From positions 62,001-126,000 of the forward strand of contig KV748283.1 in NCBI GenBank assembly GCA_001692895.1: DNA of 64,000 nt, written 5' to 3'. The translations under genes were made by a program, and so were the position numbers. Below are positions 1 through 64,000 of the stretch, piece by piece; position 1 is the first letter of the stretch, and each line of letters begins with the position of its first letter. The notes under the pieces were generated by a model. That model had not been told where the DNA came from and made no database searches. It was given only the letters and a program-made list of their open reading frames with translations. Origin of the DNA: Cenococcum geophilum 1.58. Taxonomy: Eukaryota; Ascomycota; Dothideomycetes; Gloniales; Gloniaceae.

Positions 1-1748
1 TTAAGTATATACTCCTTTATAAGTATTTATAGGATTAAAGAGAGTAAGGTTATATTCTTTAACGCCTTAGTATACGCTAATAACTTAATTATATAGGCTA
101 AAATCCTCTTAATATAATTTAGATAAACCACACTAAATTATCTAAAGTTAATTAAAGAGCTTTTAAAGATAATTAAGCTAAGGGATACCTAGGTTTATAG
201 TAATAATCCTTAAAAGAGTAGTCTCTCTCTATTCTAATATATACTATTACTTATTCTCTTTTATTTTAAAGTAGTATCTTAACTTATATATTATGCGGTT
301 AAAATTATATCCTTTTCCTACTAAATAATTATAATAGAAGGTACTAGCTTAGCCCTTAAGCATAACGGAATAGGCGTTATAGTATTAATTAGACTCTATT
401 CCTACTTTCTAGTAATAGTTATAGAAGATACGCAATTTCGAATTAAGAATATTATATAATTCCCCGCTAAACTTCTTTTTCTAATTTAAATAGAGCTTTA
501 TAAGCTTTATAAGCAATTTTAAACTACCTCTAATTTAAGATTAAGATAGAGGAGGTGGGAGTTATATTATAGGCTGTAGTAGAAATATAAGTCTAGTCGG
601 TAGAGTTTAAAGGCTGTTAAATCGCGAAGTAATGGAATCCTATGCCTACTCTTATTGGGGTATAGTATCTAATATTAAAGTTACAGGTTAAATTGGATAT
701 AGAGGAGTTAAAGGTAGAGGTAGATTTGTCTCTAAAAGTATATTGCTTAGATTCTATTATAAGTTAAGCTTCCTTATAGTGCGTAGTTAGTGCTTAATCT
801 CTTCTTTTATATTAATAACCTACTTCTAAATATTATCTCTAATAGTACCCCCGTCTATAGGTATAAACACTTTATACTCCTATAAGAAGTTACGGAAGTC
901 TTATATAATATCCTTCTTTATAGAAGTCTATATTCCCTTTATCCATTTAATAAAGTCCTCCCTTACACAGTACTATAGCATAGTGTTGTTATATTCGCTA
1001 TCTTTATAGTATGCTATACGGTATAATAAGAATCTATTTAAGTCTTGCTAATTAACATCTTTAAGGTTAGTTATATTGGTGTTCTATATCTCTAGGTTAA
1101 TGTCTTTCTTATACTTCTTTAGGTAGATTAACGCTATAATAGAATCTATAAAGGTACACGGAGGGTATTAAGGTAGTTATTTAACGCGTTTTAATAAAAA
1201 GATTAAGGAAAATGAGGGTTGTTTAACGTGTAATTAGGTAGTAATTATAATTCTATAGTCTATAAAGGTACATAGAGGGTATTAAGGTAGTTATTTTTAA
1301 TGCGTTTTAGACGTTGACTTAGGACCCTAGGTTTAGTAATACTTTTAACCTAAAGTACTCGACTAAATCTTTATAAACGTGGTTATTCTATATAATAGAT
1401 GCAACTTAGTATCTCCTAGTACTTAGTAACACTTCTATTACTAGTTTTTTGCAAGTTTAAGGTAGTATAGTATCGCCGGGATCTATTCCATATAAGCGCA
1501 TATAGCACCCCTATATAAGACTGTCTTTTCTATTTAAAAACCTAGCTACTTTATAGTTAACTATATATTTAACTACTAATTAGTATTAGTTATATAGGGT
1601 GACTTACTAATAACGACTACCTAAGTAGGTTACAGTAATGTTAGTTAAAAAGCTTGCTTATTTAATTGACGGAGGGCGAGGAGCTTAAGGCTCCTCGCCA
1701 CGCTAGTGCCGCGGCAATACGTGACAACCGCTTACCTTATTCCCGACA
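1..1748 (-). mobile_element. Ty1/copia LTR retrotransposon, 5' part, cut by window edge
   Basis: This is the 5' end of a copia element on the minus strand, with its 5' LTR at the right (1584-1748) and its gag-like region running off the left edge. The assignment rests on close similarity, in reverse orientation, to the complete copia element at 40977-47103: positions 70-400 match its gag region near 42320-42660, and the LTRs match. The leader carries a ~48-bp direct repeat (1144-1192 and 1258-1305) that its relative also has. It is a broken fossil with many breaks. Its target duplication cannot be checked because the other end lies outside the window. Confidence 0.85.
1584..1748 (-). repeat. 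Copia LTR (5' LTR of minus-strand element)
   Basis: A 165-bp LTR, read on the minus strand as TGTCGGG at 1748 and ending in CTAATA at 1584. It aligns along its full length with the 166-bp LTRs at 40977-41142 and 46938-47103, including the GC-rich core around GCCGCGGCACTAGCGTGGCG. Confidence 0.85.
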
Positions 1749-2925
1749 GGTATATAGATAGAGAGAGAAGTTAACAATATAATATAACTGGTGGAGTGGT
1801 TGCCTAATAGATTAACTCTAATTATATTCTAAGATTTACTATAAAGAGAAGAACTATCTAGGTAGGGACTATGGTCCTTTAAATATACAACCATACTCTT
1901 AAGAAATCCTCCTTATATATAATGTACGTGTTATATATAATATACATAGGTATATAATCCGTATACCGCGTATACTGCGTATAACGTTATATAACCTTAG
2001 CTACTATTCCTTATTATATAGCTCTATTAGCTCCATCCTAAACTATACCTTTATTAACTAACTAGCCGCTTCTAACTCCTCTCCTAGGAGTTGTAATATT
2101 GTACTTAAAGCGTCCGTAACAACCGTATAATGTTGCCCTATACTAGCTCCTCTATTAACTCTATAAGCTCCTCTAGCTAAGGACTAGCCTTTTATTGCTA
2201 CCTTCTTTCTAATCTTTTAGCAATTGTTTAAATAGACTTTTAGTATTATATAGGCTCTAGAGGTTCTAGAGGCTCTAAAGGCTCTATATAACGATCTACG
2301 GGCGGCTTTACAAATATTCCTTTATTAATTAAGTCGCTAGTAAAGGCTTTATAGTTATCTAGAGCCTTAATAGAGGCAGCGGTAGAGCCCTTTTACCTTA
2401 CCTATTTCCTTATAGACTGGTTAATTATACGCCACTTAATATTAGCTGCTTACTTTTAATTCTCTTATAGCTGCTCAATTTAAGGCTCTATAAAGCTAAC
2501 GTTAAACTCTACCTTCTTTATATTCCCACCCTTTATATTTAGTTGATTTTAAAGCTCTTGCGGCTAAAGAGGGAAAGAAGAAGGAGGAGGAGGAAGTAGA
2601 GGCTTAGGCGGTAGAGGTTTAAGAGGAGGCTTTTTAAAGGAAGGCTTTAACTAAGCAGGCGGCTGGTAAAGGGTCCATTTAGCTTAATATTAGCGACGCT
2701 GCTTTGGCTTATAGTTGCTATATAAAGGCTCTAAATCTAGGAGTTAATTTAAAAGCTAAGGTCCAATTTTTATCCGCTCTAAAAGCTTTAGCTCCTAAGG
2801 CTTATTTAGTAAAGGCTCTATAAAATTAAGTTGGTTAAGGCTTAAAAGCACCTACGATTGTATATAAGTAATTATATCGCGTTAATATTATGCTATTTAT
2901 TTAAGAGCCTTTTAATTACGAGCAG
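1749..2925 (-). pseudogene. Unidentified dispersed ORF family, copy 1
   Basis: A minus-strand coding relic that I do not recognise. It has a proline-rich stretch at about 2560-2640 (poly-Pro with Lys-Pro-Leu), an acidic repeat visible as DRYIEPLEPLEPLEP at about 2240-2290, and a GEELEAA block near 2070. Two related copies exist in the window: 63208-64000 matches 2200-2796, and 23850-24190 matches 1749-2110. Similarity to the 24 kb copy stops exactly at 1749 because the copia LTR was inserted there. It lies directly downstream of a Tc1-type transposase C-terminus in the same orientation, so it could be an accessory ORF or an older neighbour. In-frame stops are frequent, as expected after RIP. 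The function is unknown. Confidence 0.5.
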
Positions 2926-2929
2926 AGTT

Positions 2930-3376
2930 AGCAGCGCCTTTAACGTAGTTATTACCTTCTCTATACCGGATTACCTCTTTAATATGTCTTAGTATTTGTT
3001 TAATCTAGGCTTAAATTCGCTACTACTTAAGCTCCTCCTAAGCCTTCCGCCATACCCATTTAGCTTCCGCTTAAGTCTTTAGTGCTCCCTTTCTTATAGT
3101 AACGCGTTTAAGGTATAGCTAAGCTGGCTTAATTATATTTAGATTAGGTAAATTACTAGGCCAGGTAAGGCGCTAAAGGCCTACTGCGTTAAAGTAGATC
3201 TACTAGTAATATAATGCGTAAGCTAGAGCCTTATGCTCCTAAATAATAGTATTTAAGCAATTAATTTAATACTTAAGGCTAAAAGGAGTAAGGATTGGTA
3301 GAAGGATTGTAGTAAGATAGCGGTACTAATTAATGCCGCCTTTCTTACTATTTCTTTAAAAGGCGCTATTTGCTTC
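2930..3376 (-). pseudogene. Tc1-type transposase, C-terminal part (split gene)
   Basis: Minus-strand relic of the last third of a fungal Tc1-type (DDE_3) transposase. Visible residues include a PNLNIIKPA block, corresponding to the family's DLNxIEPAW with the catalytic Glu changed to Lys. This is followed by YLKRVTIRKGA, a helical tail containing AEAKWVWRKA, and RHIKEVIRY with a following GNNY, which corresponds to the family's usual RHI-E-I-R-GGNEY ending. The N-terminal part of the same gene lies at 10796-11557, and the copia element 3377-10795 sits exactly between the halves. Stops in this part are of the CAG/TGG-to-TAG type. Confidence 0.72.
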
Positions 3377-3634
3377 TGTCGATCGGATATCCGTGCACTA
3401 ATAGTAAGAAAAGAATAAGGACTCTGTCTATTAAATATAGCTTTAGGAGCCTCTATATATATATAAAAAAGGCATAGAAAATAAGAATAAGAAGGGGGTA
3501 GAAAGGTGGTAATAGAAATAAGGAGTAGGTAACTAAGTTAAGACGGGGTAGGTAACTGAGTTAATAACTAAGTTAAGAACTAAGTTAATAGAGGTAGCTA
3601 AGTTGGTAACAAGATAACCTAATTTAGGTTAACA
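3377..3634 (-). repeat. LTR of copia-A (3' LTR)
   Basis: 258 bp, beginning TGTCGATCGGATATCC and ending GGTTAACA. It aligns without length change to 10538-10795. Confidence 0.9.
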
Positions 3635-6600
3635 TACCTCCCTAGCTAATTAACTAGTAAGTAATTAGCTAGATATACCTAAATAGAAAATATCTATAGT
3701 GTTAAACGAAATCGAGACCATCTGAAAATAAGAACTTAATAAAGAAATTAGGTAAATAGGTTAAATAGTATAGTTAAATCTAACTATAATAGGGTCTTAA
3801 TATTAATTAGATTTAGTTATTAAATAAAGCTCTCGTGCTTCTGCCTTAGTAGGGCCTTTATAAAACTATTAGCCGTTATATTAATAGTAGGAACCCACTT
3901 AATTATAATTAAGCCTTTCTAAACCTCTTAGCGAAGCTAGTATTAGTAGATATTTATATAATAAAGCTTCGTGTTTAATTAAGGTCCGTTCTTAGTAAGT
4001 AGTTAAATTATCTATTAGTTATTGTAGCTAATTATATGCTCCTTATTTATATAGAGTTATATAACTTAAAAGAAGCACTACTACTAAATTAATTTGGTAG
4101 CTGTATTTAATAGAGCCTTAAGCTTAGCTTTAGTGCTTAATATATAATAGTCTTCTGCTTAGTAGAGCGCTAGTTAATTACTCCCCTAAATAGTAAAAAT
4201 ATAAAGCCTTTAGTGCTCTTCTAATAGGATTATTACTAAATATAGCGTCGCTTATATGGACGACGATCTAACTTCTAATATTCTTATTTAAGTATTTAAT
4301 TGCTAGGGTTCTCGTTTAATATAGGTATATAATTACTTAATTAACTACAACTTTATATAGGGGCGACGGATTATAAAGGAATTCTACGAGCTTACTTAAG
4401 GCTTAAGCGACGTTATGTTATATAATATAGGTAGCGTAAAGTAGTAACCTAACTTTCCTTTAATACATATAGATCTACTACTTAAAGGCCTACTCTAGAT
4501 TAGGTAAAAGATCGTTCGTATTTATTGACATATATACTAAACGAAAGTCTTTTAGATAAAAGGTGCTAGCAATCTTATTAATGTAGAAATCTTAGTAGAG
4601 CTAAAGCTTCTATTAAGGTTAATTATAGAGGATTCTAATTCCTAAGAACTAGGTTAGTTCTCCTAGGTTTTTAATCTTATACTTCTTTATTAGCTCTTCC
4701 TTAAAAAGTTAAAGCTTTAATAGGTCTTCTATGCGGCAGGCTACTATAATATTATTAACGTAGAAGAATATAATTAGCCAGTCGTTATAAAATAGGCACG
4801 ATTCTCTATTAACTGCCGTTAGACCTAGGGTTATTAGGGTAGTTAAGAACTTATTAAGCTAAAGCAGTAGTAATTTTCTAAGGCCGTATAAAGCTCTTTA
4901 AAGGAGTAGGCACCTGCCCTTCTATTAAAAGCCATCCGGAAACTTAATATAGACTATCTTGTTAATAAGGCTGTTAGTAAAGGCGTTAACTATATTACAC
5001 TACTAAGTCTCTAGATTATATACAGTAACGATTACTATTATAGCTCTAAATATTTTAGCCGCAAGAGTCGCTGTATACGTATCCTTTTTATTAAGTTATT
5101 ATAAGTCACCTTATATATAAAGACGGGCTTTAAATTTAACTAGATATCTATTAGTGTTAAGCTTATAAGTAAACACCTAGGTAATAGGTAAGACGTTAAG
5201 CAACACTATCCGTTTAACGGTCTTAAATGTCCCTCTCTACTTAAGATTATTATATTTCTTATTAGTGACTTCTATAAAGCTATCTTTATAGGGGTAAGCT
5301 TAAAGTTCTTTTTAGCTGCGAGGTGGTAATAGAAGCTCGTTATAGTGTAATCGCTTTTAATAATATTTACTTCTAATAGTAAAGGCTCTATAGAAGGTAG
5401 GAAGGGTATCTAGTTACTTAATATTTATTAAGTAAGCTGCTTAACACATAGAGAGCTTCTTAGTTCTTCTACTATTTATAATGTTAATATCGTCTATATC
5501 GCCATAAATCTCCTATTTTAAATAGGCTTTTTTTTAATAAGTTTAAATTAGGGTCTCTAATTAATTAAGGAACTTAATAACTTTATATTAGTAGTATTTA
5601 ATTAAGGTTTTAGAGTCTCTGCTAGGGTAGAGAGGCCAGGTATAGAGTTATCCTCTAAGGCTTATAGGCTAATTACGTTATTATTATAATCTATTGCTTA
5701 ATTCTAATTTTTATTAAAATCCACCTATTAACTTCTATAACTATCTACCTTGTCCTTCTTATCTAATATCTTATTGTCCTTATCTAACGTCTTATAAAGC
5801 TTTTCCTAAAGCATCCTATTAATATTTAACACATTAATTACCTCTAAAATTTGATTAGCGCGTTTTTAGAGTAGATTCGCGAGATCTGGCTAACTGTTGT
5901 TATAGAGCAATTGCTTATTAAACGTCACGTCTCTTATTTAAATTGCCTTCTTTTCGCTAGGTATATAGACCCTAAAGATATTCGTTAACTAGTACCCTAC
6001 TAGGTATCTAATATAAGCCCTTAGCTTAAGCTTTTATATATATAGAATGTTATATTTAAGCGGGTAAGCTCTATAGCCGTATACTTATAGGTAAGTTATA
6101 TTTAGCTTTAATAGCGAGAGCCCTAGTACTAACTAAAGCTTCTTAAAGGGTATTATCTAGCCAAGCTAGGCGCTTGGTGTCCGATTAATTAGATATGCTA
6201 TAGCCCTAGTAATTTCTAGCTAGAGTTCTTCTAGTAATTAAGCCTTAATCCGTATACACTAAGACTTATTAATAATCACCCCCTTAGAACGTTTAGTAGA
6301 ACCGTTCTAAGACTTTATATATAGGGCTAACTGCTCTAGTAATATTCCTTTTTGGGTCCTCCAGGTGTTAAACTTACTACTTAGGGACATTTCGCTATTA
6401 ATTTAAATTATTACAATTAACGTTTTACCCTATTTAAGTATTATATAATTACTTATGTTATTAACAACTTATAGGCAAAGGTCTCAACCTTATTTAAACG
6501 TAGAAATTTATTATAGAAATATATCGTCTAGATATAACCGTTATACGCTACAATCTCTAGAAATAAGTTAATATGCACTTAATAGAAGGGCCTAGTGGCC

Positions 6601-7257
6601 TTACTAGTAGGTATTCTTCTTAATACAATTTCGTAAGCCTTGCTAACAGTATAGGTCTTATAGTTAATCGTTACTAGATCTTAAAGTTTCGCACCACTTA
6701 CTTCCTGGGATAGATGCTTAATTGCGTTAAGTTCTATATAGCCTAGTCTCTTATACTAGAGCCTACCTATTACTTCCTAATTAGAAAGGGGGTCTTGCAA
6801 TTAAATTGCAAATAAGGCCTTACTTAGGGTCCCTAATTTTAGCTTATTATACTCTAGAATTAATTAATTATAATAGCGCTCGTAATATGCGAACGTCTTA
6901 TAATCGTTTTTATACAGTAGGTTCCTTTTATTATCCTACTATATATTCTTCTTATTAAACTTTCTTAGGCAGGCTAAATTTGTATAAAAGGCTGGTATAT
7001 ATACTATGTTAGCTAAGAAGATCTTTCTAAGGCCTAATGGCGTTTAGATAGTAATTGTCGCCGTCTCTATATCCTTAATTAGGTCTATGCCCGTCCCAGT
7101 ATATATAAAATCCTTACTTAGTTAGAGCCCGTTAACGAATCTTAATTAATCGTTAATAACGTATATAGTAGTTCTGTTGTTAAGAATTATATTATTATAT
7201 AGCTTATAGTTAGTGCCTACTTTATAGGCGCCTATTTAATATATATAAAAGGTACTA

Positions 7258-9296
7258 ACGTATTTGGTAAGCTAATGGGCCACGTAAGCTAATGGGCCAC
7301 CTCATTAAAATCGCGAAACACGCGACGCGTTATACAACTACAACCTTAATGGCCACCCCACAACAACAGGAGGCCCTTTTCAAAGAGGGCAGAATTCTTC
7401 TATCTCTTAATGCCTATAAACAAGGCTAATTTATAAGCTTCCGTAAGGCCACCAGCACGTACGACGTGCCCCGATCGACGGCCCAGCGGCGCCAGCAAGG
7501 AATTGCACCAAAACTCGGTCATATCGCTTTAAATCGCCGTCTTACACTAGCACAAGAAGAGAGTCTTAAGTAGTGGATTTTATTAAGAGATTAACGCGGT
7601 ATGCCACTAAGAATCGCGGCCCTACGGGAAATAGCTGGTGTTTTGGCTGCGCAGCGCGCCAGAGATACCCCCATTAAGCCTATTGGCGAAAAATGGGCAT
7701 ATAACTTTATTAAGCGCAATAATAACCTATAGTCTAAATTTAATTGCAAGTATAATTATAAGCGTGCTAAATATGAGGGTCCTGTGCTTATTTAAGGCTA
7801 GTTTAAACGCGTTTAAGACATAAAGATCTAATATAGGATTCTTAATGAAGATACCTGGAATTTTAATGAAACTGGCTTTATAATAGGTGTTATTATAATA
7901 GCAAAAGTTGTTACAGGAACCGATAGGGCTGGCCGGCCTTAATTAATATAACTAGGTAATAAAGAGTGGGTTATAATTATTAAGTGTATTAATACGATAG
8001 GGGGCTTAATTCTACCGCTTATTATCTTTAAGGCCGTAATATACCAAGCTGCTTAATATAAGGACAATATTATTCCACACAATTGGTTAATTAGCGTTAG
8101 CGAGAATGGCTAGATAGTAAACGAAATTGGCCTTACCTAGCTAAAACTATTTAATAAGTATATGAAGGATCGCGCCGTTGGCACACATCGGCTGCTTATA
8201 TTGGACGGCTATAGCAGCCACGTCTACGCCAAATTTAATTGCTATTGCCTGGATTATAATATTATTCTAATTTACATACTGGCGCATTTATTATATCTAC
8301 TACAGCCGCTTAATATAGGCTGTTTCTTAACGCTGAAGCAGGCCTACGGATATGGCGTTAAACAGCTTATAGGCCGTGGCGTTAACCATATTAATAAATA
8401 TAAATTCTTGCCGCTATATAGGGAGGTTAGGCAAACAGCGCTATATAAGAATAATATACGGGCAGGATTTGCAGCTACTGGCCTTATTCTATATAGCCCC
8501 GATCGCGTGCTGGCGCAGCTATACGCCGAATTTTAGACGCCGTTACCCTAACGCCGTTCGCCGTTAAATGCTTCTTAGGCAGCAGAAACACCCTATAATA
8601 TTGCTAAGCTATAGAAGCAATAAGCCCTTATATAGCGCTATATCTAATGGCGTACGCGTAGCCTACCAAGTCCAATAGAACAAGCCCTTTTCTAGCTTGT
8701 TAAGGGGTGCGAAATGGCTATGTTAAGCGCTGTGCTACTTACAGCCGAAAATGAGAAGCTATATATGGAAAATTAACGCTAAAAAAGGAAGAGAGCAAAG
8801 AAGCGTAGGTATGTAGCTAAGGGGGGTGTTTTATTAGGAGCAGAAGGGGTGTGACGGCGCTGGAGCGCGTCACCTAGTCAGGGGTTCGCTTAAGACTTGG
8901 CGTGTGTATATAGACGTGGCCTCACCACCTTCTCTTGCTCCTTAGCTTAATATCTTCGTAATACAGCATTCGTTCGCTTGATCTTGCAAGCATTCGTTCA
9001 AGTCTCTGTCGAGACATTTGTTCGATGGTTCGAGCCGTCACAAGGGGCCTCTCTTGCGCAAGCTGGCCAAACAGGGGCAGCGGAGGGGGCAGCGGAGGCA
9101 GCGGCCGAGCAACCGCAGCGAGTACTACGCCACTGTAGCTTATGTAAATTAACAGAACATATAAAGCGTACGTGCCTTACACGGCAGGTAACTAGCTAGC
9201 AGATAGCTACACTAAATATAATTATTTGTGGTTGAATAATTCCTAATTTTGTGGTCGCGATTTTAATAAGGTGGCCCATTAGCTTACCGAATACGT
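7258..9296 (+). mobile_element. Pogo/Fot1-type DNA transposon with intact ends
   Basis: A 2039-bp Tc1/mariner-superfamily element flanked by TA (7256-7257 and 9297-9298). The terminal inverted repeats read ACGTATT(T/C)GGTAAGCTAATGGGCCAC on both sides and continue with matching ATTAAAATCGCGA. At the left end the 17-bp block GTAAGCTAATGGGCCAC is present twice in tandem (7266-7282 and 7283-7299) but only once at the right. The element sits inside copia-A, so it is younger than that element. One long transposase gene fills most of it, and its base composition is less RIP-altered than its host. Confidence 0.93.
7349..9199 (+). pseudogene. Pogo-type (HTH_psq/CENP-B/DDE_1) transposase, inactivated
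   Basis: The transposase of the pogo element, readable in one frame from an ATG at 7349 to 9199, about 616 codons, so no frameshift is needed. Order of parts: a psq-type helix-turn-helix near residues 10-50 (AYKQG, VPRSTAQRR), a CENP-B-like region, the DDE_1 core with NFNETGF (first acidic site, usual DETGF), LILDGYSSH at about 8185-8220 (second Asp) and LQPLNIGCF (usual LQPLDV, so the third Asp is now Asn). A C-terminal Cys-rich knuckle follows at about 9130-9165 (CSLCKLTEHIKRTC). It is disabled by about fifteen to twenty in-frame stops, mostly CAA/CAG-to-TAA/TAG. The longest open piece is 8162-8536. The Glu/Asp-to-Asn changes fit G-to-A RIP. Confidence 0.9.
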
Positions 9297-10537
9297 TATC
9301 GTCTTTCTTTTAACTTCCGTTTAGGCTTTATATAGCTTCCTTTTCTAAAGACTACTTCCTAACCTTCTTAAGTATTTGCTTATACTATTTAGGGCGTTAG
9401 TAATCTTTTTCTTAACCTTCTTAGCTATAGCTTTATCTAATTTCCAGTCCTTTAATTAAACTAACTTATTAATATATAGACAATCTTAGAACTAGTAAAT
9501 AGCTCTATAGTAGCACGTTAGGGTATCTTTCTTCCGTGCCGTTTTAAAAGGGGTAGTAGTTAGGGCCTTATTCTTAAGAGCCTTATCCTTAAGAGCCTTA
9601 TTAATTAGCTTACCCTAAAAGCTTACTATATTAGCACTAAGCTAAGCTCTATTTTTCTACTAGGCAGTTTCTAATTATTAATAGTTCTAATAAATGTCGG
9701 CTAGTTAATATATAGATATTACGTAGTTCTTAGCCCAGTTATATTTATTAAATTTATCCCTCTATATTAAGGCCTAATTTAGTAATACTGGCTCTATAGC
9801 CAGCAGAAAGTCTCTAATTACTTAGTCGCCTTATACGTCTGGCAGTTTAATCTTTTAACAATCATTATACGTTTTTTCCTATTGCTATAACTAGGTCTTA
9901 AAGCTTTGGTTCTTTAGGCCCTTTTTTACCTTAGCGTATTAAGTAGCCAGGTAGAGTTGTTATATAGTATCTATAGGAGAAACCCTCTTCTTAAGAGTTA
10001 CTAGTACGTTATATATTAAGTTAATACCTAGTATATAGGTGTTTAGATATCTGGCTACTATACTAGTAGTATAGCTTTATAGAGAAGTCAAGGCCGCCTT
10101 CTGCTTTTTATACTCCTTCTTTACTATTTTATACCTCTTACAGAGAATTTAAAGCTCGTCCTTTTCGTCCTTAGAGAGAGCTGTATAGGAGGTTATTCCT
10201 AGCTTTACGTCTTAAGGCCTAGGAAGGACTAGTTCAATTAATTAAGGCAACTTATCCCGCTTGGTTAAGGGGTTAATATATTTCTATATATCTCCTATTT
10301 AGGCTTAAAGCCTAATAAGGTCAATTTATTCGTCCTAATTAGCTTAGCTCGATAATATCACCGTTATAGTAATAGCTTAAGTAGGTGGTTAAGAAGTTAT
10401 TTTAAAAGGTGCTTATAGGAAAGTTAAAGGATTTAATAATAAATAGTAATTTAATAAGGGGTATAATTAATTAAATAGATTAATTAAATCAATTAGTTTA
10501 AATAGGAGTAATACGGCAAGCAACCCGGGCTTATAAC

Positions 10538-10795
10538 TGTCGATTAGATATCTGTGTACTAATGGTAAAAAAAGAATAAAGACTCTATCTATTAAATATG
10601 GCTCTAAGAACCTCTATATATATATAAGAAAGGTATAGGAAATGAGAACGAGAAGGGGGTAGGGGGGTGGCAATGGAAACAAGGAGTAGGTGACCAAGTC
10701 AAGACGGGGTAGGTAACCGAGTCAACGACTGAGTCAATGACTGAGTCAATAGAGGTAGCTGAGTCGGTGACAAGATAACCTGATTCAGGTCGACA
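10538..10795 (-). repeat. LTR of copia-A (5' LTR)
   Basis: 258 bp, TGTCGATTAGATATC to CAGGTCGACA. Differences from its partner at 3377 are transitions only, and this copy keeps more CpA and TpG. Confidence 0.9.
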
Positions 10796-11557
10796 CCTTC
10801 CGTTATACGGAATTAAGGCTTTCTACCTGGCTTATTGCAAAGCCCAAGTCATCGCATACCAGTATTAAGCTGCTAAGCCTTGCGAAGCTCTGGCTTAATT
10901 GCTTTATTAATTGCTTTAAGCTTATAATTTAAAGCCTTCTTCTCTGCCGTAGTTTCTGGCTTTTATATATGGCAGGGTGACTTCTAATTGTATAAGAAGG
11001 CGCCCTAAAATAGAAACTCTGTAGCTTCAGGAAAGCGCGGTTAAATTGCCGTCTTATTTACCTTCTTATTGGCTAAACGCCAGAGCCTATAGCCGCCTCT
11101 TCTATAGCTTAAGACGACGCCTATTTTATCGCTCCAGATAACAGCCTTCCAAACCTTAATTATCCAGTGTTTGTACTTTAAGGCGAATTAAAGGCGAGCT
11201 TCTTTTATCTCTGGTAAAAGGCAAGGCTTTCTTATCGGCTCTATCTTACGATATCCGTGGCGGCGAAGAACTCGCCAGACGGTTTTTTTGGAGCAGCCGT
11301 ACTTAGCAGCGATATATGCGGAGGACTTCTCTCTGCCATATCGATCGGAGGTGGCTTTCTTAATAATTCGCTGTTCGAACTCGCGGGTCATTTTAATCTT
11401 TCTTCTAGTGCGAGGAGCGTTAATAATATAGCCATTAAGAAGGAGAGGACGACACACTGGGTCCTAGCCACGGCTGCGGGCCTTTTTAAAGGATATATTG
11501 CAGAGCACGACGCTTAATTTCAGTAATGCGTTTAATATGGTCAAGGGTCGCTCCCAT
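10796..11557 (-). pseudogene. Tc1-type transposase, N-terminal and central part (split gene)
   Basis: Minus-strand 5' part of the transposase whose C-terminus lies at 2930-3376. Reading starts at an ATG at 11557 (MGATLDHIKR). The paired helix-turn-helix region shows DRYGREKSSAYIAAKYG and SKKTVWRVLRRHGYRK, open from 11457 to 11188. Then come IKEARL, KVWKAVIWSDKIGVVL (catalytic WSD kept) and RRGGYRLWR. The relic continues with PCHIWKPETTAEKKA (here the first residues follow a stop) and NKPGRKP just before the copia-A LTR at 10795. This order is typical of a large Tc1-like family in ascomycetes. A few CAA/TGG-type stops disable it. GC content is closer to normal than in the C-terminal half. Confidence 0.85.
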
Positions 11558-11656
11558 AGCCTTTATAGCCAGGGCCTAAGCCCTGGTTGCAAGCTGATAA
11601 AAGCCTATTGTTAGCAAACCTAAATCCAAGCTTAGGGGAGTTCTTACCTCAGCAGG

Positions 11657-11745
11657 CTCAGACGTGATTCTGTTGGTGCGGATTTTCAATCGGTCCGCAA
11701 GCTGACTAACTACGTTTGTACGAAACCACCAGAATCACGTCTGAG
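11657..11745. repeat. Hairpin MITE, left copy
   Basis: CTCAGACGTGATTCTG...CACCAGAATCACGTCTGAG forms a near-perfect terminal stem of about 20 bp with an ~50-bp interior. Confidence 0.65.
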
Positions 11746-12077
11746 CGTGTTCCGCAACATTTGTAAAGCGCATAAACGATATCCGCGTTACGGAGGTTGC
11801 GGATATTAAAATAACTCAACACCAGTATTTTATATTATTCCCTAAAGTTCATTAATTATATAATAGAACCTTAGCTTTTAGAATATATAATTTTTATTAT
11901 TTAGGTATTTTTAGGTCTTATGCTTATTTTCGTTAAAAAAAAAAAGGCGTTGTTAAGAGCGTAAGCTCTATATAATTTTATTAAACGCTAGCAAACGCTA
12001 CCTAATATATATAAAACCCGCATAGATCTACGATAGGTACCTTAAAGAACCTTAGGCGGTTATTGTTTGGGTAGGCC

Positions 12078-12822
12078 GTACAGAGGCTCCGTGTGTAAAA
12101 GCTCTACACAAAGCTCTGCGTACGGAGGCTCTGCACGAAGCTTTACACGAAGCTCTGCACAAAGCTTTTATATAGAGCCTCCGTAGTAGAGCCGTCGTAC
12201 GCAGAACCATCGCACGCAGAACCGTCGTACGGAGTGCCGTCGTGCAGAGCATCCGTATACAGAGCTTCGTGCAGAGCCTCCGTGTACAGAGCTTTGTGCA
12301 GAGCCTCCGTACGCAGAGCTTTGTGCAGAGCTTCGTGCAGAGCTTCGTGCAGAGCTTCGTGCAGAGCTTCGTGCAGAGCTTCGTGCAGAGCCTCCGTACG
12401 CGGAGCTTCGTGCAGAGCTTCATGCAGAGCCTCCGTATGTAGAGCTTCGTGTAGAGCTTCGTGCAGAGCCTCGTGCAGAGCTTCGTGTAGAGCCTCGTGC
12501 AGAGCCTCCCGTACGCAGAGCTTCGTGCGGAGCTTCGTGCAGAGCTTCGTGCAGAGCTTCGCGCAGAGCTTCGTGCAGAGCCTCCGTACGCAGAGCTTCG
12601 TGCGGAGCTTCGCGCAGAGCTTCGCCGCAGAGCCTCCGTCGCAGAGCTTCGTGCAGAGCTTCGCGCAGAGTTTCGTGCAGAGCCTCCGTACGCAGAGCTT
12701 CGTGCGGAGCTTCGTGCAGAGCTTCGTGCAGAGCCTCCGTCGCAGAGCTTCGTGCAGAGCTTCATGCAGAGCCTCCGTACGTAGAGCTTCGTGTAGAGCT
12801 TCGTGCAGAGCTTCGTGCAGAC
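12078..12822. repeat. GC-rich 12-bp minisatellite (GCAGAGCTTCGT)n
   Basis: About 60 units of GCAGAGCTTCGT with variants such as GCAGAGCCTCCGTAC. Because the period is a multiple of three and the unit lacks stop codons, long open frames occur on both strands and encode only short peptide repeats; I do not treat them as genes. Diverged arrays of the same unit occur at 25858-26055 and 31912-32078. The array is barely RIP-altered, in contrast to the surrounding elements. Confidence 0.93.
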
Positions 12823-12990
12823 CCTGAGTAGGCGAATCGCCCATTCGGCGGCGCTTTCTACTAGATATCGTGGAGGCGTACGGAGTAGATATACTTATCA
12901 ATTATAGAGCTGCTTCTGCGGATTAATTTGACGGTATTTCTAAGATAATAGCTGTTGTGGGGGTATAGATTAATTTCGTTAAAGAAGGTA

Positions 12991-13483
12991 CAGTGCATTG
13001 CACGACCAGCTTCCCCCCCCCCTTTAGCGAGCGCTGCGAAAATTTCAAATTCGGTACGCGCATCCAATCTCGCCTGACTGCCACCAACTGTACATAGTAA
13101 TTGTAGCGAACGGCTGTGGCTACACGCAAGGACCTTTCTGGTTGCCATGGAGAATCGCCTTGGTTGGCCAGGAGAACCAAATTGAAGACGTACGCTTCTT
13201 CCTCTCCCCCTTAACTACCCCTCCCGCTGTGGCCGCCAAAACGCGAGTGCAATGCTGTCTCTGCAGAGAGGTCGATGGAATTTGGCAATATCGTACGGGT
13301 GGAAACCTCACGATATTTGACAAAGATCACGACACTGCGGAGGAAGGCCGATCGCAAGTCCGCCGGAAGCAAAGTTCTTGCAGCCAAGCATACGGCTTGT
13401 TGGTGGCGATTTGGCGAGCCCGCGTACCAAAGCGAAATATACTTTTTTTTCAAGGGGGGGGAAGCTGGTCGTGCAATGTACTG
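12991..13483. mobile_element. Mariner-type MITE, 493 bp
   Basis: Flanked by TA (12989-12990 and 13484-13485). The terminal inverted repeats start CAGTGCATTGCACGACCAGC and run into poly-C at the left; at the right the complement has CAGTACATTGCACGACCAGC and ends in the complementary poly-G. The ~420-bp interior is GC-normal and shows several short open frames that I do not consider genes. The CAGT start and TA target fit a non-autonomous Tc1/mariner element. It is nearly free of RIP changes, so it is probably young. Confidence 0.82.
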
Positions 13484-13538
13484 TAACTGCTCTACATATA
13501 AAACAAGTTGGATCGCTTAATAAATCTCGCGAAAGTCT

Positions 13539-13630
13539 CTCAGACCATAGAATCAACTTTTTGACAAAAAAGGTTAGCGATATCCGCTTGCGGATATACG
13601 TATGTCCGCTAATTGATTCTATGGTCTGAG
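13539..13630. repeat. Hairpin MITE, right copy
   Basis: CTCAGACCATAGAATCAA at the left and its exact inverted copy ending at 13630, an 18-bp stem with a ~56-bp interior that contains the palindrome ATATCCGCTTGCGGATAT. Confidence 0.7.
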
Positions 13631-13644
13631 CTTGCTGAGGTAAG

Positions 13645-14409
13645 GGGTTCTTACTAGCAGTTTCAAGGCGGATCTCCTTAATCCGGTGGCGCTATTATCG
13701 GTGTGATAGAAGCAATTGAGCTGCAGAAAGCATTCTGCCCTTAGAATATTCGGGCGGTTAAAGGGCGGTAAGCTTAAACTTCCTAATTAGGAAGGTGCAA
13801 AGACTTTTGACAGCGACCTCCGTACTTCCCATCAATAAATGTTAAATAAGATGTAGGATTATCATAAGGAGACCGATGAGGAAACGTTCGCTTACGAGAG
13901 GAACTGCCATTCCTAAAATAGACTCGGCCTTAGCCGGGGTCCCACGGGCCCCGAAAACCGACCCCTCGGGGCCTGGTTTTCGTCCAACTCTATCCCTATT
14001 TTGGAATCTCTGAGAAGCTTCAGGGATAGTGTGTTAAACCTTTTAAATACCCAGTATTCTTCTGGTCAGAATCCTGGTTAATATATATTTCTAGTTGACT
14101 TATATACGTGCGGTAGCGGCAATCTACTCCGCCAAATGCGATCCGATCGCTCATTAGCCTGGAATGCCAGTGAGCTCGAGGCAGGAATTGCGTGCGCGGA
14201 ATTGCGTTACGGTTTACACGTAGTATTACGCACTTAGAAAGATATTTGCAAATTAGGTCATTAAAGTAAGGATAAAAATCTTATGGGTTAAAAGTATAGA
14301 TAGGTAGGAAATCTAGTCCCACCGTTCATCGTGCTACCATGTGAATGAATCATTTCTTTATGGCTGGGGTACTCCGTATGTATCCACGAAATCTGCGATT
14401 CTCAGCGTC
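13645..14409. other. Host-like non-coding stretch of near-normal composition
   Basis: No gene recognised. CpA and TpG are frequent here, unlike in the flanking elements, so this is probably old host sequence rather than a RIP-altered repeat. It contains a GC-rich hairpin at 13949-13982 (CCCCGAAAACC and the complementary GGTTTTCG around CCCCTCGGGG) and a second weak stem CTATCCCT...AGGGATAG near 14005-14040. Confidence 0.5.
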
Positions 14410-15099
14410 CTACTTACCAAGGAGATATCCAAAGAGCGTGCAGCTAAAGAAAGCCCCAGCTAAAAATGCTCCGAGCACGCCAACATTACCAGCGCTCTTT
14501 CCCTCGACAATATTAAGTTTTAAGTTCTACGCGCACGCACTTCCAAGATAGACTCCTAAACCTACCACGAAGAAGGTGAGGGAAAGGCTTATTGTTTCGT
14601 AGGGCACGCGAAGAAGTGAGTGCGCGACTATTAAACTTTGCCATACATCCATGCCCTTTGTATTCCTGTACGTGATTCCATTATAAAGCCAAACTCGCAG
14701 CTCGGTAGGCTGTTGGATAAAGCTTAGTGTGCGGTGCTGAATATAAGTAAAATATATTGCAAAGAGACTGTTGGCTAGGGATGAGACGAATAGCCCGCGA
14801 GCACAATAATGGGTTTCTGCGAGGAGCGGCAGCGAAAGAGCGGAGATGGCAGCTTGTGCCAGGATCGCTCCCGTTAGATTTATTAGCCCTTTATACCGCT
14901 TATGTTCTCATATCACACGAGCACTTACTACGACAGCTATAAGCCTAAAAGTATCCAAGTGTGCATCTCGCAAATTTAGCAAATCCTACTCACTCCCTTC
15001 GTTGATGAGTGTTTCCAGGCGTTGCAACTCCTCGACATTAAAAAGTAACCATGGTTGTAGTTTGTACTGTGGTCCAAATCGGCCCTTCGCATAGTCGTT
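14410..15099 (-). pseudogene. Decayed host membrane-protein gene of unknown function
   Basis: Minus-strand relic of a multi-pass membrane protein. The first readable part (from 15099) includes GRFGPQYKLQPW and NVEELQRLETLINEG. A likely 57-nt intron follows, with donor GTGAGT (14988-14993) and acceptor TTATAG ending at 14937, and the phase fits. The second part has hydrophobic segments (INLTGAILAQAAISALSLP; SLANSLFAIYFTYI; ISLSLTFFVVGLGVYLGSAC; VGVLGAFLAGAFF) separated by polar loops such as TELRVWLYNGITYRNTKG. Two in-frame stops (one TGA after ARVI, one TAG after GSACA) fit C-to-T or G-to-A changes. It resembles uncharacterised conserved fungal membrane proteins, but I cannot name a family. 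No clear start or promoter was seen. Confidence 0.62.
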
Positions 15100-15741
15100 T
15101 TAAGCCTAAAATCGCACTGATCCACTGCCGTCAATAATGTATTAAAGAAAAGGAATAATACGGCCCCCTAGGCGAGTCGGGGCGCTGAGAACAAGAAGGA
15201 CTTCGATAAGTTCCATCCTATATTGCTAAAGTGGCTTGTGGAGGTTTTCGTCCCTATTATACTTCTAAAAGCCGCTGTACGCCTTAAGACTGTTTACGAG
15301 TCTGCCTAGTACAAACACTTCGCGCTCGCTCATGTTAGCGAAGAACCAATTAAAGCGAGCTACACGGAATGTGTGACTGTATAAGGCTATGCATAGACCC
15401 AATAGCAGTTGCTTGCCCAGTTGTTATAATACTGCATCCTGCGGGGATCCGTCGCATGAAGATCAGCGCTTCCCTCACCAGATAATTTGTCCAGATAATT
15501 TGTCCATTCACACTCGTTTTCCCATCACCCCTTGCAGCGTTGATTTGTCGCGAAAATTCATTTATATTCTTGTTTTTGTGAACCCAGAACACCGATTCTT
15601 TTCACCTCCTGGCGAGCCTTATTCCCTCATTCTGGCGCTTTGGACGAACCCTATGCCACATAATTTGAGCTGCAAACGGTCGTCCAACGTTTCGTTTCAC
15701 AAGATGGTGCTTAAAAACGAATATCGTAGTCAAAGGAGTCG
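15100..15741. other. Host-like stretch between the two decayed genes
   Basis: Near-normal base composition. A minus-strand open piece at 15350-15592 and shorter plus-strand ones are present, none with a recognisable domain. A short duplication, AGATAATTTGTCC in tandem, lies near 15480-15505. It probably holds the degraded remainder of the peroxidase gene. Confidence 0.4.
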
Positions 15742-15950
15742 TCAATAACTCCTTTCGAGGAAATCAGCAGAAAACTTGGGCACGAAGAAGCAAAAGAAAG
15801 GCGCGAAGTTGAATGTTTGTCGGACTTTTGTATTGAGCTCCTTGAAGGAGATGTTTTTGCCATCGTGGGGTAGGATATCGTGGTTTGCCATAGCGTTCAG
15901 CATGGGACACGCAGATGCGAATTTTTTAGCTTGGCGAATTTTTACCGATA
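15742..15950 (-). pseudogene. Heme-thiolate peroxidase (Peroxidase_2) N-terminal fragment
   Basis: Minus-strand reading shows SACPMLNAMANHDILPHDG followed by KNISFKELNTKVRQTFNF and FFCFFVPKFSADFLERSY, ending at a stop at 15742. The Cys-Pro-x-x-Asn-x-x-Ala-Asn-His motif is the proximal heme-binding motif of chloroperoxidase-type and unspecific peroxygenase-type enzymes, where the Cys is the axial heme ligand. The later catalytic EHD motif was not found, and the usual HG of the motif is HD here. The next open piece on this strand (15592-15350, VHKNKNINEFSR...) could be a shifted continuation, but it has no motif I recognise. It is probably a dead secreted-enzyme gene. Confidence 0.62.
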
Positions 15951-15988
15951 TTTTGTGAACGACGTAAACGGCTAACCGAATAATTAAA

Positions 15989-16655
15989 GGGCAGTGCTAT
16001 TTGGACACCCCCTAATTGCTAGGTGGACACCCCCCCAAATCAGGTTTGGCGCCTGCCTCAATAAGTTAGAATATCACGTGCGTTTGACTTATTTGCATCT
16101 GCATCGCGAAAATCAAAGTGCGCGCCCGTCCAAATCAACACCGCATTTGCCTTAACTTTGCATCCAAAAGCCTGCAATTGTAGAGCGTTACCGCGGTTNG
16201 CCAATTGGCTCTACAACTAGCTCTACAATTGCCAANCGCGTCGATAGATTTACTTGTAGAGAGCCCTCAGCATTTGAGCGAAATACNGGCNAGAGTCCTA
16301 CCGGGCGCATGCGTCGGCGCGGGGAGGCAGCTTACAGGTATTAAGTAGAGGTGGCAGCACCTAAATTAGTTCGCNCGATGCTTTGNAAAGCACTACGCAG
16401 TCTAATTAATCGCTCCCTTAGCGCGTTCCAGATTTGGACTTTACTACTTATACTATAACTGAAATTAAGACTTAATCGTGGTGTTGCAGTCATGGCGCGC
16501 ACTTTGATTTTCGTGATGCAGGCGCAAACAAGTCAAACGCACGTGATATTCTAACCTATTGTGGCAGGCGCTGAACCAAATTCGGGGGGGGGTGTCTACC
16601 TAGCAATTGGGGGGTGTCCACCTAGCAATTAGGGGGTGTCCAAATAGCACTGCCC
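15989..16655. mobile_element. 667-bp MITE with long terminal inverted repeats and TTAAA duplication
   Basis: GGGCAGTGCTATTTGGACAC starts both ends in inverted orientation, and similarity continues for roughly 150 bp (GAATATCACGTGCGTTTGAC, CGAAAATCAAAGTGCGCGCC). The flanks TTAAA (15984-15988 and 16656-16660) form a 5-bp direct repeat. The right end has an extra ~21-bp tandem copy of the CACCTAGCAATTGGGGGGTG block. The interior carries several ambiguous bases (N) and no gene. CpA and TpG are well preserved. It separates the host-like island from gypsy-1. Confidence 0.85.
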
Positions 16656-18955
16656 TTAAAATATTAATACTATAATTAAGAAGCAAGAGAACTTTAAGGA
16701 TTTACTTATAAGACGCAGATCAAAAGAAACTATAGAAGAGTTTAGGTAAAGAATTATCGCATAGTAAGAACAGAAACTGGATAAGAGATTTAGTATACTA
16801 CGCTATATAAGGAATAGAGTACCTATATAAAGAATTACTAATAGGCCTAGAATAGGTACACTAAAAGCTAAGTACTTACTAAGCTAGAAAATAAAGAGGA
16901 TTTAGGGATCCCTATTAGGTTTAAAGAACGATATATAAAGGGCTATTATAATATAGTAATAAGAAGATACTTCCTTATGGATAAGCTATATACACTCTAG
17001 TAGCTATACTAAAAGTGGTATAGGCAAAGGCATAATAATAAGTAGGAAGATTTCTATATATAGTTAGATAAATAAGTTATCTAGGACTACCCTATTATAG
17101 AGAAGGCTATAACTCATATTAAAGGAGCCTTAATTATAACATTAAAAGATCTAGAGGAATAATTAGAGGACTAGAGAAACGAAAGGCGTATCTTAGTACC
17201 TATAAATAAAGTTATAATATTCAGATTAATATAATAAAGGTTTAAACTTAAAGATAAAAATAAGTTAAGAGTTAACCTAAAGCACCTAGTATATTATACG
17301 CTATTATAAATTATATACGTAGACGATATATATAAAATATATAAAAATCCAAAAGAAAAGAACTAGAAGTACCCTATAAGGATATATTAGGCGCTAAATA
17401 AGCGATAATATAGGAATGCTAAGTATATATATAGACTACCTTATAGACAAAAGGAATAATCTTACCTATTAGTAGAATTTTAGGAGATCTAATAGCCTAT
17501 AGAGAAGGCATTATTAACCTTAAAATAGGACCTATTTAGATAACCATTAAAGGGAGATAAATTAAGATGTCTTTTAATATCCTACTATTAGGACGGGATA
17601 AGGCAGTATTAGAAATGCCTTAATTATAGGAATATAACCTAAGAATTAATTAGATTATAGGTTAGGTTAATATTAGAGATACTTAACGCCGTAAGATATA
17701 ATAACAAACTAAGTTAGTATAGTATTAGGTTAGAGCGATATATAAGGAGACTAAGTAAAACTTAAGTTATATACTAAAGAGATACTATAAATATAGTAGG
17801 AAACTATAAAGCCTAAAAAGTAAGAAGCTGGCAGATTATATAGTATAGGACTATAAAATAAAGTTGGAACTAGGAATAAGTCTAAGGTTCTTTCTAATCT
17901 ATAAGCTTATAGAAAAGGAGTTAAGAGTACTTAAAGAGTTTGTCTAAGAGAACTTATAAAAGGGATATATTAGACTATTATAGTTATTAATAGGTTATCT
18001 AGTATTGTTTATACTAAAGAAGAATAGGAAACTTAGATTATATATTAACTATAAATAGTTAAATAGCATTACCTAAAAGGATAGATATCCTTTACCCTTA
18101 ATAGCGAGATTTAGGATTAGATAGGTAACCTATAAATCTTTACAAAGATAAATCTAAGATAGGTATACTATTAGATTAGAATTAAGGAAGGCAACAAATA
18201 AAAGGCAGTCTTTAAGTTATAAGAAGGACTATATAAACCATTAGTTATATAATTTAGGTTAACGAATATACTAGTAATATTTTAGAAGAGAATTAATAGT
18301 GTATTAGGAGAACACCTTAATAAGTTTATTATAGTATACCTTATTATTATTATTATCTACTTAATAACTAAGAAAAAATATAGAGAATATATTAAATGGG
18401 TCTTAAGGAGACTATAAAAAGAACAGATATTAGTAGTAATTAAAAAATATAAGTTCTTTATAAGGAAAACCGATTTTGTTAAATTTATTATTAAATTAGG
18501 TTATATTAGTATAGACCTAAAGAAGATTAAAGCTATAGTAAGTTAGTAAGAATTAGAGAATATAATATAGTTAAGGTTATTTTTAGGGTTTTATAACTAC
18601 TATAGAAGGTTTATAGCATAATGGTTAAAGAATATTAAATTATTTACCAGGCTTATAAAGAAAGAGGAACCGTAGGTATAGGGAGATAAATAAAAGAAGT
18701 TATTTAAGGAACTTAAGGAGCTATTTACCTAGGAACAAATTCTTAAAATCTATTAACTAGGACTAGATATAGTTGTGGAAATAAATATATTAGACTATAT
18801 ATTAGGAGTATACTTACTATAGAAGTATAAGGACGTATAGTATCTAGTATTATAATATAGTAGAAAGATAACACCACTAGAGTTAAATTATAACGTCTAT
18901 AATAAGGAGTTATTAGGTATAGTTACAGTACTTAAGAAATAGAGAGTATTCTTAT

Positions 18956-21464
18956 CCCATGCACTGCTGAACGCGCTGCCGGACCCCGTGCGCAGCCAAG
19001 GCCACGGAACAATGGTTAATCCGGCCCCGGAACATCACGTCTGCGCCGTTCGTAGGTCAATTAGAATTCAATAGCGTTAAAATAAGCTAGAGAAATGCCA
19101 CCCAGAGACCCCAAAAGACAAGGAAACGATGAAGATTTTGTGCCTGCAACGCAGTATCCAAAGATTATAAAAGCTACGCAGGTTCCGGCGTTGCCAGATA
19201 ATTAATCCCTACCCGAATTTGACCCCTTACTAATTAATAACAACTGCCCCTACGGGAAGCCTAATCTACCTGCCGGTTTTGACGATATAGACGCATTTAA
19301 AATATTTAAATTATTCTTTACCAATAAGCTAATGGATCTGCTTGCATATTATACTAATGCTAATGTAGCTATAGCCTTACAAAATACCCCATATTAAAGG
19401 ACAGCCTAAATATAAAGGTGGAAGGATATATTAAGGTAAGAGATATACGCATATTTTGGAGTGCTTATTTATATAGGGCTATATAAAGAACCTTCTATTG
19501 AGGATTATTGGAAGAAAGGCGGCGACTATACTCCTTAATACCTAATTGGGCAATATATTTCAAGAGATCGGTTCTAGGCTATTAATTAATACTTATACTG
19601 CGAGGATCCGAGCCAATTAGCGTCATTTACCACCCCCTTTAAGAGAATTTGGAATATCTCTGAGTATCTACAAAAGGCCTATTATCGCTATTATACACCT
19701 AGAACATATCTTACCATTAATAAGTCTATTAAGAGGTTTACTAGTCGGGTAAAAGAGATAGTAAATATACCTACTAAGCCGACGCTAGAGGGCTTTAAAA
19801 TGTGGATCTTAGCAAATAAGGGCTACGTACTTAATTAGCTATTTTATATAAAGGGCTAAGACAAAGGCCCGTATAGGCTTGATATGTATTAGACGAAGAA
19901 GGAGAAATTTATACCTACGCAGGCAGTTATTTTAGATCTATTACTAAGGAAGCAAGAAGGAGAACCACAGCTTAAGCTAAATTACTATATAGTTTGGGTT
20001 AACAATCTTTTTTTGTTAATAAAGCTATTTAAACGCTTACGGGAGGAGGGGATTAGCGCTGTAGGCACTGTACATACCTCTTGTACGAGGTGTGAGGAAA
20101 GCCTTGCTAAGAAGTTAAAAAAGCAGTTAGCGGCTGCTAAGAAGCCTTAAGGTCGCCTAAAGAAGCTTGTTAAGACTATAGGAAATATAGGAAACCCTAT
20201 ATAAAATAGCCAGATTCCCAAACAATTTCCTAGCTAAGATTATTAAATTCTTCCTATGCCGGAGCCTTCGCAAGAGCCCTTATAGGAGCCTATAGGAATT
20301 ACTGGGAACCTTATACAAAACAGCTATATTTTAGGTAAAGATCTTAGCCAAAGTAGCAAATTCCCCAGCGAATTTTTTAGCTAGGCTCTTGATTAAGATT
20401 TAAGCCCTATATATATATAAGATTTAACCCCTAATTGGACCTAGGACCCGCCCCTTAATTATACTGGAGAGCTAGAGGAGGATTTTAATGACAAAAAGCA
20501 TAAGCCCTTTTCCTAGAAGCTTATAGATATTAAATTATATTACACAGACGATCTATAGTGGGGAGAGCTATATTGGGATGTCTTAAAGAATAAAACAGTA
20601 TTATAAGCAGCTTGGAAAGACGCCTAGGTTGTCTTGTTTGCTAGCACTATTACTAAGCTAGAGGAATTAATTAAGAGGGAGCGCAAGAGGCCTACCAGGA
20701 CATTAACGAATTCTATATATACGAGACTTGTATTTGGCGACTTACCTATAAAGGTATTATAGATTCCTCTTTTTATAGACCTTTATAATCATTTTATAAA
20801 TGGCGTTAACCGGTTTAATTAATCTATATTATATTATTCTACTTAGCGGGTAAAGCGGAAGACTTGGAGGCCTCTTTAGTTTTTTCTTTTTAATTTAGTT
20901 CTTTCTAATTGCTACTGGCTTTCCTCTTCCTTTACTAAAAATAAGATAAAAAGGGCGGGCCATAAGGAGTTTCTTTAAAAGCTTATTAAAGCCCTTTTTG
21001 ACGCATCTAGAAAGCCGGCCTAAAGGAGCTCTAAAAGGCCCTCTATAGGAGGTATATGTATTTAAATTGGAGTACACGGATTTAATCTAATTAGGCTAGA
21101 CTCTAAAAACACCTATATAGCATGTGCAGCAGCTAGAAGGAAGAGGAAAGCTATAGAGGAAATAAGCCCTAATATACGGCAGCGTACACCTCAAATAACC
21201 TTTGGGTGCGAGTTATATAAGATACCACTTTATTAATCCGGAGAATGCTGGAAGGAACACTTAAAGCAAGTAGAATTAGCTAGATCTATAGCTGGGAATA
21301 CTATATCTTAAAATCTAGAATCCTATAGGCGTGTTTGGCCCCATATTCTTAATTCGTACGCTGGTGCACATAAACTGACTTTTGATATTCCGGGGCCGGA
21401 TTAACCATTGTTCCGTGGCCTTGGCTGCGCACGGGGTCCGGCAGCGCGTTCAGCAGTGCATGGG
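18956..21464 (+). mobile_element. PiggyBac-like DNA transposon with 82-bp terminal inverted repeats
   Basis: A 2509-bp element inserted in the RNase H region of gypsy-1. The terminal inverted repeats (18956-19037 and 21383-21464) start CCCATGCACTGCTGAACGCG and agree at 81 of 82 positions by my reading. The flanks are TTAT on the left and ATAA on the right. This resembles the TTAA target of piggyBac elements but is not a clean duplication. The CCC/GGG tips fit the family. The TIRs are GC-rich and unaltered by RIP, whereas the interior carries many C-to-T changes. Confidence 0.9.
19095..21404 (+). pseudogene. PiggyBac-like (DDE_Tnp_1_7) transposase, inactivated
   Basis: Readable in one frame from ATG at 19095 (MPPRDPKRQGNDEDF) to TAA at 21402-21404, about 769 codons; I checked the phase at several points and no frameshift is needed. 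Early DDE_Tnp_1_7 features: DIDAFKIFKLFFTNKLMDLL at about residues 63-82, YAYFGVLIYIGLYKEPSIED, then KRIWNISEYL, and KSIKRFTSR. The central part includes a Cys pair, TSCTRCEESLAKK. A second conserved block near 20840-21000 (RPLxFFLFNLVLSNCYWL, HKEFL) matches the C-terminal helix region of the family. At least twenty-five in-frame stops, almost all CAA/CAG or TGG derived, disable it. Its start lies 58 bp inside the left TIR. Confidence 0.88.
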
Positions 21465-23190
21465 ATAAGGCGTAGAGAAACTATTTATAGTTAAAACGGA
21501 TTATAAGAACCTAATAGGGTTCCTAATAATAAAAGAACTTAATTATAGATAAGTTAAATAGGTAAAGATGCTTATAGAATACTATTTTAAGATTTAGTAT
21601 ACTAAAGGAACTAAGAATATAAGAGTAAATATACTTAATAGAAAAGCTAAACTATAGAATAATAAGAAACTATTAGGAGCAATATTACACAAAGATAAAG
21701 ATAGATGGATTAGATATAATTACCCTAAGCTAGTAGCAACTTAAGAGGATAATAAACTAGAAAGAGTTTATAAGACACTAAAGAGCTTTTAGATATAAAG
21801 AATTCTAGAAGTATAGCTAGAAGATCCACAGATGGATATATACAAAAATTAAGAAGTAAAGTATATTCTAAAGAGTATAGTAGAGCATTTTGTGGAAGAC
21901 TTTTATAGGGGAATAATTTAAGGATATAATAGAGCAACGGGCTTAGTGTTAAGACTTTAAGAGGAATATATTATTAATAGAATCTAGGGCATAGCTAGAA
22001 AGGTAATAAAGGAGTATCTAGATTACTAAAAAAAATAAACTAATAAGGTATAAGCTATATAGAGGGCTATAACTTATTAAAATACTAGAAAGATTATGGG
22101 AGGTTATATTATAGGACTTTATTATTAAGTTACTAAAGTTAAGAGATCCTATTACCGGGTAAAAGTATAACGTAATCTTAGTAATAGTGAATAAGTTAAC
22201 TAAATAGGGCTACTTTATAGCATGCACAAAAGAAATCTTAGTAGAGGATATTACTAAAATCTATATTAAAGAAGTGTTTGTAAAATATAGAGTACTAAGT
22301 AAAATTATATTAGATAAAGATTTAAGATTTGTAGTACCATTTTAGAAGGTATTCTTAGCAGAATAGGGAGTTTAAGCAGTAACTTCCACTATATATTATC
22401 CGCAGATAGACGGTTAAATAGAAAAACTAAATTAGACGCTAGAATAGTATCTAAGATACTATATTAATTATATATAGAANAATTAGGTATNGCTATTACT
22501 AGTTATATAGTTTATATATAATATAACACTATAGGAAGGAATAGGTATATTACTATTTAAGGCAAATTACAGATATAAGCTAAGAATATTATTATTACTA
22601 TAATAAGTAAAGAAAACAAGTAGCACAGCTAAAAAAAGAATAAAGATACTAATAAATCTTTATATAGACCTTATAGAATTAGCGAAAAAGGTATTATAAC
22701 GCTAAGAGATCTAAGGGACTAGATCTTAAGGAGGGAGATAAAGTATAGCTACTATATAAAAATTTTAAGAGTCGACGATTAAGTAAGAAGTTAAACTATA
22801 TTAGACTAGGACCTTTTAAAATTATATAAAGGATTTCACTAGTTACGTTTAAATTAAACTTACTAGCTAAGATAAAAATCTACCCTATATAGTATATTAT
22901 AATACTAAAGCTAGTATATAGGAATGTTAAGCTACTAGTTTATAAAGTAGACACATATAGAGGATAAGAAGAGGATAAATGGTAAGATTTAAAGATCGTT
23001 AGTTATAAGGACATTAACGATAAAATATCGTATAAGGGTAAGTAAATAGGCTATAATAAGACTACCTAAGAGCTACTAGAAAATTTAAAAAAACGCTATA
23101 AGAAAGGTATAGGAGTATTAAAAGAGATTAGGTTAGATAGTATTAATAAAAAAAATATTATAAAAGAATAAGTTACCTAAGGGGGACCTA

Positions 23191-23662
23191 AGAAGAGTAG
23201 TTGCTAAACTACTTAGATCTGTTTCCTTCTCGGATATAAAAAAAGTCTATTTTTTTTATTGCTAAGTTCCTATAACCCTTATTCTATAAGTTTCTACTTT
23301 TTAAAATAACCCTTTTTATAAACCTTCTTAAGATAAAGCAATTAAGTAAATGCCGCAATATAAGTATTTAAGGCCTTCTATTCTGCGTTATAAGAACGTT
23401 CTAACTTAGTAAGGGCTTAAAATAACTTGCTATTAGGATAAGTAGCAGTAGATTAAATATAAGACCCTAAGATAAATTAATTAGGGAACTAGATAACTAT
23501 TAAGAGTAATAAAACGCGTATATTTAGTATTAGACGTAGAGCGAATGTTATAAGATAAGCGAATATTCGCTTTAGTATACTCTAAGTAAGAGGACAGTTA
23601 TTAGGAGGATAGACTCGCTAATATAATATAAACTAACCCCTCTTTCGCATAATATTGTAGTA
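23191..23662 (+). other. Possible gypsy-1 3' LTR region, no gene
   Basis: AT-rich sequence following the polypurine run of gypsy-1. No coding relic was seen. A short palindrome, GCGAATATTCGC, lies near 23560. Without a matching copy in the window the LTR limits cannot be fixed. Confidence 0.35.
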
Positions 23663-24190
23663 ATGGTGCGAGCACGACGTTGGGCGTATAAAGAAAAAGA
23701 AGCTTTAGGTATAATAAGTAATAATATTAACCAAATTAATTAGACGGATATTATACCTTTAGTAAACAATTTAGAGATATTAAGGGTCTTTAAGGATAAA
23801 GATGGAAAGGAGGGAGATAGTGTTATAGACACTTTAAGTACAATATTACGACTACTAGGAGAGGAGTTAGAAGCAGCTAGTTGGTTAATTAAGGTATAGT
23901 TTAGGATAAAACCGATAGAGCTATATAATGAGGAATAGTAACTAAGGTTATATAACGTGCTATATATTAAATAAGAGGAATAGGAGGAACTTACGTACCT
24001 TATATATAAGACGTACCTTATGTATAAGGGGGATTTCTTAGGAGTACGGTTATGTATTTAATGGACCACAGTCCCTACCCAGATAGTTCTTTTCTTCTTA
24101 TAGTAAATCTTAAAATATAATTAGAGTTAATCTATTAGGCAACCACTCCACTAGTTGTTATCACGTTATTAACTTCTTGTTTATCTATAT
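23663..24190 (+). pseudogene. Unidentified dispersed ORF family, copy 2
   Basis: Plus-strand relic starting at an ATG at 23663 (MVRARRWAYKEKEALGI). It shares with the copy at 1749-2110 the block around GEELEAASWLIKV and ELYNEE and the downstream sequence up to about 24186, ending ATATACC. The N-terminal part differs from the proline-rich copies, so either the family is modular or one copy is chimeric. The sequence continues smoothly past 24190 here, which supports the view that copy 1 was cut by a copia insertion at 1748. I see no known domain; the residues suggest a helical, acidic protein. Confidence 0.45.
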
Positions 24191-24941
24191 ACCCGGCCTA
24201 TTAATAAGTCCACCGTAGTTCCTACTATAAGGCTTCGTTATATAATATATATAACTTTACTAATTAAATAAAGCAGTTAATAAAACTATTATAAAGTAAA
24301 TTAGCGTACGCTTAAATAGTATAGGAATAGCATGCAAATAAAGAATAAACTCGTATATAGGACTTTAAGGAAGGTAATATAGTTTACCTAAATATATAAA
24401 ACCTAAAGACTTAATAACCCTTAAAAAAACTAGACTAGAAGTTTATGGGCCTATACTAAATTAAGAAGAAACTAAGCCTATACGCTTATAAGCTTAAACT
24501 ACTAAGATAAAAATATATTTAATATTTAATATAAACTTACTATAATCCTTAAAAGGTAAACCTATAGCTTATAAAGTGCTACTACTACCTCCTATAATTA
24601 TTAATAACAGTAACAGTTTTTACTTTATTAACTTAATTAATAATATATAATAAAAAATATAATCTAAACAATTTAAACTCCTTATTAAGTGGGAAAGATA
24701 TAAAATATAAACTTAGGAAACCTATAACCAGATTAAAACTAACACGCCTTCCCTAGTAAAAGAATTCCATAAAGACTATCCTTCGCGGCCTATTTTAGCT
24801 AGATAGATATAATATAAAGGTAAATAACTACTACCTAATATAAATACACGAAATATAATAGTAAAAAGCTTAAAATTAAAAAGAACTTAAAATATGTTAC
24901 AACGTTTATAATATAATTATATAATACGTAAGATATTAAAA

Positions 24942-24964
24942 AACTTTAACCGGCGGTTAAAGTT
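24942..24964. repeat. 23-bp palindrome P1, gypsy-2 copy
   Basis: AACTTTAACCGGCGGTTAAAGTT with symmetric arms, followed by ATCTAATTAGTTAGAT. The same motif occurs near the pol 3' end of three copia elements: 46588-46610, 50529-50551 (reverse) and 57100-57122. Confidence 0.85.
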
Positions 24965-25044
24965 ATCTAATTAGTTAGATCCGCCTTGCCAAAACCTACT
25001 ATAAAGATATTAGTTTTACTTACCGCCTTAACTAAGCCAATAGC

Positions 25045-25071
25045 GATTTTTTATCCCGGGGATAAAAAATC
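25045..25071 (-). repeat. 27-bp palindrome P2, gypsy-2 copy
   Basis: GATTTTTTATCCCGGGGATA flanked on the left by GCCAATAGC and on the right by CTAATTAG. It is the reverse-oriented equivalent of the units at 29292, 46698 and 57203. Confidence 0.8.
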
Positions 25072-25683
25072 CTAATTAGCCTATTTAATAATAGAATTAG
25101 TAAAATTTTATACTGCTACCTAACGCAACTATATAAACGCAATAAGTATTAAGTATTAACTAAATTAAATTATTTGGACCTTTAGCTAAAAGGGGGGGTA
25201 CTATAATAGGACTAGCCCAGTTATAGTAGGAATGCCTTAGTAAAATACTCGATAGATAAATTCTAACGCTTTAACCAAATTTTGCTAGCTTAATTAACTT
25301 CTGCTAAATTTTACTAAATTAATTAAATTCTACTAAAGTCCGTTAAAGACGGCGTGTATATATACGCACGCATTAACCACTAAGCCCCTAACTATTTAAT
25401 TATATAATTCTCTTATTATTCCTTTCTCTTCTTTATATAACGTCTTGTTTTTAATAAGAGCTATATACCCTTAGATTTAGATAGAATTTATATCGTTCCT
25501 TTAAATCTTCCCTAAAGTCTCTTCGCGCCTTTATAATATTGGCCCCTTTAAGGCTATCTAGCGGCTATTTAAGTTCCCTATTTATAATAAGCCCCCCCCT
25601 ATAATCTAGCTTATAGTATACCTTCTAAGTAATTAGTCCGCTAAGGAGATTTAGCAACGCCTTAAGCTCTCCTACTCTTGTCA

Positions 25684-25851
25684 GGAAAAAATTTACCAGC
25701 ATTTATTTTTTACTTTTTAGCCATTATAGCATTTCCTAGCATTTAGTAGCTAAATGCTAAGACTTAATTATAAATGCCGCATTTAGCTACTAAATGCTAG
25801 AAAATGCTAAAATAGCAGAAAAGTAAAATTAAATGCTAGTAAATTTTTTCC
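25684..25851. mobile_element. 168-bp hairpin MITE
   Basis: GGAAAAAATTTACCAGCATT at the left and its inverted copy, ending TAAATTTTTTCC, at the right. The interior is itself palindromic (GCATTTAGTAGCTAAATGC and GCATTTAGCTACTAAATGC), so almost the whole element can fold on itself. The same 21-bp end recurs at 27087-27107 and 33363-33383, the right ends of the two composite elements. Confidence 0.8.
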
Positions 25852-26169
25852 TAATGCATAGAGGCTCCGCACGAAGCTCTGCACGAAGCTCTGCACGAAG
25901 CTCTGCACGAAGCTCTACAAAGCTCTTACACACAGCTCTGCACGAGGCTCTACACGAGGCTTTACATAAAGCTCTGCGTACAGAGGCTCTGCACGAGGCT
26001 CTGCGCGAAGCTCTGCGCGAAGTTCTGCGTACGGAGGCTCTACACGAAGCTTCGCATCGGGTCCCCGCTATATTCCCGATAGCCTCTACACGTGCCTCTG
26101 CCAAGTATACCCCCTATATACACCTAGGTAGCCACCTCAATTTTTACCCTTCCTTACATCCTCCCTACC

Positions 26170-26440
26170 TAGACAGCCAGCAGACGACCGTCGCCGGAGC
26201 CAGACGACCATCGCCGGAGCTAGACGACCGTCGCCGGAGCTAGACGACCGTCGTCAGAGCTAGACGACCGTCGCCGTCGCCAGATGACCGTCGCCAGAGC
26301 TGGACGACCGTCGTCAGCCAGACGACCGTCGCCAGAGCTAGACGACCGTCGCTGTCGCCAGATGACCGTCGTCAGAGCTAGACGACCGTCGTCATCGCCA
26401 GACGACCGTCGCCAGAGCCACACGACCGCTGCTAGAGCCA
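26170..26440. repeat. 20-bp minisatellite (AGACGACCGTCGCCGGAGCT)n
   Basis: About 13 diverged units, GC-rich, with CCGTCG cores. Both strands have open frames of up to about 100 codons made only of repeats. A reduced version is at 32560-32640. Confidence 0.85.
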
Positions 26441-26514
26441 CACGACAACCGTTCAAACGACCAGCCAGCGAACACGATAAACGATTCGATCGATTGATCG
26501 AATTAAGGTGACAT

Positions 26515-26678
26515 AGACAGGTAGGCACAGATAGGTAGGCACAGACGGGTAGGTATAGACAGACAGACAGATAGACAGACAGACAGACAGACAGATAGAT
26601 AGACAGATAGGTAGGTAGGCAAGCAGGCAGGTAGGCAGGCAGGTAGGTAGGCAGGCAGGCAGGCAGGCAGGCAGGTAG
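26515..26678. repeat. Tetranucleotide-type microsatellite (GGTA/GACA/GGCA)
   Basis: Runs of AGGTAGGCAC, then GACAGACA, then GGCAGGCAGG. The matching part of copy 2 at 32880-33060 is (GATA)n. Confidence 0.9.
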
Positions 26679-26874
26679 AAGAGAACCATCGCTATATTAT
26701 ATTAAATTATCTAAAATAATATAATTTATTTTGCACCAACTACGTAAGAAGAGCAATATTTATTGCTTAAAGTAAGTAAAATATATAGAATGTGTAAGAA
26801 GGGCATTATATACAGAATGCGCGAGGAGGGTATTATATATTAATTACGCATTAAGTGTAAAATGCGCAATTAGC

Positions 26875-27005
26875 TGCACTGCATTGTTAAATACGGCAGT
26901 ATGCTGCACTATATTATTAAATATAGCAGTATACTGCACCGCATTATTAAATACGGCAGTATGCGGCAGTATGCTGCACCGCATTGTTAAATACGGCAGT
27001 ATGCC
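26875..27005. repeat. 30-bp tandem repeat
   Basis: About four units of GCACCGCATTGTTAAATACG plus GCAGTATGCT, with RIP-type differences between units. Copy 2 at 33240-33290 keeps a single unit. Confidence 0.8.
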
Positions 27006-27111
27006 GCACCTTAGTCGATACTATACGCTACACGTTGTAGTGCGCGGAATGCGCATTTGGCCGCCAAATGCTGCCAAATGCTGTAAAAATGCTGGTAAAT
27101 TTTTTCCTAAC

Positions 27112-29240
27112 GCTACCTTAACAGCCTTCTTTAAGTATAACGCTAAGTATAAGAATAGCCTTAACTGCCTATATTTAGACTTCCCTAAGTGGTATATCTT
27201 TTATATAAAGCAACGGGAATAGCGTTTACGCTAGTAAGGTACTTAATAGGCCGTATATATTACTGTAGTCTTATTATAAGTAAGAGGTTCTACTTACAGC
27301 TACTACTAATATCCGTTTCCAGCCCTACCTCTTTAAAACCTTCTATACTATTACTAGTATAGTCTATTTAACCTTCTAGGCCGCCTACGCAGCCCTAGGG
27401 CTACTAAAGGATAATTATAAGTAGATTAATTACTTAACGGAGGCCGCCGTTTTTGCTATTAGCGCCTAGATACGCTCCTTATTTATAACCGCTTTACTTT
27501 ATAGCCCTATTACGGAGCTAGTTGCTTTATAGGACCACTTTAAATAGTTTATCTGCGATAACCTGCCTTACTTTCTAGCTTACTAACCTAATGCTTCTTC
27601 TACTGTCGCTAAGGACGATAACGTATATTTTTATTATAGCCTATACCTTATCTATTAGATACTTACGGATTACTAAAAAACGCTTATAGACTATAGCCTA
27701 CCCTAGTTCTAGCACTAGTAGGATGTTATTATGGAGGAAAGTAACTCGCTTTTTATAGCGGAGCTACTATAATACAACCCTATAGAGGAAGAACGCCAGT
27801 TTACTAAGTTACGCTAGCAGCTAAATATAGACTAAGCGGCGTGCTTTAATACTATTGTTAGTACTATAGATATAGATCCATAGACGGCCCGCTTCTTCCT
27901 TTAGGGCCTTATAGATACCGGTAAAACGTTTCTCTATTACTACCTTTACCACTACTATCGCTTGCGCGGTAAGATTGTCCTTTACGTGGCCTTTTCTAGT
28001 ATTGCGGCCCTCTTACTACTTAGCGGCCGTACTACCTACTCTTGTTTTTAGATACCTATTAATCTATATAAGAAGTCTACTTGCAATATCTCTAAAATCT
28101 TAAATCTAGCTAAGCTTCTACACTATACCTCTCTATTTATTTAGGATAAGGTGCTAATATAGTACCACTACTACTTTAAAGCCATATATTATATACTTAC
28201 GGACGTCCGTTTTAATAACTCTACCTTTAGCGGGCTCCCTACTATCTTAGGTAGCGACTTTACTTAAATACTACCTATTATCCCACAGGGAACCACGCAG
28301 CTATTATAGGTGCTTACCTATAGCAGTTATTCCTCTAGCCTACCTTCTATATCCTCTCCTTACGGTTAAATATGCGTGTTCGCTAGGGCGAGATAAACCA
28401 GTAATTTGCCGCTTAGGTGCGAAGCTTATTCTATAATATATCCCTAGCTAGTAGGGTTAGTATTCTACCTAATATAGCCTAGTTCTAGTCCTAAGAATCC
28501 TTCTATAGGTATATATACCCTCCGTATCTACTTACGCGGGTATGCTATAACCTAAATGCCTTCCGCGATCGCGCTATTCTAACTATTTATAATAATACCG
28601 TTGCTAGATTAACGAGGCTATCCTTACGTAGCTCTACGGCTTTTTAGGTACCTTTTATTCTACGGACTCTGTAGAGCAAAATGGAGAAGAGGATTATATA
28701 GAACTGCTGCCAGCGGAGCTCTTATAAACGTTTAACCCCAATAGCCTACCTTTGTTAAAGCTTTCCCTAAAGATAGGCGCACCTATAATCCTTTTACGGA
28801 ACCTCTACCCTAAGGAAGGGCTCTGTAACGGCACCCGTATAGTTATTACGCGCCTAGGCCGGCGTTATATTAAAGCTTAGATGCTTAGCGGCAGTTTTTA
28901 CAGGTATCTGCGGCTAATCCCTCATATTAAGCTTATCTCTACAAATAGAAAACTGCTGTTTATTATTAGTAGAAGCAGTTTCTAATCTAGCTATACTTTA
29001 TTATAACTGTAAACAAGTTACAGGGGTAGTCTTTTAACTTTGTTGGGGTTAATTTGCGTATACTAGTCTTTACACATAGGCAGCTATATATTGCACTATT
29101 AAGAGTAATAGATATACGCGGGCTTTCGCTATTACTGCTGTAAGGAGGCGATGCTACTACTACTAATATTATATATCCGGAGGTGTTGCTAAACTCTAGT
29201 GGGGATAGTATAGCGGCGGTGGCAGCGGCAGCGGTAGGGT
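27112..29240 (+). pseudogene. Helitron-type Pif1-like helicase, C-terminal relic
   Basis: Plus-strand relic of the Pif1-like helicase part of a Rolling-circle (Helitron) RepHel protein. The first recognisable part is TLTAFFKYNAK and LDFPKWYIF (27115-27215), a region found just ahead of the helicase in these proteins. Then come YLTEAAVFAI, a Walker A loop visible as GLIDTGKTFLYYYLYHYYRL (about 27905-27960), AFSSIAALLL and TYSCFQIPINLY. At the end, VFTHRQLYIALLRV and DIRGLSLLLL (about 29060-29130) match the C-terminal motif VI region (QLYVALSRV). The N-terminal Rep domain is absent; the composite element lies at the break. Many stops, and probably several frame changes within 28300-28700. No defined Helitron 5' or 3' end was found. 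Confidence 0.82.
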
Positions 29241-29440
29241 AGTAGTAGGGCAGTAGCAGGGCAGTATTAGGGTAGTAGTGTAACCAATTAGGATTTTCTA
29301 TGCCCGGTATAGAAAATCGCTATTAGCTCGCTTACTACTAGCGCCTTAGCAACCCTCGCGTCCCTTATAAGCTATTACCCTAGCGTAGTAGGGCAGTATT
29401 AGGGCAGTATCAGGGTAGTAATAGGGCAGCAGTAGGGTAG
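29225..29440. repeat. GGGCAGTA minisatellite interrupted by palindromic unit P2
   Basis: Tandem GGGCAGTAGCA/GGGCAGTATTA units run to about 29280 and resume at about 29390. The interruption (29281-29380) is the P2 unit with its flanking sequence, which shows that P2 can be present as a discrete insertion. The first repeats overlap the end of the helicase relic. Confidence 0.75.
29292..29318 (+). repeat. 27-bp palindrome P2, minisatellite copy
   Basis: GATTTTCTATGCCCGGTATA and its complementary arm, preceded by CCAATTAG and followed by GCTATTAGCTCGCTTACTAC. Confidence 0.85.
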
Positions 29441-31627
29441 ACTGAGTTTAGAAGGACAAAAGCCCGCCGTAGGCGCGAGAAATAAGTAAATTTCTCCAAG
29501 GACCAAAATTTTCCTTAGAAAATTGCTTATTTCTTATACTGTAGTACTATACGTAAAAACAGTTCTACCAGTCTAAGGTAAAGGATAGATTTATAGTCCC
29601 TTATATAAGGTAAGGATATAAATAGGGAGCTTAATAATAGAATAATAGAGTATATTATATAAATAGACAAATCCTTAAGGGAAAAGGAGGAGTCTAAAGT
29701 GCAAGGTAAGAAAGGGTTTTCTCTAGGTATATACAGCGTATATACCTTATAGGCAAGTTATATACAAGTCCCCTATACCTCGTAGCTATATAACTATCTA
29801 CTTAGGTTTTACCTAATAATACCTCCCCTTTAAAAAGGATTGTCCCTAATCCTTTATATACTTAGGCCTTAATAAATCTCCTTAAAAAACCTTAATAAGG
29901 AAAAAATTAGAGGGGAAAAAGGGTCCTAATTTTATACACGAAAAGATAGGTATATATATTTCGCCAGTAAGTTATAGGTTATTTATATATAGCTAGACGT
30001 ATAGGCAGTAAGATAATATACCTATTAAATCCGCCGCTAATCCTATACTTTAGCTTTATACTATACCTACGAGTATATATATAGAGATTCCACCAAATTC
30101 TACTAATTGTGTGTACTTTACTAGTATAAGAAATATTCTAAAAGTTTACGTATATAAGTAGGTCGCTAATATCTCGCGGGTAGATTATAGATTATTTAAG
30201 TATAGCTAGACTTATAGATAGTAAGGCGGTATGCCCAATAACCGCCGCTAACTCTATACTTTAGCTTTACGCTATTTACGTAGTATATATATAGAATAGT
30301 ATATAAGTCGTTAGTATAGGTCATTATTAATAGGTTAAAGAACCCTAGTTATAAATAAATAGATATAGAATAATATATATAAGTTATTAGTAAAGATTAC
30401 TACTAGTAAGTTATAGATTATAAACCCTAATTAAAGGGCTCTAGTTATAAACGGGCCTATTACCTAATATATAAACAGTCTACTAAAATAGTATAGAGTA
30501 ATAAACTAGGTCTAGTAAGAGTGCTTTTAATTACTTTAAGATTACTAGTAATACCCTATAGCCCTACCTATAAATCGCTAGCATAGCTAGGCTACGTTAG
30601 AGTGTGGCTTATATAGAATATTAATAAATTAAGCTTTGCCCTATATATATACCATAACTCTTACTATAAGCGTTAGCTTATTCCTTAATCCCTTAGGATA
30701 TCCTTTACCTTTCTTTAATATAGGCTATATCTTAGTAGCAGCGATTACCTTTTACTTACGCTTTAGCTACGAGGCTAGGTAGTAGTATACTAGCTTTATA
30801 AAACGGTCTATAAGAATAAGGAGGTATTTTAAACTTAGGGAGATCCGTAATAAAGTTAAGTAAATAATACTATAAGGCTTAAGTAGGAGCCTATAAGAGG
30901 CTATAGCTTACCATAAGGTATATAGCGGCGCAATTTAGAGCATTAGTAGGGATTATAGTTACCTAGGTATTTATAGAGATCCTTATTAAGGCTAAACCTT
31001 ATTATTTTACCTTAGGTGTCTTTAATTATATTACTAGTATAGGAGGGTACGACCACTCTTAGATGGGAAGTCACGGTGCTAGTAGTCTATCAGTTAGTCG
31101 GTTATAATTAGTTAGAAGTAATTAGTAAAGCAGTTAGTAAAAAAAGAAGTAAAGAATATGTTTCCAGTAACTGGTAGGGTTGTAATCTTTAAGAAAGAGG
31201 GAAGCGGAAGGCTCCATAAATATAGGAAAATGCTAAGGTACTAGGCGTAAGCCATTTTACCCCACTACGCTAATAGGAACTCGCCCCTAGGTTAGCTAAT
31301 CGCGTATAGAGTATAAGGTGTCCCCTATACTCTATAGACGGAATAAACTAATAACTTAAGGATATACTCTATAAAAGCTGTTTAAGCTAAAGTAGCTACT
31401 ACTACTACTTACTATAGTATAAGGCTCTGCGTAAAGCTAGTACTAGTAAAGTAATATATAATATATAGGTCACTTATATAGTTATTATAGGGGACTGTTA
31501 TCTAGGCTAGGGGTTTTCCCCTAGGGTCTAACGCTATTAGGCTAGTTAAAGTCTTAATAAAAATAGTAGGACACTCTAGTCCGCTAACGCTAGATTATTA
31601 GTATAGTATAGTATAGGTATAGATATA
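29441..31627. other. RIP-altered unclassified repeat region
   Basis: No gene identified. It contains a strong hairpin at 29479-29533 (GAAATAAGTAAATTTCTCC and complementary arm), a purine/pyrimidine run near 29822 followed on the minus strand by TATTATTAGG that could be an LTR start, and two ~120-bp direct copies (29963-30082 and 30176-30297, sharing GCCGCTAA...TATACTTTAGCTTTA). A TATAGAGTATA/TATACTCTATA stem lies near 31313-31345. On the minus strand 30500-31000 has a coding look, but no domain could be assigned. Confidence 0.45.
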
Positions 31628-31910
31628 GTTAGGTCGCGATACGCCTATATAAGATATATATTTAGAGGTATATAATATCTAAGCCTCCTATTTATCTAAC
31701 GTTAGGTTATAATACTCCTATATAAAGTATATATTTAAAGTATATAGTATCCTAGTCTTCTTTCTCTAACGTTAAGTCGCGATGCGCTTACGTATAATAT
31801 ACGTTTAAGGTATACGGTATCCTCGTCTTCTTTCTATCTAATATTAGGTCGCGATAAGCCTATATAAGGTATATATTTAGGATATATAGTATTATAGTCT
31901 CCTTCCTAAT
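31628..31910. repeat. ~71-bp tandem array (four units), split by an insertion
   Basis: Units starting GTTAGGTCGCGATACGCC at 31628, 31700, 31770 and 31842, so periods of 70-72 bp. The fifth unit (GTTAGGTTGCGATATATC) lies at 33388, displaced by the composite element 31911-33383. This gives a clean before/after picture of that insertion. Confidence 0.85.
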
Positions 31911-32963
31911 GCAGAGGCTCCGCATAAAGTTCTGCACGAAGTTCTACACAAAGTTCCGCACGAAGTTCCGTACGAAGCTCTGCATAAAGCTCTGCACAAA
32001 GCTCTATACAAAGCTCTATATATAGAGGCTCTGCATAAAGCTTTACGCGAAACTCTACGTACGGAGGCTCTGCGTTGGGTCCCCGCTATATATAAAAGGC
32101 CAGCCTGACCGGAACGTATGATTATCCAATCGACAGTGTCACCGGTAAGTAGAAGGTAAGTCGAAGGTACGTCGAAGGTAAGTAGAAGGTAAGTTAAAGG
32201 TATAATAAGTTTCTCGTATTGAAGGACAAATGCTTTTGACCACTTCTATTTAGAGACTAATCGCTGGTTCTTCTCTAGAGGAGAACCAGCTCCCTATATA
32301 ATCCTTCTAAGACGCTAGCAAAACCCTTTGCCCCTTATCTATCTGACCATGTCTTCTAGGACGTAGATAGAACATAGATAAGACCTCCTTCTGTCTCATC
32401 TAATATATACCTTCTAGGGAATTCCGTTACACTATATTCCTAATAGCCTCTATATATACCTCTGCTAAGTATACCCCTATATACCCACCTTATTTTTTAC
32501 CCTTCCTTCCTTTCTTACATCCTCCCTACCTAGGAAGGCACTAGAACGGTAGCTAGTAGAGGACTATTGCTAGAACTAGACGATCGTCGCCAGAACTAGA
32601 CAACCGTTGCTAGAACTAGACAACTACCGTTTAAACGACTAGCCAGCGAACGCCGCGAACGATTTAATTAATCAATCGATTGAATTAAACTAGAGCTTTA
32701 ATATTGGCCCATTGCCAAATTAAATCAAGGCCTCCTAGGGAGGCACCCTAGACAATTACCGTTTAAATATACAGCCAGCGAACGGCCGTAGAGAACGATT
32801 TAAATTAATACAATTAATCGATTAATTAAATTAGGCAGAGCCTTTAATCGGGCCGGCCCTTCCCCTAAATTACAAACAGGTAAGTATAAATAGGTAGGTA
32901 TAAACAGGTAGGCATAAACGGTAGGCATAGATGGTAGTTATAGATAGGTAGGTATAGGTAGGT

Positions 32964-33012
<49 letters not shown>

Positions 33013-33383
33013 CAGATAGGTAAGTAGATAGGTAGGTCAGTAGGTAGGTTAGTAAGTAAGTCGTTATATTATATTAAATTATCTAAAATAATATAATTTA
33101 TTTTACACTAACCGTATAGACTAAATAAATACTATTAAGTGTATAGGATAAGTAATTAATAATAAATGCGTAGGAAGAGCAAGATATATAGAATATATAA
33201 GAAGGGCATTATATATTAATTGCGCATTAAGTGCAAAATGCGCAATTAGCTGCACCGCATTATTAACTACAGCAGTATGCCGTATCTTAGCCAATACTAT
33301 ACACTACACGTTATAGTACGCGGAATGCGCATTTAGCCGCTAAATGCTGCCAATTGCTGTAAAAATGCTGGTAAATTTTTTCC
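31911..33383 (+). mobile_element. Composite minisatellite-rich element, copy 2
   Basis: About 1.47 kb, with the same modules in the same order as copy 1: the 12-bp minisatellite (31912-32078), GGGTCCCCGCTATAT, CTCCCTACCTAG, a reduced 20-bp repeat, a (GATA)n microsatellite (32930-33012), an AT block, AATGCGCAATTAGCTGCACC, and the end AATGCTGGTAAATTTTTTCC. It is inserted in the 71-bp tandem array: the left junction reads CCTAATG and the right CCTAACG, consistent with a 5-9 bp target duplication after one C-to-T change. No coding capacity. A unique ~350-bp block (32090-32440) is absent from copy 1. Confidence 0.78.
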
Positions 33384-33387
33384 TAAC

Positions 33388-33450
33388 GTTAGGTTGCGAT
33401 ATATCTATATATTATATACGTTTAGGGGTATATAGTATTCTAGTCCTAAA
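33388..33450. repeat. Fifth unit of the ~71-bp tandem array
   Basis: Continues the array of 31628-31910 immediately after the composite element. Confidence 0.8.
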
Positions 33451-33499
33451 TAGCTTACCGCTAGTAACTTTTACTAGTTATTGTTTACGTTTCTTATTT

Positions 33500-34768
33500 A
33501 AGTTATATATATAGTACTAGTATCTAGGGAATCCTTAAAGCTATTTAGCTATTAAGTAGTCTCCCCTAGAGCTTATTCAAGAAAGCCTTACCTTTTTTAG
33601 GTTTTGTCTTTTAAACCTAACCCTATAAAGCTACTTTCCATTAATATCTTTAAAAAAAATCTTACTATATTAAAGTAATCTAAAGTTAATATAAATACCA
33701 AAGCTATACTTACTATATTATTTAATTAATAGGCTAAGAAATAAGTAACTAGGCGAGATTTAAGAACTAGAAAAGTGTTATAAGAGTTAGTAAACAAGAA
33801 GACCTTTTTTAACTCCCTTATATACTTAATTATTACTTATAATCTTCTTTATATAATTATTAAGTGGCTAGAGTTTTAAGCCTTTTTATAAATCTATAAC
33901 TATATATTAATAGAAGAGGGCGGGCCCTTATATAAATCTTATAGAAGCGTGTCTATTTTAATTAATAAGACGTTTATAATCTAAAATGATTATATAAAGT
34001 TAAAGATCTACTTTACTATTAACTATTAGACGGCTTTAAATGAGATAGCTTACTAAGTAGTTATTACTTATTTTATAAACGAATTAAGCTAGCTATTAAA
34101 GGCTATAATTATATTTAGAGAGTATAAAGAGGTAAATAGAGGTAAATAGTAGGCTAAGGTAATAATAAAGGTAATTATAAAGTATAAGATTCTAAAGAGC
34201 TAGATCGATTACCTTACTAATAGGCTTTATTTCTTACCTTTACTACTATTAGTTTAGGTAATAACTACGGTGGTAATATAAGCTCTATTTAATTCTATAA
34301 AAGCACTTCCCTTCTTAGAATGCCGTATAGCACTAAATTTGCTATATTAGCTATATTATTAAACTTATAGCATAAGTTTTCCTATTTTATAAAGACGAAG
34401 AAGCTATTAAAGTAGTAATTTAGGTAGTAGAGGAACTTTAGTAAGAAGAGTAATACTTAAATATTTACTTTAAAGGAGAGGGTAATTAAAACAAAGCTAT
34501 TTAAGAGAAGTAGTAAGAGATTAGAGCCTTAGGTAAGATATATAATATCGCTATATAGTTAAGGCATTTAATAGAGCAATATTAAGCCTTTCTAGGGCTA
34601 GCCAAGAAGATACTAAAGTTAGTAATAGGGCTTAAGACTATAATTTAAGTCTTTCTAAATTTATAGTATAAAGAGATAAGAATTAATACTCTTAGTTGTG
34701 ATAAATAGGATATAATCTATTAGATAATTATAATCCTGCTAATATTTAAAGATATAATAAAGACCTTA
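33500..34768 (+). pseudogene. hAT transposase, N-terminal and central part (gene split in three)
   Basis: Plus-strand relic of a hAT-family transposase. The most telling region is 33960-34200: after a GGPLYKS(Y)RSVSILINKTF segment comes a block corresponding to the family's LWTSPN...VAHFVD (here ALNEIAYQVVITYFINELS) with REYKEVNRGKQ behind it. At 34330-34400 ALNLLYQLYY lies where CFGHILNLAAKAFLF is expected. Shortly before the LINE, ILLIFKDI matches the ILxPFKxIT segment. The gene continues at 40350-40976 and 47104-47390. It is heavily RIP-altered, with many stops, and the 5' end and TIR are not identified. Confidence 0.72.
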
Positions 34769-34799
34769 AGCCTTTATATACTACTAGAGTACGCATATT

Positions 34800-36640
34800 A
34801 TTTATTGTCTATAGGAGCTCTTGCTGCACCCAGCCCAAAAAGACCAAAACCAACTAAAAGAACCCTAAAAAACACCCAGAGAATCCCCCTGAGATGCATG
34901 CATCGCAGGGGAGGCACACGTTAAACGACGGTGGCTCGCACTCGCGCGCGACCGCTAGAACTACGCCTAGCAATGGCCCTCCATAATAAAGACGGGCGAA
35001 TACCACACCATAAAGCGGAAATATCTCTATTAAGAAGGCATCTAACAAAATATAAAGCCTATTAGACGCGTCTAGTATCTAGAATTACGGGGGAGTAACC
35101 GTTAGCTATAATAAACTAATGCAGCTAGTAGAATGGCTCCGCTAGTCTAGTAAATCTTAGGCGCCCCTTTAGCAAACCCTTAATTAAATCCTCTAATGGC
35201 TAAGCAAAATTAAAAATAAGTATAACTCCCCCTTACCGGCGAACCGCACCTAGGCCGCCGTAGCTACGCTTTTATAGCATAGGGAACTCACCCCCCTTAA
35301 GTTAATAACTGGGTATATAATTATAATATAACTAAACACGGAATAAGTAGAGGGGTTTAGGGGATAATTAGAAATAGAAGTCCTTATAAAGATACGCAAA
35401 GAGGTCTATAACGCTATTATAGTCCAACACCTTAAGAGCGGAGATATTAGAGTTACCCTAAAGGACTAATAGGTAAAGGAACGAGCTGTAAGGGCAGGGG
35501 ATAGGCTAGGAAAACGTATTAGTATAAAAGTACTCCGTAAGAATTACCTAGTTAAAGTCCTAGTGGTTCCTATAAGCCTTAGGGTAAAAAAGGAACGCTA
35601 GGTAGATAATACAGCAATTATATAGGAGATAGTAAGATAAACGGAACGCCTTATACCAGGATTTAAAATTACCCAAATCTAATAGCTTTAATAGGAAAAT
35701 GCAAACTAAGTATATAATAAGAACAACAAGAGGACATAAGGGTCGCTAAAGACTCGCTAGGAAGACGCCGGACGAACGCATAGCTCCCTTATCGTTAGTA
35801 TACATATACTAGGAATGCAAAAACTTCTTATCTAAAAAGGAATAATTATAAATGGCCTTATATACAATACAAGGCTCTATAACTACAGACTACGCCTAGA
35901 ATAATGCTATTACTGTATATAATAGGGACATACCTAATCTATATGCGTAGCATAGGTGTGCTGCGGCCACTGTGCAGGCCCCTATAATATAAGATACTGC
36001 TTAAATTAAAACTAAATAAAATGCGTAAACTGCTACCGAAGCATATATAAGGCGTAGGAGAGAGAAGACTGCATTAAATATAGGAGACGGAAGGTAAGGG
36101 CTTAACAGCTACGGGAATAACTGCACGCTAGGTTATATAAATGGAAATAATAGGCAATAAGCTAGGGGAACGCAGGTGCCTTTCTAGCGTTTCCTACCTT
36201 TAATATTAAAGGGCTAGGCTAGCTATCCCAAGCCTTAACAGGCTAGAAGCGACGCCGCGCGATATTACTAAACTAATTAGGGATATAAGGGTCATAGGGG
36301 ATATAAGGGAGAGGACGTCCCATAGGAAGACCCCTATAGATAGCGATAGTAGGCTTAAGACTAGGATAATTAAGAATTAGACTTAATGCGGTAAATATAA
36401 CATTCGCAGCCGACCTATAAAGGGTATATAGCCGACCAGTAAAAATAGGGGAAGAACTAGTAATAATAACAGATTTAGATATAGAAGCGTTAATAGGAAC
36501 ATAAAATACGGGAATGGAAAGCTCTATATAAAATAAGTAGTAACTAGGGTGTAGATATAAGAGATAGAAGCTTTAAATATTCTAGAGAAAGTAAAAACAG
36601 AAGAAGCGAGGAATAAAAGAGAGTTAAAGGACCCTCGCCG
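34800..36640 (+). pseudogene. LINE ORF1 (Gag-like, CCHC zinc knuckles)
   Basis: The N-terminal part is basic (SPKRPKPTKRTLKN near 34835-34880). The recognisable domain is a tandem of CCHC-type knuckles at about 35904-36060: CYYC...GHT..IC, then CCGHCAGPYNIRYC, then CVNCYRS, as in ORF1 proteins of Tad-clade LINEs that bind the element RNA. The stretch between has KVLRKNYLVKVLVVP near 35530-35570. Stops are of RIP type. The start codon is not certain. Confidence 0.72.
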
Positions 36641-39600
36641 GGGGTCCGCCACCTATCCATTATATAGTATAACTGCGGCAATATAAACCACCGCCTTATA
36701 AGGCCCCTACTAGATAGTCTAGACCTAGAGAAATACTATATCCTTACTATATAAGAGCCGTATTATAATACCTTTATATAATTAATATACTGCCCCTAAG
36801 GATTCTAGCTCCTATATAAACCAAAAGCAGCCACATATATATGCTTTATAATTAGTAAGGCTATCAGCCTATTCTTATAGTTATAGCAGGTAGTTAACCT
36901 AGATATTATAGTTATAATAATCTAAATATATAGGGGACCAGTACAAATTATTAATGTGTATAACCCTAGGGTTAAAGGGGTCCTATAAATAGAGAATATT
37001 ATATTGGCAATAAGCTTACTAGAAACCGAAGGTATAGAGTCTATCCTATTAGGAGATATAAACCTCTACCACCTACGGTAGGGGGGTATCTATATTGCTG
37101 CAGATTAATAATTAGAGTGCCTACTAAGAGCTATAGATATCTAGGGCCTTAAGCTAGCTACCCCCCTAGGAGCAATTATATGGTAATAAGGCACTACCAG
37201 AAGTATAATTAACCTTACATTTATGGACGAAGGCCTATATTAGAGACTTAAAAGGTACAACCCTAAAGAAGAATAGGCACTTACCCTAAACTATATCCCT
37301 ATCTAGATATAGCTAGACCTAGATACCAAAGCGCAACTAAATAGAAAAAGATACGCAATAAGGAAGCTTAAGATAGATAGTTTCTTTAATACAGTTAAAC
37401 AATAACTCTAAGACCTAGAAGAAATCTACCTAATACCAAATAAGCAAGGCTTATTGGCCACCCCTAAGGAAATTAACCGAAGACTAGAAAGGATCTAGGC
37501 AGCAATTAAAAATAGGCTAGAAGAGTACTACCCAATCTTAAAACCGGGCCCCTACGCGCGATACGCATAGTCTATATAATGCGCAGTTCTGGTTACCAGC
37601 TAATAATAAGTAAAAAGGAAATATATAAGCAGCTATAACCCTAAAGACAAGAGATAATACAAAGATATAAGAAACCAGCTAAAGAATACCCTAAAAAAAG
37701 AAGTAAGGAATAACTAGAGACGGTTTATAAACGAGTATACTTTTAACCTAAGCCTCCCCCATAATAAGGGCCTTTAGGCTATAGCAAAATGGGTAAAGAA
37801 AAAGGCAGGGCGCTTAGTAGAAGACCTATACCTACTACCCCTATAAAGAGCAAGAGAATTATAGGCCATAAATAACAACAATAAGAAGGCAAAGATCCTT
37901 ATAGAAAGGTTCTTCCCCTAACCAGCTCTAGCAGACCTTAGTAATATCACAGGCGAAACACCGGTGACTTACCTGCGGGTCAACAGCGACATAACAATAG
38001 AGGAAATGGCTAGAACCATTAGCCGCCTTTTAAACAATACAGCACTAGGACTAGATAGGATTTCAAATAAGGCCCTAAAAACCTGTGGGCCACTTATAGC
38101 ACCTTAGCTTATAGATATAGCTAGAGCATACTTTACTATAGGCTACTACCCACGACTTAGAAGATCTATAACGACAGTTATCCTACGAAAAGAAGGTAAA
38201 GCAGATTACTTAATCCCAGGAAGCTACCGCCCTATTGCCTTAAAAAACACCCTTAGCAAGATCTTAGAAAGGGTAATAGCGAAACATATAGCAGATACGG
38301 TAGAGGAACACGCCCTACTACCATAAAGCTAAATAGGGGCAAGAAAGAACCGCTCAACACTATTAGCACTTACGCTACTCGCTGCCACCATTAAATCTGC
38401 ATAGGCGATGCAAAAGGACTTCGTAGTATTAATGCTTAGCCTAGATATTAGTGGTGCCTACAACAATATACCCCATAAGCGTCTCCTATATATCCTTAGG
38501 GCAAAGGGCTTCTTAGAATAGATTATATAATTTATCTAAGGGTTTATAGGCTAGAAAGAAATATTACTAGTCTTTAGCGGATACTAGAGCCCCCCTATTA
38601 CAGTTACAACAGGAATACTACAAGGATTACCCCTCTCGCCTATACTCTTCCTTTTCTTTATAAGCAACCTACTTAACTCCTTTAAGAAAGGGGCGACCTA
38701 GGGGATAGGCTTTATTAACGACACAAACCTAATTATATACGGGCTAACAGCTGCAGAGAATTACAGAATACTAGAGAAAGCCTATAACACTTATATAGAA
38801 TGGGTAAGATATTATAAAGTCTAATTCTCACCAGAGAAATACCAGCTAATCTATTTTATAAGAAAACGCAACTAATCTACAGATCTTTAGTATATAATTC
38901 GCATTTAAGGCTTTAGGGGTTAACTAGTTTAGGGCCTAAGGGTACTAGGAGTATGGGTAAATAGCAAGCTCTGGTGGAGCGTATATATAGCGCAAGCGGC
39001 CTATAAAGGCCAAGCACAGTTCATCGCTTTATCTAGGATTGTTAATTCTATATAGGGTCCATACTTCCAGAGGTCACGCCTACTATATATAGCAGTTGTC
39101 TGGCCAACTATAACATATAGATCTAGTATTTGGGCCATTAAAGAAACTGAGAAGGGCCCCCTAAAATTACTCCTTAAACCACTTTAAAAGGTCTAAATAA
39201 CCTGCCTCTAGAGTATTACAGGCGGGTATAAGCGAACGGCTATAGCACTGCTTGAGAAGGAATCTAATATTCCCCCCCTACAGTTATATATTAAAGCCGC
39301 TGCAATATAAAGAACGCAAAATAAATATAACTCTAATGTTATAAAGTACATTAAGACACGCCTAAGTAAACTATAGAGGGACCCTAGGGTGCCCCGTAGG
39401 AGAATAAACCAATAACCCTAAAGTAGGGAAGAGATATTAGAGAAACAGGTAAAGAAAGCAGAAGAAGAATAATGTTGCTTTAGGGCCTAGGCCTATATAG
39501 AGGAGAAAGGGAGACGCGTAAGAGGTTAGCAAAGATAATAGTAAGATAGAGAAAGGAGCTAAAGTAGAATATATAAGAACGCCGGGAAACCATCTACTGT

Positions 39601-40240
39601 AATATAATACTGGTTAGACTAACGCTAAAGAGGTAAATAGGAGTTAAAGGTATAGAGGCTGACTTAGGCAAGATAAACCTAAGCTATAGCATAGTTAACG
39701 CTATAGGGGGTAAATACCTAAGAGCTCCGAGAAGGCCTAATAAAGGCAGAAAACATAATAGTAATACTCTTAAGAACAGGAATAATAGGACTAAAAGATT
39801 GGCTTTACTAGGTAGATGTCCTAGTAGGTAGCCTAAGATATAAATATGGCTGGCTAAGACAGACACTAAAACACGTAATACTGCTATACCCCCTACGCAC
39901 TAATTAAGAAATAATACTCTTAGTAGCTAGCACAGAGAACTATAATACACTGCTCTTAATATAAAAAGGCCTTAAGGTGGTTACCTAGTGGCTTATTAGT
40001 TAAAATATGCTAAATTAGTTCTAGGTTATAAGGGAAATGGTAATAGAAGGCAAGGGGGCAAGCAGCAGGTGCCCCCTAGTAACTCTATAGTAGTAGAGTA
40101 AAAGTTTGTAATACTAGCGCGTCCGTAGGCTTATTACGGCAGCAGTGGTTCCTAAGGAGGTTAAATAGTAAGGTAGTAGAGCACCACAGGCGACTTATAG
40201 GCGCTAAGTAGGCGAGTCCTAAAAGGCGGGGAGATGGATT
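36640..40240 (+). pseudogene. LINE ORF2 (endonuclease, reverse transcriptase)
   Basis: Exonuclease-endonuclease-phosphatase domain at about 36650-37330 (YNCGNINHRLIRPLL, ILTIQEPYYN, IESILLGDINLYHLR). Reverse transcriptase at about 37980-38900: ALGLDRISNKALK, PGSYRPIALKNTLSKILERV, NRSTLLALTLLAA, LSLDISGAYNNIPHKRLL, GILQGLPLSPILFLFFIS and FINDTNLIIYG. In the last of these the usual FxDD box has Asp-to-Asn. The C-terminal part (39700-39900) includes YGWLRQTLKHVILLYPL, the remnant of the CCHC motif after RNase H or linker. Stops are scattered (CAG/TGG-to-TAG, CAA-to-TAA), fewer in 37900-38900 than elsewhere, and one reading frame covers most of ORF2. Confidence 0.85.
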
Positions 40241-40349
40241 ACGGGGTTTTCTCATTTTTCTTAAATAGAGTTTTCTCCCTATATGTAAATAAGGAGTAGT
40301 CCGCGTAGGCCCAATAGGGATCCAAATCGGACGTTAAGCAATGAATTAT

Positions 40350-40976
40350 TATAATAAAGACCTTAGAAAGTAATTTAATAACTTTAGATAAGGTTCTTTA
40401 AAGTATAGATTTCCTTATTAAATACGTAAAAGAGATATAATAGGAGTACGTCTTTAACACTTACCTTTTAGTATCTCTTTTAACGATATAGTTTACTTTT
40501 AATAAGTACTCTACCTTAACTAATAAAAGACTAATATACGTAGCAGCCTAATTACTTAATCTAACGCTTTAACGGGCTTATTTTAATAAGAGCTAAAAGA
40601 TAATTAATAAGCGTTACTCTAATATAATTAAGTAATTAAAGCTACGTAAAAGCTATAGTAGAAGGAATATAAGTTTAAGCTAATTAGGGAAGTAGATTTA
40701 AATCTAGTTAAGAATATATATAAGAGGTAATAATATATAAGGGAGCTTAAGAGCTTATCTAACAATAATAAATTTAAACGATTTATTGCATTATAACCTG
40801 CCTCTAATATTTATAATACTACTTAACTTATCTTCTTATAGGCAAATCCTCTATAATTAATTACTGGCTCCTCCTTTACTTAGTAGCTTAAGCCCTTTTA
40901 GTAAAAGCTCTACCTAAGGCTCTTCTAAATAGGTATTAATATTCTTTTTATATTAGTAATGTTAGCTAAAGCAAAG
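40350..40976 (+). pseudogene. hAT transposase, C-terminal part 1 (between LINE and copia-1)
   Basis: Continuation of the hAT relic after the LINE. IIKTLESNLITLDKVLYSID follows directly from the target duplication, then FLIKYVKEIQQEYVF and FNKYSTLTNKRLIYVAAQLL, corresponding to the family's KLDxYYxLTDxSPxYVAAxxL. The tail runs to LVMLAKAK at 40976, where copia-1 inserted. Confidence 0.75.
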
Positions 40977-41142
40977 TGTCGGGAATGAGGCAAGCGGTCG
41001 TCACGTGACGCCGCGGCACTAGCGTGGCGAGGAGTCTTAAGCTCCTTACCCTTCCTCATTCTAATAAACAAGCTTTATTAACCAACATTACTGTAACCTA
41101 CTCGAGTAGTTATTATTGGTAAGTCACCCTATGTAACTAACA
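40977..41142 (+). repeat. 5' LTR of copia-1
   Basis: 166 bp, TGTCGGGAATGAGGCAAGCG to AACTAACA. It contains the GC-rich core GCCGCGGCACTAGCGTGGCG. Confidence 0.92.
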
Positions 41143-44100
41143 CTAATTAGTGGTTAAATATATAGTTAACTATAGAGTAGCTAGGTTTTTAAACAGAAGA
41201 GACAGTCTTGTATAGGGGTGCTATATACACTTATATGGAATAGATCCTAGTAATACTATGCTACCTTAAACTTGCGGAAAACTAGTAATAGAAGTATTAC
41301 TAAGTACTAGGAGATACTAAGTTGCGTCTATTATATAGAACAACTACGTTTATAAAGATTTAGTTAAGTACTTTAGGTTAGAAGTATTACTAAACCTAGG
41401 GTCCTAAGTCAACATCTAAAACGCGTTAAATAACTACCTTAATACCCTCTGTATACCTTTATAGACCGTAGGATTATAATTAATACCTAACTATACGTTA
41501 AACAACCTTTATTTTCCTTAATATTTTTATTAAAAATGCGTTAAATAACTACCTTAATACCCTCCGTGTACCTTCGTAGATTCTATTATAGCGTTAACCT
41601 ACCTAAAGAAATACGAGAAAGATATTAACCTAGAGATATAGAATACCGACATAACTAACCTTAAAGATATTAATTAGTAAGACTTAAACGGATTTCTATT
41701 ATACCGTATAGTATACTATAAAGACAGCGAATATAATAATACTATGCTATAGTACTATATAAGGGAGGGCTTTATTAAATAGATAAAGGGAATATAGACT
41801 CTTATAAAGAAAGATATTATATAAAACTTCTATAACTTTTTGCGGGAGTATAGAGTGTTTATACTAATAGATGGGGGTACTATTAGAGACAATATTTAGG
41901 AGCAGGTTATTAATGTAAAAGAAAAGCATAAATAGACTTAATAAAAGATTAAGCACTAACTACGCACTATAAGGAAGCTTAACTTATAATAGAATCTAAG
42001 TAATATACCTCTAGAGACAAATCTATCTTTACCTTTAACTCCTCTGTATCCAATTTAACCTATAACTTTAACGTTAGATACTATACCTTAATAAGAGCAG
42101 GCATAGGATCCCATTACTTCGCGATTTAATAACCTTTAAACTTTACTAACCAGACCTACGTCCCTACTGTAGCCTATAATGTAACTCCTACCTCCTCTAT
42201 CTTAATCTTAAATTGGGGGTAGTTTAAAATTACTTATAGAGCTTATAAAGCTCTACTTGGATTAAAAGAAGAAGTTTAGTGGGGAATTATATAATATTCT
42301 TAATTCGAAACTATATATCTTTTATAAATATTACTAGAAGGTAGAAATAGAGTCTAATTAATACCATAACGCCTATTCCGTTATGCTTAAGGGCTAAGCT
42401 AGTATCTTCTATTATAATTATTTGGCAGAAAAAGGATATAATTTTAACCGTATAATATATAAGTTAAGATACCATTTTAAAACAGAAGAGAATAAGTAGC
42501 AGTATATATTAGAATGGAGAGAGACTACCTTTTTAAGGATTATTGCTATAAACCCAGGTGTCCCCCAGATTAATTATCTTTAAAAGCTCTTTAATTAACT
42601 TTAGATAATTTAGCGTAGTTTATCTAAATTATATTAAAAGGATTTTAGCCTATATAATTAAGTTATTAGTGTATACTAAGGCGTTAAAGAATATAACCTT
42701 ACTCTCTTTAATCCTATAAATACTTATAAAGGAGTATATACTTAATTAAGATCTTTTATTAGCACCGCTCTACGCTCTTAAAAAGTATAGTAATTTAATG
42801 CCTAACTTTAACCTACTTCGATCGACCCGCCTAACTAATATAATTATAACTAGACTAATTAAATATATAATGGCCGTGGTAGGCAATATAGTAGAGGGTA
42901 TAATTAATAACTATAAGGTAAAGGTAGAGGTCCTTATGGAGGTTTATTTTAAAGTAATTACTAAAAAAAGTACTATGTTTATAAGAAACCGAATTGCTAG
43001 TTAACTAGGCATTTTCTTAATAAATAAAAGGAGGTATATAATAAGTTTCACCAAAGCATAAGAAACGTTGGAAATTATAAGGCTACTACGGCCTACTTTT
43101 AAAGCTTCTTAGTTTAATATAAAGGTATAGAAGATCTTAAGGGTAAGGTTAATAAGGCCGAATAGCTCCTTATAGATATAAAAATTAAGGACTACTTACC
43201 TAACTAATACTTTACTAAGTATAGTAAGGTAGATAGTATATAAACCGTCGCTGTTCTTAATAACTAATCTATACTCTATTCTATTATGAAGTTAGATATC
43301 TTTAATAAGCTAAAGGAGAGCTCTACGTTTTCCTTTAACGATAGATACTTAGTAAATATCTTCTATAGTATTATATTAGATACTAGAGCCACAGAAGTAT
43401 CTATAGTAGGAGAACCTTAAGTTCAAGCCCTTTAGCAGCTTAATAACTCTATTTAGATTAACTATTTAACGGCAGGCCAATATACGATTTGTTTTAGTAA
43501 GGGTACTATAATTTCTCTTAGCACAATTAGGGTCCAAACCCCCTTAGGGTGCATTACTTTCCACGTTATTCCCATAAATACTCCATTTTTATTTTATATC
43601 GGAGATATAGATAAATTAGGCGTTAAGCTTAACAACCTTAAGAATATACTTATATAGGGAGATAGTTAGGTACCTATTGTACGCAAGTAGGGTTACCCTT
43701 AGTTGCTCCTTTATTAACTAGAAAAGAGTATTACTTAGAGCTACTTAACTAAGTTAGAGTTACGTTAACTATACCATTAATTTAGCCACCTATCCGTTTA
43801 TTAATTACTTAGGGTTCTTTAGTAAATAGGTTATAAAGTTAAGGTTAAGGCAATTAAGTATCTTATAAAGTACTACTATTACTACTAAATAAACCAAAAG
43901 TCCCCTAGCCGATTTAAGTTTACCCTTAAAGATAACTACAACTTTAACTTCTATATTATTATTAACGTTATATACCTTAGCGGTAAGCTAGTACTCTAAG
44001 TTATTAACTTCTTAATCTCCTTCCAAGCCGCACGTTTCTTAAAGGATATATTAGCTAGAAACGCATAGGATACCCTATAATTATACTAGATTAATATCTA

Positions 44101-46587
44101 CCTAGGACCCCCTAATTAAATTATCTATAATATAAAAAAGAACTTCTTATCTATAGAGTTTTAATAATAGATAAAGGTAATAGTAATTAAGGTTAAGGAA
44201 GTTCCTATTAAGGTATATAATAGCGTTAGAAAAGTGGAGTAATATTATACGCTATTACGCCGCGTATATAAGATTATCTCTTTAGAACTAGAGAACGCTA
44301 GCGAAAAACTTACCTTATAAATAGCTATTAAAGCTATTAATAATTCCGCTAGCCTAGATAGACTTATACCCATATTACTAGTCTTTAGCGCCTACCCTTA
44401 AATAACTAACAATTCTCTACCGTCTCCCTTTATTATATAATAAGCTAAGGCTATTTATAAGGTAATAAAGGAGGTGTAACGTCTCTACGCTATATACTAG
44501 GTTAACAACGCACTAGAAATAAGAAATGGCCTAAATACCTTAACTATACTTAACCTACTACTTTAGTCTAAGGTACGCGTATAGCGTAAAAAGGGAGGAT
44601 ATTTAGGCCTATATTAACTTATTATAATTAATAGTTAAACTTATACTATTTAGATGCCTTACAGACCTACTTAATTCCGTTTAACTGTTATTAAGCCTTA
44701 TTATAAAGATAATAGTTTTAAGCCTTTGCAGGATGCTATAGAAGATACCCTAAAGAAGAGCCGCGATTAACGTGCTCTAAAAGGCGACTATAATTCTAAT
44801 ATAATTATAGTAGATATGCCGCAACTATAACGCGGTAAAGGTCGCCTAAAGGGATTATAAAATTGCTAACATCTTATTAATTTTAAAGAGCAATTCATTA
44901 CCGCTATTAAGAATGGAGTTAAGCTATTAATAGCCTTTATAACAGCTAAGGAAAAGGCTAACTTTAAACTCGCAAAATAGCTTTAAAAGAAAGGTTGTAT
45001 TATAACTTTAAGAGCTCCTTTCTAAGTATCTAGTAAGTAAGAGATTAATAGTCTTATTATAAGAGGAGTCTTTAAGTTTAAGAAGTATAACCCTACTAAG
45101 TTTAATAAAGTTCGTATCTTTAAGTTAAGAATGGTTAATAAGATTAAAGGTAAAGCTACTAACGCCCTATTTAAGAAATTAAGGCTTATTATCTAAGGTT
45201 ATAATAATAATAGTAAGGAGGTAATTTTTATGTAATTTCCTATAATTTAACGAGCTAGTTAGCAAGTTATTGTTGCGCTAGCTCCCTCCTTAATAAAAAA
45301 TAGAATGGCGGTTTATTTATAAAATATTACTTAAGCCTATACCTAATTAGAGATGCACCTTTAGCGCTTAATATTAGCATACCTTCCAGAGCAAATTTGC
45401 TACTAGTATCCTAAAGATATAATTATAGTTATGCTTAAGCCATTATATAGAATCGTAAAGGTAGGAATTTACTAGTAGGCTACCTATAGTAAGCACTATA
45501 AAGAGAAGCTTTTAATAACTACTTTTATATTCAACCCTTACTTCCTTATTATAACTATAAAAACTCTATTTAGAATCGTTGGCATATAAACTAATAATAT
45601 AATTATCTTAGGAAATAACTAGTTCTTAGCTCTTAAAGAAAATAAGCTAGTAAAGGTAAATCTTATAGCAAAGCCAAAGAAAAAGCTTAATTTAATAACA
45701 CTATTACTCTTTAATAGATATACCCTTTCCCTAAATAAGGATTCTATTACTTTACGCCAGAAGGGTTAAGGTAAGAAGATTAATATTATTAACGTTAATT
45801 CTCTAAAGTAAAGATATATAGAGTAACGCGCTTATAAAGCTTATATTACTTTTATTTATTAACCTAAGGCTTTATTTAATCTCTTTATTACTACTTAACA
45901 CTAGAAACTAACTAAGGATAACGTTCTTACCCTAAATAAGCGTCTTTCCTAGTAAATAAACTATCTTAATTAGGGACTACTTTATATACCTATTAATCTT
46001 CCTACCGCTAAGCTCTTTATATTTATTAATAGATTATTTATAAATAATAAAGATTTTAGCTTCTAGCTAGAATATAAGATTATTATCATAAATAAATCTA
46101 TTAAAGAGAATGACTTTATAATCTATAGTAATCTTATCTATTAGAGCTTAACTAAGAGTAAACGCGTTATTTAAAGCGTTTTAGCGTTAGAGATATATAG
46201 AATGGTTAGCAGAGTTAATATAGCAATTATAATTGGAACTACCTTAAAGATAATTATAGATCGACTCGAACTTCCTATTATCCCTATAATTATATGCACT
46301 AACTTATATTCCTTTTATAAGTATTTAGTTAAGCTTAGTACTATAAAGGAGAAGCGTATTATAATTAATATTATAGCACTTTAGCAATCCTATAAGCATT
46401 AAGAACTCTTTAAATTTTAATAAATTAATAGCTAAGATAACCTAGTAGATATAATAATAAAGGCGAACCTAAATAAGGCACTAGAGACGTTTATTAACAT
46501 AAATACTCTATATATATAAGTTAAAGGTTAGGTTAAAAGGGAGTCTTTAGAAATTTCTTAGTTACGTAAGGTCTTAAAATATCTAGG

Positions 46588-46610
46588 AACTTTAACCAGC
46601 GGTTAAAGTT
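46588..46610. repeat. 23-bp palindrome P1, copia-1 copy
   Basis: AACTTTAACCAGCGGTTAAA plus GTT. One centre mismatch relative to the gypsy-2 copy. Confidence 0.85.
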
Positions 46611-46697
46611 ATTTAATTAGTTAGATTCTCTTATTAAGACTTTTTTAAAGGGGGGAGTATAATATTCTGTAAACCCTAATTCCAACTAGCTAATTAG

Positions 46698-46724
46698 GAT
46701 TTTCCATCCCTAAGATAGAAAATT
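46698..46724 (+). repeat. 27-bp palindrome P2, copia-1 copy
   Basis: GATTTTCCATCCCTAAGATA and complementary arm, preceded by CTAATTAG and followed by GCTATTGGCTTGCTTATAAC. Confidence 0.85.
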
Positions 46725-46937
46725 GCTATTGGCTTGCTTATAACTAGCGCCTTAGCGGCCCTAATATAATATCCACCTATAACTCCTAAGTAAGAAAGCA
46801 CTACGTGCTAAGAGGCAAATTTTAGGATAGTAAGACTTATATTATAATGGCAATAGTAAGTAAGGAGGATTGATATTTGTTATGCTAGTTAAGCAGTATT
46901 TATATCTAGGTGGCAACTATAAAAGAAGAGTTGCTAG

Positions 46938-47103
46938 TGTTGGGAATGAGGCAAGCGGTCGTTACGTGACGCCGCGGCACTAGTGTGGCGAGGAGTCTTA
47001 AGCTCCTCGCCCTTCCTCATTTTAATAAACAAGCTTTATTAACCAACATCACTGTAACCTACTCGAGTAGTCGTTATTGGTAAGTCACCCTGTGTGACCA
47101 ATA
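46938..47103 (+). repeat. 3' LTR of copia-1
   Basis: 166 bp, TGTTGGGAATGAGGCAAGCG to GACCAATA. Same length as its partner. Confidence 0.92.
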
Positions 47104-47390
47104 TAAAGTAAGTCCTTTTAGGTATATAGTAAATAATATTATAGTTATAATATAGGCTTAGAGCTATAGTAGTTAAATTAACGAAGTACTTAAAAAGCTA
47201 AGTACGCAAAGTCGTTAAATCTAGTAGTTTTATATTAGTAGAGGTGGTAGCTAAGGTATTAAATATTAAAGGAGGAGTTAATAATATAGGTAGCAATAAT
47301 ATAGGTAATAGCTAAGTATTAGATAGGAATATTAGTATAATTAAGAGCCTTCCTAAACACTAAGAGGCTATTACTAATTTAGGGTAAGCT
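47104..47390 (+). pseudogene. hAT transposase, C-terminal part 2 (dimerisation region)
   Basis: The hAT gene resumes after copia-1. The residues correspond to the hATC segment AERVFSGARRTxxxxRxRL, followed by a KYLKSQVRKVV stretch (family: ECLKSWVR) and an Asn/Gly-rich tail near 47270-47340. The reading ends around 47390. The following ~400 bp include CTCGGCC repeats (47397-47430) that could belong to the element's 3' end; no TIR pair was found. Confidence 0.68.
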
Positions 47391-47790
47391 CGGACCCCTA
47401 GAACTCGGCCGCCCCCTAAACTCGGCCACTTAAGCGAATCGAACCCCACCACTTTTAAAGCTATCTATACTTAATTAAATCAGCTTAACTTCTTACCCCT
47501 ATGTGCAATTTAATATATTGGCCCTGGCCTTTCTACCTAGCGCATTTTCAGGCTTTGATTTTAACTCCTTTATCGTTATTTTAGCCTCTTTCTCCTCTAC
47601 CTCCTCTATATCTTACTTAACCAAATCTATATTTCTAAATTCTATATTTAGACCTATAGCTACCTACCTATGAATTTTTAGACCTTTAAGGTCTTTATGC
47701 TGCGATTGCGAGCTATATATTTAGGCGTCCTTATATATAGTCTCTACAGTAAGTTGCTTAAGTTAGTGACTTCCTTTTTAGAAAGGTAAC
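47391..47790. other. Region between hAT relic and Tc1 element
   Basis: Mixed composition: ACTCGGCCGCCCCCTAAACT near 47400 is GC-rich, and the rest is pyrimidine-rich (TCTTTCTCCTCTACCTCCTC near 47588). No gene recognised. Confidence 0.4.
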
Positions 47791-47792
47791 TA

Positions 47793-49179
47793 CGGAGGTA
47801 TAGCCCATAATGTTTGTAATAGCGCTAGTAAGGGGGGGTCCCTGCTATAGTCGACTTATTCTAATAAAGTAATAGGCCTTATAATACTAAAATCCACCTC
47901 GACGCGTATGAATACGCGCTCTATATAGTACCTATACGTTCTATACAAGTATTATAATGGTAGAGAACCAGAACTAGCAGCCTATAGAGCCTATAGGGCC
48001 TATACTACACCCTCTAATCCGCTATCGAAAAGCTCTAACTCTTACTCGTGACCAGCGACGCGACTGTTAATCACTATACAATATTAGGTAGTTATACAGT
48101 TATATCTATAAGCATACCGGGTATATAATTCGACAGATTAAAACGGCATGTTAAGGTAAAGCTACTCCTAAAAAGAGTACTGGCCGACCTCCTATCCTTA
48201 TATAAGCTCAAGTTGAAGAGCTAGTCGAGTTTGTGTGCGCGTCGAATCAGAACCGTCGAATATCTTTTCAAAAGCTTGCTGAAGTAATGGATTTTAGAGT
48301 AAAGAAGCAAGCTATTCGAACTACTCTTTTAAGAGAAGGATTCCACTGTCGACTAGCTATACGCAAACCTCCAATTATAGAGAAGAACTAATAGATACGA
48401 CTAGCCTGGGCTCTTAAGCACGTCGAATGGACAATAGAATAATAGTATAAGATACTCTAAACGGATGAGACATGGATTACAGGAGGGCGTCATACTCGTA
48501 CATAGGTAACTTAACGGGCAAAAGAGGAATAAGATCCTACTTATATTGTGGAAAAGCATTAGAGGAAGAAGGGGCGGACGTTTTAGGGCTGTTTTTACGG
48601 CACAATAAAGGGGCCTGGTACATTCTGGGAGAAGGACTAAGGGTTTATATTAGCAGAGACGTACCAGTCTTATACAGTCCCTATTATCCACGGCTATATT
48701 AAGTTATAAAGGAGAGCTGGAATTGAGCTAGTTTGATGCAAGATGGAGCACCTAGCTACGCAGCTGCCGATACAAGAAAAGATCTTAAAGAGAGAGGGGT
48801 TATTGTAATATACTGGCCGCCATTCTCTCCCGACCTTAATCCTATAGAAAAGGTGTGGCATATTATAAAGAACTACCTATAGGATCACTACCCAGAAAAT
48901 ATAAGCTATGACCAGCTACGTGCTGCAGTTAAAGATACTTGGGAAAAGGTCGGGAGCTTTAAATTTAAGGCATTAATTAATAGTATATAAGAGCGTTGTC
49001 AAGCTGTAATTAACGCAGAAGGTTAATTTATAAAGTACTAGATATATATAGACAATATACAGAGTAATAGATTTAATGATTTTGGTATTGTAAGGCCTAT
49101 TACTTTATTAGGATAAGTCGACTGTAGCAGGGACCCCCCCTTGCTAGCGCTATTATAAACATTATAGGCTATACCTCCG
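47793..49179 (+). mobile_element. Tc1/mariner DNA transposon with ~100-bp TIRs
   Basis: A 1387-bp element flanked by TA (47791-47792 and 49180-49181). The TIRs start CGGAGGTATAGCC and extend about 102 bp (47793-47894 and 49078-49179), containing TAATAGCGCTAG and a G7 run with GTCCCTGCT; differences between them are C/T or G/A. One transposase gene is inside. It is mildly RIP-altered compared with neighbours. Confidence 0.93.
47957..49026 (+). pseudogene. Tc1-type transposase, inactivated
   Basis: Starts at ATG 47957 (MVENQN). Helix-turn-helix region: KATPKKSTGRPP, AQVEELVEFVCASNQNRRIS and FQKLAEVMDFRVKKQAIRT. The catalytic core shows all three acids: TDETWITGGRHTR at 48461 (Asp), MQDGAPSYAA at about 48736 (Asp) and FSPDLNPIEKVWHIIKNYL at about 48823 (Glu), a DD34E-type spacing. 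The C-terminal part NISYDQLRAAVKDTWEKVG ends ERCQAVINAEG and TAA at 49024-49026. The first two thirds read in one frame; from about 48730 on it reads in the frame one base back, best explained by a 1-bp deletion near GTTTGATGCAAG. About ten RIP-type stops. It was probably active relatively late. Confidence 0.9.
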
Positions 49180-49181
49180 TA

Positions 49182-50007
49182 GGTCTTTTGACTAAGTATA
49201 TATTTATTATAAAGGCTATAAACTACTTAATATATATTATAAGGCTTTTTTAGGATGTCTATAGTATTAAACGAATGACGGTTAGCTTATTTAAAGCTTA
49301 AAGCCTTTATTAAAGCCTTATTTTTAACCTATAAAGACTTAAAGCCCTTACGTAGATTCTATAGATAAATACTAAAGGTATACTACCTAAATTTAACTAT
49401 TTTTGCTAAAAGACCTTCCTTTTAGGCTTTATAGTTATACTTAGTAAAGCAGCACCCTTTAATTTAAGTTATATTATTAAGAAATATAAGCTCTATAATT
49501 TAGTCCTAATATTTTAATTTTATAGAGGAGAAATACAATAGATTTAAGGGTTATTATATTAAATAAAGCAGCAGAAGGTAAGTTATATATTATATTATAG
49601 GTATTTTAATAAAAACTTAATTATATAGTGGCTTATATAGCTATTAAAAATAATAATTAAGCTTTATTGCTAAAAAACCCAGTTTTATATAAGAAAATAT
49701 TAGTAAATTAGTTAAATATAATAATATTTATTCTTTTAACTATTTTTTAATATTATATATACCTAATAGAGCGTTTTTTCTTTGTAGAATTATATTAATT
49801 AAAAGTGTTTTCCTTTAAAAATTATAAGAAGTTTAATTAAGTAATTAAGGGTAGATATTATCCCTATAATAAATACCTATTTATAATTATTTAGTAACTA
49901 TATAAAGGTTTTCTCTTTAAAGGTATCTTTAGTAGTAATTTAGTTTATATATACACTTAATATAACTTTAAATTCATTTATATATTAGGTATTTTCTACT
50001 TATATAT
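49182..50007. other. Very AT-rich stretch, no gene seen
   Basis: Strongly RIP-altered sequence with no domain or structural repeat recognised. It lies between the Tc1 element and the copia-3 LTR, so it is probably a remnant of an older element. Confidence 0.4.
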
Positions 50008-50198
50008 TATTGGTTACATAAGGTAATATCACGTAGCTACGGTTTATAGATAGTATAATTATTATTATTCTATTATATTCTTCCTACTTAAGAAAGGGCG
50101 AGGAGCTTAAGGCTCCTCGCTACGCTAGTGCCGCGGCAACTTGCCTTACGTAATGGCAACTTGCCTCGCGTAATAGCAACTTACCTATATTTCCAACA
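50008..50198 (-). repeat. 3' LTR of copia-3
   Basis: 191 bp, TGTTGGAAATATAGG on the minus strand at 50198, ending CCAATA at 50008. It has a tandem AAGTTGCCATTACG block not seen in the copia-1 LTR. Confidence 0.85.
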
Positions 50199-50414
50199 CT
50201 GGCAACTCTTTTTTTGCGGTTGCCATTTATATATATATACCGCTTAACTAGCATAATAAACATTAATCCTCCTTACTTACTATTACCATTATAATATAAG
50301 TCTCGCTATCCTAAAATTTGCCTCTTAGCACGTAGTACTTTCTTACTTAGGAGTTATAGGTAGATATCTTGTTTAGAGGGCCGCTAAGGCGCTAATAGTA
50401 AGCGAGCCAATAGC

Positions 50415-50441
50415 GATTTTCTATCCTAGGGATGGAAAATC
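50415..50441 (-). repeat. 27-bp palindrome P2, copia-3 copy
   Basis: GATTTTCTATCCTAGGGATG and arm; flanks GCCGCTAAGGCGCTAATAGT to the left and CTAATTAA to the right. Confidence 0.85.
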
Positions 50442-50528
50442 CTAATTAACTAGGTTAAGTTAGGGTCTATAAAATGTTATACTCCCCCCTCCTAAAAAGT
50501 CTTAATAAGAGAATCTAACTAATTAGAT

Positions 50529-50551
50529 AACTTTAACTACCGGTTAAAGTT
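50529..50551. repeat. 23-bp palindrome P1, copia-3 copy
   Basis: AACTTTAACTACCGGTTAAA plus GTT, in reverse orientation relative to copia-1. Confidence 0.8.
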
Positions 50552-51354
50552 CCTAGATATCTTAAGACCTTATATAACTAAGAAATTTCTAGGGACTCCC
50601 TTTTAACTTAACCTTTAACTTATATATATAGAGTATTTATATTAATAAACGTTTCTAATGCCTTATTTAGGTTTGCCTTTGTTATTATATCTACTAGGTT
50701 ATCTTAACTATTAATCTATTAAATTTTAAAGAGTTTTTAACGCTTATAGGATTGCTAAAGTGCCATAATATTAATTATAAGGCGCTTTTCCTTTATAATA
50801 CTAAGCTTAACTAAACACTTATAAAGGGAATATAAGTTAGTATATATAATTATAGGAATAATAAAAAGTTCGAGTTAATCTATAATTATCTTTAGGGTAG
50901 TTCTAATTATAATTACTATATTAACTCCGCTAACTATTTTATATATCTCTAACGCTAAAATACTTTAGGTAATATGCTTGCTTTTAATTAAGCTCTAATA
51001 AATAAGATTGCTATAGATTATAAAGTTATTCTCTCTAGTAAATTTATTTATAATAATAATTTTATATCCTAACTAGGAGCTAAAATCTTTATTATTTATA
51101 AATAATCTATTAATAAATATAAAGAGCTTAGCAGTAGGAAGATTAATAGGCATATAAAGTAGTCCCTAATTAAGATAGTTTATTTACTAAAAAAGACGCT
51201 TATTTAGGGCAAGAATATTATTCTTAGTTAGTTCCTAGTATTAAGCTATAATAGAGAGATTAAATAAAGCCTTGGGTTAATAGATAAAAGTAATATAAGC
51301 TCTATAAGTACGTTACTCCATATATTCTTACTTTAGAGAATTAATATTAATAAC

Positions 51355-51540
51355 TGTCGGGAATAAGGCAAGTTGCCGTCGCATAAAGCATATTGCCGTC
51401 ACGTATCGACGTGGCCCTAGCGTGGTGAGGAACCTTAAGTTCCTTACCCCTTTCCTCATTCCTATTAATAAGAATTAACCAACATCACTATAACCCTACT
51501 TAAGTAGTTGTTATTAGTGAGTCACTCTATATTTCTAACA
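51355..51540 (+). repeat. 5' LTR of copia-2
   Basis: 186 bp, TGTCGGGAATAAGGCAAGTT to TTTCTAACA. Confidence 0.92.
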
Positions 51541-54500
51541 CTAATTAGTAGTTAAATACACAGTCAACTATAGAGCAGCTAGGTTTTCGAATAGAAGAGA
51601 CAGTCTCGTATAGGGGTGCCATATGCGCTTATATGGAATGGATCCCAGCGATACTGTGCTACCTTAGACTTGCGGAAAACTAGTAATAAAAGTGTCACTA
51701 AGTACTAGGAGATACTAAGTTGCGTTTATTACGCAGAACAACCACGTTTATAAAGATTTGGTTAAGTACTTTAGGTCAGAAGTATTACTAAACCTACGGT
51801 CCCAAAATCAATGTCCAAAACGCGTTAAACAACTACGCATATAAAGATTTGGTCGAGTACTTTAGGTTAGAAGTATTACTAAACCTACGGTCCTAAAGTC
51901 AACGTCTAAAACGCATTAACAACATCTTAATTACCTACCTTTTAACAGCAAACCTACGAGATTCTATAAAGCCAAAAACCCTACCTACCTTTAACGTACG
52001 ACACCCCGTTAATTTTATACCTACTATGGCATTAACCTACCTAAAGAAGTACGAGAAAAGCATTAACCTAGAGACGTGGGATATAGACATTAACCCTATA
52101 AACGCTAAGGAACAGGACCTAAACGGATTCTTAGTATACCGCATAGTATACTATACAGATAGCGAATATAACGATACTAAGCTATAGTGTTATATAAAGG
52201 AGGACTTTATTAGATAGATAAAGGAAATATAGGCTCTTATGAAGAAGGACATTATATAAGACTTCCGTAACTTCCTTTAGGAGAATAGAGTATTTGTCCC
52301 TATAGATAGGGGTACCATTAAAGATAATATCCAGGAGTAAGTTATTAACGCAAAAGAAGAGCATAAATGGACTCTATAAGAGGTTAAGCACCAACTATAT
52401 ACTAAGAGAAAGCTTAACTTATAATAGAATCTAAACGATACGCTAATAAAGACGCGCTCTAATTCCATTGCTTTAGGCACAAGTTCTTATATTTTATATC
52501 CATCGCTTCTACCTCTATCTCTAGCTCCCTAGGATCCACTAATTTAACTAGTAATGTTAACTACTACCCCTTAAGAGCAAGCGCAAGATCCCCTTACTTC
52601 GCGATTTAATAACCTTTAAACTCTACTATAGGAAGATTAGGTACTACGCCGTGTTTTACTAAGCCCTATATCTCTACTACAGCCTATAAAGTAATCCCTA
52701 CCTTAATCTCTAATGCAATTTTAATGTAGTTTAATACTACTTGGAGGTACCTTAAAAATGCTTATAGAGCTTATAAAGCTCTATACGGACTAGGAGAAGA
52801 AGTTTAGTAGGGAACTATATAACATCCTTAATTCGAAGCTGCGTATCTTCTATAACTATTACTAGAAGGTTAGACTAGAACCTAACTAATATTATAACGC
52901 CTATTCCGTTATGCTTAAGGGCCGCACCAGTACCTTTTATTATAATCGTTTAGTAGAAAAAGAATATAATTTTAACCGAATAATATATAAGATAAGATAC
53001 CACTTTAAAATAGAAGAGAATAAGTAGTAATATATATCGGAGTAAAGAGAGACTACCTTCTTAAGAATTATTACTATAAACCTAGGTATCTCTTAGCTTA
53101 ATTGTCTTTAAAAGCTCTTTAATTAACTTTAGATAATTTAGCATAGTTTATCTGAATTATATTAAGAGGACCTTAGCCTATATAATTAAGTTATTAGCGT
53201 ATGCTAAGGTATTAAAGAATGCAATCTCGCTCTCTTTAACCCTATAAGTACTTATGAAGGAGTATATGCTTAATTAAGATCCTCTATTAGCACCGCTCTA
53301 CGCTCTTAAGAAGTATAGCAATTTAACGCTTAACTCTAACCTACCTTGATTAACCTAGCCGACTAATATAATTATAACTAGACTAATTAAATATATAGTG
53401 GACGTGGTAGGGGATATAGTAAAGGGTATAATTAATGTTAACTATAAGGCAATTATAGAGGTCCTTATGGAGGTTCACTTTGGAGCGATTATTAGAAGAA
53501 GTGCTACGTTTATAAGAAGCCAAATTACTAGTTAACTAGACACCCTCTTAATAGACGAAAGGAGGTATATAATAGGTTTCGCCAGAGCGTATGAAACGTT
53601 GGAAACTAAGAGGTTACTATAGCCTACTTTTAAAACTTCCTAGTTTAATATAAAGGCGAAGAAGATCTTAAGGGTAAGGTTAATGAGGCCGAACAGCTCC
53701 TTATGGATATAGAAATTAAGGACTACTCTCCTAACTAATACTTTACTAAGTATAGTAAGGTAAATAGTATATAAACCGTCGCTATCCTTAATAACTAATC
53801 TACGCTCTATTCTATTATAAAGTTAAATATCTTTAATAAGCTAAAGGAAAGTTCTGCGTTCTTCTTTAATAATAGATACTCAGTGAACGTCTTTTATGGC
53901 ATTATACCAGATACTAGAGCCGCAGGAGTATCTATAGTAGGAGAGCCTTAAGTTTAAGCTCTTTAGCAGCTTAATAGCTCTGTTTAAATTAACTAATTAA
54001 TAGTAGGCCAATATATAATTTGCTTTAGCAAGGGTACTATAATCTCTCTTAGTATAATTAAGGTCTAAACCCTATTAGGATATATTACTTTCTATATTAT
54101 CCCTATAAACACCCTATTCCTATTCTGCATTTAAGATATAAATAAATTAGGTATTAAGCTTAATAACCTTAAGAATATACTTATTTAGGGAGATAATTAG
54201 GTGCCCGTTATACGCAAGTAGGGTTACCCTTAGTTGCTTCTTTAATAGCTAGAAAGGAGTATTATTTAAAGCCACCTAACCGAGTTAGAGTTACGTTAAC
54301 TATACCGTTGTTTTAGCCACCTATCTGTTTACTAATTACTTAGGGTTCTTTAGCGAGTAGGTTATAAAGTTAAGGTTAAGGTAATTAAACATCTTATAAA
54401 GTACTACTACCACTACTAAATAAACTAGAAGTCCCCTAGCCGATTTAAGTTTACTCTTAAAGATAACTATAACTTCAACTTCTGCATTATTATGGATATT

Positions 54501-57099
54501 ATATATCTTAGCGGTAAGCCAGTACTCTAAGTTATTGACTTCTTAACCTCCTTCTAAGCTATACGCTTTTTAAAAGATATATTAGCTAGGAACGTATAGG
54601 ATACTCTTTAATTATGCTAAATTAATATCTACCTAGGACCCCCTAATTAAATCGTTTATAATATAGGAAAGAACTTCTTATCTATAGAGTTTTAATAATA
54701 GGTAAAGGCAATAATAATTAAGGTTAAGGAAGTCCCCGTTAAGGCATATAATAGTATTAAAAAAGTAGAACGATATTATACGCCATTACGCCGCGTATAT
54801 AAGATTATTTTTTTAAAACTAGAGAATGCTAGCGAAGAGCTTATCCTATAGATGGCTATTAAGGCTATTAATGATACCGCTAGCCTAAATAGGCTCATAC
54901 CTACGTTGCTAGTCTTTAGCGCCTACCCTTAAATAACTAACAATTCTCTACTATCTCCCTCTATTGCGTAATAAGCTAAGGCTATTCGCAAGGTAATGAA
55001 GGAGGTGCGACGTCTTTACGCTATACGCTAGGTTAACAACGCACTAGGAATAAGAAATGGCCTAAATACCTTAACTATACTTAATCTGCCACTCTAATCG
55101 GAGGTACGCGTATGGCGTAAAAAAGGAGGATGGTTAGGCCTATATAAACTTATTGTAATTAATAGTTAAACTTATACTCTTTAGATGCCCTATAGACCTA
55201 CTTAATTCCACTTAACTATTATTAAGCCCTACTATAGGGATAATAGCTCTAAGCCTTTATAGGATACCCTAAAGGATACCCCAGAGGAGAACTACAATTA
55301 ACGTACTTTAGAAGGCGAAGGCGATTCTAATATAATTATAGTAGACGTACTATAACTATAACGCGGTAGAGGTCGCCTAAAGGGATTATAAAATCGCCAA
55401 CATTTTATTAATTTTAAAGAGTAATTTGTTACCGCTATTGAGAATAGAGATAAACTATTAATAGCCTTTATAACAGCTAAAGAGAAGGCTAACTTTAAAC
55501 TTATAAAATAGCTCTAAAAGGAAGGCCGTATTATAACTTTAGGAGCTCCTTTTTAAGTATCTAATAAGTAGGAAATTAACGGTCTTATTATAAGAGAAGT
55601 CTTTAAATTTAAGAAATATGACCCTACTAAGTTCAATAGAGTCCGCATATTTAAGTTAAGAATAGTTAATAAGATTAAAGGTAAAGCTACTAATACCCCA
55701 TTTAAGAAGTTAAGGCTAGTTATTTAAGGTTATAATAATAACGGTAAGGAAGTAATTCTTATATAATCCCCTATGATTTAATAAGCTAGTTAATGAGTTA
55801 TTATTACACTAGCTTCCTCCTTAATAAAGAATAGGATGGCGGTTTACCTATAAGATATCACTTAGGCCTATACCTAATTAGAGACGTGCCTTTAGCGCTT
55901 AATACTAGCATACCTTCTAGAGCAAATTCGCCACTAATATCCCGAGGATACGATTATAGTCGTACTTAAGCCATTATATAGAATTGCAGAGGTAGAAACT
56001 CATTAGTGGGCTACCTATAGCAAGCACTATAAGGAGAAGCTTTTGATAACTACTTTTACATTTAATCCCTGCTTCCTTATTACAACTACGGGAACTCTAT
56101 TTAGAATTATCGGCATATAAATGGACGATATAATTATCTTAGGAGACGACCAATTCTTAGCTCTTAAAGAAGATAAGCTAGTAAAGGTAAACCTTATAGT
56201 AAAGCCAAAGGAAAGACTTAACTTAGCAACACTATTACTCTTTAATAGATATATCCTCTCCCTAAACAAGAGCTCCATTGCTTTACGCTAGAAGGGTTAA
56301 GGCAAGAAGATTAACGTTATTAACGTTAATTCTCTAAAGTAAGGATACGTAAAGTAACGCGCTTGCGGAGCTTATATAGCTTCTATCTATTAACCTAAGG
56401 CTTCCTTTAATCTCTTTATTGCCGCTTAATACTAGGAACTAACTAAGGATAACGTTCTTACCCTAAATAAGCGTCTTTTTTAGTAAATAAACCATCTTAA
56501 TAGGGGACTACTCTATGTGCCTATTAACCTTCCTACCGCTAAGCTCTTCGTATTTATTAATAGATCGTTTATAAATAATAAAGATTTTAGCTCCTAGCTA
56601 GGATATAAGATTATTATNNNNAACGAATCTACNGGAGAGAATNACTTTATAATCTANNGCAANNTTATCTATTNGAGCTTAACTAAGAGTAAGCGCGTTA
56701 CTTAAAGCGTTCTAGCGTTAGAGATATATAGAATAGTTAGCGGAGTTAATATGGCAATTGCAATTAGAACTACCCTTAAGATAATTATAGACCGGCTTAA
56801 ACTTCCTATTATCCCTATAATCGTATACACTAACTTATATTCCCTTTATAAGTATTTAGTTAAGCTTAGTACTATAAAGGAGAAGCGTCTTATAATTAAT
56901 ATTATAGTACTTTAGTAGTCCTATAAGCGTTAAAAACTCTTTAAAATCCGATGGATTAATGGCTAAGATAACCTAGTAGATATAATAATGAAGGCAAACC
57001 TAAATAAGGCACTAGAGACGTTTATTAATATAAATACTCTACATATACGAGTTAAAGGTTAGGTTAAGAGGGAAATTTAGAGAAGTTAAGATCTTATAG

Positions 57100-57122
57100 A
57101 ACTTTAACCGCCGGTTAAAGTT
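57100..57122. repeat. 23-bp palindrome P1, copia-2 copy
   Basis: AACTTTAACCGCCGGTTAAA plus GTT, followed by ATCTAATTGGTTAGAT. Confidence 0.85.
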
Positions 57123-57202
57123 ATCTAATTGGTTAGATTTTTACTAAGAGCGCTGCGCCTAATTAATTTAGGTGGCGGTGTAGACTTTTACTAACTAATT
57201 AG

Positions 57203-57229
57203 GATTTTCTATGCCCGGCATGGAAAATC
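57203..57229 (+). repeat. 27-bp palindrome P2, copia-2 copy
   Basis: GATTTTCTATGCCCGGCATG and arm, one position short of perfect symmetry. Followed by GCCATTAGCTCGCTTACTAC and GTCTTAGCGGCC. Confidence 0.87.
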
Positions 57230-57409
57230 GCCATTAGCTCGCTTACTACTAGCGTCTTAGCGGCCTACCCGTCTTTGTGTTATCCACTAAATTCTGCTAA
57301 CTGCCGCATTGTTATATATCGTCTGGTTTTGTTATATATTGTCTAGTATTGTTATATACTGTCTGTTTGTATATATATATATAGCAACCATAAAAAGAAG
57401 AGTTGCCAG

Positions 57410-57595
57410 TGTTGGGAATGAGGTAAGTTGCCATTATATAAAGTATATTGCCGTTATATATTAACGTGGCCCTAGCGTGGTAAGGAACCTTAAGTTCCTT
57501 ACCCCTTTCCTTATTCCTATTAATAAGAATTAACCAACATCACTATAACCCTACTCGAGTAGTCGTTATTGGTGAGTCACCCTATGTTTCCAACA
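57410..57595 (+). repeat. 3' LTR of copia-2
   Basis: 186 bp, TGTTGGGAATGAGGTAAGTT to TTTCCAACA. All differences from the 5' LTR that I read are C/T or G/A. Confidence 0.92.
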
Positions 57596-60500
57596 ATAAC
57601 GTTAATCTTCTTACCTTAACCCTTCTAGCGTAAAGCAATAGAATCCTTATTTAGGAAGAGAATGCATTTATTAAAGAGTAGTAGTATTATTAAATTAAGC
57701 TTTTCTTTTAGCTTTGCTATAAGATTTGCCTTTACTAGCTTATCTTCTTTAAGAGCTAAAAATTGGTTATCTCCTAAGATAATTATATTATTAGTTTATA
57801 TGCCGATAATTCTAAACGGAGTTCCTATAGTTATAATAAGGAAGTAGGGATTAAATATAGATATAGTTATTAAAAGCTTCTCTTTATAGTACTTGCTATA
57901 GGTAGCCCACTAATAAGTTCCTACCTCTGCGATTCTATATAATGGCTTAAGTATAACTATAATTATATCTTTAGGATACTGGTGGCGAATTTGCTTTAAA
58001 AGGTATGCTAATATTAAACGCTAAAGGTGCGTCTCTAATTAAATATAGGCTTAAGTAATATCTCGTAAATAAACCGCTATTCTATTCTTTATTAAGGAGG
58101 GAGCTAATATAATAATAACTCACTAACTAGCTCGTTAAATTATAAAAGATTATATAAGAATTATCTCTTTACTATTATTATTATAACCTTAGATAATAAG
58201 CCTTAATTTCTTAAATAGGGTGTTAGTAGCTTTACTCTTAATCTTATTAACTATCCTTAACTTAAAGATGCGAACTTTATTAAACTTAGTAGGGTTATAC
58301 TTCTTAAATTTAAAGACTCCTCTTATAATAAGACCGTTAATCTTCTACTTATTAGATGCTTAGAAAGGAACTCCTAGGGTTATAATATAACCTTCCTTTT
58401 AGAGCTATTTTACAAGCTTAAAGTTAGCCTTTTTTTATAGCTATTATAAAGGCTATTAATAACTTAACTCTATTCTTAATGGCGGCAATAAATTATTCTT
58501 TAAAATTAATAAGATATTAGCGATTTTATAATCCCTTTAGGCGACCTCTACCACGTTATAGTTATAGCGTATTTACTATAATTATATTAGGATTATAGTC
58601 GCCTTTTAAAGTATATTAATTATAGTTCTCCTCTAAGGCATCTTCTAGGGTATCCTATAAAAGCTCGGAATTGTTATCTTTATAGTAAGGCTTAATAATA
58701 GTTAAATAAAATTAAGTAGGTCTATAAGGTATCTAAATAATATAAGTTTAACTATTAATTATAATAAGTTAGTATAGGCCTAACCATCCTCCCTTTTTAC
58801 ACTATACGCGTACTTTAGACTAGAATAGCAGATTAATTATAGTTAAGGTATTTAGGCTATTTCTTATTCCTAGTGCGTTATTAACCTAGTATATAGCGTA
58901 GAGACGTCGCACCTCCTTTATTGCCTTATAAATAGCCTCGGCTTATTATATAATAAAGAGAGATAGTAAAGAATTATTAGTTATTTAAGGGTAGGCGCTA
59001 AAGACTAGTAATATAGATACGAGTTTATTTGGGCTAGCGGAATTATTAATAGCTTTAATAGCTATTTATAAGGTAAGTTTTTTACTAGTATCCTTTAGTT
59101 CTAAAGAGATAATCTTATATACGCGGGGTAATAGCGCGTAATATTGTTTTACTTTTTTAATACTATTATATACCTTAATAGGGACTTCCTTAACCTTAAT
59201 TACTATTACCTTTATCTATTATTAGAACTCTATAAATAAGAAGTTCTTTTTTATATTATAGACAATTTAATTAGGGGGTCCTAAATAGATATTAATCTAG
59301 TATAACTAAAGGGTATCCTATGTGTTTCTAGCTAATATATCTTTTAAAAAACGCGCAGCTTAGAAGAAGGTTAAAAAGTTAATAACTTAGAGTACTAGCT
59401 TGCCGCTAAAATATATAACGTTAATAATAATATAGAAGTTAAAGTTATAGTTATTCTTAAGGGTAAACTTAAATCGGCTAGGGGACTTCTAGTTTATTTA
59501 GTAGTAATAATAGTACTTTATAAGATACTTAATTACCTTAACCTTAACTTTATAGCCTACTTATTAAAGAACCCTAAGTAATTAATAAACGGATAAGTGG
59601 CCAAAACGACGGTATAGTTGGCGTAATTCTAACTTAATTAAGTAACTTTAAGTAATACTTTTTTCTAGTTAATAAAGGAGCAACTAGGGGTAACCCTACT
59701 TGCGTATAACAGGTACCTAATTATCTCCCTAAATAAGTATATTCTTAAGGTTATTAAGCTTAATGCCTAATTTATTTATATCTCTAATATAAAATAGAAA
59801 CGGGGTGTTTATGGGAATAATATAAAAAGTGATATACCCTAAGGGGGTTTAAACCCTAATTATACTAAAAGAGATTGTAGTACCCTTGCTAAAATAAATT
59901 ATGTATTAGCCTACCGTTAAATAGTTAATCTAAATAGAGCTATTAAGCTGCTAAAGGGCTTAAACTTAAGGTTCTCCTATTATAGATACTCCTGCGGCTC
60001 TAGTATCTAGTATAATATTATAAAAAATATTTGCTAAGTATCTGTTATTAAAGGAGAACGCGGAGCTCTTCTTTAGCTTATTAAAGATATCTAACTTTAT
60101 AATAGAATAGAGCGTAAATTAGTTATTAAGAATAGTAATAGTTTGTATGCTATCTACTTTACTATACTTAGTAAAGTATTAGTTAGGAGAGTAGTTCTTA
60201 ATTTCTATATCTATAAGGAGCTATTTGGTCTTATTAACCTTACCCTTAAGATCTTTTACGCCTTTATATTAAACTAGGAAGCTTTAGAAGTAGGCTATAG
60301 TAACTTTATAATTTTTAACGTTTCTTATACTCTAACGGAACTTATTATATACTTCTTTTTACTTATTAAGGGAGTGTCTAGTTAACTAGTAATTTGGCTT
60401 CTTATAAATATAGCACTTCTTTTAGCGATTACTTTAAAATAAACCTCTATAAGGACCTCTATTATTACCTTATAGTTAACGTTAATTATACCCTCTTCCG

Positions 60501-61130
60501 TATTCCTTACTACGGCCACTATATATTTAATTAGTTTAGTTATAATTATATTAGTTAGGAATACTTAGTTAGGTAAGGTTTTTAGTATAGAACTATTAAG
60601 ATTTTATATTTATATTATAGTACCTATAGCAGAGCGTAGCTTAGTATATACTCCTTTAAATATATCTATAGGTTTATATAGCGCTAAGTTATACTTAGAA
60701 ACGCTACGGCATGCTAAAATAACCTAGTCCCTTAGGCTGTTCTTATTTTAGTAAGTTTTAGTAAGGCTATATTAGATTTTCTAGAGTTTATTAAAGAGTA
60801 GTTAAAGGTACTCTAAATAAGTCTTTATTAGGTTAGAAGTAATAACTCTTTAGAATATAGTTTCCCGCCATTTAGATATATAAAGTTAGCGATTTTTATT
60901 AGTCTTAAAGTAAGCTCTAGTAAGCTAAAGTATTATATTAAAGCTATAGTTTTTACCTATAATATAGTTGTAATAGAATATTACTACTTATCCTTTTAAC
61001 ATAATGGAGAAAGTGTAGTGGTATTAGTAGTATTAAATTCTAACCTTATTGCAATAGTTATAAAAGACCTATAGTTTTACTCTAAGTATATTATATAGTT
61101 TTCCTCTAAACTTTTTTTCTTCGTCTAAAT

Positions 61131-61696
61131 ATACCTTTATTAGATTTGTAACTTTTTATAGTAGAGGCTTACCGGTTAGCTAGGATAGAGGGGGTAGAGG
61201 TAGTAAAGAGGGTGGCAGAAGAGCACCTTTAGGTAGGAGAGCACCTCCTAGTAAGAGAGTATCTTTAGGTGGGGGATTAGCGTTCTAGGGGTTTTAATAT
61301 AAATTAAAGTTGCCTTCTAAAGAATATAGGTTAGTTTTAGGTTTCCGTAGTTAACGTATAATCTTAGCTTTTATCTATACTGGTTCTTCTATACTAATAA
61401 TAACGGCCTAAATATTACTAGCAATTGGGTTACTATTCTTAGTAATATATACCCCATTTCTATAAAGGAAGTCTTAAAAATTCTAAATAATATTAATATT
61501 ACCAAGTGCCTAAGTATTGGCGGTCTATCCTATAAAATCCTCCCTAAAATATTCCCATAGTTATAAATTGGCGTAGTGTCTACTTTAGTAAAATAGGATA
61601 TAGTATAGGAGAAAGCCATTAACTTGTTTTACGGTATAAGTTATTATATTAATAGTAAATTTGTCCCAATTTTTATTAATGAATTTCGTATATATA
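61131..61696. other. Unclassified sequence with short direct repeats
   Basis: Contains AGAGCACCTTTAGGTAGG and AGAGCACCTCCTAGTAAG in tandem near 61220-61265. No domain recognised. It lies between the truncated copia-3 and the LINE fragment. Confidence 0.4.
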
Positions 61697-61990
61697 GCTA
61701 CCACTATTAAATCTATATGGGCGATGCGAAGGGACTTTGTAGTATTAATGCTTAGCCTAAATATTAGTGGTGCTTACGATAATATACCCTATAAGCGTCT
61801 CTTATATATCCTTAGGGTAAAGGGCTTTCTAAAATAGATTATATAATTTATTTAAGGGTTTATAAGCTAAAAAGAAATATTATTAGTCTTTAGCGGATAC
61901 TAGAGCCCCCCTATTATACTTATAACAGGAATACTATAAGGATTACCTCTCTCGCCTATACTCTTCCTTTTCTTTATAAGCAACCTACTT
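61697..61990 (+). mobile_element. Internal LINE fragment (reverse transcriptase segment)
   Basis: 294 bp aligning without gaps to 38381-38674 of the Tad-like LINE, covering the RT motifs LSLNISGAYDNIPYKRLL and GDxxxGLPLSPILFLFFIS region. It is truncated at both ends, so it is not a normal 5'-truncated LINE insertion; it may have been carried in by a rearrangement or cut by later insertions. Confidence 0.88.
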
Positions 61991-63207
61991 TAAAAGGTTA
62001 TTTAAGGTTACAGCGATCTTCTCCTATAGCCGAATTATTAGCTTATTATATAGGTCTAATCGGTAGTTCTTAAGGGGAACCTAGCCTTCTCCTATAAGGT
62101 GTAGGAATTAAGTCTAGAATTTAGCAAAGGGTTAGTTCGGTTTTATTATTAGGCGATTATAGTCGTACTAGACGTCCTTTACTTTATTTAGGTTAATATA
62201 GATAGCCGCTAAGTGCTATATTATCTCATTAACAGATATAAATTAGATAGGGAAATCGTCCTTAAACTTGGCTTAAAGGTGCCGTTAGGCGTCCCTAGTA
62301 GTTTAACTAAAAAGGTAGAGTATTTTGGCTTTCTTAGAAGGGAAATAGTTATAGTTAATACGGAGCTTTCCTTATACTTAAATTCTCTAATTTTTAAAGG
62401 TAGGGCTTATCCCGTTAAATAGTAGTTAGAGGTTAAGAAGCTTAATGGACTTTAATTGCTTAATTATTATATCTATACTCCTTAGTGTATTATATTTAGT
62501 AAAGTAAGCATATTAGCTAAGGCTTTAAGAAGGGGAAGCCGGGCCATTTTATAGGGCCGTAAGGCTTTTTAAGATCTTTTATAGGGTCTCTTGTATATTC
62601 CTTACCTTAAGATAATTGGCTTCCTAGCTAGCTACAAGGGCGCGAATCTATTCGCGTACGTCTACGACGTTATTATTATCTTTAATTTCTAATCCCAATT
62701 AGATCTTAGGTTCCTCTTAGGTAGAGGCAACTCTCTTAAATAAGCTTACTTTACGTACCATCGTTAGCTTCCTATGGTTTATTAGTATTATATACTTTAG
62801 TTTTAATTCTAGGGGTATAGGTCTAGTCTTGTTTAGCTTATAAGGTAGGATATTATCTAGGCCTTCCTAGGTAATATAGAGTTGTTTTAGTATCTAAGTA
62901 TAGTGTATTAACGCGTCGTTGCAGATAAAGTTTTCTCTTTAGGGTAGGATATTATTAAGGCCTTCCTAGGTAATATAGGGAGAGCTTAGTATAATATAAC
63001 AGCTTATATAAATGCCTCTAAACCGAAGCTTATAGAATACTATCTTATAAAGATACTAAGCTAAAGAGAAGAAAAAGGGATTGCTAGGACCAATATAAAT
63101 AAATATATAGGGTAAGCCGCTAAGGCGCTAGCTTTGGGCGGGCCAATCGCAGGTTAGCAGAATATGGCAGAATTTAGCAGGTAATATGCGATAGCGCTGT
63201 TACAAAC
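61991..63207. other. Unclassified RIP-altered region
   Basis: A plus-strand open piece at 62213-62422 (KLGLKVPLGVPSSLTKKVEY) and a further coding-looking stretch to about 62760 (GANLFAYVYDVIIIFNFQSQ) suggest an element protein, but I cannot name it. Two 37-bp direct copies, GGATATTATCTAGGCCTTCC at 62844 and a variant at 62942, lie 98 bp apart. At 63115-63155 GCCGCTAAGGCGCTAG and GCCAATCGC match one flank of the P2 unit without its palindrome. Confidence 0.4.
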
Positions 63208-64000
63208 TAGAGCTTTTAGAGCGTATAAAAATAGGATCTTAACTTCTAAATTAGCTTCTAGATCTAGAGCCTCTATATAGCGATTACGATCTAAAGCAGC
63301 GTCGCCAACGTTAAGTTAAATGGATTCTTTACTAGCTTGCTTAGTTAAGCCTCCCTCTAAGAAGCCTCCTCTTAAGCCTCTACCGCCTATTAAGCCTCCT
63401 TCTCCTTAGCTGTAAGAGCTTTAAAATTGACTAAATATAAAGGGCAGGAATATAAAGAAAGTAGCATTTAAAGTTAGCTTTATTAAGCCTTAAATTAGGT
63501 AGTATAAGGGATCTTTTGGCGGCTTCCAAGGCCAGCCCTCAGCTAGGCCTTGGCACCTCCTTATAAGCCCCCTTAAGTTTATAGCCATCTTGTACTCCTT
63601 ATCAGTTCGTCTCTTTCTATACTTAGGCTATTGCCTACCCTTATTACTATATCGTCCTCTTCTATTAACTCTCTTTATAACTTATACTTAGCTTACCTAC
63701 TCCCTACTATATACCCTAGTAATATGCCATATAGGTAGCTATAAGAGGATTAATACTAAGTAATAAATATTAGGTGGTATACAATTAATAAATCTATAAG
63801 GAAGTTAGTAAAGCGAAAGGACTTTGTCGCTGCCTTTGCTAGGGCTATAGGTGATAATAAAGCCTCTACTAGCGGCTTAGTCAATAAAGGGAGGTCTATA
63901 AAGCCGCTTGCGGATCGTTATATAGAGCCTCTAGAGCCTCTAAAACACTAAACGTCTATATAAACAATTGCTAAAAAAATAAGAAGAAGGTAGTAATAAG
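63208..64000 (+). pseudogene. Unidentified dispersed ORF family, copy 3 (runs off window)
   Basis: Plus-strand copy matching 2796-2200 in reverse. It shows the proline-rich part directly: MDSLLACLVKPPSKKPPLKP at 63320 onward, then AFKVSFIKP. Around 63497-63735 about 235 bp interrupt the similarity; the junctions read TTAGGTAG and ATAGGTAG, compatible with a 7-8 bp target duplication of a small insertion. The homology resumes with GCTATAAGAG and continues to the window end with GAGCCTCTAGAGCCTC. RIP-type stops are present. The function is unknown. Confidence 0.5.
63497..63735. mobile_element. Small insertion in ORF-family copy 3
   Basis: Sequence absent from the corresponding part of copy 1, flanked by AGGTAG on both sides. 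It includes an unaltered GC-rich segment, AAGGCCAGCCCTCAGCTAGG. No inverted termini were obvious. Confidence 0.45.

Follow-up and report, generated by a model that had tools for sequence, protein, structure and literature searches.

We suggest that P2, a 27-bp palindrome of the form GATTTTC-N13-GAAAATC, belongs with the CCAAT-like sequence around it to a putative regulatory cassette of LTR retrotransposons, which would be exchanged between superfamilies by recombination and would not move as a 70-bp transposon. We give this reading, which was drawn from the DNA sequence, a probability of about 0.4. The sequence comes from Cenococcum geophilum 1.58 (GCA_001692895.1, contig KV748283.1), and the window, that is, the whole stretch analyzed, covers positions 62,001-126,000 of the forward strand (64,000 nt; coordinates below are those of the window). 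An earlier note had reported P2 at five places within a conserved unit of about 70 bp, and had offered a tiny mobile unit, a hairpin in RNA 3' ends or a recombination site as its identity. All five palindromes were recovered where it had placed them (25045-25071, 29292-29318, 46698-46724, 50415-50441 and 57203-57229), with flanks as described and the copy at 25045 reversed. Thus, its palindromes, flanks and orientations hold, and the scope of the covariation, the CCAAT form of the flank and the minimal unit are corrected below.

P2 is far more abundant than expected by chance. In the 177-Mb, RIP-mutated genome, a search for the palindrome gave 3,394 places with up to three mismatches, compared with 0 for the reversed pattern that served as control; a loose pattern matched 2,014 places, compared with 265 for its reversed control. 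There were 0 exact matches in GTDB species genomes and 0 in IMG/VR contigs. The hosts in the window and four of the P2 copies are as follows.

40977-47103, + strand: GalEa-type copia carrying the 46698 copy, with LTRs at 40977-41142 and 46938-47103.
46698-46724, + strand: P2 of the C/G type; it lies in the 3'UTR of this GalEa-type copia, with 213 bp between it and the 3' LTR.
51355-57595, + strand: GalEa-type copia carrying the 57203 copy, with LTRs at 51355-51540 and 57410-57595.
57203-57229, + strand: P2 of the G/C type; it lies in the 3'UTR of this GalEa-type copia, with 180 bp between it and the 3' LTR.
50415-50441, - strand: P2 of the C/G type; the host is a reversed copia tail like those at 46698 and 57203.
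25045-25071, - strand: P2 within a gypsy tail, oriented against P1; both arms carry RIP-type changes.

The assignment of the copies at 46698 and 57203 to paired-LTR copia elements, and of 50415 to a reversed copia tail, was confirmed. A ACTAATTAGT site ends the 5' LTR of the two paired-LTR elements (at 41142 and 51540), and a site of this type at the 5' LTR has been described for GalEa (PMC5445492). A Pfam search of the + frames of window 43000-46500 gave no domain. In the gypsy host at 25045, the Tf2-1-like SH3 matches are sub-threshold only (best 25.5 bits, cut-off 30); L075, a relative in the same flank group, has a strong RT-RNaseH domain. By tblastn with two query sets and Pfam, groups C, F and G were typed as gypsy and group M as copia, and groups H, I, K, L and O received no class. 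In total, P2 occurs in both orientations, in the 3'UTRs of GalEa-type copia, in gypsy LTRs and 3'UTRs, in another copia and in a PIF1-helicase repeat; restriction to a single retrotransposon lineage, which the earlier note had named as refuting its proposal, was not observed.

We also analyzed the flanks in 46 copies, which were chosen on the palindrome alone and each then set to the better of two orientations. They appear to be two mutually inverted CCAAT boxes, as at the 57203 copy.

57193-57202, + strand: left CCAAT box in the RIP form AACTAATTAG.
57230-57239, - strand: right inverted CCAAT box in RIP form (GCCATTAGCT on the + strand).
57240-57265, + strand: ext1 segment CGCTTACTACTAGCGTCTTAGCGGCC, common to most, not all, contexts.

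The left flank reads RRCYAAT in 45 of the 46 copies and the right flank reads the inverse of RRCYAAT in all 46, with an unmutated CCAAT on the left in 23 and on the right in 13; if C-to-T changes by RIP are permitted, the flanks agree with the core CCAAT. We infer that CTAATTAG is mostly the RIP form of CCAATCAG. All four purine pairs occur at left positions -10/-9 (AA 21, AG 17, GG 4, GA 4; n=46), as RR permits, and an A at -9 stands opposite a C at +9 in 24 of 46 copies, in a context that is not a CpA (RIP) step. The wider NF-Y consensus, given as RRCCAATSR in PMC11802806, is matched by the purines at -10/-9 and, where RIP has spared a copy, by S-R after CCAAT (for example, AGCCAATCAG in L058); the S position is T in most copies, which we ascribe to RIP. 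These two boxes, which the earlier note had missed, point to regulation at the DNA level. The sequence common to the 46 copies reaches only from about -10 to +12 (to +16 if one free position is allowed), and the CTTAC..AGCGCCTTAGCGGCC part is absent in some contexts and present without the palindrome in others, so that the unit of about 70 bp does not stand as the minimal one. In the 18 copies linked to ext1, P2 is exact or mutated.

The earlier note had also stated that the arms co-vary despite RIP. This is correct for positions 11/17 only, which are complementary in 1,419 of 1,420 places, the remaining one being an intermediate. Both 11/17 types were found within each of the flank groups A, D, H, I, M and P; the flank signatures were assigned automatically and mix groups F, G and J, so only these six groups were used, with one member of group H (L050) doubtful. 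In contrast, the changes at positions 8/20 are independent of each other (Fisher p 0.26 in 98 copies), and the TTTTTT/AAAAAA arm pair, which had been given as an example, consists of C-to-T and G-to-A changes on both arms and is RIP, not covariation. With one intermediate per 1,420 places, the 11/17 pairing offers a clean case for how palindromes remain perfect.

A second palindrome, P1, is found at 3,188 places genome-wide, and at the following places in the window.

24942-24964, + strand: P1 AACTTTAACCGGCGGTTAAAGTT with a RIP-form CCAAT box adjacent.
46588-46610, + strand: P1, 110 bp upstream of P2.
50529-50551, - strand: P1.
57100-57122, + strand: P1, 103 bp upstream of P2.

The P1 palindrome is unrelated to that of P2, and the flanks of the two may share descent. 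P1 lies 71-121 bp upstream of P2, in the same orientation, in 17 of the 58 P2 copies inspected. It adjoins the same CCAAT-like sequence in 30 of the 31 P1 copies inspected (intact box in 6); because these 31 copies represent few host groups and were oriented using part of the box itself, the P1 box is not an independent test.

The main competing explanation places the function of P2, with P1, in RNA: it would form a hairpin towards the 3' end of the retrotransposon RNA, would serve in export, packaging, dimerization or priming, and would have been copied from element to element among those sharing this machinery. The complementarity of 11/17 and the spacing of P1 agree with this, as do strong hairpins predicted for the four copies that were folded (z -2.2 to -4.2), the position of P2 in the 3'UTR or U3 of several copia and gypsy groups, and an inverted symmetry that reaches partly past CCAAT, to about +/-16. 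This outer symmetry, together with mismatches at -2/+2 and -9/+9 that single transitions could reverse, would also be expected of a decayed stem and in that respect speaks against the cassette. However, P2 is antisense to pol in gypsy L075 and copia L078 and, by eye, inverted in a GalEa-tail group (L108, L110 and L123), and the 25045 group runs opposite to P1, so that its orientation in transcripts is not constantly sense. In addition, -3/+3 never pairs and -9/+9 is unpaired in 24 of 46 copies. Across the entire window, 0 Rfam families reached the gathering threshold, and P2 was rejected as a known Rfam family. Given the antisense host groups and the unpaired outer positions, a role at the RNA 3' end is possible but disfavored, and we regard it as unlikely.

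Less probable still is that P1 and P2 form a class of gene-less nuclear palindromic cassettes whose spread through copia, gypsy and PIF1-helicase repeats would not have depended on any one host. Each cassette would bring or abut a CCAAT box, and the arms would be kept matched by copying one from the other, so that both switch together.

The optional presence of P2 is supported by LTRs and by a PIF1-helicase repeat with a minisatellite.

62995-63204, - strand: homologous LTR-like stretch without P2; ATTGG, ext1, a TATA-like stretch and a pyrimidine tract are kept and the 32-bp block is absent.
8850-9042, + strand: related LTR-like stretch, TGTGACGG..CCGTCACA, that lacks both P2 and ext1.
27818-28300, + strand: PIF1-like helicase domain of the minisatellite-bearing repeat (PF05970, 1.1e-29, X at stops).
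28716-28856, + strand: Pif1 2B domain of the same PIF1 repeat in another frame (PF21530, 1.6e-14, X at stops).
29280-29382, + strand: minisatellite insert of about 103 bp, junctions uncertain by a few bases; it starts with (T)GTAACC, contains P2 and ext1, and ends with TTATAAGCTATTACCCTA.
29292-29318, + strand: P2 in the minisatellite copy.

In aligned homologous LTRs, a 32-column gap corresponds to the palindrome plus AATCAG, minus one base, and no target-site duplication of this block was seen by eye. All 40 scored near full-length copies of the 62995-63204-type LTR, including that in the window, lack P2. ATTGG is present in homologous LTRs without P2; in one of these, a TATA-like stretch and a pyrimidine tract follow it, and by our own count ATTGG starts 38 bp before TATATA at 62995-63204. 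Among 40 scored copies of the PIF1 family, 26 stop within a few bases of the left edge of the insert (most of them viewed only to the stop, and one reaching the edge after a longer minisatellite) and 3 run through. GTAGTAG flanks the insert on both sides and may be minisatellite sequence. No Rep domain was found for this family in the + frames of window 25300-33300. The PIF1-family minisatellite thus exists with and without the insert, which looks like an internally deleted LTR. The comparison of filled and empty sites that the earlier note had proposed yielded both forms for the 32-bp block and for the insert, with two differing boundaries. The change may have been a gain of the block rather than a loss. 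As a separate observation, repeat family B (4.88 kb) begins with TC after A in 12 of the 13 copies showing the boundary (17 printed), and CTAG lies close to its end in 3 of 3. P2 as a Helitron terminal hairpin seems unlikely, however, since it lies about 800 bp inside family B, where no Pfam domain was found. An introner-like intron and a SINE or tRNA origin were weighed by motif only.

The gap in the LTRs, the 40 LTR copies without P2 and the stopping PIF1 copies could all be produced by a very small, non-autonomous mobile palindrome, which would measure about 32 bp alone or about 103 bp together with its flanks and would insert itself into repeats. However, the 32-bp block has no visible target duplication, a parent element was not found, and for most of the 26 stopping PIF1 copies the view ends at the stop. 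Many contexts also share sequence for 20-150 bp beyond the palindrome, and in a single-linkage clustering of 98 copies, 88 left flanks fall in one cluster and 79 right flanks in one. Since the insert is LTR-like as well, the observations favor a module transferred through LTR recombination over a 70-bp unit that moves by itself. We consider a self-inserting palindrome quite improbable.

Alternatively, P2 could be a functionless old LTR segment carried by recombination, its apparent conservation reflecting recent bulk spread. Its copies do lie in RIP-mutated repeats, and ext1 and the left flanks show common descent. However, in the 46 copies transversions are absent at nearly all of -10 to -2, the arms (11/17 apart) and +1 to +12, compared with near-random left positions a few bases beyond the conserved flank. 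Because the search itself demanded GATTTTC and GAAAATC, the information there comes only from the flanks and the 13 inner positions. Positions 11/17 also switch together, and we find lack of function very doubtful. A recombination or template-switch site that drives tail exchanges is the least credible explanation: differing flank clusters do meet at P2 (left cluster L0 with right clusters R0, R1 and R2) and, by eye, gypsy groups F and G differ in the orientation of the P2 segment with respect to P1, but exchange points also lie outside P2, cause and consequence are not separated, and we know of no recombinase for P2.

In the cassette that we prefer, the palindrome between the inverted CCAAT pair would be bound by a dimeric factor beside the fungal CCAAT-binding complex. 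Within U3 of one gypsy LTR type, P2 would lie upstream of a TATA-like stretch and/or a pyrimidine tract, and the palindrome block is optional in that lineage; the gypsy C/D LTR type holds only 3 of the 46 P2 copies (by eye). An LTR/3'-tail module with P2 would have passed among gypsy, copia and the helicase repeat through recombination between elements (template switching or nested insertion), and would then have been copied along with each host. The position and orientation of P2 differ among hosts, as a predicted enhancer permits. Only 6 of 46 copies have a pyrimidine run of at least 12 in the 180 bp downstream (38 of 920 shuffles; purine runs in 8 of 46); most contexts thus show no evident core promoter, and a promoter signature downstream of all P2 copies is unsupported. 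Against the cassette, CCAAT was recognized post hoc, 27 bp is long for a single factor, and the location of the copia copies, the 3'UTR, would be unusual for a promoter. To our knowledge, the palindrome has no cognate factor; HapX-type bipartite spacing showed no fit by eye.

If the cassette is real, then rival retrotransposon superfamilies in one genome have a transferable regulatory cassette in common, and a single host regulator could switch many unrelated elements together. P2 would also give a concrete sequence with which to probe the expression of this fungus's large repeat load, and would be useful for tracing copia-gypsy recombination at the RNA or DNA level.

In the open-access literature searched, no listed title or abstract opening referred to the motif, which is weak evidence of novelty. 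CORE-SINE-like central domains and the viral s2m are short conserved segments common to otherwise unrelated mobile or viral genomes. They are parts of SINEs or RNA viruses, whereas P2 is palindromic and occurs in LTR elements in both orientations. Yeast mitochondrial GC clusters and other short dispersed palindromes are likewise optional short palindromic blocks; the GC clusters are organellar, GC-rich and not known to contain CCAAT boxes, whereas P2 is nuclear and tied to LTR modules. Joining of parts of different elements by template switching has been proposed for complex LTR retrotransposons of the Triticeae, although the abstract of that report names no palindromic cassette (PMC1950507). 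As in human ERV9/LTR12, CCAAT boxes lie within the LTR; the NF-Y site of LTR12 is constantly 37 nt from the first TATA box, according to PMC5085097, compared with about 38 in the P2-less LTR here (see also PMC11802806). Binding was measured in ERV9/LTR12, whereas here inverted boxes around a 27-bp palindrome, common to copia, gypsy and a helicase repeat, are predicted from sequence. The Conserved Hairpin Site (CHS) of GalEa, as described in PMC5445492, is a short palindromic or hairpin motif immediately downstream of the 5' LTR; in five species, distant element families within the species share a longer conserved stretch. P2 resembles this site in having the same hosts and a short palindromic or hairpin motif, and a CHS-like site follows the 5' LTRs here. 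However, in the two elements measured P2 precedes the 3' LTR, by 180 and 213 bp, and it is found across several superfamilies, in LTRs and other repeats as well as in 3'UTRs, with a flank that is probably for the most part the RIP form of a CCAAT box.

We found all five P2 palindromes (GATTTTC-N13-GAAAATC, 27 bp) at the positions that the earlier note had assigned to them in the window (25045, 29292, 46698, 50415 and 57203). In the 177.19 Mb of genome searched, the loose arm pattern matched 2,014 places, compared with 265 for a reversed control, and the 27-base pattern with up to three mismatches matched 3,394 places, compared with 0. Cenococcum geophilum is described in PMC5445492 as having a 177.57 Mb genome, with 10.4% GalEa copia and ‘probably’ RIP-like mutation. 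No exact P2 match occurred in the bacterial and archaeal species genomes or viral contigs searched, and a literature search with partial open-access coverage returned no published description of the motif.

The flanks were analyzed in 46 P2 copies, taken from 50 places listed by the loose pattern, all on contig 1 (four were omitted). They were chosen on the palindrome alone, and each was then set to the orientation with the better fit at +1 to +10. With transitions set aside, transversions were absent at -10, -9, -7 to -2, +1 to +12, +14 and +16, and -8 showed a single one. RRCYAATYA(G/C) describes the left flank, except for one T in place of G/C, and GCYATTRGCT the right flank, except for one A at +1 and one T at +9. 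The C/T and G/A differences fall mostly at CpA or TpG steps and are thus RIP-like, except at -10/-9. In copies with little RIP, such as locus L058, the left flank is AGCCAATCAG; read from such copies, both flanks match RRCCAATSR, given as the NF-Y consensus in PMC11802806, in opposite orientations. Beyond the conserved flanks, agreement among 98 copies drops to near random leftward and more slowly rightward; this set was retrieved with a flank mask and is informative only for the fall-off outside it.

We propose, with a probability of roughly 0.4, that P2 is a putative regulatory cassette of LTR retrotransposons that has been exchanged between superfamilies by recombination. The cassette would combine CCAAT boxes with a palindrome for a dimeric factor, would be located in the U3 of one gypsy LTR type, and would have been transferred to other elements as part of LTR or tail fragments. 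According to PMC6652802, the usual distance between a CCAAT box and the start site is 60-100 bp, and PMC5085097 describes a CCAAT box of LTR12 whose distance to the first TATA box is 37 nt; ATTGG of the P2-less LTR begins 38 bp from TATATA by our count. Pyrimidine runs of at least 12 within 180 bp were found downstream of 6/46 P2 copies and upstream of 0/46, compared with 38/920 shuffles, and the same test gave purine runs downstream of 8/46. The scarcity of downstream pyrimidine runs counts against the cassette reading.

By eye, the 46 copies sort into about 13 flank groups, with the following hosts.

P2 copies by host element
GalEa-type copia 3'UTRs (groups A, J, N): about 13 of 46
Gypsy group F: about 8 of 46
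Gypsy group G: 4 of 46
Gypsy LTR group D: 3 of 46
Other copia, group M: 2 of 46
4.9-kb repeat, group B: 1 of 46
Elements of no assigned family (groups H, I, K, L, O): 15 of 46

Because neighbors have short homologies in common, the groups merge and their independence is incomplete: when 98 copies were clustered by single linkage, the result was five left clusters (88 copies in one) and three right clusters (79 in one). P2 is antisense to an upstream copia RVT_2 at L078 and to an upstream RT-RNaseH at L075, and lies in sense with gypsy pol at L001, L002, L008 and L025. GalEa-type LTRs with a ACTAATTAGT site are present at two copia hosts in the window, and a PIF1 helicase with a 2B domain adjoins the P2-bearing minisatellite. 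A Pfam domain scored above the cut-off in 2/20 ORF fragments from P2 loci; Pfam coverage of the window is also poor, which we think is due to RIP. The 3'UTR position of P2 likewise counts against the cassette reading, given that such places are not promoters. That P2 is instead an RNA hairpin in retrotransposon RNA is the main alternative, less likely than the cassette but kept alive because the predicted hairpins fold well (four copies folded).

Several other repeats were observed. At L054:488, a P2 copy has a left flank of gypsy-LTR type and a right flank of copia-tail type, and is likely a recombinant. A 4.88-kb repeat (L009:690 to L083:2583) has fixed ends TCTATCTATCG .. GACGCTAGTATAT and holds P2 roughly 800 bp inside one of them; no Pfam domain was found in it. 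Window 36653-39157 is a reverse-transcriptase region, LINE-like by our inference, with 73% protein identity over 538 aa to L095, a stop-free RVT_1 locus at another place in the genome.

Concerning the origin of the putative cassette, P2 at L008 lies at 48 bp within a 235-bp segment that follows a purine tract and ends LTR-like; its ends and homology point to an LTR. Most contexts align with this segment only at ~38-85 or ~38-114. The window also holds a relative:

62995-63204, minus strand: homologous stretch without P2

The MAFFT alignment shows a 32-column gap in this stretch (AATCAG and the palindrome minus its last base), with ATTGG and ext1, the segment to the right of P2, retained. This P2-less stretch was near full-length in 40/40 copies scored of 1,186 candidates, the window copy counted. 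Another P2-less LTR, with ATTGG or GTTGG and ext1, occurs at L109, L117 and L001. Window 8850-9042 (TGTGACGG..CCGTCACA), which follows purine-rich sequence, is LTR-like and seemingly has little RIP; it is a more distant relative of the P2-bearing gypsy LTRs, without P2. The ext1 pattern matched 1,125 places (556 and 569 by strand), compared with 0 in the control; 20 places absent from the loose-pattern listing of exact P2 were fetched, of which 18 carried P2, exact or mutated, and two were the P2-less LTR. That the P2-less relatives are of different kinds suggests that the block was gained, though it may instead have been lost.

The earlier note had also claimed that the arms co-vary despite RIP. 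This was borne out at positions 11/17, where, with exact surroundings and pooled transitions, C..G occurred at 731 places, G..C at 688 and a non-complementary pair at 1. It failed at 8/20, a RIP site on either arm, where changes on one arm were independent of those on the other (Fisher p 0.26 in 98 copies). Both 11/17 types are present inside several flank groups, namely A (14/3), D (2/1), H (1/5, with one doubtful copy among the five), I (5/3), M (1/1) and P (1/2), by signatures that are crude and leave F, G and J mixed; so either the two positions switched jointly several times or entire palindromes were swapped. Beyond the palindrome, positions -4 to -8 are complementary to +4 to +8 if RIP is allowed at -7/+7, with one exception, at -8/+8. 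The -3/+3 positions pair in no copy, and A:C mismatches, each restorable by a single transition, occur at -2/+2 in 46/46 and at -9/+9 in 24/46. Partial symmetry reappears at outer positions 12, 14, 15 and 16, which counts against a pure CCAAT reading of the flanks.

A second palindrome, P1 (AACTTTAACCGNCGGTTAAAGTT, 23 bp), matched 3,188 places in the genome when at most two mismatches were allowed, compared with 1 in the control; in the window it lies at 24942, 46588, 50529 and 57100, in copia and gypsy tails alike. RRCYAAT, the CCAAT-like sequence also found beside P2, adjoins P1 in 30/31 copies oriented using part of this box, and CCAAT is intact in six. By eye, these copies belong to GalEa and to gypsy groups F and G, and therefore represent few independent cases. 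P1 lay within 500 bp of P2 in 23/58 P2 copies inspected, at loci that often stop about 490 bp away; the orientation was the same in 17, scored both ways in five (P1 itself being palindromic) and opposite in one.

The minisatellite copy of P2 is associated with a PIF1-helicase repeat family (window 27110-29280) with at least 40 copies and a terminal GGGCAGTA-like minisatellite. The family is possibly Helitron-like; no Rep domain was found in the + frames searched. Elsewhere, 25922-26690 and 31964-33066 are two similar tandem arrays of 8- and 12-bp units (GCTCTGCACGAAG-like), the former adjoined by a 20-bp array, and each followed by non-tandem sequence common to both. Using the PIF1 repeat end plus minisatellite as query, we scored 40 of 2,621 candidates. 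The insert, whose left edge is query 331, was traversed in three (the window, C26:520949 and C17:1065190); 26 ended at query 326-333, a few bases from this edge, and 11 earlier. One of the 26, C55:58352, reached the insert past a longer minisatellite. The match at C30:23563 jumps from query 330 to 436, as an empty site would, and six further copies continue with a match to minisatellite alone. Because the sequence is minisatellite, all of these matches are ambiguous. The insert starts with TGTAAC and ends with TTATAAGC..TTAC, resembling a gypsy LTR end (L034, TTTATATAAGCCGTTATA), so we read it as a putative internally deleted LTR.

The nearest published system that we saw is the GalEa Conserved Hairpin Site (CHS), which has its hosts and its conservation across families in common with P2. 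However, the two differ in place and in sequence, save for a CTAATTAG, which we take to be a RIP product in P2. NF-Y-bound LTRs offer a functional parallel to the proposed P2 cassette.
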